Assembly: GCA_946699065.1 (NCBI GenBank)
Contig: CAMPDV010000297.1
Location: 1 to 64,000, forward strand
Direction of reading: 5' to 3'
Origin: Loxodes magnus
Taxonomy: Eukaryota > Ciliophora > Karyorelictea > Loxodida > Loxodidae
DNA length: 64,000 nt
A program made the translations under genes and the position numbers. Shown here piece by piece: positions 1 through 64,000 of the stretch (position 1 is its first letter; every line of letters begins with the position of its first letter). A model generated the notes under the pieces. That model saw only the letters and a program-made list of their open reading frames with translations. It had not been told where the DNA came from and did not search any database.

Positions 1-3000
1 AATCAAAAACAATGTTTTTTTTACTTTAAAAATTACACAACTATTTTTCATACATTGTTAACTCACTCTGGTATTAAAATTTCGTATTCTCACTTCAAAA
101 CATCTTATAAAACAATGTTTTTTTTTACTTTAAAAATTACACAACTATTTTTCATACATTGTTAACTCACTCTGGTATTAAAATTTCGTATTCTCACTTC
201 AAAACATATCAAAAACAATGTTTTTTTTTTACTTTAAAAATTACACAACTATTTTTCATACATTGTTAACTCACTCTGGTATTAAAATTTCGTATTCTCA
301 CTTCAAAACATATCAAAAACAATGTTTTTTTTTACTTTAAAAATTACACAACTATTTTTCATACATTGTTAACTCACTCTGGTATTAAAATTTCGTATTC
401 TCACTTCAAAACATATCAAAAACAATGTTTTTTTTTACTTTAAAAATTACACAACTATTTTTCATACATTGTTAACTCACTCTGGTATTAAAATTTCGTA
501 TTCTCACTTCAAAACATATCAAAAACAATGTTTTTTTTTACTTTAAAAATTACACAACTATTTTTCATACATTGTTAACTCACTCTGGTATTAAAATTTC
601 GTATTCTCACTTCAAAACATATCAAAAACAATGTTTTTTTTTTACTTTAAAAATTACACAACTATTTTTCATACATTGTTAACTCACTCTGGTATTAAAA
701 TTTCGTATTCTCACTTCAAAACATCTTATAAAACAATGTTTTTTTTTACTTTAAAAATTACACAACTATTTTTCATACATTGTTAACTCACTCTGGTATT
801 AAAATTTCGTATTCTCACTTCAAAACATCTTATAAAACAATGTTTTTTTTTACTTTAAAAATTACACAACTATTTTTCATACATTGTTAACTCACTCTGG
901 TATTAAAATTTCGTATTCTCACTCTCAAACATCTATAAAACAATGTTTTTTTTTACTTTAAAAATTACACAACTATTTTTCATACATTGTTAACTCACTC
1001 TGGTATTAAAATTTCGTATTCTCACTTCAAAACATATCAAAAACAATGTTTTTTTTTACTTTAAAAATTACACAACTATTTTTCATACATTGTTAACTCA
1101 CTCTGGTATTAAAATTTCGTATTCTCACTCTCAAACATCTATAAAACAATGTTTTTTTTTACTTTAAAAATTACACAACTATTTTTCATACATTGTTAAC
1201 TCACTCTGGTATTAAAATTTCGTATTCTCACTTCAAAACATATCAAAAACAATGTTTTTTTTTACTTTAAAAATTACACAACTATTTTTCATACATTGTT
1301 AACTCACTCTGGTATTAAAATTTCGTATTCTCACTTCAAAACATCTATAAAACAATGTTTTTTTTTACTTTAAAAATTACACAACTATTTTTCATACATT
1401 GTTAACTCACTCTGGTATTAAAATTTCGTATTCTCACTTCAAAACATATCAAAAACAATGTTTTTTTTTACTTTAAAAATTACACAACTATTTTTCATAC
1501 ATTGTTAACTCACTCTGGTATTAAAATTTCGTATTCTCACTTCAAAACATCTTATAAAACAATGTTTTTTTTTACTTTAAAAATTACACAACTATTTTTC
1601 ATACATTGTTAACTCACTCTGGTATTAAAATTTCGTATTCTCACTTCAAAACATATCAAAAACAATGTTTTTTTTTACTTTAAAAATTACACAACTATTT
1701 TTCATACATTGTTAACTCACTCTGGTATTAAAATTTCGTATTCTCACTTCAAAACATATCAAAAACAATGTTTTTTTTTACTTTAAAAATTACACAACTA
1801 TTTTTCATACATTGTTAACTCACTCTGGTATTAAAATTTCGTATTCTCACTCTCAAACATCTATAAAACAATGTTTTTTTTTACTTTAAAAATTACACAA
1901 CTATTTTTCATACATTGTTAACTCACTCTGGTATTAAAATTTCGTATTCTCACTTCAAAACATCTTATAAAACAATGTTTTTTTTTACTTTAAAAATTAC
2001 ACAACTATTTTTCATACATTGTTAACTCACTCTGGTATTAAAATTTCGTATTCTCACTCCAAAACATCTATAAAACAATGTTTTTTTTTACTTTAAAAAT
2101 TACACAACTATTTTTCATACATTGTTAACTCACTCTGGTATTAAAATTTCGTATTCTCACTTCAAAACATATCAAAAACAATGTTTTTTTTTACTTTAAA
2201 AATTACACAACTATTTTTCATACATTGTTAACTCACTCTGGTATTAAAATTTCGTATTCTCACTTCAAAACATATCAAAAACAATGTTTTTTTTTACTTT
2301 AAAAATTACACAACTATTTTTCATACATTGTTAACTCACTCTGGTATTAAAATTTCGTATTCTCACTTCAAAACATATCAAAAACAATGTTTTTTTTTAC
2401 TTTAAAAATTACACAACTATTTTTCATACATTGTTAACTCACTCTGGTATTAAAATTTCGTATTCTCACTTCAAAACATATCAAAAACAATGTTTTTTTT
2501 TACTTTAAAAATTACACAACTATTTTTCATACATTGTTAACTCACTCTGGTATTAAAATTTCGTATTCTCACTTCAAAACATCTTATAAAACAATGTTTT
2601 TTTTTACTTTAAAAATTACACAACTATTTTTCATACATTGTTAACTCACTCTGGTATTAAAATTTCGTATTCTCACTCTCAAACATCTATAAAACAATGT
2701 TTTTTTTTACTTTAAAAATTACACAACTATTTTTCATACATTGTTAACTCACTCTGGTATTAAAATTTCGTATTCTCACTTCAAAACATCTTATAAAACA
2801 ATGTTTTTTTTTACTTTAAAAATTACACAACTATTTTTCATACATTGTTAACTCACTCTGGTATTAAAATTTCGTATTCTCACTTCAAAACATATCAAAA
2901 ACAATGTTTTTTTTTACTTTAAAAATTACACAACTATTTTTCATACATTGTTAACTCACTCTGGTATTAAAATTTTAATTTCTCACTTCAAAACATATCA

Positions 3001-6000
3001 AAAACAATGTTTTTTTTTACTTTAAAAATTACACAACTATTTTTCATACATTGTTAACTCACTCTGGTATTAAAATTTCGTATTCTCACTCTCAAACATC
3101 TATAAAACAATGTTTTTTTTTACTTTAAAAATTACACAACTATTTTTCATACATTGTTAACTCACTCTGGTATTAAAATTTCGTATTCTCACTCCAAAAC
3201 ATCTATAAAACAATGTTTTTTTTTACTTTAAAAATTACACAACTATTTTTCATACATTGTTAACTCACTCTGGTATTAAAATTTCGTATTCTCAGTCCAA
3301 AACATCTATAAAACAATGTTTTTTTTTACTTTAAAAATTACACAACTATTTTTCATACATTGTTAACTCACTCTGGTATTAAAATTTCGTATTCTCACTT
3401 CAAAACATCTATAAAACAATGTTTTTTTTTACTTTAAAAATTACACAACTATTTTTCATACATTGTTAACTCACTCTGGTATTAAAATTTCGTATTCTCA
3501 CTCTCAAACATCTATAAAACAATGTTTTTTTTTACTTTAAAAATTACACAACTATTTTTCATACATTGTTAACTCACTCTGGTATTAAAATTTCGTATTC
3601 TCACTCTCAAACATCTATAAAACAATGTTTTTTTTTACTTTAAAAATTACACAACTCTTTTTCATACATTGTTAACTCACTCTGGTATTAAAATTTCGTA
3701 TTCTCACTTCAAAACATATCAAAAACAATGTTTTTTTTTTACTTTAAAAATTACACAACTATTTTTCATACATTGTTAACTCACTCTGGTATTAAAATTT
3801 CGTATTCTCACTTCAAAACATATCAAAAACAATGTTTTTTTTTACTTTAAAAATTACACAACTATTTTTCATACATTGTTAACTCACTCTGGTATTAAAA
3901 TTTCGTATTCTCACTTCAAAACATATCAAAAACAATGTTTTTTTTTACTTTAAAAATTACACAACTCTTTTTCATACATTGTTAACTCACTCTGGTATTA
4001 AAATTTCGTATTCTCACTTCAAAACATCTTATAAAACAATGTTTTTTTTTTACTTTAAAAATTACACAACTCTTTTTCATACATTGTTAACTCACTCTGG
4101 TATTAAAATTTCGTATTCTCACTTCAAAACATATCAAAAACAATGTTTTTTTTTACTTTAAAAATTACACAACTCTTTTTCATACATTGTTAACTCACTC
4201 TGGTATTAAAATTTCGTATTCTCACTTCAAAACATATCAAAAACAATGTTTTTTTTTACTTTAAAAATTACACAACTATTTTTCATACATTGTTAACTCA
4301 CTCTGGTATTAAAATTTCGTATTCTCACTCTCAAACATCTATAAAACAATGTTTTTTTTTACTTTAAAAATTACACAACTATTTTTCATACATTGTTAAC
4401 TCACTCTGGTATTAAAATTTCGTATTCTCACTCCAAAACATCTATAAAACAATGTTTTTTTTTACTTTAAAAATTACACAACTATTTTTCATACATTGTT
4501 AACTCACTCTGGTATTAAAATTTCGTATTCTCAGTCCAAAACATATCAAAAACAATGTTTTTTTTTACTTTAAAAATTACACAACTATTTTTCATACATT
4601 GTTAACTCACTCTGGTATTAAAATTTCGTATTCTCACTTCAAAACATATCAAAAACAATGTTTTTTTTTACTTTAAAAATTACACAACTATTTTTCATAC
4701 ATTGTTAACTCACTCTGGTATTAAAATTTCGTATTCTCACTCTCAAACATCTATAAAACAATGTTTTTTTTTACTTTAAAAATTACACAACTATTTTTCA
4801 TACATTGTTAACTCACTCTGGTATTAAAATTTCGTATTCTCAGTCCAAAACATCTTATAAAACAATGTTTTTTTTTACTTTAAAAATTACACAACTATTT
4901 TTCATACATTGTTAACTCACTCTGGTATTAAAATTTCGTATTCTCACTTCAAAACATATCAAAAACAATGTTTTTTTTTACTTTAAAAATTACACAACTA
5001 TTTTTCATACATTGTTAACTCACTCTGGTATTAAAATTTCGTATTCTCACTCTCAAACATCTATAAAACAATGTTTTTTTTTACTTTAAAAATTACACAA
5101 CTATTTTTCATACATTGTTAACTCACTCTGGTATTAAAATTTCGTATTCTCACTTCAAAACATCTTATAAAACAATGTTTTTTTTTACTTTAAAAATTAC
5201 ACAACTATTTTTCATACATTGTTAACTCACTCTGGTATTAAAATTTCGTATTCTCACTTCAAAACATCTATAAAACAATGTTTTTTTTTACTTTAAAAAT
5301 TACACAACTCTTTTTCATACATTGTTAACTCACTCTGGTATTAAAATTTCGTATTCTCACTTCAAAACATATCAAAAACAATGTTTTTTTTTACTTTAAA
5401 AATTACACAACTATTTTTCATACATTGTTAACTCACTCTGGTATTAAAATTTCGTATTCTCACTCCAAAACATCTATAAAACAATGTTTTTTTTTACTTT
5501 AAAAATTACACAACTATTTTTCATACATTGTTAACTCACTCTGGTATTAAAATTTCGTATTCTCACTTCAAAACATCTATAAAACAATGTTTTTTTTTAC
5601 TTTAAAAATTACACAACTATTTTTCATACATTGTTAACTCACTCTGGTATTAAAATTTCGTATTCTCACTCCCAAACATCTATAAAACAATGTTTTTTTT
5701 TACTTTAAAAATTACACAACTATTTTTCATACATTGTTAACTCACTCTGGTATTAAAATTTCGTATTCTCACTCCAAAACATCTATAAAACAATGTTTTT
5801 TTTTACTTTAAAAATTACACAACTATTTTTCATACATTGTTAACTCACTCTGGTATTAAAATTTCGTATTCTCACTTCAAAACATCTATAAAACAATGTT
5901 TTTTTTTACTTTAAAAATTACACAACTATTTTTCATACATTGTTAACTCACTCTGGTATTAAAATTTCGTATTCTCACTCCCAAACATCTATAAAACAAT

Positions 6001-9000
6001 GTTTTTTTTTTACTTTAAAAATTACACAACTATTTTTCATACATTGTTAACTCACTCTGGTATTAAAATTTCGTATTCTCACTTCAAAACATCTATAAAA
6101 CAATGTTTTTTTTTTACTTTAAAAATTACACAACTATTTTTCATACATTGTTAACTCACTCTGGTATTAAAATTTCGTATTCTCACTTCAAAACATCTAT
6201 AAAACAATGTTTTTTTTTACTTTAAAAATTACACAACTATTTTTCATACATTGTTAACTCACTCTGGTATTAAAATTTCGTATTCTCACTTCAAAACATA
6301 TCAAAAACAATGTTTTTTTTTACTTTAAAAATTACACAACTATTTTTCATACATTGTTAACTCACTCTGGTATTAAAATTTCGTATTCTCACTTCAAAAC
6401 ATATCAAAAACAATGTTTTTTTTTACTTTAAAAATTACACAACTCTTTTTCATACATTGTTAACTCACTCTGGTATTAAAATTTCGTATTCTCACTTCAA
6501 AACATATCAAAAACAATGTTTTTTTTTTACTTTAAAAATTACACAACTCTTTTTCATACATTGTTAACTCACTCTGGTATTAAAATTTCGTATTCTCACT
6601 TCAAAACATCTATAAAACAATGTTTTTTTTTACTTTAAAAATTACACAACTATTTTTCATACATTGTTAACTCACTCTGGTATTAAAATTTCGTATTCTC
6701 ACTCTCAAACATCTATAAAACAATGTTTTTTTTTACTTTAAAAATTACACAACTATTTTTCATACATTGTTAACTCACTCTGGTATTAAAATTTCGTATT
6801 CTCACTTCAAAACTTCTATAAAACAATGTTTTTTTTTACTTTAAAAATTACACAACTATTTTTCATACATTGTTAACTCACTCTGGTATTAAAATTTCGT
6901 ATTCTCACTCTCAAACATCTATAAAACAATGTTTTTTTTTACTTTAAAAATTACACAACTATTTTTCATACATTGTTAACTCACTCTGGTATTAAAATTT
7001 CGTATTCTCACTTCAAAACATCTTATAAAACAATGTTTTTTTTTACTTTAAAAATTACACAACTATTTTTCATACATTGTTAACTCACTCTGGTATTAAA
7101 ATTTCGTATTCTCAGTCCAAAACATCTATAAAACAATGTTTTTTTTTACTTTAAAAATTACACAACTATTTTTCATACATTGTTAACTCACTCTGGTATT
7201 AAAATTTCGTATTCTCACTTCAAAACATATCAAAAACAATGTTTTTTTTTACTTTAAAAATTACACAACTATTTTTCATACATTGTTAACTCACTCTGGT
7301 ATTAAAATTTCGTATTCTCACTCTCAAACATCTATAAAACAATGTTTTTTTTTACTTTAAAAATTACACAACTATTTTTCATACATTGTTAACTCACTCT
7401 GGTATTAAAATTTCGTATTCTCACTTCAAAACATCTTATAAAACAATGTTTTTTTTTACTTTAAAAATTACACAACTATTTTTCATACATTGTTAACTCA
7501 CTCTGGTATTAAAATTTCGTATTCTCACTTCAAAACATCTATAAAACAATGTTTTTTTTTACTTTAAAAATTACACAACTCTTTTTCATACATTGTTAAC
7601 TCACTCTGGTATTAAAATTTCGTATTCTCACTTCAAAACATATCAAAAACAATGTTTTTTTTTACTTTAAAAATTACACAACTATTTTTCATACATTGTT
7701 AACTCACTCTGGTATTAAAATTTCGTATTCTCACTCCAAAACATCTATAAAACAATGTTTTTTTTTACTTTAAAAATTACACAACTATTTTTCATACATT
7801 GTTAACTCACTCTGGTATTAAAATTTCGTATTCTCACTTCAAAACATCTATAAAACAATGTTTTTTTTTACTTTAAAAATTACACAACTATTTTTCATAC
7901 ATTGTTAACTCACTCTGGTATTAAAATTTCGTATTCTCACTCCCAAACATCTATAAAACAATGTTTTTTTTTTACTTTAAAAATTACACAACTATTTTTC
8001 ATACATTGTTAACTCACTCTGGTATTAAAATTTCGTATTCTCACTTCAAAACATCTATAAAACAATGTTTTTTTTTACTTTAAAAATTACACAACTATTT
8101 TTCATACATTGTTAACTCACTCTGGTATTAAAATTTCGTATTCTCACTTCAAAACATCTATAAAACAATGTTTTTTTTTACTTTAAAAATTACACAACTA
8201 TTTTTCATACATTGTTAACTCACTCTGGTATTAAAATTTCGTATTCTCACTTCAAAACATATCAAAAACAATGTTTTTTTTTACTTTAAAAATTACACAA
8301 CTATTTTTCATACATTGTTAACTCACTCTGGTATTAAAATTTCGTATTCTCACTTCAAAACATATCAAAAACAATGTTTTTTTTTACTTTAAAAATTACA
8401 CAACTCTTTTTCATACATTGTTAACTCACTCTGGTATTAAAATTTCGTATTCTCACTTCAAAACATATCAAAAACAATGTTTTTTTTTACTTTAAAAATT
8501 ACACAACTCTTTTTCATACATTGTTAACTCACTCTGGTATTAAAATTTCGTATTCTCACTTCAAAACATCTATAAAACAATGTTTTTTTTTACTTTAAAA
8601 ATTACACAACTATTTTTCATACATTGTTAACTCACTCTGGTATTAAAATTTCGTATTCTCACTCTCAAACTTCTATAAAACAATGTTTTTTTTTACTTTA
8701 AAAATTACACAACTATTTTTCATACATTGTTAACTCACTCTGGTATTAAAATTTCGTATTCTCACTTCAAAACTTCTATAAAACAATGTTTTTTTTTACT
8801 TTAAAAATTACACAACTATTTTTCATACATTGTTAACTCACTCTGGTATTAAAATTTCGTATTCTCACTCTCAAACATCTATAAAACAATGTTTTTTTTT
8901 ACTTTAAAAATTACACAACTATTTTTCATACATTGTTAACTCACTCTGGTATTAAAATTTCGTATTCTCACTTCAAAACATCTTATAAAACAATGTTTTT

Positions 9001-12000
9001 TTTTACTTTAAAAATTACACAACTATTTTTCATACATTGTTAACTCACTCTGGTATTAAAATTTCGTATTCTCACTTCAAAACATATCAAAAACAATGTT
9101 TTTTTTTACTTTAAAAATTACACAACTCTTTTTCATACATTGTTAACTCACTCTGGTATTAAAATTTCGTATTCTCACTCCAAAACATCTATAAAACAAT
9201 GTTTTTTTTTACTTTAAAAATTACACAACTATTTTTCATACATTGTTAACTCACTCTGGTATTAAAATTTCGTATTCTCACTTCAAAACATATCAAAAAC
9301 AATGTTTTTTTTTACTTTAAAAATTACACAACTATTTTTCATACATTGTTAACTCACTCTGGTATTAAAATTTCGTATTCTCACTTCAAAACATATCAAA
9401 AACAATGTTTTTTTTTACTTTAAAAATTACACAACTATTTTTCATACATTGTTAACTCACTCTGGTATTAAAATTTCGTATTCTCACTCTCAAACATCTA
9501 TAAAACAATGTTTTTTTTTACTTTAAAAATTACACAACTATTTTTCATACATTGTTAACTCACTCTGGTATTAAAATTTCGTATTCTCACTTCAAAACAT
9601 CTTATAAAACAATGTTTTTTTTTACTTTAAAAATTACACAACTATTTTTCATACATTGTTAACTCACTCTGGTATTAAAATTTCGTATTCTCACTTCAAA
9701 ACATCTATAAAACAATGTTTTTTTTTACTTTAAAAATTACACAACTCTTTTTCATACATTGTTAACTCACTCTGGTATTAAAATTTCGTATTCTCACTTC
9801 AAAACATATCAAAAACAATGTTTTTTTTTACTTTAAAAATTACACAACTATTTTTCATACATTGTTAACTCACTCTGGTATTAAAATTTCGTATTCTCAC
9901 TTCAAAACATATCAAAAACAATGTTTTTTTTTACTTTAAAAATTACACAACTATTTTTCATACATTGTTAACTCACTCTGGTATTAAAATTTCGTATTCT
10001 CACTCTCAAACATCTATAAAACAATGTTTTTTTTTACTTTAAAAATTACACAACTATTTTTCATACATTGTTAACTCACTCTGGTATTAAAATTTCGTAT
10101 TCTCACTTCAAAACATCTTATAAAACAATGTTTTTTTTTACTTTAAAAATTACACAACTATTTTTCATACATTGTTAACTCACTCTGGTATTAAAATTTC
10201 GTATTCTCACTTCAAAACATCTATAAAACAATGTTTTTTTTTACTTTAAAAATTACACAACTCTTTTTCATACATTGTTAACTCACTCTGGTATTAAAAT
10301 TTCGTATTCTCACTTCAAAACATATCAAAAACAATGTTTTTTTTTACTTTAAAAATTACACAACTATTTTTCATACATTGTTAACTCACTCTGGTATTAA
10401 AATTTCGTATTCTCACTTCAAAACATATCAAAAACAATGTTTTTTTTTACTTTAAAAATTACACAACTATTTTTCATACATTGTTAACTCACTCTGGTAT
10501 TAAAATTTCGTATTCTCACTCTCAAACATCTATAAAACAATGTTTTTTTTTACTTTAAAAATTACACAACTATTTTTCATACATTGTTAACTCACTCTGG
10601 TATTAAAATTTCGTATTCTCACTTCAAAACATCTTATAAAACAATGTTTTTTTTTACTTTAAAAATTACACAACTATTTTTCATACATTGTTAACTCACT
10701 CTGGTATTAAAATTTCGTATTCTCACTCTCAAACATCTATAAAACAATGTTTTTTTTTACTTTAAAAATTACACAACTATTTTTCATACATTGTTAACTC
10801 ACTCTGGTATTAAAATTTCGTATTCTCACTTCAAAACATCTATAAAACAATGTTTTTTTTTACTTTAAAAATTACACAACTATTTTTCATACATTGTTAA
10901 CTCACTCTGGTATTAAAATTTCGTATTCTCAGTCCAAAACATCTATAAAACAATGTTTTTTTTTACTTTAAAAATTACACAACTATTTTTCATACATTGT
11001 TAACTCACTCTGGTATTAAAATTTCGTATTCTCACTCTCAAACATCTATAAAACAATGTTTTTTTTTACTTTAAAAATTACACAACTATTTTTCATACAT
11101 TGTTAACTCACTCTGGTATTAAAATTTCGTATTCTCACTCCCAAACATCTATAAAACAATGTTTTTTTTTACTTTAAAAATTACACAACTATTTTTCATA
11201 CATTGTTAACTCACTCTGGTATTAAAATTTCGTATTCTCACTTCAAAACATATCAAAAACAATGTTTTTTTTTACTTTAAAAATTACACAACTATTTTTC
11301 ATACATTGTTAACTCACTCTGGTATTAAAATTTCGTATTCTCACTCTCAAACATCTATAAAACAATGTTTTTTTTTACTTTAAAAATTACACAACTATTT
11401 TTCATACATTGTTAACTCACTCTGGTATTAAAATTTCGTATTCTCACTTCAAAACATCTTATAAAACAATGTTTTTTTTTACTTTAAAAATTACACAACT
11501 ATTTTTCATACATTGTTAACTCACTCTGGTATTAAAATTTCGTATTCTCACTTCAAAACATCTATAAAACAATGTTTTTTTTTACTTTAAAAATTACACA
11601 ACTCTTTTTCATACATTGTTAACTCACTCTGGTATTAAAATTTCGTATTCTCACTTCAAAACATATCAAAAACAATGTTTTTTTTTACTTTAAAAATTAC
11701 ACAACTATTTTTCATACATTGTTAACTCACTCTGGTATTAAAATTTCGTATTCTCACTTCAAAACATATCAAAAACAATGTTTTTTTTTACTTTAAAAAT
11801 TACACAACTATTTTTCATACATTGTTAACTCACTCTGGTATTAAAATTTCGTATTCTCACTCTCAAACATCTATAAAACAATGTTTTTTTTTACTTTAAA
11901 AATTACACAACTATTTTTCATACATTGTTAACTCACTCTGGTATTAAAATTTCGTATTCTCACTTCAAAACATCTTATAAAACAATGTTTTTTTTTACTT

Positions 12001-12059
12001 TAAAAATTACACAACTATTTTTCATACATTGTTAACTCACTCTGGTATTAAAATTTCGT

Positions 12060-15000
12060 ATTCTCACTCCAAAACATCTATAAAACAATGTTTTTTTTTA
12101 CTTTAAAAATTACACAACTATTTTTCATACATTGTTAACTCACTCTGGTATTAAAATTTCGTATTCTCACTTCAAAACATCTATAAAACAATGTTTTTTT
12201 TTACTTTAAAAATTACACAACTATTTTTCATACATTGTTAACTCACTCTGGTATTAAAATTTCGTATTCTCACTTCAAAACATATCAAAAACAATGTTTT
12301 TTTTTACTTTAAAAATTACACAACTATTTTTCATACATTGTTAACTCACTCTGGTATTAAAATTTCGTATTCTCAGTCCAAAACATCTATAAAACAATGT
12401 TTTTTTTTACTTTAAAAATTACACAACTATTTTTCATACATTGTTAACTCACTCTGGTATTAAAATTTCGTATTCTCACTCTCAAACATCTATAAAACAA
12501 TGTTTTTTTTTACTTTAAAAATTACACAACTATTTTTCATACATTGTTAACTCACTCTGGTATTAAAATTTCGTATTCTCACTTCAAAACATCTATAAAA
12601 CAATGTTTTTTTTTACTTTAAAAATTACACAACTATTTTTCATACATTGTTAACTCACTCTGGTATTAAAATTTCGTATTCTCAGTCCAAAACATCTATA
12701 AAACAATGTTTTTTTTTACTTTAAAAATTACACAACTATTTTTCATACATTGTTAACTCACTCTGGTATTAAAATTTCGTATTCTCACTCCAAAACATCT
12801 ATAAAACAATGTTTTTTTTTACTTTAAAAATTACACAACTATTTTTCATACATTGTTAACTCACTCTGGTATTAAAATTTCGTATTCTCACTTCAAAACA
12901 TCTATAAAACAATGTTTTTTTTTACTTTAAAAATTACACAACTATTTTTCATACATTGTTAACTCACTCTGGTATTAAAATTTCGTATTCTCACTCTCAA
13001 ACATCTATAAAACAATGTTTTTTTTTACTTTAAAAATTACACAACTATTTTTCATACATTGTTAACTCACTCTGGTATTAAAATTTCGTATTCTCACTCC
13101 AAAACATCTATAAAACAATGTTTTTTTTTACTTTAAAAATTACACAACTATTTTTCATACATTGTTAACTCACTCTGGTATTAAAATTTCGTATTCTCAC
13201 TTCAAAACTTCTATAAAACAATGTTTTTTTTTACTTTAAAAATTACACAACTATTTTTCATACATTGTTAACTCACTCTGGTATTAAAATTTCGTATTCT
13301 CACTTCAAAACATCTATAAAACAATGTTTTTTTTTACTTTAAAAATTACACAACTATTTTTCATACATTGTTAACTCACTCTGGTATTAAAATTTCGTAT
13401 TCTCACTTCAAAACATCTATAAAACAATGTTTTTTTTTACTTTAAAAATTACACAACTATTTTTCATACATTGTTAACTCACTCTGGTATTAAAATTTCG
13501 TATTCTCACTCCAAAACATCTATAAAACAATGTTTTTTTTTACTTTAAAAATTACACAACTATTTTTCATACATTGTTAACTCACTCTGGTATTAAAATT
13601 TCGTATTCTCACTTCAAAACATCTATAAAACAATGTTTTTTTTTTACTTTAAAAATTACACAACTATTTTTCATACATTGTTAACTCACTCTGGTATTAA
13701 AATTTCGTATTCTCACTTCAAAACTTCTATAAAACAATGTTTTTTTTTACTTTAAAAATTACACAACTATTTTTCATACATTGTTAACTCACTCTGGTAT
13801 TAAAATTTCGTATTCTCACTTCAAAACTTCTATAAAACAATGTTTTTTTTTACTTTAAAAATTACACAACTATTTTTCATACATTGTTAACTCACTCTGG
13901 TATTAAAATTTCGTATTCTCACTTCAAAACATCTATAAAACAATGTTTTTTTTTACTTTAAAAATTACACAACTATTTTTCATACATTGTTAACTCACTC
14001 TGGTATTAAAATTTCGTATTCTCACTTCAAAACATCTATAAAACAATGTTTTTTTTTACTTTAAAAATTACACAACTATTTTTCATACATTGTTAACTCA
14101 CTCTGGTATTAAAATTTCGTATTCTCACTCCAAAACATCTATAAAACAATGTTTTTTTTTACTTTAAAAATTACACAACTATTTTTCATACATTGTTAAC
14201 TCACTCTGGTATTAAAATTTCGTATTCTCACTCCAAAACATCTATAAAACAATGTTTTTTTTTACTTTAAAAATTACACAACTATTTTTCATACATTGTT
14301 AACTCACTCTGGTATTAAAATTTCGTATTCTCACTTCAAAACATCTATAAAACAATGTTTTTTTTTACTTTAAAAATTACACAACTATTTTTCATACATT
14401 GTTAACTCACTCTGGTATTAAAATTTCGTATTCTCACTTCAAAACATCTATAAAACAATGTTTTTTTTTACTTTAAAAATTACACAACTATTTTTCATAC
14501 ATTGTTAACTCACTCTGGTATTAAAATTTCGTATTCTCACTCCAAAACATCTATAAAACAATGTTTTTTTTTACTTTAAAAATTACACAACTATTTTTCA
14601 TACATTGTTAACTCACTCTGGTATTAAAATTTCGTATTCTCACTTCAAAACTTCTATAAAACAATGTTTTTTTTTACTTTAAAAATTACACAACTATTTT
14701 TCATACATTGTTAACTCACTCTGGTATTAAAATTTCGTATTCTCACTCCAAAACTTCTATAAAACAATGTTTTTTTTTACTTTAAAAATTACACAACTAT
14801 TTTTCATACATTGTTAACTCACTCTGGTATTAAAATTTCGTATTCTCACTTCAAAACATCTTATAAAACAATGTTTTTTTTTACTTTAAAAATTACACAA
14901 CTATTTTTCATACATTGTTAACTCACTCTGGTATTAAAATTTCGTATTCTCACTCCAAAACATCTATAAAACAATGTTTTTTTTTACTTTAAAAATTACA

Positions 15001-15570
15001 CAACTATTTTTCATACATTGTTAACTCACTCTGGTATTAAAATTTCGTATTCTCACTCCAAAACATCTATAAAACAATGTTTTTTTTTACTTTAAAAATT
15101 ACACAACTATTTTTCATACATTGTTAACTCACTCTGGTATTAAAATTTCGTATTCTCACTTCAAAACATCTATAAAACAATGTTTTTTTTTACTTTAAAA
15201 ATTACACAACTATTTTTCATACATTGTTAACTCACTCTGGTATTAAAATTTCGTATTCTCACTCCAAAACATCTATAAAACAATGTTTTTTTTTACTTTA
15301 AAAATTACACAACTATTTTTCATACATTGTTAACTCACTCTGGTATTAAAATTTCGTATTCTCACTCCAAAACATCTATAAAACAATGTTTTTTTTTACT
15401 TTAAAAATTACACAACTATTTTTCATACATTGTTAACTCACTCTGGTATTAAAATTTCGTATTCTCACTTCAAAACATCTATAAAACAATGTTTTTTTTT
15501 ACTTTAAAAATTACACAACTATTTTTCATACATTGTTAACTCACTCTGGTATTAAAATTTCGTATTCTCA
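12060..15570 (+). repeat. Higher-order satellite block, first copy
   Basis: The order of monomer types here is repeated at 18,350-21,860, about 6,288 bp later (roughly 61 monomers). Rare CAGTCC linkers at 12,374 and 12,683 recur at 18,662 and 18,971 with the same types between and after them. This shows block-wise duplication, not only monomer-by-monomer spread. Confidence 0.8.
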
Positions 15571-18349
15571 CTCCAAAACTTCTATAAAACAATGTTTTTT
15601 TTTACTTTAAAAATTACACAACTATTTTTCATACATTGTTAACTCACTCTTGTATTAAAATTTCGTATTCTCACTTCAAAACATCTATAAAACAATGTTT
15701 TTTTTTACTTTAAAAATTACACAACTATTTTTCATACATTGTTAACTCACTCTGGTATTAAAATTTCGTATTCTCACTTCAAAACATCTATAAAACAATG
15801 TTTTTTTTTACTTTAAAAATTACACAACTATTTTTCATACATTGTTAACTCACTCTGGTATTAAAATTTCGTATTCTCACTCCAAAACATCTATAAAACA
15901 ATGTTTTTTTTTACTTTAAAAATTACACAACTATTTTTCATACATTGTTAACTCACTCTGGTATTAAAATTTCGTATTCTCACTCCAAAACATCTATAAA
16001 ACAATGTTTTTTTTTACTTTAAAAATTACACAACTATTTTTCATACATTGTTAACTCACTCTGGTATTAAAATTTCGTATTCTCACTTCAAAACATCTAT
16101 AAAACAATGTTTTTTTTTACTTTAAAAATTACACAACTATTTTTCATACATTGTTAACTCACTCTGGTATTAAAATTTCGTATTCTCACTTCAAAACATC
16201 TATAAAACAATGTTTTTTTTTACTTTAAAAATTACACAACTATTTTTCATACATTGTTAACTCACTCTGGTATTAAAATTTCGTATTCTCACTCCAAAAC
16301 ATCTATAAAACAATGTTTTTTTTTACTTTAAAAATTACACAACTATTTTTCATACATTGTTAACTCACTCTGGTATTAAAATTTCGTATTCTCACTTCAA
16401 AACTTCTATAAAACAATGTTTTTTTTTACTTTAAAAATTACACAACTATTTTTCATACATTGTTAACTCACTCTGGTATTAAAATTTCGTATTCTCACTC
16501 CAAAACTTCTATAAAACAATGTTTTTTTTTACTTTAAAAATTACACAACTATTTTTCATACATTGTTAACTCACTCTGGTATTAAAATTTCGTATTCTCA
16601 CTTCAAAACATCTTATAAAACAATGTTTTTTTTTACTTTAAAAATTACACAACTATTTTTCATACATTGTTAACTCACTCTGGTATTAAAATTTCGTATT
16701 CTCACTCCAAAACATCTATAAAACAATGTTTTTTTTTACTTTAAAAATTACACAACTATTTTTCATACATTGTTAACTCACTCTGGTATTAAAATTTCGT
16801 ATTCTCACTCCAAAACATCTATAAAACAATGTTTTTTTTTACTTTAAAAATTACACAACTATTTTTCATACATTGTTAACTCACTCTGGTATTAAAATTT
16901 CGTATTCTCACTTCAAAACATCTATAAAACAATGTTTTTTTTTACTTTAAAAATTACACAACTATTTTTCATACATTGTTAACTCACTCTGGTATTAAAA
17001 TTTCGTATTCTCACTCCAAAACATCTATAAAACAATGTTTTTTTTTACTTTAAAAATTACACAACTATTTTTCATACATTGTTAACTCACTCTGGTATTA
17101 AAATTTCGTATTCTCACTCCAAAACATCTATAAAACAATGTTTTTTTTTACTTTAAAAATTACACAACTATTTTTCATACATTGTTAACTCACTCTGGTA
17201 TTAAAATTTCGTATTCTCACTTCAAAACATCTATAAAACAATGTTTTTTTTTACTTTAAAAATTACACAACTATTTTTCATACATTGTTAACTCACTCTG
17301 GTATTAAAATTTCGTATTCTCACTCCAAAACTTCTATAAAACAATGTTTTTTTTTACTTTAAAAATTACACAACTATTTTTCATACATTGTTAACTCACT
17401 CTGGTATTAAAATTTCGTATTCTCACTTCAAAACATCTTATAAAACAATGTTTTTTTTTACTTTAAAAATTACACAACTATTTTTCATACATTGTTAACT
17501 CACTCTGGTATTAAAATTTCGTATTCTCACTCCAAAACTTCTATAAAACAATGTTTTTTTTTACTTTAAAAATTACACAACTATTTTTCATACATTGTTA
17601 ACTCACTCTGGTATTAAAATTTCGTATTCTCACTTCAAAACATCTTATAAAACAATGTTTTTTTTTACTTTAAAAATTACACAACTATTTTTCATACATT
17701 GTTAACTCACTCTTGTATTAAAATTTCGTATTCTCACTTCAAAACATCTATAAAACAATGTTTTTTTTTACTTTAAAAATTACACAACTATTTTTCATAC
17801 ATTGTTAACTCACTCTGGTATTAAAATTTCGTATTCTCACTCCAAAACATCTATAAAACAATGTTTTTTTTTACTTTAAAAATTACACAACTATTTTTCA
17901 TACATTGTTAACTCACTCTGGTATTAAAATTTCGTATTCTCACTCCAAAACATCTATAAAACAATGTTTTTTTTTACTTTAAAAATTACACAACTATTTT
18001 TCATACATTGTTAACTCACTCTGGTATTAAAATTTCGTATTCTCAGTCCAAAACATCTATAAAACAATGTTTTTTTTTACTTTAAAAATTACACAACTAT
18101 TTTTCATACATTGTTAACTCACTCTGGTATTAAAATTTCGTATTCTCACTCCAAAACATCTATAAAACAATGTTTTTTTTTACTTTAAAAATTACACAAC
18201 TATTTTTCATACATTGTTAACTCACTCTGGTATTAAAATTTCGTATTCTCACTCTCAAACATCTATAAAACAATGTTTTTTTTTACTTTAAAAATTACAC
18301 AACTATTTTTCATACATTGTTAACTCACTCTGGTATTAAAATTTCGTAT

Positions 18350-21300
18350 TCTCACTCCAAAACATCTATAAAACAATGTTTTTTTTTACTTTAAAAATTA
18401 CACAACTATTTTTCATACATTGTTAACTCACTCTGGTATTAAAATTTCGTATTCTCACTTCAAAACATCTATAAAACAATGTTTTTTTTTACTTTAAAAA
18501 TTACACAACTATTTTTCATACATTGTTAACTCACTCTGGTATTAAAATTTCGTATTCTCACTTCAAAACATATCAAAAACAATGTTTTTTTTTACTTTAA
18601 AAATTACACAACTATTTTTCATACATTGTTAACTCACTCTGGTATTAAAATTTCGTATTCTCAGTCCAAAACATCTATAAAACAATGTTTTTTTTTACTT
18701 TAAAAATTACACAACTATTTTTCATACATTGTTAACTCACTCTGGTATTAAAATTTCGTATTCTCACTCTCAAACATCTATAAAACAATGTTTTTTTTTA
18801 CTTTAAAAATTACACAACTATTTTTCATACATTGTTAACTCACTCTGGTATTAAAATTTCGTATTCTCACTTCAAAACATCTATAAAACAATGTTTTTTT
18901 TTACTTTAAAAATTACACAACTATTTTTCATACATTGTTAACTCACTCTGGTATTAAAATTTCGTATTCTCAGTCCAAAACATCTATAAAACAATGTTTT
19001 TTTTTACTTTAAAAATTACACAACTATTTTTCATACATTGTTAACTCACTCTGGTATTAAAATTTCGTATTCTCACTCCAAAACATCTATAAAACAATGT
19101 TTTTTTTTACTTTAAAAATTACACAACTATTTTTCATACATTGTTAACTCACTCTGGTATTAAAATTTCGTATTCTCACTTCAAAACATCTATAAAACAA
19201 TGTTTTTTTTTACTTTAAAAATTACACAACTATTTTTCATACATTGTTAACTCACTCTGGTATTAAAATTTCGTATTCTCACTCTCAAACATCTATAAAA
19301 CAATGTTTTTTTTTACTTTAAAAATTACACAACTATTTTTCATACATTGTTAACTCACTCTGGTATTAAAATTTCGTATTCTCACTCCAAAACATCTATA
19401 AAACAATGTTTTTTTTTACTTTAAAAATTACACAACTATTTTTCATACATTGTTAACTCACTCTGGTATTAAAATTTCGTATTCTCACTTCAAAACTTCT
19501 ATAAAACAATGTTTTTTTTTACTTTAAAAATTACACAACTATTTTTCATACATTGTTAACTCACTCTGGTATTAAAATTTCGTATTCTCACTTCAAAACA
19601 TCTATAAAACAATGTTTTTTTTTACTTTAAAAATTACACAACTATTTTTCATACATTGTTAACTCACTCTGGTATTAAAATTTCGTATTCTCACTTCAAA
19701 ACATCTATAAAACAATGTTTTTTTTTACTTTAAAAATTACACAACTATTTTTCATACATTGTTAACTCACTCTGGTATTAAAATTTCGTATTCTCACTCC
19801 AAAACATCTATAAAACAATGTTTTTTTTTACTTTAAAAATTACACAACTATTTTTCATACATTGTTAACTCACTCTGGTATTAAAATTTCGTATTCTCAC
19901 TTCAAAACATCTATAAAACAATGTTTTTTTTTACTTTAAAAATTACACAACTATTTTTCATACATTGTTAACTCACTCTGGTATTAAAATTTCGTATTCT
20001 CACTTCAAAACTTCTATAAAACAATGTTTTTTTTTACTTTAAAAATTACACAACTATTTTTCATACATTGTTAACTCACTCTGGTATTAAAATTTCGTAT
20101 TCTCACTTCAAAACTTCTATAAAACAATGTTTTTTTTTACTTTAAAAATTACACAACTATTTTTCATACATTGTTAACTCACTCTGGTATTAAAATTTCG
20201 TATTCTCACTTCAAAACATCTATAAAACAATGTTTTTTTTTACTTTAAAAATTACACAACTATTTTTCATACATTGTTAACTCACTCTGGTATTAAAATT
20301 TCGTATTCTCACTTCAAAACATCTATAAAACAATGTTTTTTTTTACTTTAAAAATTACACAACTATTTTTCATACATTGTTAACTCACTCTGGTATTAAA
20401 ATTTCGTATTCTCACTCCAAAACATCTATAAAACAATGTTTTTTTTTACTTTAAAAATTACACAACTATTTTTCATACATTGTTAACTCACTCTGGTATT
20501 AAAATTTCGTATTCTCACTCCAAAACATCTATAAAACAATGTTTTTTTTTACTTTAAAAATTACACAACTATTTTTCATACATTGTTAACTCACTCTGGT
20601 ATTAAAATTTCGTATTCTCACTTCAAAACATCTATAAAACAATGTTTTTTTTTACTTTAAAAATTACACAACTATTTTTCATACATTGTTAACTCACTCT
20701 GGTATTAAAATTTCGTATTCTCACTTCAAAACATCTATAAAACAATGTTTTTTTTTACTTTAAAAATTACACAACTATTTTTCATACATTGTTAACTCAC
20801 TCTGGTATTAAAATTTCGTATTCTCACTCCAAAACATCTATAAAACAATGTTTTTTTTTACTTTAAAAATTACACAACTATTTTTCATACATTGTTAACT
20901 CACTCTGGTATTAAAATTTCGTATTCTCACTTCAAAACTTCTATAAAACAATGTTTTTTTTTACTTTAAAAATTACACAACTATTTTTCATACATTGTTA
21001 ACTCACTCTGGTATTAAAATTTCGTATTCTCACTCCAAAACTTCTATAAAACAATGTTTTTTTTTACTTTAAAAATTACACAACTATTTTTCATACATTG
21101 TTAACTCACTCTGGTATTAAAATTTCGTATTCTCACTTCAAAACATCTTATAAAACAATGTTTTTTTTTACTTTAAAAATTACACAACTATTTTTCATAC
21201 ATTGTTAACTCACTCTGGTATTAAAATTTCGTATTCTCACTCCAAAACATCTATAAAACAATGTTTTTTTTTACTTTAAAAATTACACAACTATTTTTCA

Positions 21301-21860
21301 TACATTGTTAACTCACTCTGGTATTAAAATTTCGTATTCTCACTCCAAAACATCTATAAAACAATGTTTTTTTTTACTTTAAAAATTACACAACTATTTT
21401 TCATACATTGTTAACTCACTCTGGTATTAAAATTTCGTATTCTCACTTCAAAACATCTATAAAACAATGTTTTTTTTTACTTTAAAAATTACACAACTAT
21501 TTTTCATACATTGTTAACTCACTCTGGTATTAAAATTTCGTATTCTCACTCCAAAACATCTATAAAACAATGTTTTTTTTTACTTTAAAAATTACACAAC
21601 TATTTTTCATACATTGTTAACTCACTCTGGTATTAAAATTTCGTATTCTCACTCCAAAACATCTATAAAACAATGTTTTTTTTTACTTTAAAAATTACAC
21701 AACTATTTTTCATACATTGTTAACTCACTCTGGTATTAAAATTTCGTATTCTCACTTCAAAACATCTATAAAACAATGTTTTTTTTTACTTTAAAAATTA
21801 CACAACTATTTTTCATACATTGTTAACTCACTCTGGTATTAAAATTTCGTATTCTCACTC
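18350..21860 (+). repeat. Higher-order satellite block, second copy
   Basis: Second copy of the monomer-type series at 12,060-15,570. A further overlapping duplication is marked by the rare CTCTTGTATT variant at about 15,648, 17,711 and 22,246: spacing 2,063 bp and then 4,535 bp, close to whole numbers of monomers. The series before and after the last two match. Confidence 0.75.
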
Positions 21861-22880
21861 CAAAACTTCTATAAAACAATGTTTTTTTTTACTTTAAAAA
21901 TTACACAACTATTTTTCATACATTGTTAACTCACTCTGGTATTAAAATTTCGTATTCTCACTTCAAAACATCTTATAAAACAATGTTTTTTTTTACTTTA
22001 AAAATTACACAACTATTTTTCATACATTGTTAACTCACTCTGGTATTAAAATTTCGTATTCTCACTCCAAAACTTCTATAAAACAATGTTTTTTTTTACT
22101 TTAAAAATTACACAACTATTTTTCATACATTGTTAACTCACTCTGGTATTAAAATTTCGTATTCTCACTTCAAAACATCTTATAAAACAATGTTTTTTTT
22201 TACTTTAAAAATTACACAACTATTTTTCATACATTGTTAACTCACTCTTGTATTAAAATTTCGTATTCTCACTTCAAAACATCTATAAAACAATGTTTTT
22301 TTTTACTTTAAAAATTACACAACTATTTTTCATACATTGTTAACTCACTCTGGTATTAAAATTTCGTATTCTCACTCCAAAACATCTATAAAACAATGTT
22401 TTTTTTTACTTTAAAAATTACACAACTATTTTTCATACATTGTTAACTCACTCTGGTATTAAAATTTCGTATTCTCACTCCAAAACATCTATAAAACAAT
22501 GTTTTTTTTTACTTTAAAAATTACACAACTATTTTTCATACATTGTTAACTCACTCTGGTATTAAAATTTCGTATTCTCAGTCCAAAACATCTATAAAAC
22601 AATGTTTTTTTTTACTTTAAAAATTACACAACTATTTTTCATACATTGTTAACTCACTCTGGTATTAAAATTTCGTATTCTCACTCCAAAACATCTATAA
22701 AACAATGTTTTTTTTTACTTTAAAAATTACACAACTATTTTTCATACATTGTTAACTCACTCTGGTATTAAAATTTCGTATTCTCACTCTCAAACATCTA
22801 TAAAACAATGTTTTTTTTTACTTTAAAAATTACACAACTATTTTTCATACATTGTTAACTCACTCTGGTATTAAAATTTC

Positions 22881-25803
22881 TTATATTTATTAAATCCATC
22901 TTATTTTAAATCTTTTAAAAAGTAAAAGAACTTAACTAAATTTGATAATATTTAATATGTTTTACAATCGATTTATAGACAAAATATAATAACAAATTTA
23001 TTAAATATCTTTTTATTAATTTAAATTTATCATCTAAATTTAATTTTTTATCTAAATTTAACATTGATTTTTTATGATTTTTTTTTTGTACTTTTTTAGG
23101 ATTAATATAATCTTTATTTAATTGTTTGAATTTTTATTTTTTTGTATGTTGTTAAATCTCAAATAACTTATTAGAAAAAAATTAATCTATATAAGCATCA
23201 TTTATTCTTAATTTTAGATTAAATTTAGAATGAAGATTTGAATTCAAATATTAATAAATTGAAAAGTTTATGATTTAATTAAATTAAGGTAATTAGAATT
23301 ATATATCAATTATATTAAGCTTATTACGTTAATTTTTAAATCTTTTATAAAAACTCTTTAATCCTACATCAGAAACTCTTCTTCTTTAAAGAGCAAATAT
23401 TAAAAATAATTGAAGTGAAATAAATTTTTTTTTTAAACTTTTATTTATAAAAATGTTTTAGTTTACCTTACATGTACAAAAGTTTAAGATATAACAAAAG
23501 ATTATATCTTAATAGATTAAATAAATAGCTTTGATTGTAGATTTAACTAATTTATATTTATTAGATTAGATTATTTTAATTCTTTCGCTTTTAAAACATT
23601 ATTAATTAAGTTAAAAAATTGAAAGCAATATAAGATAAAAACATACTTATTCTTTTAGTCTTTTTTTAAATTGAATAACTAGACCCTTGAAAATATTTAA
23701 TTAATACCAATCTAAGCATTGCTTTTTATATAATGCATTTCCCTTTATTTAATATATTAATAATCTCCTAAGAAATAAAGAAAATATAAAATAAATATAT
23801 TTTAATTAATAAAATATAAGGTTTTTCTAAATTTTTATTCTAGAAAGATAAATAAGTTATATATCACATGCTATTATCAAAATATTCTTTAGCATAAGTT
23901 CAAATCATAAAGAAAATTAAATTTGTTTACCTTAAGTAATCAAATAAACAGAATTCAAATATTAAACTTTTCAAAGATGGTAATAAAGGTACAGAATAAA
24001 TAAAAATAGACCTTATATCCTTTAAATTATTTAAATAGAGCATACTAAAATAGTTATTTATTTATAATTGTAAAATATCATTATAATTTATTAATAAAAC
24101 TCAATTATATCTGAGTATATAAACTCATAAATAATAAATACAACAAATTATACTAAAGATAAGCAGAATATAACAATATATTCAAATTAGTAATAAACAC
24201 TAAATTGTAATAGAATAAGAGTGCTATATTTAATTATAATTATTCTTTTAGTTAAATGAATAATTTTTTTAATGAGAAAAATAAAAATGATATAGATCAT
24301 AAAATTCTATTTTAAAAATGAGTCTTATTCTTATAAAGTGCTATATATACATAAATATTTTTGATTGCGAATTATTTTAAAAGTTTTCTGAATATTAGAC
24401 TCCTATTTAAAAAATATAAACTAAAGGATGAAAATTTAATAACTTAAAAATATAATATTTTAATTTTTTAACTAAATAAGCAATTAGCAATCATAGTTTG
24501 AAAATTGCTTTATTTAAATATAAAATTTAGCAAATATAAAATAAAGATTTATATAAAAATAATTAATTATTTATTTATTTTCCTTGTAGCTAAAAAATAA
24601 AAAATATGATGTTTTAGAGGTAATTCATATTCAGATATTTCATTTCCAAAAGCTTAATTCTAGTTTATAAATTATTTATAATTTTTAAGACTATTTTAAT
24701 TAAATATCTTCACTTCTTTTCCAAAGTTAGAATTTAAGTTTAGGCAGATATTTTCTAAATAAGAAGAGAAAAAAATTGATTTAATTTTAAAAAGGATGAA
24801 TTTATGGCTATTATATGAATTTTTTATTATTCATGCAAATATTTAATTATATAAAGAAAAAATATTTGCATCCTATTATTTTGATTCTTTAAGATTTCTA
24901 TATAAATATTCTCAACTAATTTTAATTTTTATATAAACCTAGTTCATTATGTATTTGCATTTTAATTTAATTCATCATTAACATCGATTTATTAATTAAA
25001 ATTTTATTTAGCCAACGAAATATAGAAATGATAAATTTTGTAATTATAAGACTCAAGATTGTAAACAAATAATTGTTTAATTATTTTAATACTACTATAA
25101 TTTGAAAAATTGAAGTCCTCTTTATATATTCTCTTGTAAATAATTTATTTAGATTCAGATTATTTTATTCTATTCAGTTGATATACTTTATGAAACGAGA
25201 ATAAATTGAGAATTAAAAAATCTATTAATATAAAAATTAGAATTTATGCTTATATTATCTAAATTTCTCACTTAAATAAAGAAAGAGTTCTTTTAAATAG
25301 AAAATAATTATAGTACTTTTATCCTTTGTTTCAAAGGATAAGCAGCTAAAATTTATATAAACTTAATATTAGTTTAGTGCTCTTTAAAATCCTTAACCTT
25401 AAAGATTATTCGTAAGTTTTTCTTATATGATGTTCCATCTATTTTTTAGTTAACAATTTTATTTTTATAGCAGACTAAATTATTAGAGTATTTTCTTCTA
25501 CTTTGAATTGAAAAAATTTATTAACTCAAATGTTTGATATTCTAAATTAAGATTTAGCTACCTTAGTTATGAGGGTTTTGCATGATCTTTGCATTAAATT
25601 CTAAATATTATATTTTGCTAGTTATCTGAATTGAATAAAAATAAAAAAATTCCCTTGCTTAAAGTTCTTTTTGATATATAAGATTATTTAATGTTGTAAA
25701 ATCTGAATGAGAAATATACACAATCATTTTATAAGCTACAATAATTAAAATAAAAGGAGAAATTAAAAACAAAAGATAAATATAATTTAAAAAAGTCAGT
25801 TGG
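22881..25803. other. AT-rich region, no gene recognised
   Basis: Immediately after the satellite. Very AT-rich, with no motif, RNA gene or repeat that I can identify. Because no stop codon is reliable in this code, open frames carry no information here and none is called. Confidence 0.6.
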
Positions 25804-26550
25804 TCAAAAATAATTGTCTAGAATTACCTTCATGCAAAAAAATGCGACTATGAATAAAATATAAGTCACTGCTCTGACTATTAACTACCTTTGCTTTATT
25901 TAATTTTTTATAATGTTGCTGTTATCTTCGTTGGTTTTTAAAGCTACCTTCTTTTATTTTTAACATAAAATATTTTACAACTTTCTATAGTCTTCTATTT
26001 TTACTTTCCTAGATGTAGAACTTTTAGTTTAAGAAGAAAGTTTTAGTTACTATAAGCTTGAGCTATTCTTTTAATTCTGAAGAGTTAATTCGTAAAGATT
26101 AGTGAACTAACTTCTTAAAATTTATCTCGAAATAGTTCTTTCTCTAAATAATTAAGTGTCAATTTATTCTTAACTTCTAGGTTTATTAAGCGTATCTCCA
26201 TCGACTTATACCTGATTTTTTCAATTTTTTGTCTTCTACATCAAATTATCAGAGTTGGTTGAAAATTTGTAATGAGTCATTTTAGGTGTTCTACCGGAGT
26301 ATTTTTTGAAAAGCTAATTCTTTTTAACTTCTAAATAAGAAGAACTTGGAAAATCATTAGCGTTATTCTTAATAGTTAATTGCTTTATGCTCGAACAACT
26401 TATAACCCTTTTTTAGTCAAGTTATGAGTTACTTTATGTTTCATCTTTATGCCCAAGCAAATTCATGAACTTATATCCATTCGAAAGCACTTGATTTATT
26501 TTATCCTCCTTGGCTTCTTTTTATATCTGCTCTTCTACAATCATCTCCAT
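25804..26550 (-). CDS. Candidate tail-anchored membrane protein, Q/S/N-rich
   Basis: Read with TAA/TAG as Gln and TGA as Trp, this frame gives a 248-residue protein starting MEMIVEEQ. It is visibly richer in G and C than its flanks, with many GAN and GNN codons and polar, charged composition, unlike the other frames of the same stretch, which hold more TGA. One TGA (26,221-26,223, codon 110, context KTKN-W-KNQV) lies inside the frame. The C-terminus has a hydrophobic segment of about 20 residues (around 222-243, YILFIVAFFCMKVIL) followed by LDNYF and a TGA, which may be the true stop. The layout suggests a cytoplasmic domain with a C-terminal membrane anchor. No family is recognised. The frame stays open upstream to beyond 27,000 with lower G content, so the start may lie further out or an intron may exist. 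Confidence 0.5.
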
Positions 26551-29500
26551 TTTAATTATATTTTTCTTTAGAAACGAGCTTAAATAATTATGACCATGCT
26601 GAATAAAACTTTAAATTTTTTAAATATGCAGGTATTTAAATCCCCTAAAACTAAATAAAAGGATGCTATTTGCATGCATTTTATAAATTTGCAGTTCCTC
26701 TTCTTTTTATGTTTCATTTAGATAATTTTATTTCCACTTAATTTAATTTGGTTATATTTTAGGAACTTAATGTAAAGCAATATTAAAAATGTGATATAAA
26801 ACATTAATACTCTTGAAATTTATCTAAATTAAATGAAATAATTAGACATAAAATGTATCTCATTTAAAAATAGCAGAAAATATTAGAAGGATAAATTTTC
26901 CTGGTTATTTTATATTTATTTTAATCTAAGACTCAAAAATACATATTTGAAACTATGTTTTAATTATTAGCAGAAATATATCTAAATAAGTATCTCATAG
27001 CTTAAGTAGCATCAAGCTTAATTAACTCCTAATAAAAACGTAAAACTTGAGTGAAAATTCATAATATTCATAAATTGCCTTTATTTGAAAATATTTAGAT
27101 TATAATTAAAAATGCTATATCTATAATTAGATATATATCTTGTTACTTTCATAAATTAAATTATTTAGAAATTTTTTAAGGGACAAATTTTAATTGCTTA
27201 TTTAATGTTTTAGCTAAATTGAATAAAACCCTAATATTCTATCTAATAATTGATATGTAGACCTTTATTTAAAACTTTATAGTTAATATTAGCAAACATT
27301 TTAGCGAAATAGTTTCACTTTTCAATTAAATTTAATTGCATTTAGTTTTTAGAATTTTCTAACTGATATGCCTTATATTATAAAACTGGTAATATGCTAT
27401 ATCCCTTTTAAGCAAATCTTTAATTTTAGTGTAGATAATTATTTTAAAGAATAAACATAAAATCAAAATTAATTATTTAAAATCTTCATAATTTTAGATT
27501 TATGACAACAAGATAACTTTTACTAAAGCTAAATAAAGATTTAGAGTAAATAATAAATAAAATATTAAACAAATTTAATAAAGCTTATGCAAAGCTTAGT
27601 CTATTTACTATATTAGTATAATTAGCTTATATTCTACACTGAAGCATTTATTATCAAATAAAGTTCATTTTTATTACTATATGAAAAAAACATTTGAAGT
27701 ATATTTTCATAATGCAAAAGAGCTAATATCAAGATATGCTAGTATATTTATATTTAGTGCTTTTATTATTATTAATATACAGCTTATATGAAAGGTTAGC
27801 GTGATGAGATTAGGTAGCTTCATTTAATATTTGCAATAGGCTAATTTATAATTCTTGCAATTAACAATAAACTTATTAAGCTTTATCCTTTTATTTGGAA
27901 TAATAGTAACATACTCTTAATTTAAAATATCTAGATACCATTATTTCTAAATTTTAAGATTGTATAATCAGTCCTTTAAATAATAATTTAAGCATTACAT
28001 TAAGTTTAGATAAAACAAACTTTAAATAGAGTCTATATACTTAATTTATTCTTAAATCAATTTAGGAGGAATAAACCTAAATAATTAATACTAAAGACAA
28101 GAATAAAGAAAATATGGCATAGTTAAGTAAATTTAGTGGATAGCAATTAAATAAAATTTAAGAGATAGAGATTGATATTTTACTCATAGAAAACTAAAAG
28201 ATTTTATTTTATTTATCTAACTAAATTTTATTTAACTACTTTTCATTTCTTAGAGTTCTATTTCGTTCTATCAAACTAAAATAAATCTTAAAATATTTAA
28301 GTTTTATAACTTTATTTATTAAAGTACTATCTTTTCGAAATCTCAGTCATAATAAAGGGATAAAAAGCTATAAAATAAAGCTTAAAATTTAAAATTTTAG
28401 CAATTAAGGAATTAGAATTGATTATATTACATAATATCTAGCTGAAATATTCGCTGATATAAATTAAATATTCAAACTATTGGTAACTTATAAATATCTA
28501 TTTCCACTATCTTAATTTAGTCTTATAAAATATTAATTCATAGAAACTAAATCTCTTAACTTTATTTATGTTTTATTAAAATGCCTACCAAAAATAAAAT
28601 TCAATTTAAGTAGCAAAGAAGCAAAACATAAAAAGTACATTCTTTCGAGTATTAGTGTAACTAGATAATTTAAAATATATAAATTTTTAGGACATCTAAG
28701 GATAAATACTTTCAAATGTATTAAACGATTCTTCTAGTAAAAAGGTACTAAGAAAGATAATAATTAAATCTCTTATATAATTAATTAATTTTTTAAACAT
28801 TTAGAGCTTTTGTAATTAGCAATAACTAAATAACGATTGATATCATTTTATATAATTCACTCAAACAAATGAATCTAAACTTTATATATTTTAAATGAGG
28901 GATAATTACTAGGTATAATTAAGGCTCATTTGCGCTTTTACTAAAAAACCTAATAAAATAATTCAAAGTTTTTATAATTATAAAACTAGATAATTATACA
29001 ATTTTTTACTAGAATAGTACGCTAGTCTAGTAATTACTATAAAATTCTTCTTTTACTAAGCATAGAACATTATATTAAATCAATTAAATATAGCTTAGCT
29101 AGTTAATAGTAACTTTAAAGGAATTAGAAAAGTTTATTAATAGACAGATAATAGCCTAATAAATGAGTATATCCTGATATAAGAGTTTATTAACAAATTC
29201 TATTTTTAAGGCAAATAAAAATAATCCTATTTATTCTATTTTCATAAGTAGAATAAAATTAAATCTCTACTCTAAAAATTTAATTTTTCTCTAAATTTTA
29301 TTAAAAAATCTATGCAAAACTGAAAAATTCATTTTAGATCAGCTTTTTAAGGTATAAGAATATAGAAATAATAGCTTAGAATATATATCCCAAATGCAAT
29401 TTAAACTGAGACTTTAATTTGAATCTTTTATGATAAAATAGCAATATAAATCAAAATTAAGAATAGCTATGTTTCAGGAGTATGTACACTTTTATTTAAC

Positions 29501-32500
29501 AATATACATCAAATTTTAGCTATTATTAAATATATTTATCTATCTTATATAATAATATAAAATCCAATAAACTCACTCGATATTTAAACTATTTAAATTT
29601 CAAAAACTTATATAGATTGCTCAGTTAAGATATGTCTTAAGAACTTTTCTTTAATTAATTCATGTAGCATTTATGCTTTTAGAAGTTTTGTAGTTAATTT
29701 AGAAAAATTAAATAATGAATGGAAATTTTAAAATAAACTAAGACAATTAATCTTAAACTACTTGTTTTTTATTTAAAAGGGTTAAAGTCTTAGAATGGTT
29801 AAAGCTTTATAATTTCTAATATTTCTAATACTTGTTTATTTCTTTTAGTTCTATAATAATCTAGTAAGTTTACAATAAGTTGCGTATCCCCAAATTTAAT
29901 TACACTATTTTTTAACTTTGTTCTTATCCCTTACTCTAGCATATTTAGCTATCTACAAAATTTGAGTGTTAAGGTTTAAGTTTTTAATTTAGAAAACAAT
30001 TACACAAAAGCGAATAAAAATAAATAGAATATAAATGCTATTGATTATTCTTTAGCTTAGAAAGGATATATAACTATTCTCTTTATTTTATTTCTTTTAA
30101 GCATATAATTTATATAGTTCTATAATTGCTCATAAAAGTAACTTAATTATAGTCTCTCTAAAATATCTAATTTTAAATTAATAGGCAGGATGATTAAAAG
30201 TATCACAAGGAAAAATAAAAGTGAAGGATTTAAAATGTAAGCCACTTAATCTTTTTGCTACAAGCAGAATCTTATAAAAATTAAATTATTTCTTAAATAA
30301 TAATTCTTTAATGATATAGCAATCATAGACTTAAAACTTAATTTATGAAATACAAGAAATAGATGGCTTCACATATATTATAACTTATAATAAACAAAAT
30401 TAGATTAAAATGCATGAGATCATTTAAAATAGATTGAAAGATTTATATTTTTTAATTCTTTATTAAGCAGTTAGTGAAATAACGTAAATATTTAGTTTCT
30501 TAGGCAAAAATGAGATTTTCATTATTTTTTCTTAAACTAACTAAATAAAAAATAGAGTTCATAAAATAATTCGAGAAACTTTCTTTATGTCTTTAAAATT
30601 AGAATATAATTAATATGCTAAATAAATGCTTTAAACAATAATTTTTATTAAGTCAAAATATAAAAATGCATGCAAACATAATCCTAATAAATTATAAGCT
30701 TGAAAATAGTAAAAATAAATTGATTTAATTTAATAAAAACATATATCATTAAGGTAAAATTAATAGTAAGAGTTATATAAAGTAATTGGATGTTTAAGAA
30801 AGTATACAAATGTTTATTTATCATTAAAATTTATATTACGCTAGTGTTTTCTAATATAATATTTGAATGTCCTGTATTTTTAGCGAAAAAGAAATTATTT
30901 AATTTCTTCTGTTATAACCTTTCAATGCTTTCTTTCTATTAAAGAAAAATTTAAGAATTAAATATAAAAAATTTACAAATTTACAAAATACATCTATTAA
31001 AGAGAGCAGAGTCAAAACACCGACTATATTGAAAGCATTATTAATATTAATATATTTATTTATTTAAAATCACCTAAAACTTAAAAAATACAAAACTCTT
31101 ACCTATTTTTATATTATTTTATTATATCATTCTTGGTATTGCAGCTTTATCCAAATTATAATGAAATATTTAAGTTCTCAATTTCCTTTTTATATTTTAT
31201 TATATTTGATAAATTCAACATTAAGCATTAATATCTCCTTAGTAGAATGTTTATAACTTAATAGCATTTAATAGATATTTTTATGAATTAGTTAATAATC
31301 TTAGTTAAAGATAAGACAAAATCTTTTATTTTCAAATATAAATTCTGCTGTACTTAATAAAATAAATTGTACTGATGCTTCCTTAAAATTATAAAGGCTT
31401 CTTAAAATATATGATAGTTATTTCTCAAAAATCACTTTTATTTAGTATTTCTTTTAGATAAATGTGTATCAGCTGATTACAATATTTTTAATATATAAAT
31501 TTGTTTCGTAAAAGAAATCTTTCAGCAATATCAAAAGATCTTTCATCATCCATCTTAAAATCATAGCCAAGTGAATAATTGGAGGAGCTTAAGTTGGATT
31601 GAGGATTACATAGCTTGCAATTTTATAACTAAATTAGTCTATTAAATCTATTATCATATGTAGCTATTTTAAAATTCTTTAATTATTTTAAGAACTAACC
31701 ATTATCACTTTTCCTTTGCTTTAATGAAACAATTCTTCAGCAAAGGAGAAATAATTAATAAAGCATTGAATAATATCTAAATAAATATAATAACTAATAA
31801 ATTTAAGTAAGAGTAAAAAGAAATACTTTAGGATCACTATAAAAGAATTATTTATCTATGCTTTAATTAAAAGGATACTTATGTTTATACACAAAATAAT
31901 AGAATTTTATTTTAGCTATAACTAAACTTAAACTTAATTAGTGCTTTTTCTATAATTTCACTATCTATAAAAATGTGCAATGCTAAGAAAATTATTATTT
32001 TGTGTGAAGAATGCTTGTAAGCTGCTATTTACTTCGACACTTTTCATTCTAGTTAAAGTAATCGGCAAAATAAATTAATAATAAAAAATTTTAGAGAATA
32101 ACTAGCAATCAAGCATAGAAAATGTTTACTAAAATTAAACAATGATAAGAGAGTAAATGAATTAACTTATCAAGAACTTTAACTAGATTGAGAGGGCTAA
32201 ACTTAAATGGAAAACTTAGAAAATTCTAACTAAAATAGATTTAAAGATAGATATGCTTCCTAATCCTAACTTAAAATCTAATATCCATCGCTAAGTTCGG
32301 ACTTTATGAAATTTAATTGACAATTTTTTGTATAACTGATGGAATTTAAGAATAGAACTAATTTAATATAATTCCAAGAGTGATTGAGAGTAACCACTAA
32401 CAAGCCTGTTAAATTAAAAAAGAATAAAAAAATAAAAATATTTAATAGTCAAAGTACATAAATACTCAAAGAAGCTTATACTATTTTATAAGTTCCAGCT

Positions 32501-34198
32501 ATTATTACTATTATATATTTCTAAATGCTTAGTTCAACTCTACATTTACCTGGATAGGAGATTCTTAGGAAATAGTTTTACATAAAAATAGAATTAGCGG
32601 ATTATATGAAGTATTATGATAAACTTAAATTGATTAATATGAATAAAAAAAACCTTGCTAGCTAACTGTCCAGTCTAATTAAGAATATATAATCAATATA
32701 TAAATAAACAATTAGCAAATTAATTCAGGAGCATGATATAATCAGGAATGAAAACAAAATTAACATAATCTTAGGATGTTAAATACTAATAAATAGAAAA
32801 TTAGTCAGAAGATTTGATTTTTTTCTGATAATTTTTAGAAAATATTTAAATCTAAAAATATTAGAAATTATCAATAATTAAAACTATTTGAAATTTTTAA
32901 ATAACTCTCTAAAAGATATGTAAGGAAGAGCGGAAACTATCATAATCAAAAAGTTATTTGAACCTTTTTCAATTGAAATACATAAATATAGACTTAAATA
33001 AATGAAAATACATAATATGATTGTACTTTAATTTTCACTAGAACAAATAGATATTGAGTATAATTATAGTGTTTTATTCAGCTTTTAAAATTCGAATTAC
33101 TTAGATAAATATTTTAAATAACTTTTTACTAGCATATTAAAATAGAAGAGTTAATAGTTATTAATTTCACTTAAATTAAAAAAATTTGTTGGCGAATCTT
33201 ATAAATCTAAATTCGTATTCATTCTAGAAAAGTAAATATTTTTGTGTAAATGAATTATATAAAATATTTCTTTCTAAATGTTGATAATCCGAACTTTAAA
33301 TATTCTTATTAAATTAATAAAAAATTTTAATCTGTAGGATATAAATAGGTGTTAATGAAAGACTTAAAAGTTTTATTAGAAACTTGATAAGTGCAAAGCA
33401 TCAAACAATTCAATAATATCATAAATTTCTATATATCTTAAATTTCTAAATGACTCTTTAATCATATTATTAATAATTAATATTTATTAAATTAAAAATT
33501 GGAAAGTTCTAATTAAGTGATAAAAAGACTTAGTTTGATTACTTCAGCAATACAAAATTAAAAATCATAAAAAGATTTAAATTTTTCATTAATTCCTTTA
33601 GTGAAGCATTTAAGAATTTTTAATTTAAATTACATTGTATAATTATTATAATAACTAGTATATTTAAAAAATTGTGATTACCTTAATAAAGACGCCAAAC
33701 ATAAATAACCCCAAACTAATATATGCCTATCACAAAATTGTTTGTAAATAAATCATAAATATTTGACTCTTATGGCTTTCAATTTAAATTTATTATTTTT
33801 ATTACTTTCATTCTGGCTTTAATTTTTGTATTCTATTTCTTTTCTTGATTATTATATTAGAAAGTAATTCTCAATCCGTTCACTTTGATAAATCACTTTA
33901 TTTTTTAATATTTTTATACCACTTCAAAAAATCACTTTGCTTTTTTAAATTTTTATATTTAAACATCTACAACTTATATCAAATAAAAAAATGAAGTAAA
34001 TTATCTTATATAGGACTTAAAAAACTGAATATAAAGATCTTTATTAATTTAATTAAAATGTAACTATTTTTATTAAAAAGTATTTATAGTTACTATATAT
34101 CACTATGTTTGAGCTTATCTATTTATATCTTATCTAAATAATTATTTCTAAATAGTAAAATTAATAAATTAATTTTATTATTATAGATTAATATTAAG
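26551..34198. other. AT-rich region, no confident gene
   Basis: Long, very AT-rich stretch without RNA genes or repeats that I can see. A plus-strand frame from about 31,973 to 33,360, starting MCNAKKIIILCEECLQ, has somewhat more G at first than at third codon positions, but neighbouring frames look almost as protein-like, so it is not called. Everything else looks like intergenic or germline filler DNA. Confidence 0.5.
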
Positions 34199-35122
34199 TT
34201 AGGCGATCTTTGAGGAATTTCACCTCTTCCCGCCAATCACCGGATTGCCCCGGGATCAAATCAAAAAGTTTAAAAGTTTCTCCTCTCACATCCGCTTGAT
34301 CTTGTTAAGCTAGTTCCATCTTGCATTCCTCGAAAATTTCTTCTTATAAATGGTTCCAAATTTCCGTCATTCATAGTCTTTCTTTTATTCTTTTCTGCTG
34401 CAATTGTCTACCTTTTTTTTCTGTGCTTATTACTTTCTCTATTTTTCCCAGTATTGGTTCTTGAAGCTCAGAAATTCCTTGCATTTTCTTCACAAGTGTT
34501 GCTCTGAATTGCAATAATAGCATCTTTTTACAATCTTGACTGGTTTGGTCTTCTTCAAGTTCTTGTCAATTTCTTCAATCAGCATTGGGTCGCCGTTCTG
34601 CTCCTTTAGTTTTTCTTCTAATTTCTCAAGTCTGTTGTCAAATTCAGTCTGCTTTTAATGCTAATTCTGGGATTAGCTAGTTTAATCCTACGATATGTTC
34701 CAGAAAGCATTCAATTCTCGTTCTTAAGACATAAGTCCTGACTCTATTCCTTCAGCTAGGTCAAGCTTTTCCATTAATTTGTCATTGTTTTTCTTGAGAT
34801 TCCTAACCTCTTCCTGGAGGTTTAGCAATACTCTGATGAGCCATTCCATGCTCATCTGGCCAGAAGAATTGAATTCCGTCACCTCCTCCTGGTGGAAAGC
34901 AGATTTCATCTGCTTTCTAGGTTTCTCAGCTGAGATTGGAGTATCTATATGGGCTGTCTTCAATGCTTACTTCCGTTCTTCTTGTTAAATTCCAGGTTGT
35001 TAGTTCAATATAGATTAGGGTTAAGATAGAGAAGATTATTAAGTCTTGGTTTCCTACTTCCTCCCTTCCTTTTTGGCTTAGGAAGAGGTGGTATAGAAGC
35101 CTGATTCGAAACCTTCCACCAT
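34199..35122 (-). CDS. Gag-like ORF1 protein with coiled coil and CCHC zinc knuckle
   Basis: About 308 codons in one frame from ATG 35,122. Residues about 75-140 form a heptad-rich helix (LLNLQEEVRNLKKNNDKLME), followed by SQERELNAFWNISQDQ near residues 132-146. A CCHC knuckle follows: Cys201, Cys204, His209, Cys214 (CYYCNSEQHLWKKC), spaced exactly CX2CX4HX4C; the W is TGA at 34,490-34,492. The C-terminus is basic. Gag-like ORF1 proteins of retroelements bind element RNA as oligomers; this role is inferred from the family layout. It is homologous to the decayed gene at 51,919-52,806 and, around the knuckle, to gene A. A second frame downstream of residue 170 also reads plausibly, but Ser, Leu, His and Cys codons that change synonymously between copies support the knuckle frame. 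It starts 7 bp outside the inverted-repeat element and is in phase with the reverse transcriptase frame across it. Confidence 0.8.
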
Positions 35123-35129
35123 TTTAGTG

Positions 35130-35133
35130 TTAA
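35130..35133. repeat. TTAA target-site duplication, left
   Basis: TTAA within GTTAAC at the outer edge of the left arm; the matching copy is at 46,338-46,341. Confidence 0.8.
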
Positions 35134-35134
35134 C

Positions 35135-35794
35135 ATTAATTTTATTATTTATAATTCTTTTAAATTAGTTAAACTAATCTATATCATCAATTCTCTTTCA
35201 GTTTTAATTATTGCCTATATAAAAGTGCGCAAAGCTTATTTTAAATTATAAGCAAGAAATATACATTTTTCTATGTTATTAATTCATTTTTAAACATAAT
35301 CTTTAACTCTTCCAAACTCAAGTATTTTGCTATTATAACTAAGATTATTTTTTAATATTAAGTAATTAAAAATCCTTTGCTTTTCATATACTCAAAGCAA
35401 GGAAAATTAAAAAAATACCGTGAAATAAATAAAGGAATAAGGAGTGATACATATAAAAACCATAACTGCAAAATATTAGTTTGAATAAATCAGATGAATA
35501 TAATAAGATATAATTATTTGCTAAGCTGCTTAAGAATTCATTAAAGATCTCAACCTAAATAAAATAAATTTTAATTTCTTTTAGTTTAAGCTTTAAAAAC
35601 AAATTTTATAAAATGCTTTATAATCTTACTAAATATAATTTTAAATGATATTTTACTTTTATACACACAAAAAATTTAAGATTCTCTACATTTATTTAAA
35701 ATTTTGCAAAATCTTTATTTTTTAAATTTAATATTTTTAATATCTTAAAATACATTTATAAATATTAAGTTTAAAGTTTAAAAAAAAGAGAAAA
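35135..35794. other. AT-rich leader of left arm
   Basis: Runs between the element end and gene A. Almost pure A/T, without recognisable genes; it could hold the promoter and 5' untranslated region of gene A. The mirror is 45,679-46,337. Confidence 0.5.
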
Positions 35795-36587
35795 ATGGAG
35801 AGTTGGAACAAAGGTTTTCTTATCGAAAAGATTACTCGTAATACTACTGATCAATTCTTCTAAAATTAACAAACATCAACTAAGATTTAAAAGAAAAAAT
35901 ATTGCTAAATATAAGAAGAAAAATAACTACCTGCAAAAATTCCTAAAAAGAGGCATACATTTAATCAACTAATGAATTTAGACAAGGAATAACTTGTGGA
36001 GATTATTTTCGACTACACTGATAAAGTCGAGAATCTCGAGCATTATGTTATCAGTTTATAACAAGATTTATAAGATCATGTGGACGATGAGAAGTCACAT
36101 ACTGAATTTGTTACAAAATAGGATATCAATAACAAAAATCAAGAAATAGAATGTGATATTGTTAGACTAGATGAATAAACGGGAATAGATTTTAAAAAAT
36201 ATGAAAATTCCTTTTAGCAAGTTAAAGAAATTAAGCAAAGGTTAGAGAAATTAGAGAGCTAATAGCCATAAAAAAATTCAAGATTCAATGATAATAGAAG
36301 AACAACCAACGACTTAAGAAAAATACTTCAAAAAAAAGTGCTACATATGCGGCAGTCAATATCATCTTTGAAGAAGATGTTAGGGAAATAAGGAAATTAG
36401 AAAAAAGATTTGAAATGAATTGACCATGTTTTATCCTTCTTCGAATGGTTAATTATGACGTAAGAAGATAAATCCAAGACCGTTCAGAAAGCTCGGAAGT
36501 GAATTTGGGTGGAGACACCGAGGAGTCCGAGACCCTGTAAAAGGTAATACAGGGGGTTATGGATCTTTTAAGGGAACACTCCATTAA
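35795..36587 (+). CDS. Gene A, left copy: gag-like coiled-coil protein with CCHC knuckle (one frameshift)
   Basis: Starts MESWNKGFLIEKITRN. An N-terminal basic region is followed by an acidic helical part (LVEIIFDYTDKVENLEHYV, later QVKEIKQRLEKLESQQ), then in the +1 frame IIEEQPTTQEKYFKKK and the knuckle CYICGSQYHLWRRC (Cys codons 36,339, 36,348 and 36,378, His 36,363). The knuckle Trp is TGA at 36,369-36,371. After it come KIWNEL and a Gly/Arg/aromatic-rich tail (LGSEFGWRHRGVRDPV). The frame change sits near A7 at about 36,272 and is present in both arms. Between arms, two knuckle Cys codons differ only synonymously (TGC/TGT), which supports this frame as selected. Likely an RNA- or DNA-binding structural protein of the element; its end at TAA (TAG in the other arm) is a guess. 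Confidence 0.7.
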
Positions 36588-36589
36588 CC
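36492..36589 (+). other. GC-rich hairpin cluster at 3' end of gene A, left
   Basis: Four potential hairpins lie within 100 bases: CTCGGA/TCCGAG (36,492-36,497 with 36,526-36,531) enclosing GGTG-GAGA-CACC (36,508-36,519, a GNRA-type loop); CCCTGTA/TACAGGG (36,533-36,539 with 36,548-36,554); and GGTTATGGA/TCCATTAACC (36,555-36,563 with 36,580-36,589). They overlap the coding frame of the gene A tail. A structured 3' end used for packaging or priming is possible. The same structures occur in the right arm. Confidence 0.5.
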
Positions 36590-36876
36590 TTAAAATTTTT
36601 AATTTAATTTAAAAAGTTTAAAGATTTGCATTATAATATCTAGATATACCAAAGAAGTTCTTAGATAAAAAAAATTATGCTTTTATTAAATTTTGTTCTT
36701 GTTAACAAATTTATAAAAATAATAGAAGATTACGATCTAGCAGAAATTATTAGAAAATGAGATTTTGAAATATTGTAAAATTTAAATGAGAAATTAAATC
36801 TTAATTATAACTAAAAGTGATATAATTTTATTTAATGAAAGAATTAATTATTTTACGTGATTTCACTTTTATTTGG

Positions 36877-37557
36877 TTAATCACAAATCAAAAGTTTAAA
36901 GTTAATTAAAAGAGACTTCATATTTGCTTGGATCTTGTTTATCATACGTTCTAAGCATTTTTAATCTTTTTTTTCTGAGAGTTTCTTTTAGATCGATTCC
37001 CATTCATTTCTTATTAAATTCGTTAATTGCATGCTATATGTTTGGAGCTTCTTTGTTTAGCTGGAGTATTTTTTACTTTTGTAGATACCGTCTTGATTGC
37101 AATAGATCCTGAAAATATTTTCCCGTTTGTTTTCTACTATTTTCTTTTATTTTTATTAGAATTAGAAGCAGCTTCTAACTTATTACCCTGGTCGCTTGCA
37201 GTATCAACATCTCATTATTTTCCAATAGAGAATATAATTTGTTGTAGTCTGTTGCTCTGCATCCATCAGATCATTCATCTCCATTTTTTGCAGTAATATG
37301 CTTTCAGTTAACTCTGCGAATTTATTAAATTTTTTCTAATTATTTTATTCTAGATAATTCCTAGTTATTTATTTTCAATTTTCTTTCTTATGAGTTAATC
37401 ATTAGTTTTCAATTTTTCTTTCGAGTTCTTATACAGTTCTTAAAAGTTTAAAATTTTCTAGTTGCTTGACTTGGAGTTCTTAAAGTATTTTTTATTGATC
37501 GTAGCTTGACTAAGATGATTCTTTTTGAGAAGAGATTTTTTGTAAGTAATTTTCCAT
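36877..37557 (-). CDS. Gene B, left copy: coiled-coil protein with CWYC...C zinc-knuckle-like motif
   Basis: About 227 codons in one frame from ATG 37,557 (MENYLQKISSQKESSQ). Residues about 22-105 are helical and Gln/Glu/Lys-rich (ILQELQVKQLENFKLL; ELTESILLQKMEMNDLMDAEQ). Residues 117-130 read CWYCKRPGQQVRSC, which matches the CX2CX4HX4C retroviral-type knuckle spacing, except that the His position (125) is Gln, encoded TAA. Trp118 is TGA. A Lys/Arg-rich C-terminus follows. It converges with gene A, leaving about 290 bases between them. Probably a nucleic-acid-binding structural protein; the end at TAA 36,877-36,879 is not certain. Loss of the knuckle His would weaken zinc binding. Confidence 0.68.
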
Positions 37558-38807
37558 TTTATATTAATAATTTTTTAAATGAATTTTAGTTATTTTATAA
37601 AATGAAAAGAAAGCAAAAATATTTGATTTTATTAAAATAAAGCTTCACAGTAAAATTTAATATAAAAGCTTTATAATATTTTTGCTTTTAATTATTAATT
37701 AAAAAATATTTTTTGTAAAATAAGAAGATTTATTTCTAACTGGAGAAGAAGCATTTAATAGCATTAAATTTGAAAATAATTTTTAATATAAAAGCATTTG
37801 TTTAATTTTATAGTTGTAAATTATAAAGCAAGATATTTAATAAATTATAGACATAAAATTATTTATATTTATGCTTTATAAATAATAATTTATTATATTT
37901 AATTTTAGATTCTTTATTTTATATTCAAATTAATTAATCTATTTATTATTTCTACTTAATTTTGCTATATTTATTGCTAATTAAAACTGGGGAATTACTC
38001 TTATTTAAATCTTAATAATATTAAATTTATAATTAAAAACTATGGTAAAGACATTTATTTTATATTTTTATACAAACTATTTAGATGTAAAGGGTTATGT
38101 GAAAATTTAAATCTTTACTTAAAAGTTATCTGTTTAGTTAAAGTCTAATTTTAGCAGCTTATTCTTGAGATTTTCATTAATCTTTTATATTTTTCTAGGT
38201 TTTAAATAATTTGCTTATAAATTGATTACCATTTGAATATTTAGACAACTAAGACATTAATTATATAAATATCAATTAACTCTTTAGTTATATTTTTCTA
38301 TTATAAATTTCGTTAATAAACTTATCTAGCATTTAAGTTATTTTTTATATTTTCTTTTTTATGAAAAATAAATTTAACTTTAGCATATTAAACTTATTTA
38401 TATATTATATTTTAAGCTATAATCTTACTCAATATTTATTAAACTGGCTTATATATTTTTCTGCTTTTGAAAGCATCTATTAAGAAATTAATTAAATATG
38501 CTTAAAAGGAACTTAAAGAACTATTAAAACATTTTTGGAACTATCTTTTCAAGCAAGATTAAGTTTCTTAATATTTATATATTTTTATTCAATAATAAAA
38601 GAAAAATAAGGTAATAATATGATTATTTTATGATTATAATTAAATCTTTTAGTCAAGATATAGTGTTACTTTAATTTTATATTTATATCATTTTTAATAT
38701 ATATTTTTGTTTATCTCTTTAATTTATTTTAGTTAAAAAATATTTTAAATTTAGTCATTTTTTAGCTTAACTTCATTATGTTTTAAAGGTTTATTAATTT
38801 AATTTTT
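37558..38807. other. AT-only inner part of left arm
   Basis: Nearly pure A/T, without gene signals; the mirror is 42,662-43,913. It may be regulatory or spacer sequence. Its high conservation between arms reflects the recent arm duplication and not necessarily function. Confidence 0.6.
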
Positions 38808-38978
38808 TTTTCCTAAATTAATTTGATTTTAATGTAGTTATAAAAATTAATAATCTTCTCAGATAAATTTTATAATAATTAATTAAAATAGCTTTAATTT
38901 AATATAAATCTTTAAAATTAACTGTTATTTATATTATTTTAAGATGGAACATAATATAAGTTCTCGAGAATTTTTATT

Positions 38979-39751
38979 ATGAATTTTGAAGAAAGACAGA
39001 TAAAGAATTACGTTAAACAAAAAAGAAACAATAAAATAGCTAGTTCAGTATCATAAAGTAAAGTTATGACAGGTATTGGTGAGCCAGAACAAGAAATTAT
39101 AGAATTTCCCACAGAAATCCAAAAAATGATTGAGAATTTGAAAAAAATAATTAAACAATAAGAAAAACTTTTTACAACTAAAATCAACAAATAAGAGAAC
39201 TATTCACGAACATTAATGAGAATAATAACGAGATGGATATACTTAAAATGCAACTCATCGAAAATAAACTCGTGACCCATGAGAAAAATTACTAAATTCT
39301 CAATAGTATTCAAAACTAAATTCAATGATGGTAATTGAAAAAACCTAAATTGAAGTTTCGAAAAATAGAAAGTAGAATCTTAATCTGGTAATCCAAAATT
39401 CGAATAGAAATTACAAAAAATAGAAAAAATTATTTGCTTCCCACAGTTTAGCTACACCTATAGTAAAAAGATGATGATATCGCAATTTTTTGGTGTCATC
39501 TTCTTCGAACTGCTGAAAATGAAGAAGACTAAATAAAAGAGAACAACATAGAACTTGATACCAACTAAATCAACTTTGAATAACGGAAAATGGTATATAC
39601 AAATAAAAATTTCCAGTGCGCAATAATATAAACACGAAGTGGTAACCTTCCACTAATAAAAAAAGTCATAGAATACAACCGTGTAAAAAAATTTATCTGC
39701 AGGTACCTGGTTGAAAATCCAGGGATAGCAAATCTTTGTGTATTTAGTTAA
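38979..39751 (+). CDS. Gene C: diverged gag-like coiled-coil protein (frameshifted)
   Basis: Lies in the single-copy centre. It starts MNFEERQIKNYVKQKRNN, then a helical part (EIQKMIENLKKIIKQQEKLF). A frame change near 39,180 leads to IRELFTNINENNNEMDILK and later NLPLIKKVIEYNRVKKFICR. One TGA (in IQ-W-WQLKKPK, about 39,326) falls inside. Around 39,470 the codons CAT CTT CTT CGA align with the HLWRR part of the gene A knuckle, but the Cys positions are not kept (DDDIAIFWCHLLRTAE). I infer a decayed or specialised relative of gene A that has lost zinc binding. Its borders are approximate. Confidence 0.5.
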
Positions 39752-40340
39752 ATATATATAGTTAGAATTTATTTAAGATTATCTGAAGCATAAAGATATA
39801 AATGATAAATGATTTAAATAATAAATATTAAAGTATTTTATAATTTTTAAATATAATTATTTAATCTTATAATTATAGAGAAAAATTTATTTATTTATTT
39901 ATTAAAGGAGTTCTAATTTTAAAAGTTGCTTAAAATTAAATATTTTTTTAATTTTTATATGAAATAATAATTGTAATTTGCTGGTTTTTGTAATAACAGC
40001 AGGTGTAGAACTGAATAATGATATTTATTCATACTGATTAATAAAAATATAATTAAGTAAATGTATATAATTATCGAGATATAAAATGTATATAAATGAA
40101 TTTGTCTAAAGTAAAAGAACTCAAAATTAGATTAAAGAAAAACAAATTAGAGCAATCTATAAATTAATTAATTTGGAAATTTTAAATCAAGGATATAAAA
40201 GATAATTTTAATAATTAATTAACTTTAAAATTTATAATATTTTACATAGATTCTATTACTTAGTTTATTTAATTTAAAAGCTATAGAAGTATTATTTAAC
40301 TAAATAATACTTCTATAGCTTTTACTATATTATATATAAA
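39752..40340. other. AT-rich spacer with short inverted repeat
   Basis: No gene seen. At about 40,279-40,323 the sequence AAAAGCTATAGAAGTATTAT is followed after a short gap by its near-exact inverse ATAATACTTCTATAGCTTTT. This could be a strong hairpin in RNA or DNA just before the GC-rich block. Confidence 0.6.
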
Positions 40341-40740
40341 ATGGATGTCGTCCGCGTCAGCCAAACTAGTAGGTAATCTGGTGCAGTGTATACTGCATTG
40401 CGAGTAATCTCGTACTAGATGTCACCACGGGGAAGGGTGGATAAGCTCTGTTGAGACGTACCTAACTTACCCCGAGGGTTCTCTCTAGCAGTATGAAAGT
40501 TTGACTGACGGGCCTTCTAATTACCGACTTAATAACTGTCTCTTATTTGGACCTTATTCAAGAAGACTGAAGCATTTGACTACATGTTTTAGAATAATTT
40601 TTAATAAGAAGATTCCCCATTTGGAGAAGCTGACATGACTCATCGGACCTCTAGAATTTAACAAGAAACATTAGTATATTTTTTAATATTAAATATTAAT
40701 ATTGAAAGAGCTGCGCGCCAATGAGGTGCTATGCACTCTA
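40341..40740 (+). other. GC-rich block: structured RNA or small protein gene
   Basis: An island of ordinary GC content in near-pure A/T. RNA reading: a closing stem CGTCAGCCAAACT (40,355-40,367) with AGTTTGACTGACG (40,498-40,510; one mismatch in 13) encloses TGCAGT-GTAT-ACTGCA (40,382-40,397), CGAG-TAAT-CTCG (40,401-40,412), and CGGGG/CCCCG and ACCC/GGGT pairings. A further GTGC-TAT-GCAC hairpin lies near 40,729. Coding reading: ATG 40,341 begins MDVVRVSQTSRQSGAVYTAL, stays varied in composition for about 110 codons, and has TGA in CWDVP, VWKF and DWRAF. No known RNA or protein family is recognised. The nested long-range stem favours RNA; the two readings are not exclusive. Confidence 0.5.
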
Positions 40741-41264
40741 TAATCATTTTTATTTATTTATTATTTATTATTATATTTAAAATTTCATCTAAAATACACC
40801 AGTATAAATATGATTTTTAAATTAAGTTAAAAAATTTAGGTTAGATAGAAAATTAAGATTAAATTTTGAAATTAACTAGCTTAAAACTTCATTTAAGAAA
40901 AAAATAAATCAATAAAATATTAGGTCATTGAATGGATATTAATTCAGACATAATTATCTTAAATATTGTCCAAAAATAACTAAATTAAAATGTTTTGAAA
41001 AATGAAATCGAACCAAAAACTGACAGGCATTTTATAATAACTTTTCCAAGCTTTATAACTTTGAAATAAAAGTATTTAATTAATTTTAAATTAATAAAAT
41101 ATTTAAAGTAAATCTAATAATTTAGATCATAATGTGATAATAAAAAGAATTCTATAAAACTCAAAATACTAAATAAAAAAAATTATAATTATTATCTATA
41201 AAAAAAATAAATACATTAATTACTGTAAATAGAGAACTCAAAGTTATTTGGAATTAATGAAAAA
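40741..41264. other. AT-rich spacer
   Basis: Between the GC-rich block and gene E. I see no gene, RNA or repeat in it. Confidence 0.55.
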
Positions 41265-42345
41265 ATGTATTTATACTCTGACCGTAATAAGTATGCTACT
41301 CCCTAACATTTTAAAATGCTTTGCCGCTTGTTTATGTTATCTAAGGCTGAAGGAGATGAGCATGTGACTTGAATTGTAATGAGAGAAATATGTAGTGCTA
41401 AAGAAAAATAAACAAGAGCATGTGTACAATGGCAAGAAAGATTTTACAGTCACCTATATCTCTGTTTTTAATAAGTCCTGCTGTATAGATTTCAACAAAC
41501 TTCCATTTAAACATATTATGATAAATTTTTTCAGTTTCTACTTTAAAATATGAAATGAAATTATGAATTATCCAGAATATGATATAAAAAACTCTTTGAA
41601 TGCAATTGGAACTAAAATAATTTATTTCTTTAATAAGTAAAAAAGATGTTTAAGTTTATGGAAAAAATAATGAAAAATATATAACGATTTACAACTAACT
41701 TATTATTGAGAACTTTGTAGAAAAAAAATAAGAAACAAATTTAATTAAGAAGCAACTTTACGCTATAGAAACATTCCACCGAACATATAACAGAGAGTAA
41801 TTTGAATGGCTTTAGAAATGTTAAGAAATAAATTATACTGAACTTAGCAAGAAATATAGGCAAGAAATCTTCTCACTCTTTAAGTTGCAAATTCATCCTC
41901 ATAGTTTTCAGTATGACTAGCATTTAAGTCATTATTCTGTGAAAGTTAGCTTTGTATGCATGGAAGATAAGAAACATATTAATAAATCTTCAAATTTTTT
42001 TGCTATTTGGACTTACTTAGAAATCTTTCGGATAAATTCTTTGATAAAAATTAGTAAAAAATGAAGCATATGACTAAATATACATAAATTAACAACTTAT
42101 TTCTAATCTAAAAGAAGAAATGAATCTTCAATTTAAGGTTTTCATAGAAAGTTACAAAGAAAAAACAATTAATATTTATAAAAAACACATCAAATCAGAC
42201 AGAGTTTTAGTTAGAACAAAAAAATGTTTTATTAGCAATGATGAAAAGCAAAAGCAATAAGAAAAAAAAGAGAAGATAAATTTAACATAAATAGGCTTAG
42301 CCTTGCATAAAACGAAGTATATGATACAAATTTGAAGCTTAAAAC
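41265..42345 (+). pseudogene. Gene E: unknown protein, coding signal across shifted frames
   Basis: Coding-like composition (many Glu, Asp, His, Tyr and Trp, more G/C than flanks) moves between frames. It starts MYLYSDRNKYATPQHFKMLC from 41,265, continues in the next frame with NGKKDFTVTYISVFNKSCCI near 41,430, then in the third with GKNNEKYITIYNQLIIENF from about 41,660, AIETFHRTYNREQFEWLQKC near 41,770 and KYRQEIFSLFKLQIHPHSF. A last part reads NLQFKVFIESYKEKTINIYK to about 42,345. The changes fall near A-runs. TGA occurs in HVTWIV and KIWNEI. No family is recognised. It is the best place in the element to look for a diverged mobilisation enzyme. Either a pseudogene or a gene with very short introns; the borders are approximate. 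Confidence 0.45.
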
Positions 42346-42661
42346 ATAAATTTTTTTAATAATGTAAAATGTTAGAAAATATTTAAAAATAATAAAAGAT
42401 TGAGACTAAATAATAAAATATATTTTTCATAAAAGTTAATTTTATATGGCTTATAAAAATATTTGCATAATTTAAACTTTATCTCTAAAATTTAAGTTTT
42501 AAATTATAAATAGTTAAAAATAATTCGAAATAATATAAAAAATAACACAAAAAAATTTATAATAAAGAAAATTTAATGAAGAAAGGTATTAAAATTATAT
42601 TTAAAAATAAACTTAAAATTTAAAATTTAAAACTAAAGAATTATAATAAGCTAAAAAACAT

Positions 42662-43913
42662 AAAAATTAAATTAATAAACCTTTAAAACATAATGAAGTT
42701 AAGCTAAAAAATGACTAAATTTAAAATATTTTTTAACTAAAATAAATTAAAGAGATAAACAAAAATATATATTAAAAATGATATAAATATAAAATTAAAG
42801 TAACACTATATCTTGACTAAAAGATTTAATTATAATCATAAAATAATCATATTATTACCTTATTTTTCTTTTATTATTGAATAAAAATATATAAATATTA
42901 AGAAACTTAATCTTGCTTGAAAAGATAGTTCCAAAAATGTTTTAATAGTTCTTTAAGTTCCTTTTAAGCATATTTAATTAATTTCTTAATAGATGCTTTC
43001 AAAAGCAGAAAAATATATAAGCCAGTTTAATAAATATTGAGTAAGATTATAGCTTAAAATATAATATATAAATAAGTTTAATATGCTAAAGTTAAATTTA
43101 TTTTTCATAAAAAAGAAAATATAAAAAATAACTTAAATGCTAGATAAGTTTATTAACGAAATTTATAATAGAAAAATATAACTAAAGAGTTAATTGATAT
43201 TTATATAATTAATGTCTTAGTTGTCTAAATATTCAAATGGTAATCAATTTATAAGCAAATTATTTAAAACCTAGAAAAATATAAAAGATTAATGAAAATC
43301 TCAAGAATAAGCTGCTAAAATTAGACTTTAACTAAACAGATAACTTTTAAGTAAAGATTTAAATTTTCACATAACCCTTTACATCTAAATAGTTTGTATA
43401 AAAATATAAAATAAATGTCTTTACCATAGTTTTTAATTATAAATTTAATATTATTAAGATTTAAATAAGAGTAATTCCCCAGTTTTAATTAGCAATAAAT
43501 ATAGCAAAATTAAGTAGAAATAATAAATAGATTAATTAATTTGAATATAAAATAAAGAATCTAAAATTAAATATAATAAATTATTATTTATAAAGCATAA
43601 ATATAAATAATTTTATGTCTATAATTTATTAAATATCTTGCTTTATAATTTACAACTATAAAATTAAACAAATGCTTTTATATTAAAAAATTATTTTCAA
43701 ATTTAATGCTATTAAATGCTTCTTCTCCAGTTAGAAATAAATCTTCTTATTTTACAAAAAATATTTTTTAATTAATAATTAAAAGCAAAAATATTATAAA
43801 GCTTTTATATTAAATTTTACTGTGAAGCTTTATTTTAATAAAATCAAATATTTTTGCTTTCTTTTCATTTTATAAAAATAACTAAAATTCATTTAAAAAA
43901 TTATTAATATAAA
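42662..43913. other. AT-only inner part of right arm
   Basis: Mirror of 37,558-38,807. No gene seen. Confidence 0.6.
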
Positions 43914-44595
43914 ATGGAAAATTACTTACAAAAAATCTCTTCTCAAAAAGAATCATCTTAGTCAAGCTACGATCAATAAAAAATACTTTAAGAACTCCAA
44001 GTCAAGCAACTAGAAAATTTTAAACTTTTAAGAACTGTATAAGAACTCGAAAGAAAAATTGAAAACTAATGATTAACTCATAAGAAAGAAAATTGAAAAT
44101 AAATAACTAGGAATTATCTAGAATAAAATAATTAGAAAAAATTTAATAAATTCGTAGAGTTAACTGAAAGCATATTACTGCAAAAAATGGAGATGAATGA
44201 TCTGATGGATGTAGAGCAACAGACTACAACAAATTATATTCTCTATTGGAAAATAATGAGATGTTGATACTGCAAGCGACCAGGGTAATAAGTTAGAAGC
44301 TGCTTCTAATTCTAATAAAAATAAAAGAAAATAGTAGAAAACAAACGGAAAAATATTTTCAGGATCTATTGCAATCAAGACGGTAAACTACAAAAGTAAA
44401 AAATACTCCAGCTAAACAAAGAAGCTCCAAACATATAGCATGCAATTAACGAATTTAATAAGAAATGAATGGGAATCGATCTAAAAGAAACTCTCAGAAA
44501 AAAATGACTAAAAATGCTTAGAACGTATGATAAACAAGATCCAAGCAAATATGAAGTCTCTTTTAATTAACTTTAAACTTTTGATTTGTGATTAA
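43914..44595 (+). CDS. Gene B, right copy: frameshifted relative to left copy
   Basis: Mirror of 36,877-37,557, starting MENYLQKISS at 43,914. It carries Ala-to-Val (GCA to GTA) near 44,212 and a net one-base insertion at about 44,383 (GGTAAACTAC), which shifts the frame after the knuckle. The knuckle itself, with TGA for Trp and TAA at the His position, is unchanged. The left copy is therefore the better candidate for a functional gene. Confidence 0.6.
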
Positions 44596-44881
44596 CCAAA
44601 TAAAAGTGAAATCACGTAAAATAATTAATTCTTTCATTAAATAAAATTATATCACTTTTAGTTATAATTAAGATTTAATTTCTCATTTAAATTTTACAAT
44701 ATTTCAAAATCTCATTTTCTAATAATTTCTGCTAGATCGTAATCTTCTATTATTTTTATACATTTTTTAACAAGAACAAAATTTAATAAAAGCATAATTT
44801 ATTTTAATTAAGAACTTCTTTGGTATATCTAGATATTATAATGCAAATCTTTAAACTTTTTAAATTAAATTAAAAATTTTA

Positions 44882-44979
44882 AGGCTAATGGAGTGTTCCC
44901 TTAAAAGATCCATAACCCCCTGTATTACCTTTTACAGGGTCTCGGACTCCTCGGTGTCTCCACCCAAATTCACTTCCGA
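44882..44979 (-). other. GC-rich hairpin cluster at 3' end of gene A, right
   Basis: Mirror of 36,492-36,589. The CCCTGTA/TACAGGG, GGTG-GAGA-CACC and CTCGGA/TCCGAG stems are all retained. Confidence 0.5.
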
Positions 44980-45678
44980 GCTTTCTGAACGGTCTTGGAT
45001 TTATCTTCTTACGTCATAATTAACCATCCGAGGAAGGATAAAACATGGTCAATTCATTTCAAATCTTTTTTCTAATTTCCTTATTTCCCTAGCATCTTCT
45101 TCAAAGATGATATTGACTGCCACATATGTAGCACTTTTTTTCGAAGTATTTTTCTTAAGTCATTGGTTGTTCTTCTATTATTATCGAATCTTGAATTTTT
45201 TTATGGCTATTAGCTCTCTAATTTCTCTAACCTTTGCTTAATTTCTTTAACTTACTAAAAGGAATTTTCATATTTTTTAAAATCTATTCCCATTTATTCA
45301 TCTAGTCTAACAATATCGCATTCTATTTCTTGATTTTTGTTATTGATATCCTATTTTGTAACAAATTCAGTATGTGACTTCTCATCGTCCACATGATCTT
45401 ATAAATCTTGTTATAAACTGATAACATAATGCTCGAGATTCTCGACTTTGTCAGTGTAGTCGAAAATAATCTCCACGAGTTATTCCTTGTCTAAATTCAT
45501 TAGTTGATAAAATGTATGCCTCTTTTTAGGAATTTTTGCAGGTAGTTATTTTTCTTCTTATATTTAGCAATATTTTTTCTTTTAAATCTTAGTTGGTGTT
45601 TGTTAATTTTAGAAGAGATTGATCAGTAGTATTACGAGTAATCTTTACGATAAGAAAACCTTTGTTCCAACTCTCCAT
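44885..45678 (-). CDS. Gene A, right copy: gag-like coiled-coil protein with CCHC knuckle (one frameshift)
   Basis: Mirror of 35,795-36,587, starting MESWNKGF at 45,678. The same frame change at the A-run occurs (T7 on the plus strand near 45,200), so it predates the arm duplication or was copied by conversion. The knuckle Cys codons are TGT and TGC where the left arm has TGC and TGT; the final TAA is TAG. These are the patterns expected of a translated sequence with TAA/TAG as Gln. Confidence 0.7.
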
Positions 45679-46337
45679 TTTTCTCTTTTTTTTAAACTTT
45701 AAACTTAATATTTATAAATGTATTTTAAGATATTAAAAATATTAAATTTAAAAAATAAAGATTTTGCAAAATTTTAAATAAATGTAGAGAATCTTAAATT
45801 TTTTGTGTGTATAAAAGTAAAATATCATTTAAAATTATATTTAGTAAGATTATAAAGCATTTTATAAAATTTGTTTTTAAAGCTTAAACTAAACAAATTA
45901 AAATTTATTTTATTTAGGTTGAGATTTAATGAATTCTTAAGCAGCTTAGCAAATAATTATATCTTATTATACTCATCTGATTTATTCAAACTAATATTTT
46001 GCAGTTATGGTTTTTATATGTATCACTCCTTATTCCTTTATTTATTTCACGGTATTTTTTTAATTTTCCTTGCTTTGAGTATATGAAAAGCAAATGATTT
46101 TTAATTACTTAATATTAAAAAATAATCTTAGTTATAATAGCAAAATACTTGAGTTTGGAAGAGTTAAAAGATTATGTTTAAAAATGAATTAATAACATAG
46201 AAAAATGTATATTTCTTGCTTATAATTTAAAATAAGCTTTGCGCACTTTTATATAGGCAATAATTAAAACTGAAAGAGAATTGATGATATAGATTAGTTT
46301 AACTAATTTAAAAGAATTATAAATAATAAAATTAATG
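45679..46337. other. AT-rich leader of right arm
   Basis: Mirror of 35,135-35,794. A 71-codon open frame at 45,871-46,086 is hydrophobic by composition only and has no support as a gene. Confidence 0.5.
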
Positions 46338-46341
46338 TTAA
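46338..46341. repeat. TTAA target-site duplication, right
   Basis: TTAA within GTTAAC at the outer edge of the right arm; beyond it the reverse transcriptase frame continues without disturbance. Confidence 0.8.
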
Positions 46342-49300
46342 CAAAGGTATCTAATTCTCCACATATGCAAATCTCAGAGTATTTGATTTTAAAGTGTCTT
46401 TGTTATAAGTCGTATTAAAAATGATAGTAAAAGGTTCTAAATTTATAAATAGAAATTATTTCTCTAATCATAAATTTATTTAGTTTCGTATATGTATAAA
46501 ATGGAAACTATCTTGTTTCTTTATTAATATCTTCAAAGTAAAAGTGTGCAGTTTACATTGATCTCATCTTTTCTGTAGCATCTTAAAAGAACTTCTCTTA
46601 GATTTTGTTATAAGCTTTACTCAAAAATAATTTGCTGTCTTCAATATTCTATACATCTATTTCAAAAAGTTAAGTTAATTTCTCCAAGTTTTTAAAATAT
46701 TTCAGATTAGCTATTTTTGTTTTGTTAAATAAAAAGGTAATATCAGATTCAGGATTTGTTTATGTTTCTTATCATAATTTTACGTAAAACTTTAAATATC
46801 TCATTGCTATGTAGTACTCAAAAGGTATTCAGTTCAAATCAATAAAGCATGATTCATTAAACGTTGAATTTGGACTTTAGAATGCATATCTTGCTACTTT
46901 TCTTTAACTAGTATGTATGTCTTTTTTTATTTTTCCAATGCCCCTTAAAATCGTCCATGGAATAACTTCCGAGCCATATTCTGTTTTAGGGAGTTAAAAG
47001 ATTTGAAAAATCTACTTAAAGTTGTAAGGAGTGATATTCTAATATTTGGACAATTATATCAAGGATCCATTAACACATTTCTTATATTTTTACACTATTT
47101 CTTTGCAATGGACTTTATAATATTCGTTTTCATGGAAAGTATATCCTAAATAAGTTATCCTCTTAGATCTTTTAATTTCTTAATTATTCAAACTTATGTT
47201 AACATTAATGTCTTCTTTTTTTTAATTCTTAGTTTTAAAGCATATAAAATCACACTTACTAACATTTATGCTCAGTTTTACTCATCCAAATACTTTACAC
47301 GTTGCTTTAATCAATAGATTCATATTATCTTCATTGGAAATCAATAATAAATTATCTGCCCAAGCTTTAGTAACAAATATGCGTCCACAGATTTTAAAGC
47401 CAAATCGTTTTTAATAAGTTTCTAAGTACCTGATAACAATATCGTAAAATATAATAGATAGAACTGGACCATGGGAACTTCCTTACAATACTCCATTACT
47501 ATATTATAAATTTCTTAAAAGAGTACCATCTAAAATGAATCTAATATCTAGATTAAGATGAAATGATTCGAAGCAGTTTATTAGGGCAAGAGGTAGTTTT
47601 ATTCTGCGTAAATGATGAAACAATAGTCTTCTGTTAATAGTGTCAAACATCTTTTCTACATCTATAAGAGTTGTAAGTAAGTGCTTTTATTTCCCCCATC
47701 TTTTGTGTAAATCAATAATTGATTATAAAGTTCAGACATGATGCATTGTTTGTCTACTCTTTAGAAATCCTTATTAAGAGGGGTGCATAATTTTACGCTA
47801 ATAAATATACCCATAGAGTCTTTAAGTTAGTACTTTATCATATATTTTTAAAATTACATTTATGAGCGCAATTGGTCTTCAATTTTTTCAATCGCTCTTT
47901 GATTCTTTCTTGTAAATTGGAAGAATTCTTACTTATTTAAGTTAATCAGGTATTTTTTACTTTCTCAACATATTATTAATGAACTTTAACAATACAAAAT
48001 GAAATTTCTTATTAGCGTATTTAATAAGTTCTGCTTTTATGCCATCTGCTCCTGATGATTTATTATTCGCTAGTCCTTTTATGGTTTCCTGAATTTCTTT
48101 AAAACTAATAAGATCTAATCCTTACAAATAAGAAGCCTATTATTCTTTTACAAAGGTGCAACTTTTGAAAATATTATCAATCCTTTAATTGCTGCTTTTT
48201 AGTTCTTCTTCATCAATAATCTTATGTTTGTCAAAAACATTACTTTCCCTATTATTAATAAATTAAGCAAATCCTTCTTGATCCATATGCATATAGTTTC
48301 TTTTCCTAGGGTTTAAAAGTTTCCTTGCTTATTTAAACATTTTTTAAGGAGACTAATTCATTAATTCTCTATTTTTCTTAGCCTATTTTTACTTATATTA
48401 TCAGTAATTACGTTTATATCTATTAAATTTTTTTGTTTTTGCTTATGCTAGCTATATTACTTCTTGATTTGTTCTTCCCTGCTATATTAACGCATTTTAA
48501 TAAGCTATTTATGCTTATTTGGCAGCATTAAAACTATTGATTATCCTTCAAGAAAGTTTATTATAATTAGTATTTTAAAGAACTTATCCAAGTACCAGAT
48601 TAGCATTATTATAGAGAATTTGCAGAATATAATTGTATTAATCTTCTAAGTTATTTTCTTCAATTGCTTCAAAGCCAACTAAACATCCGTTAAATGTATC
48701 CTAATATTCTTCTCTTATTATCATATTTTATAGTTTCTATATCTTAAAGTTAACTCTAGGAGCAAGTATTGGCGGGTCTCTATTAATGTTTTAAATATGT
48801 AACTATAGTAAAATTGGGAAGTGATCTGTGTCAAGTCCACTACTAGGTAAAGTTATAAAGTTAGAGAATTGATTGATGTTAATATGATAATTAGATATAA
48901 CATAATCATTGCAATAAGTTCTATAATTAGCCCTACTTCTAAAAGTATCGAAAATAGGATTGTTAATTATCTATAAATCTTATTCTTCAATAAAATTTTG
49001 TAATCTTAAACCGTTATCTTATTAATTCTGTACATAATTGCTACCATAACCATGTAGCAGAGCGTTAAAGTCTCCCATTAGTATTATTCCTTTATCTTCT
49101 ATTACTCTAAGGATATTTTCTAAATGTTAATATGATTAATCTTTAAAAGATATTGGCTTTTCATTTGTTGGCATATAACATGTCGCAAAATATATGTTAT
49201 TAGCTTTAATTACAAGAAATCTATCATCTTGTCCTCCAAAATCAATTTCAAATTAGCCTGAGTCCAGATCATCTTTAACAAGAAGACATACTCCACCAGC

Positions 49301-51835
49301 TCTTGTACTTTAATTACAATTTTTATAATAGGTTCTATATCCGCGAATCTATATTGGAATAAAGTCTGAATGTTATCATGTTTCATTAATGGAAAATATA
49401 TCAATTTAATGTTATAAAGTAAACTGTTAAATACTATATTATTTAGTAGATATTTAATTCATATTGCAGTGAGATAAGTTTAAAATCTCTCTATTTGATC
49501 CTCCTTTAAGTCCTGGGTCATAAATGCAGAGGACTTTTTGACCATTTTAAGTTTAAATATGAAGTAAATTAGGAGCTTATCGTATTGTATTTCTATAGCA
49601 TATTATAATAAATAAAGTCGATGAATCATATTCTTATAATAACTATTTATCTATTTTAATTGGTACTGAGTTTCCATCACATGTCGCACGATTTAATCTA
49701 GAAGATAAAGTAATGAATCTATTTTCTATAGTTGTTAAGAGATTCTGCTTTTATCATTATTTTGATCGTAAGTATTGTATAAATTAATCGCTTTTAAAAT
49801 TATACTTCTTTAATAACTCTTCAATATCAATATTTTACATATAGAAATTATGTTATGTTGGACTTAAAAATGCTTAATTAAGTTATGCTTCTTTTCAGTT
49901 TCTCTTGCCATTTTATGCTATCGAAATCTAATTAGTAAAAAGAGGTTGAACTTAGTCATTCTTGATTATAAAATCTGATGTATCTCTATTTTAATTTTAT
50001 TATGCATAATATAAATCACTTAATTAAATAGTCTAACTAGCTTAATTTTATTTTTAGTATTTTAGCATTTATTGAGACATATCTTCTTTCTTTTGTTTTT
50101 AAAGTTCTGATATTCTTGCATATGCATCAAGTTTACGTTCAATTTCACGTTCATAATCTTGTGTCAATTAAGAATATCTAATGTTCAGATTATTATAAAC
50201 TTCTTACATTTTAAATTCATTTTATTTAAGATTTTATAACTCTTAAAAGGAAAGATCAAGTTATTAGTTAATAATTTCCGTTATAGTTCCGCGATCATTC
50301 TTATAACAACATGTTTCAGTTTAAATTAACTAGTTAAAAGCTTCATTAACAACAGATTAGGAATTGAGTTTAATCATTTCTACTTCTGATTAATCTTAAT
50401 TTTGATAACAAATGTTCTCTTTAAATTAATAATCACAAGATTAATCTTAATTATTTCAATCTAGTTTAGTTAAACTTTAAATTTCATACTAAAACTTTCT
50501 GTTCTTATCGAAATCTATTGAACTTTCATTCTCTTTTTCATTTTTGTGTATAATTTTACGTTTTTTTGAAGGAAATGTATTCCAGTTTGATTGGCATTTT
50601 CTTTTTAAATAGTTAAATTTTTTTTCAAATATAAAATTAATATTAATAATACTATCTTGAACTTGAGGCATATTAATTTGATTCTATTAAATTTTGGACC
50701 AAGGCTTAGTTTCTATTTGGAATAATTTCTCCCTTAATTCTCTATTAGTCCTCAATAATTGTTTTTCTTTTTCTTCTTATTTTTAACTGCTACTAATGTA
50801 ATTAAGATTTAATTATTAATAATATTACATCAGATCCTAAAAATTTTAATCTTAGGAGTTGACTTAACAAAACTTATCAAATTATTAATTTTGTATAGTG
50901 TTAGTTGTATTTGTTGTATTGTCTTCACACTATATTATTTAGGTTTAAATTTGCTTATCTAAACTTAATCCTTTTGCTTGATTTTATTCTTAAAAAATAG
51001 GTTAAAGTGCAACATATTGTTCTTAATTGTTGTTTAAATACAATAAACAATTTTATTAATTCTATTCTAGCAAACTCTAAATAACTAATTATTTTTATTA
51101 TAATTATAATTATATTCATAGACTTTAATCAGAGTTCTGTTTACTTTTCTTATCATTTTCTTAGCTTATTTATAGAAAACTATTAAATAAATCCTGATAT
51201 TAGATAGTCAAGAATTAGATAAGTTATTGTTGTATTTGTTCTCTAGTAATTGCCTTTTTTAATTAGATTTCACTATCTACTTTTTAATCAGAAATATTTA
51301 TAAGTTAAACTTCAATATTGTTTAAAGTATTTAATTATGGTTATTTAATGGTATTTTATGCTTAATTCTGTTAATTATTTGAAATAATATCTTAAGTTAT
51401 ATCTTAAGTTATCTTAATATCTTCTAATATTTCTAGCTCTTTAGAGGATTCTATATCTTAATTATACATATCTTTTATAGATATTTTTTAAATCTATGCC
51501 GGTAACAAGGCGGGAAACTTATTCTTTTTTCTATAGGAGTATTATTTTCCTTTTAAGGTTTTCTACAATAAATTCCCACGTTTTAGAGCTGTACTTATTT
51601 GCTTTAAAGGAATTCGAAGGTATTTGTTTATAGGTTATTAGTTACAGCTTCTTAATAAATTTCTTAATAAGTTCATAATTTCTTTAAGTCTCTAAAGTTA
51701 AATATAGTCTAAATCTATTCCTTTAATGTTATCTAGCACCTGCCTATGCTAATCCTTTTAGAAAGCAGCTTCTTTATTTTGAAATAAAGAAGAGTCGCTA
51801 AGAATAAATTCTTGCGATTTTATTTATTCCTCCAT
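46338..51835 (-). CDS. Non-LTR retrotransposon ORF2: APE-type endonuclease and reverse transcriptase
   Basis: One unbroken frame of about 1,830 codons from ATG 51,835 (MEEQIKSQEFILSDSSLF). Residues 1 to about 760 are polar, with an NLS-like PSKKRKIIHK near 422. The endonuclease follows: CNMNQIS about 790, INETW with Trp820 as TGA (49,376-49,378), RAGGVCLLV, MGDFNA (Asp922) and TDHFP (about 1004). The reverse transcriptase follows: KNWRPIAL with Trp1319 as TGA (47,879-47,881), HPSQQGFLKSRQT, LIDVEKMFDTI (Asp1392), NGVLQGSSHGPVLS and AWADNLLL (Asp1494), where YADD is usual. The C-terminus reaches CICGELDTF (1823) and is cut by the TTAA element. Such enzymes nick DNA and copy element RNA at the nick. 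The N-terminal region is unusually long. WADN in place of xADD casts doubt on activity. Confidence 0.93.
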
Positions 51836-51918
51836 TTTTTTTCCTATGAAAATAATATTATTTGCTAAAATTTGGTTATTATATTTTAAAAATATAAATT
51901 TAATTTAAAAATTAATAT
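51836..51918. promoter_or_regulatory. 83-bp divergent intergenic region between ORF2 and gag copy
   Basis: Only 83 bases separate the start codon of the minus-strand ORF2 (51,835) from that of the plus-strand gag-like gene (51,919). The stretch is AT-rich. A shared two-way promoter is the simplest reading if both are transcribed; no defined motif is seen. Confidence 0.4.
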
Positions 51919-52806
51919 ATGTCAAAAATTTTCAAGGCTCTAAAAAATCAGGATTTAACGGCATCCTGGAAAGGCTAGGTTTAGGAAAAGGGTACCAAAA
52001 ACATCGCCCATCAGGATAAGTCTCCCACTTCTGAAGAAAAGCCTAAGAAATAGGTAAAAAATATAATGTGCTAGGAAGTATCGAACCTCACAACATATTA
52101 GTTAATAAGCTATGATTTAGCTGATTAAAGTGGTGCTAAACCTCTAGGAAAATGTTAAAAAGTTGAAGAAAGATAATAGGAGATTGATAGAAGAGCTCTA
52201 AATTGTAGAGGGAGAAGAATCGAGACTCATGGCCTAAGAAAGAGAATTTAGTACCTTTTGAAATATTTCACAAGACCAGAAAAGATGGTCGTTACACTAA
52301 CAAATGAAGGAGAAAGAACTGCTCAACAAAATACAAAAAATAGAAAGAAACAGAAAAAATTGCAGCGTTAAATGGAACTACAAAAATAAGGAAATGATCA
52401 AATGGTAATTGAAGGAAAAAAGAACTCAAGATTTAAACCTAAAAAAGAATCAAAAGATGTTATTATTGTAACTCTCGAACATATTTATGAAAAAAGATGT
52501 TAGAATCTCCAAAACTTTAAATAAGAATACTGAAACTATTAGAAGAAGTTGGAGAATAGAAAGAAGATACAACAACAGCTAAAACTAAAAAGAGAAAAAA
52601 TTATATTGAAACAACTTTGAAATAATATACAAAATCAAAGATACCAACCATTAGCTAGGCAAAATGATATTTCAATGAAATTATGCATAGCAAGGAGAGA
52701 AACTTTAGAAGCATTTAACTTTTATATTTAGACTCTAGAACAATCTAGATGCTGATAGGAAATAGGTTGAAATTCCTCCAAGAACCCCAAACATTTAATT
52801 TTGTAT
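51919..52806 (+). pseudogene. Decayed gag-like ORF1 homologue
   Basis: Starts MSKIFKALKNQDLTASWKGQ. KSPTSEEKPKKQVKN aligns with DTPISAEKPRKQMKS of the gene at 34,199-35,122. After a frame change near 52,090, IKVVLNLQENVKKLKKDNRR aligns with IRVLLNLQEEVRNLKKNNDK, and EREFSTFWNISQDQ with ERELNAFWNISQDQ; here Trp is TGA (52,259-52,261) against TGG, and Gln is CAA/CAG against TAG/TAA. A further change leads to the knuckle relic KRCYYCNSRTYLWKK, where His is Tyr, TGA at 52,488-52,490 keeps the Trp position and the last Cys is shifted out by an extra A. WNSSK near the end matches the partner. At least three frame changes and a lost zinc ligand mark a dead copy; it points outward, opposite to its partner. 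Confidence 0.8.
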
Positions 52807-55800
52807 ATTTATAAAGAAAATTTTAAGGAATTTAATAAGAAAAGAAACTAAAGATGAAATAATTAAATATTTGAATTATTTTTTTAATTAAATTCGAAAA
52901 TAAAAAAGAAACTAAAGTTATTTGTCTAATAGCATCAAAATAATTTTTCCAATTTTTAAATGAAGCGAATAAATTATCTGATTTTATAAATTTCAATAAC
53001 ATGAACTATTATTAAAAATTAAAAGAGAAAATCAAGTTTAAAATTTAGATTATTTGAAATGTAAAAAAATTGATAAAAGTATTGGAATCAAAATAAAATT
53101 TTAAAAATATTGTTTAAAGGATAGAAATCATTAATTATTCCTTAAAAGTTGCTTTAATAAATTTACTTATATTCAATTTTTTATTCCAAGAGCTATACTA
53201 AAAGCTATATTAATTTTTAGTTTATTTATAGGTGAATATATCTAAACATATCCAAATTAAGCTTTATAAAATTAATAAATATTAATAACTTAATTTTTTT
53301 TAATTTGATAAAATATTATCTTTATAATTAAATTTCTCCTTTATATGAAAAGTAAAATTGAAAGAAATAAAGTTCTTTCTCATTTAATTTTAATACATTT
53401 AAAAGGCTGCTAGAGAGTTAATTTACTTATTGATACATGGTATTCAGTAGTAATAATTTATATTACGTATTTACTAATATGATAATTCTTTTAATATCTC
53501 AGGTATCTTAAAAATAAAATTATTAAAAATTAAGCAACTAAATAAAGTAACACTTTCTTAAAAAATTCTATCTTATGGTTTTTTATAAATCTAATAATAT
53601 GATAAATACTAATAAAAATTAAATATTATCTAAGTAAAATAAAATAATTTAGTTAGAAATAAAAATTAATATTTTAAGCCCTTTAAGTAAACTAATAAAA
53701 AATGATAAAATAAAAACTTAAATTTTAAAACTTCCAATAATTAGAAGTTTACACTTTGCTTTTATTAATAAATGAAAACTCTTTAAAAATACTAAAGATA
53801 GAGTGATATTAATAATTTATAAAGAATTTGATTTAATTTAAGTTAAGTTATCAAATTTATTTATCAATCCCTCAATTTATCAATATATATCTATCACCAG
53901 TATATTAAATAGTGAAAATTTCTTATTTATAAATGAAATTTTTATTAGAAGACATACAAGTCATCTTTATATATGTATAATTTGCTTTTTATTAAACTCA
54001 TCATATAAACCCCTTTAATAGATATAAAGAATTTGTTGTTTCTAATATAATTGATATAATTTTGAATTTTCACTAAAATCATTAATTTTTTTGGTAGATT
54101 ATTATATCTTTATTTTCTTTATTTTAACTCTATTAAAGATTTGTATATTTATAGCAATTTTAATGAAGGAAAATAATTAAAGTGGAACTTAACAAACTAA
54201 GAAACTATAATATTTTAACAGCATTCTCGTTATATTTAATTTTTAATAGAGTTGCTTTAAATAAACATCACTGAAAATAAATAAATTTTAAAATTCCTAA
54301 AATAGAAAATTTAAATTTTCAGAATAGTATAAGATTCTGTAATAAATATATTATATGAATTGGGGATATAGTTAATTATAAAAATGTGATATTATTTTAT
54401 TATCTTTATAAATTTTAAGAAATTGGCTATTTGAAGAATAAAATTGTTTAAAGATAAGAAATATATAATATTTTTCTTAAAGAAAATTTAATAAATGACT
54501 TTTCAATTGAATCAGCAAACACTAAGTCTTCGTAAGTATCTTTAATATGATAAAGAATAGTTAAGGAAATAATGGTATAAATATATAAATAATAAGGGGA
54601 AATTGCTTTGAATATTAAAAATATTGCTTAAAGTTTTATAATTTAATTATTTTCACTTTTAAAGATGAGCTAAATATAGAAAAAATCTTATACAAATGAA
54701 AAAGAATAAATCAAAATTTATTTACTAAGAAAAATATATTTAGTAATTTTTACTATAAATATAAAATAACTAATTATTTTTAATTAAGTTTGATGCTTTC
54801 TTTTTAACTTAAATCTTTTAATTGAAAGAAAAAAAATTATTTGTCTTTATAATTTCATTTTATAAACTAAAGCTAATAAATTTAAATTATTTATTCAAAC
54901 ATTAAGTTATTAGCTTTCTCATGGATTATATTTGTAAAAAAATTTTACTAACAGAGATTTAAATTTTTGCTAAATTTAATCATAAAAAGTTCCATTACTT
55001 TAGATTTTTGGAAATTATAGGTTTTTTTTTACATCGAAAGACCTTCTCTAAACTTTTCAATCACAAAAATTGGGAAAAAATGAAAAAATAAATGAAATTT
55101 AAATAGCCTTAATTTCATTTTATATAACTTTTAATTTAGTAATTGATGAAAGCTTTTATATTCAAATATGTTATATCTTCTAACTAATATTAGATAATAA
55201 CAATTTTTAATGTCTTTAAAGTTAAATTTATAAAAAAAGGATAAGCAAAAGAAATTTATGAAAATTTAAGTTCATATAATAAATAAAAAAATTTAATATT
55301 TAATTTTTAAGATATGATTTAATAAGGTTTATTAAGATGGTTTATTTAATAAAATTCTTAGCATAGATAAATCAAAAAATTAGAAAAAATATTTTATTAA
55401 TTTCCATTTGATAGGAATGAAAATAATACTTTTTTAAGAATTAATAGCATAATTAATCGTAATTTTTAATTATATGAAAAATAAATAAAATAATTAAAAA
55501 TATTTTAGAAAATATTTCATTAAGGGATCAATTTAAAAACTAAGAATTTATTGTACAGCTTTTAAAAATAAAAGTTATATACAGCAGTTGATCACTGCTT
55601 TTTTTAATTTTTTATTATAAAATGAATATTATCATTTAGATTATGAAAATAACTTTTTGCTCTCTATTGATAAATTTAAAATTTGTTTTCAAATTATTTT
55701 AGAAATATTTTCATTAATTTTTACTTAGATAGAAAATAAAAAAAATAATAAACTATTTCATATTTAATCTTAAATTATTATAAAAATATTTAAAAGCATT

Positions 55801-58800
55801 ATAATTTATTTTAACTAAGGCCTTTAAAATTATTGTAAAAATGAATCTATTTTAATATTAAAATTTAATTTATACTAAATAAATTATCTTATTGATAAAA
55901 AATTACAAATTAGAGTAAAAATTTCAAAGTGCTTATGTTTATTGATTTATATCAATTAAAATTAAAAAATTTATATATAAAGAATTAAATTTATAGCCAG
56001 ATATTTAAAAAAAGTAAATAATTTATTTTATAATTTGCTTTCATCTTTTTTTAAACCTGTGATATTCTTAAAACTTAAATCAGTCCACCTGCAATAAAAA
56101 ACAATTTAAAATAATATAATTCTAATTTTATTACTACTAAATTTCATAAATTTATGTCTTAAGTTAACTATAAAAATTTTTATTTCATGTTTAATGATTC
56201 CCTTTCTATAATATAACTTAATCTATATCAATTTTTTCTTTATTTAAAAACTTTGATTATTTTAAATTTTTCATTTAGAAATTGATATTCTTTATTTATA
56301 TGAATTCTCTTATAATTTCTTAAAGCTTATATGGTTTTTAGTTTTAATAATGCTAGTTAAGAAAAATTATTATTATTCTTATGATGATTCTAGATTAATA
56401 GCAAGTTTAATATTTTAAAACTTTTTATTTTTTTGCATTTCTAAATGATAAATAAATTATGCATAATACTTTTGATTTTTTTCATTTAAAATGAAAAAAA
56501 TTTCATATTTCCTAATTTATTTATTTTATGATTTTTCTACTACCAACTTTATTTTCTAATTTTCAGTTAGGACTTCTAAGGCTATTTCAAAACATTTTGA
56601 TTTTATTTTCTAATTATTAAAAGTTTTATTTTTATTAACAAAAGAAAAAATAAAATAAAATTCTAAATAAGGATTTAAGCAAAGATTCCAATTTTAATTT
56701 TAATTTTTAAAACTTGCTAAAAAGATTAAGCATTTTATCATTACTAAATAATTTTATTTTAGTTAATTTAGTTAAATTTTATTTTAAGATTTAATTTCTA
56801 ATTTTTTAAATCTGAAACTAAAATAACTTATTCTCTAAATTTTTAAATTCCACAATAAAATTTAAATTAAGCCTCTATTAAATTTAGCATTTATTCCCTT
56901 TTTCATTAAAGTAAATTTTTACTATATCTTTATCGATATGAATAAAATTTATATGAACTCAAACTTAATCTTTATTATAATGATGATTGATAAATTACCT
57001 TTAAGCCAATAAGGTTATATTTAAATTGTAATAAAAGAAGGTAAATAAGAAATAGAATTGATTTAAATTATTATCTTTCGAATCTTTATTAAATATTTTA
57101 TTTATTTATTTCCTTTTTAATAGAATCTGTTTTAAATATGATTATTAATAAATAAATTCTTAGCTTTCGTATAAATCTTAAACTACTATATGACTAAAAT
57201 TAAAATATCTACTTATGTTTCATTAATTATTTTATATTTCTTTTAGATTTTGCTGATAAAACTTAACACTTTTTATATTGTTGAAAAAAATATTTTATTC
57301 AAATTAATTCTTTAATTTTAAAATATCAGAATATTAAGATAAAAAAGAAAGCTTTAGTGAATTTTTATAAATTGAATAAGTGTTTTCATATTACATTATT
57401 AATAAGCTTATGGATTCAAATTAATTTTAGATTTAAAATTTAATATTTAATATTAAGAAACTTTTTTTAATTTGCGTAGACAAGTATAATATAATTGAAA
57501 GCTACAAATAATTATAAAAATGCTATTTTATTATGATGTTCTTTCCTTGAGTCAATATTTTTAGAATTCATCAAATAAATTTAAAATAATTTAAGTTTAG
57601 AGAACATCCAACAGGGCAAATTTTACGTTTTTATTTAACTAAATTTATCACATTTAATTTCTAGAATAAGGAGAAATTGAAATTAAAATGTTTTAGATGC
57701 TAAGAATTATCGCTTCCTTCAAGAATTTAAATATTTATTCCTTAATTTAAAAAAAATTAAAAGAAGATTTAATCCCAAAGGCAAAAAAATAAAATTTGTT
57801 AATAAAAAAATTAAAAAGATAAATACCAACTATCACATTAAAATAAATTTTAAAAACCTAATATTTATAAAATAATTAATAATCTGAATTTTAAAATTAT
57901 AGTAATTATAAAGTTTTTAACTTTTAATATCTCAAATAGAATATCTTCTTTACTCTAAATTTTTATAAGCACTGCTTCTTATTTAATAAAATAAGTGATA
58001 AATACATTTATAAATTTATTTACTATTTTACTACTAAAGTTTAATCCATAATTTTATTTAAAAAATAAATTAAATTTGCTTGTAAGCTTATTAATTAAAA
58101 TTATCAATTTTGCTTATGTATTAGTAAATAATTAAACTATTTTTATATTAAATCAAACTTTAGGCAAGCAGTTTATTGAAAATTGTCTATCTTGTTACTA
58201 ATTTGATCTAAAAAATATTCAATTATCCTTTAATGATTTGTCTTTGCTTATAAAATTTTATTCTTAAATTAAACTATATTTATTGATAAATATTTCTATT
58301 AGTTTTAAATTTTTAGCTTGCTAATGCTTTTAATTTGATATTTTTAAACATTTTTTAATTAAATTGCTTAAAGAATATAAAATAAGAAAATTTAAAGAAT
58401 TAAATTCAAATTAGTTTAAAAAATATGATGGTCTTTCACTTTGAACTAGTTTGAAATACATTAAAGCAAAATTAATTTATTTTTATGGATTTAAAAAATT
58501 CTATTTGAATGATCCAATTTAAAGGAATATTAATAAGTATTAATATATTCAAACAAAACTTTTTTTGCTCATATTAACTAAATATGATTCTTTTGTTAAA
58601 CAAAATAAAGAAAACCAATTCATAAATAATTTATTTAAAACTAAAGAAATGAACTAAAAAGAATGTATTATTCCAAAGAAAATATTTTAGATAAAATTAT
58701 CTAAACCTTTTTATTTTTTTGTTTAAGATTTACCCTTTTAAGCTCGAAATAACTTTTTTCCAGTTTTGCTTTATCATTTGAATTTTAAATACTCAAGCTT

Positions 58801-61800
58801 TTCTATAAATCAAAATTATATCTTAAAGTTATAAAACAATTATTTTAGTATAATAATATTTTAATTAAAGAAATAGACCAGAATCCATTTAATAATTTCA
58901 TAATCTTTAAAATTTTTATGTCTAATGTACTTTATATTTCGTGTTTTTATTATTTAATCTCTTTTTTATTTTTTTCGATTTTTATTCAAATATCTCACTT
59001 TTTAAAAAAATCTGAACATAAAAAAACAGAGTTTTATGATAAATTAAATGAAAAATTATATTATCCCTAATTCATTGATTTTATTAAGGAAATATATAAT
59101 AGTTTTTCGTTTTTTAATTTTGAGGGAAGATAAATTATTTGAAATTAAGATTTATAACTTAAGAAATTAATAGACTAAAGACAATTTATGGATTTAATAT
59201 CACAATATAAAAATGATATAATCTAGTTTTATTTCTATTTTTTTAAATAATTAAGAAGGATAGTAAAAGAGAATTTCTAGTAACTTCTAGCAAAAAATAA
59301 TATAAATAATTAGAAGAAATGTAAAGCTTTCTAAATTTATTAAAAAGAAGAAATAAAGATAAATCTTTTAATACAGAGATGCCTAACTAAAATAACTACT
59401 GCAAAGAAAATAATTTTTTAGATAAATATTCATAAAGAGAAATCATATTTTTTCAAATATTTGATGACTTTAAATAATTAGATTAATTAGCAAAAGGACT
59501 TTATGATTTTCTTTATTTAAATAATGCTTTATAATAATAAAAATTATAATTGAATTTACAAAGAAATTGCATGCTTAACTGAAATAACTAAAAAATCCTT
59601 TAATAAATTTTTAATTAGTTTTTATAATATCCATATCCTGCTAGTTTTTAAATGATTCACTAGTAGCATATTTAATAATATTTATATCTCTTTATAATTG
59701 AAATAGAAACAAAGTATTGGGGATTTAATTAAAAAGATATTAAGTAGCTAAATAATAAAAATTACAAGATAGTAATCTATTAACAAGCATTGATAACTAT
59801 ATAACATGAAATAAGTTAGTTAAATCCCTTTATTTAAAAAATATCATAATAGAATTAAAAAAATAATAGTTAAAAAAATATAGCTTTAGATACCTTGCTA
59901 ATTAAAAAAAAATTAGAAATAATCTTAAAAATAAGAAAGAATTAAAAATAAAGTTAAAGTTTCTTTCTAATGTTGTAACTATGAGAAATTGCGTAATCCA
60001 ATATTATTAATTTATTTTGAATTTTTAGACAAAGTTATTGGATTTAAATAAAAAGCTATAGCTATCTAATTTAGTCAGCTAATTTACTTTATTTTATAAA
60101 ATTAAAATGCTGCTAGTTAAAAACAATTTTAAGAAGCTCTTATGTCTTCATAACTCGTTTATATTAATATCTAATCAATTTAAAGAAATTGCTTGAAATT
60201 TTAATTGTTAGATTATTTTCAATAATCAACATAAATCTAATTTATTTGGTTAAATTAAAGAAAATAACTCAGACTACAATTAAAATTAAGCTTTAATTGA
60301 TTCGATAATTATTTAGATAAATGAGAAAAAAGTAAATAGAGAAAAATAGAAAATATGAATAAGCTATTGAGTAAAAGATAATTAAGAAAATAAAAGAAAA
60401 TTTAGTTCAATTTAACTTAAAAAATATAAAAATCTTATGTTTTTTAATTAATATTTTAATATCTTAAATATTAATTGAAAAATTTATGAAATGCTTACAA
60501 AAAATTTATTATTAAGTATTTCAGTTAATAATTAATAAAGTTCTTAGTGCCATCAATTTTTAAAGTACTTGTATTTAATAATAACTACAAACTCAAATAA
60601 AAAATGATTTAAGTAGAAATAAATAAATGAACATCATCTTTCTTATATTAAGCATTTAAGATTATTTTTGAAATAAGCATGAGCAAATAGCAAAATATAT
60701 AAATAAATTTATAAAGCTAAAGCAAAATATTTGTACTAATAGAAAACTGAGATTTCGTATTTGATTACTTTAAAGAGTTTTTAACACATAATCATATAGT
60801 AATTTTTATTAAATAGTTTTTGCTTTGGAAATAATAACTTAGTTAACTTTTATATTTTAAATTTGATGCTAAAACCCTAAACTTTTACAAGACTAATTTA
60901 AATCTAAATCTATTTTCTTTCTTAATTAATTTTTAATTATTTAGCTTACACTAATTAAATCTTTTGATTTAACTTATGAGATTGTATTGATGAGATATTT
61001 ATAGAGGCAGAAGGAAAGTTTATTAAATATTGCAACTTTCAAAATTAAAATTTATTTATTTAATACCAGGTACTTTTCTATCTTTTGTTTCAAAAGTTAA
61101 AAAAATTTAATTATAAGAGTTAAAGATGCTTTTTGCTTGCATAGTATCTTATAGAAAACATAAAAGTTTTAGAAAGAATTTAAGTTATATTTGATTAAAT
61201 TGCTTGACTTACTAAAAACTAATAAATATATTTGATGTATAAAATTTATAATTAAGCAAGAAGGTATTTAACTTTAAAAGCTTATATCATTGTAAACATT
61301 ATTAATAATTAGACTTAATTTAAAATTGTAATGAGTTAAATTAAATAAAAGCTAAAGAATTAATATCAAATAAATTATAAAATAATGAGCATTATAGCTT
61401 TATAAGTTAAATATAATTAAACTAATAATTATAAATTTTAAGAAGATATTGATATGAAATATAAGAAATATTAATAGATCTAAGTAGATTTAATTAAGCA
61501 CATTTTTAATTTATAAATCGAAGCAAAAATAATTTATAAAGATTGTAAAAGTTATCTAAATAAAAAATAATTCAAAGTTTAGGATTTTAAATTTTAAAAT
61601 TTAAACTAAGACTAAAAGTATAATAAATATAATATTATCTACTTATAAATAAGGGGATAAACCTTCATATAGATCATTTAAGGAATTTTAATTCCATATA
61701 TTATAATTTATAGACCCTGTAGCCTCTTTTTTGTTAAAAAAACATAAATTTACCTAATTATTATTTTAGCAAGAGAACATCTTAAATATTTCTTAAAACC

Positions 61801-62354
61801 AAAATAAAATTTTTAAAGTATTTAAGTAGAAAAAATTCAAAAGTTTATCTTTTCAGATATATCTTAGGTATATAAAAAAATAAATACCAGATATAATTGA
61901 AGTTATACAAAGAAAAATTAAAAAAATGAGTTTTAGAAAATAATGTATGTAGATCTAAGAAAAATTCAACGATTCTTTTAAAAAATGATTACTATTTATT
62001 TAAAAGTTAATGCTTCTAAATAAATTAAAACTGAAGGAGTATATTTAAAGCTTTATAGTAATATCATTTGATAATTTTAAAGCCAGATTTTATTAATTGT
62101 CATCTTTCCATAGTTAAAATTCCAACTTAAAAATAGTAAAATAATTTTTTAATTTGAACATAAACTTTAAATTCTAGTCAAAGATATTTTTAGATTTTAA
62201 TATCCTCACAAGATAAAAAATTAATAATTTCATTTACGAAATTAAGTTACTATCTTTTAATAAGTAGATCATAAATAAAGATAAAAGGCTTAATTATAAA
62301 TAAATTAAATTAAGCATATTTAACTTAAAAATTTATTTAAATAATAGTTTATAA
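52807..62354. other. AT-rich region, no gene recognised
   Basis: About 9.5 kb of nearly A/T-only DNA on the far side of the retroelement. No GC-rich island, repeat array, RNA gene or recognisable protein motif was found on either strand. In a code without reliable stops, absence of composition signal is the only evidence against genes, so short AT-biased genes could be missed. Confidence 0.6.
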
Positions 62355-64000
62355 ATGTCAGCATCGAAAGAGTGTTTGTCAGCTTTAGTATTCACTAACT
62401 TAAATTGAGCTTTGTAGGAGTTTGGCATTGCTAGAGAAAAAGCCAGCTAACTTATTTGCGATTTTTAAGCTCTTTAAAACCTGGAATTCGTTAATCTAAT
62501 CAAAAATAAAATTTTAAAACTCAAAGACTCTAAATCTAGGTATCAGATATCTGAAAAAGTAGGACTTCCTCTTAGTATAGTTAATTAAATAATTTAAGAA
62601 TCGTAATCACTTAGGGAAGAATAACTATAAAGTAAAAAATAAAAAGATAATAAAATATTAGAGCTTTAAAGCAATAATTCTATACAATTAAACTATTAAG
62701 ATTAAAATAATCGAATACAAACTATTAGCGAAAAAGAAAACGAAACTTAAAAAATATAGGAAGATATTCTTTAGTGTTATGAAGAATTCTTAAAAGTTGA
62801 AGAAAAATAAGAGAGCACAAATAGTAATAATAAAAGATCGAGAAAAGAAAACAAAAAGAAAATAATAATTTTGCCTAATTAAAAAAGCCTAAATATTATT
62901 TCTAAGTAGGATTCTTAAAATAAATAAAATAATATTTAAAGTATAAATAAAACTTTAAATTAAGAAATTGAATTATATTAAATGATTTAAAGTTTTGAGC
63001 AAAACTAAATAGAAAATTTAAAAAAATAATAAAGCCAAAGCTTGTTAGAAAATAAAGAAATAATTCGCTTAACTAAAAGTGGTGTTGTTTATAAAGAACC
63101 TGAAAATAAAGAATTATTTGCATGTTTATACTGTGATTAAAACTACAATGATGGAATCATTCTCTCAAAACATTTCATAGATCGTCATGTTTAAGAAAAA
63201 TTAATTGATCTTTTCTGTCCCTTATGTTAGAATCTCACTTTCGAAAATATTTCTATATACAACTAACATTTAGAACATCATCAAAAGCAAGGAGAAACTA
63301 TTAAATATAATTTATAGCAAATAAAAACATTTTAATTCTCTTAAACCAAAAAAGTTACTTAATTAGCTGAAAAAGAAACTAACATGACGAAAGTAGAAAA
63401 ATAAGAAAAACTTTAAAAAAATCGAGGAACAGAAAAAATTTCCAAAGATAAGATTGAAAATATTTCAAGTGATGAATCTATTCTTCTAATAGAAACAAGA
63501 AAATACTAGTGTGTTGAATGTGAGAAAAATTTTCCAGAAGAAGAATAATTTATTTTGCATCAAAAAACTCACGAAAAGAAAAATTTAAAATACAAACTTA
63601 TAACTAGCAAAACATATAAAGAGCTAGAAAAAGAAAATACTACATTAAAATATGGCATAATTATTTACAATAAAGATGACAGTGCTGCTTATAAATGCAA
63701 AGAATGCGAAAGCTTTTTCAAAACAAATAAAAAGCTGTAAAAACATTTTGACAGGAACCATCCTAATGTCTAACTTAACACTATAAAATGCTCAGTATGT
63801 TAAGGTTAATTTAACGAGAGAAAAAATCTACTCAAACACTTAACTGGACATTCTATTAAAGAATAGAAGAAGTTAGAAATAACAGATGCATAAGAAGAAA
63901 GCTTAATCAGTAAAAAAATTAAGACTACAAATGATAATTAATAAGAATCTAATTAATTATAAGAGGAAATAAAAATTGATATTAAGGACAAAAAAAGAAA
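62355..64000 (+). CDS. C2H2 zinc-finger protein with N-terminal helix-turn-helix-like region (partial)
   Basis: One continuous frame of 548 codons running off the window, starting MSASKECLSALVFTNLN. Codon 18 is TGA (62,406-62,408). The next ATG is near codon 205, so a start after the TGA would lose an ordered-looking N-terminus; reading Trp is simpler. Residues about 20-85 (ALQEFGIAREKASQLICDFQ; YQISEKVGLPLSIVNQIIQ) resemble helix-turn-helix DNA-binding helices. A long Gln/Asn/Lys-rich linker follows, where most Gln are TAA/TAG. Five fingers have their first Cys at residues 257 (CLYC..H.H), 288 (CPLC), 386 (CVEC), 448 (CKEC) and 479 (CSVC), with CX2CX12-13HX3-4H spacing. This suggests a nuclear DNA-binding regulator or a domesticated transposon-derived factor. 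The acidic and basic tail is incomplete here. Confidence 0.88.

Follow-up and report, generated by a model that had tools for sequence, protein, structure and literature searches.

The ambiguous karyorelict genetic code read from a LINE retrotransposon and its genomic copies in Loxodes magnus

The window analyzed here, a stretch of 64,000 nucleotides from contig CAMPDV010000297.1 of the ciliate Loxodes magnus, contains a satellite, a large inverted repeat, several retroelement-derived frames and the beginning of a host-like gene (Table 1). The inverted repeat bears gag-like ORFs and truncates a LINE, whose ORF has lost its 3' part at 46,343. In the diverged reverse transcriptase (RT) fragment of the repeat spacer, TGA occurs at the place of LINE codon 1689 and Lys at the place of codon 1670. 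No tRNA was found in the window by ARAGORN under the bacterial code, and the sole call of an intron-allowing run, which covered the window and 36 loci, was a tRNA-Phe interrupted by a 904-base intron; it overlaps the LINE frame and was rejected as spurious. Likewise, Rfam returned nothing in the window at gathering scores.

Table 1. Features of the window and TGA codons of the LINE frame
Feature	Coordinates	Strand	Details
Satellite, 103-bp	6-22,884
CCHC gag-like ORF (probably ORF1 of another element)	34203..35147	-	FWNISQDQ with TGG; frame seems to change after the knuckle (by eye)
Large inverted repeat	35128..46343		arms about 3.7 kb (98.9% identical), spacer 3.85 kb
Diverged C-terminal RT fragment in repeat spacer	41461..41757	+	31% identity
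LINE (non-LTR retrotransposon), single reading frame	46350..51838	-	1829 codons from 51,838; Gln-rich part, endonuclease, reverse transcriptase
RT domain	47135..47902	-	PF00078 RVT_1, E 5e-23
TGA at RT column 280, codon 1519	47282..47284	-	TGA in 24/24 loci tabulated
TGA at N-x-R-P-I, codon 1320	47879..47881	-	subfamily 1: TGA 17/18 (1 gap); subfamily 2: TGG 5/6, TGA 1/6
Endonuclease domain	48812..49195	-	PF14529 Exo_endo_phos_2, E 7e-9
TGA at Trp of N-E-T-W, codon 821	49376..49378	-	TGA in 12/12 fetched upstream loci
Related gag-like copy, decayed	51949..52788	+	FWNISQDQ with TGA; more than one frame change; about 40% identity to the 34.2-35.1 kb copy
Host-like C2H2 zinc-finger gene	62355..64000, continues past window end	+	zf-C2H2_4, E 3.9e-8

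A preliminary description of the window had ascribed the near absence of conventionally called genes to reassigned stop codons. Indeed, no ORF of at least 150 aa is present under table 11, but the code accounts for this only in part, as the satellite and the restriction of coding signal to three tracts also contribute: when coding potential was scanned with the LINE itself as training set, only 34.2-36.6, 44.9-52.8 and 62.4-64.0 kb were marked. The codons on which that description relied were all located. TGA is present on the strand given at 34,490, 36,369, 47,879, 49,376, 52,259 and 52,488, the C-TGA-YC motif (CWYC) of its "gene B" belongs to a minus-strand frame between 36.4 and 37.7 kb, and codon 18 of the zinc-finger gene (ATG at 62,355) is TGA. 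In the latter gene in-frame TAA/TAG are frequent, and the next in-frame TGA is at 64,857. The FWNISQDQ pair of the two gag-like copies was also recovered, with TTC TGG AAC ATA TCG TAG GAT TAA at 34,705-34,682 (minus) against TTT TGA AAT ATT TCA CAA GAC CAG at 52,256-52,279 (plus); all eight codons differ, and all eight are synonymous if UAR is Gln and UGA is Trp. Because both copies are decayed or error-bearing, this pair alone would be weak evidence. Stronger evidence is provided by the minus-strand LINE frame and its copies in the genome.

Codons of the LINE frame are numbered from 51,838, the first ATG being at 51,835. An APE-type endonuclease and an RT lie in one frame, and the element has a common 3' end and a simple-repeat tail, as in LINEs. 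The endonuclease region is also matched by PF03372 (48,890-49,414, E 2.5e-7), and in the PDB the RT matches R2 and L1 ORF2p (best E 2e-20). Among viral contigs, no relative of the element was confirmed. The window copy is decaying, since at 17 of 518 RT codons it departs from the majority of the remaining subfamily-1 loci. One of these changes turns a catalytic D into N: the RT of this copy reads WADN, whereas the second aspartate is kept in 22 of 24 loci. The frame contains 13 TGA and 5 TGG codons together with 170 TAA/TAG and 41 CAA/CAG, so that the TGG share (0.28) is slightly over that of other NNR pairs (0.00-0.27). UAA/UAG as Gln agrees with the RT itself, in which TAA encodes the glutamines of the QG box and the QQGF box; column 213 is TAA in 23 of 24 RT loci. 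Two TGA sites of this long frame, NETW and NWRPI, had been cited in the preliminary description; both are probably Trp or aromatic sites in LINEs. The residue at NxRPI is F in L1 and W in R2.

A search of 705,730,643 bases of the genome yielded at least 84 RT matches, mostly belonging to two subfamilies about 30% apart in protein. Thirty-four matches span query positions 1-518, 31 of them with exactly 6 TGA, and among 23 matches of the 67-68% subfamily, 5 TGA were found in 21 and 6 in the remaining 2. Columns were compared in 24 RT loci (18 of subfamily 1 and 6 of subfamily 2) and 12 upstream loci (6 of each); the window frame aligns without gaps with copies L026 and L027 in its N and endonuclease parts, and with most RT loci. 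Thirteen columns carry TGA or TGG in both subfamilies. The majority codon is TGA in both at columns 695, 821, 1146, 1317 and 1519, TGG in both at column 1493, and swapped between TGA and TGG at columns 648, 1197, 1320, 1369, 1381, 1628 and 1670. For the five TGA shared by both subfamilies, the putative reading rests on their conservation. Subfamily 2 has, in addition, 3 fixed TGA opposite Leu, Leu and Gln. At codon 809, one subfamily-2 copy has TGA and the others CGA.

These comparisons bear on the possibility of pseudogene decay, in which the host would use UGA as its only stop and read UAR as Gln (table 6, as in Tetrahymena), the in-frame TGA being nonsense mutations, from TGG and other codons, in dead copies. 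Signs of decay do exist: the gag frames shift, the window RT has lost its catalytic Asp, some copies contain frameshifts, and in individual copies TCA, TAA or TTG has become TGA. Moreover, compared with subfamily 2, the window's 13 TGA face TGG in four cases, TGA in five and other residues (S, T, S, K) in four, two of these last in the N part, which aligns at only about 26% identity; four of 13 opposite TGG is not beyond the decay null (p 0.11). A tally that places nine of the window's 13 TGA at Trp columns is partly circular, five of the nine being TGA in the sister subfamily, and strict counts were used instead. Nevertheless, identical TGA recur in dozens of copies, whereas table 6 has no sense UGA, and the columns kept as TGA or swapped with TGG occur in a frame with dN/dS of 0.068, 0.083 and 0.071 in three between-subfamily pairs. 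Since the ORF is under purifying selection at dN/dS of about 0.07, its dozen TGA cannot be real stops. In 14 columns TGA is fixed in just one of the two subfamilies, and 7 of these are opposite TGG, a result with a p of about 0.002 under a decay spectrum built from 15 of the 18 subfamily-1 RT loci (L018, L022 and L023 excluded for indels). In 300 runs of simulated decay, 13 TGA required about 696 substitutions, with a mean of 1.5 (maximum 6) on the 18 TGA/TGG codons, which is incompatible with a conserved 5.5-kb frame. Thus, decay, to which we give very little probability, is refuted by the fixation of TGA in ORFs that purifying selection strongly constrains. A micronuclear element of Tetrahymena was likewise set aside in view of the TGA/TGG swaps and the genome size. 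The pattern exceeds chance, as is shown chiefly by the genome copies, and less by the number of TGA at Trp columns alone.

Alternatively, UGA could stand for Cys, as it does in Euplotes, or for Arg; we regard the probability of this reading as negligible, and nothing specific speaks for it. The fixed columns interchange TGA with TGG, and not with TGT/TGC or CGN/AGR. Two host genes from the fetched flanks were compared by domain score with UGA as W, C, R or X, and both scored highest with W: the MHYT domain with 83.9 bits (C 80.3, R 77.9, X 76.6) and the IBR domain with 45.4 bits (R 42.5, X 42.4, C 41.0). Column by column, the MHYT gene gave no support for UGA as Trp, as its three TGA face H/Y, A/Q/L/P and R/P/Y, and no Trp, in five bacterial relatives (5 aligned of 20 listed from plasmids, among 146 records with a match), its sole conserved Trp being TGG. 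When the host RBR gene was searched against the PDB, the match was limited to its second IBR part, the TGA site lying outside it.

Concerning termination, a subfamily-specific terminal TGA ends the ORF in 17 of the 18 LINE copies examined, the exception, L016, having another 3' part. These 18 were drawn from the 24 RT loci; L001 is cut by the repeat, and L017, L018, L019, L022 and L023 were left out. The terminal TGA follows acidic tails at homologous places in both subfamilies, near the 3' end of the element, and precedes, by 60 nt in subfamily 2 and 81 nt in subfamily 1, a tail of (TAAT)n or (TTA)n and not an encoded poly(A). The last TAA/TAG occurs 33-39 codons ahead of the stop in 10 of 12 subfamily-1 copies (10 in L021; 21 in L016, with its different end), and 29 codons ahead in 6/6 subfamily-2 copies. 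In the final 28 or more codons of 16 of 18 copies, Gln is encoded by CAA/CAG only and Trp by TGG only; sense UGA and UAA are thus depleted just upstream of the stop, in two related subfamilies that amount to few independent cases. UGA is therefore ambiguous, being a sense codon and an apparent stop in one ORF. The preliminary assignment of UAA/UAG to Gln and UGA to Trp is supported by the element copies, but UGA is not exclusively a sense codon, as it had been taken to be. Since UAA, UAG and UGA all have a sense reading in this element, a Condylostoma-type code (table 28), in which each of the three is both sense and stop, would fit as well. However, the apparent end is TGA in the two LINE subfamilies as well as in the host RBR gene, and among these few gene ends, read from genomic DNA, no TAA or TAG end was seen, which makes table 28 highly improbable.

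Altogether, the retrotransposons of the stretch are almost certainly written in the known ambiguous karyorelict code of their host (NCBI table 27), with UAA/UAG as Gln and UGA as Trp within the ORF and as stop at its terminus. The preliminary description had rightly placed karyorelict ciliates among the known codes of this kind, and table 27 is stated for L. magnus, with UGA as Trp or stop, by Seah et al. 2024 (PMC11441545), who also report a macronuclear assembly of 706 Mbp, full-length LINEs, and UGA as the sole stop at transcript 3' ends, citing Seah et al. 2022 for the Loxodes code. Hence, the code is not new, although the observation itself is real and well supported. The karyorelict code was described in Parduczia sp. 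by Swart et al. 2016 (PMC4967479), and the features reported there and in PMC11441545 for Parduczia and Loxodes, namely the same codon meanings, a short 3' UTR and depletion of sense UGA (in Loxodes also UAA) ahead of the stop, are like those of the LINE. Relative to these accounts no difference in kind is apparent, but UGA is commoner in this LINE (13/1829, 0.71%, above TGG) than in Parduczia (0.120% of codons). Condylostoma magnum shares the use of three stop codons as sense codons; according to PMC4967479, however, UAA and UAG also terminate there, whereas TGA alone was found at the ORF ends examined here. Blastocrithidia, as described in PMC12153298, likewise reads UGA as Trp, but its UAR is Glu and UAA is also a stop; a tRNA-Trp(CCA) with a 4-bp stem and a Ser-to-Gly change in eRF1 are reported for it.

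From the literature or by extension from it, the ribosome's default at UGA would be Trp, with a near-cognate tRNA-Trp prevailing over eRF1; termination would win only close to the end of the transcript, where eRF1 may be aided by proteins bound 3', PABP among them. The LINE follows this positional rule of the host, with its short 3' UTR and, in most copies examined, final codons free of UGA. What is added here is that, as reported for host transcripts, 16 of the 18 LINE copies examined also lack TAA, TAG and TGA in the final 28 or more codons.

A real ambiguous code was thus recovered from raw sequence by its reader. Mobile elements constitute an independent line of evidence for a code, as they offer a long selected ORF in many copies and require no transcripts. 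The gain for the field is minor: LINEs present in high copy number, whose terminal UGA is fixed, whose 3' end is defined and which contain numerous internal UGA, can conveniently serve as natural reporters of the choice between Trp and stop. It is conceivable, though rather unlikely, that the LINE brings with it a version of the host stop-versus-sense context. If the LINE RNA is not polyadenylated, UGA termination in karyorelicts would then be set by closeness to the RNA 3' end or to AU-rich tails, and not by poly(A) itself.

The minus-strand element cut by the large inverted repeat (see table) is a LINE. Its frame, read with UAA and UAG as Gln and UGA as Trp, encodes an N-terminal region rich in Gln, an endonuclease of the APE type (PF14529, 7e-9; PF03372, 2.5e-7) and a reverse transcriptase (RT; PF00078, 5e-23) whose PDB matches are human LINE-1 ORF2p and R2 proteins. 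TAA and TAG are frequent, making up 81% of the Gln codons, and 13 TGA accompany 5 TGG. The resulting TGG share (28%) lies slightly above the 0-27% G of other NNA/NNG pairs, as expected if TGA/TGG were another synonymous pair. The GC content of the window is 22%, and prediction with table 11, the bacterial code, yielded 0 ORFs of 150 aa in it.

Features located in the window and in locus L039, a fetched genomic locus
Feature	Location	Strand	Details
LINE frame	window 51,838 to 46,350, edge of inverted repeat	minus	1829 codons, first ATG 51,835
103-bp satellite	window 6-22,884		222 copies, 97% match
Large inverted repeat	window 35,128-46,343		arms 3.7 kb, 98.9% identical
MHYT-domain gene	L039 4766-5611 and beyond (G000:C98)		PF03707 7.6e-24, UGA=W

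The assembly searched for RT copies comprises 705,730,643 bases in 7843 contigs, and the RT piece has at least 84 matches in it (83 of 15,437 candidates scored). Among the matches listed, 34 span query positions 1-518, of which 31 contain 6 in-frame TGA; a second subfamily of 23 matches, at 67-68% identity, has 5 TGA (21 matches) or 6 (2 matches). Codons were tabulated in 24 RT loci from these 84 matches (subfamily 1 contributing 18, with the window copy among them, and subfamily 2 contributing 6), and the upstream part in 12 loci (6 of each). Thirteen columns, numbered from the start of the LINE frame, are TGA or TGG in both subfamilies. Columns 695, 821, 1146, 1317 and 1519 are majority TGA in both; column 821 is the Trp of NETW, where the preliminary description had correctly placed a TGA. 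Column 1493 is majority TGG in both, with TGA in one subfamily-2 copy, whereas columns 648, 1197, 1320, 1369, 1381, 1628 and 1670 carry TGA in one subfamily and TGG in the other, the window copy having Arg at 1197.

Three pairs compared across the two subfamilies give a dN/dS of 0.068-0.083; their synonymous sites are close to saturated (pS 0.71-0.73). TGA fixed at many positions of ORFs evolving at dN/dS 0.07 cannot be stops. Within subfamily 1, dN/dS is 0.88-1.07 in four pairs, a fifth showing no synonymous change, and within subfamily 2 it is 0.50 and 0.75 (two pairs, with only 3-4 changes), which is near-neutral decay of inserted copies. Several fetched copies contain frameshifts, and lone TGA were gained in single copies, for instance from TCA, TAA or TTG, as decay predicts. 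At 17 of its 518 codons the window RT departs from the majority codon of the remaining subfamily-1 copies; one of the changes replaces an Asp of the catalytic box with Asn, and none creates a TGA. The window copy is probably dead, but its lineage was under strong selection. A third, more diverged RT-bearing element lies beside a subfamily-1 copy at L020 3677-4995 (about 54% and 38% identity).

Could decay alone account for the TGA of the window copy? Under a null with the observed mutation spectrum, in which all 18 TGA/TGG codons begin as TGG, 13 TGA require approximately 696 substitutions, and a mean of 1.5 TGA (maximum 6 in 300 runs) land on those codons. Opposite the window's 13 TGA, subfamily 2 has TGG at four positions, TGA at five, and Ser, Thr, Ser and Lys at the remaining four. 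Because Trp at the five shared TGA is the point to be proved, the strict count is 4/13, for which the null gives p 0.11; taking nine as Trp would lower this to 1e-5. The evidential weight rests, therefore, on the copies. TGA is fixed in one subfamily only at 14 columns (8 and 6), seven of which face TGG (p about 0.002); opposite the other seven, subfamily 2 has S, T, S and K, and subfamily 1 has Q, L and L.

The 3' end was examined in 18 of the 24 RT loci (12 of subfamily 1, 6 of subfamily 2), with 3' DNA compared for all 18; tails were translated for 12 loci, one of which, L001, is cut by the inverted repeat. A subfamily-specific terminal TGA ends the frame in 17 of the 18, locus L016, with a different 3' part, being the exception. 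In subfamily 1 (11/12) it follows an acidic tail ending EHEQ, and more in-frame TGA lie 5 and 6 codons beyond it; in subfamily 2 (6/6) it follows DIDQEN. Beyond it lie 81 nt in subfamily 1 and 60 nt in subfamily 2 (one copy measured in each) containing a motif common to both subfamilies, and after these a simple-repeat tail. The last TAA/TAG stands 33-39 codons upstream of the stop in 10 of 12 subfamily-1 copies (10 in L021, 21 in L016) and 29 codons upstream in 6/6 subfamily-2 copies. From there to the stop, Gln is encoded by CAA/CAG (4-6 codons in those 10 copies, 1 in subfamily 2), and two Trp codons near the stop are TGG in 11/12 subfamily-1 copies. Although numbers are small and copies non-independent, this stop-proximal scarcity of TAA, TAG and TGA agrees with what is reported for L. 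magnus transcripts, in which UGA and UAA are depleted about 20 codons before stops (PMC11441545).

Three host-like genes were found in the fetched flanks and the window end. In an RBR-type gene, a TGA lies within the motif FC-TGA-QC and the frame appears to end at TGA; for its IBR domain, reading UGA as Trp gives the highest score (45.4 bits, against 42.5 with R, 42.4 with X and 41.0 with C). The MHYT domain is named for bacterial signalling proteins. The MHYT-domain gene, with three TGA in the part examined, also scores highest with Trp (83.9 bits, against 80.3 with C, 77.9 with R and 76.6 with X); five bacterial relatives lack Trp at its TGA columns, so the column test gives it no support. 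Relatives occur in 146 plasmid records, and the gene was possibly acquired from bacteria. The C2H2 gene at 62,355 does have TGA at codon 18, as first described, but no homologue was found by which to judge the residue; the next in-frame TGA comes only at 64,857.

In the satellite, plus-strand frames run for approximately 7650-7700 codons without TGA, and likewise without TAG, so that one-stop codes produce artificial ORFs there. The inverted repeat, whose ends read TGTTAACATTAATTTT, adjoins a gag-like ORF on the side opposite the LINE; inspection by eye revealed no clear target duplication. Two gag-like ORFs change frame next to the CCHC knuckle, at window positions of about 34490-34520 and 36300-36345; judged by eye, short A runs lie at or near these shifts, for which decay, assembly error or a programmed shift may be responsible.

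The finding is real. The initial claim that all three stop codons are sense was right in its reading of the codons, but UGA is additionally an apparent stop. Novelty is low because the code and LINEs of L. magnus are already published: Seah et al. (2024, PMC11441545) described the 706-Mbp macronuclear assembly with table 27 (UGA as Trp or stop), 3' UTRs with a median length of 41 bp, tandem repeats totalling 231 Mbp and LINEs of at least two families, 5-6 kb long and apparently complete. The sections of that article consulted contain no discussion of UGA inside the LINEs. In the model of Swart et al. (2016, PMC4967479), such codons are translated by default, and proximity to the transcript end is what triggers termination; nuclear tRNA-Trp(UCA) was not found in Condylostoma (Swart et al., 2016). 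In L. magnus, a near-cognate tRNA-Trp would read UGA, and eRF1 aided by PABP would terminate near the 3' end. Here, one ORF contains both sense TGA and an apparent terminal TGA, separated by position.
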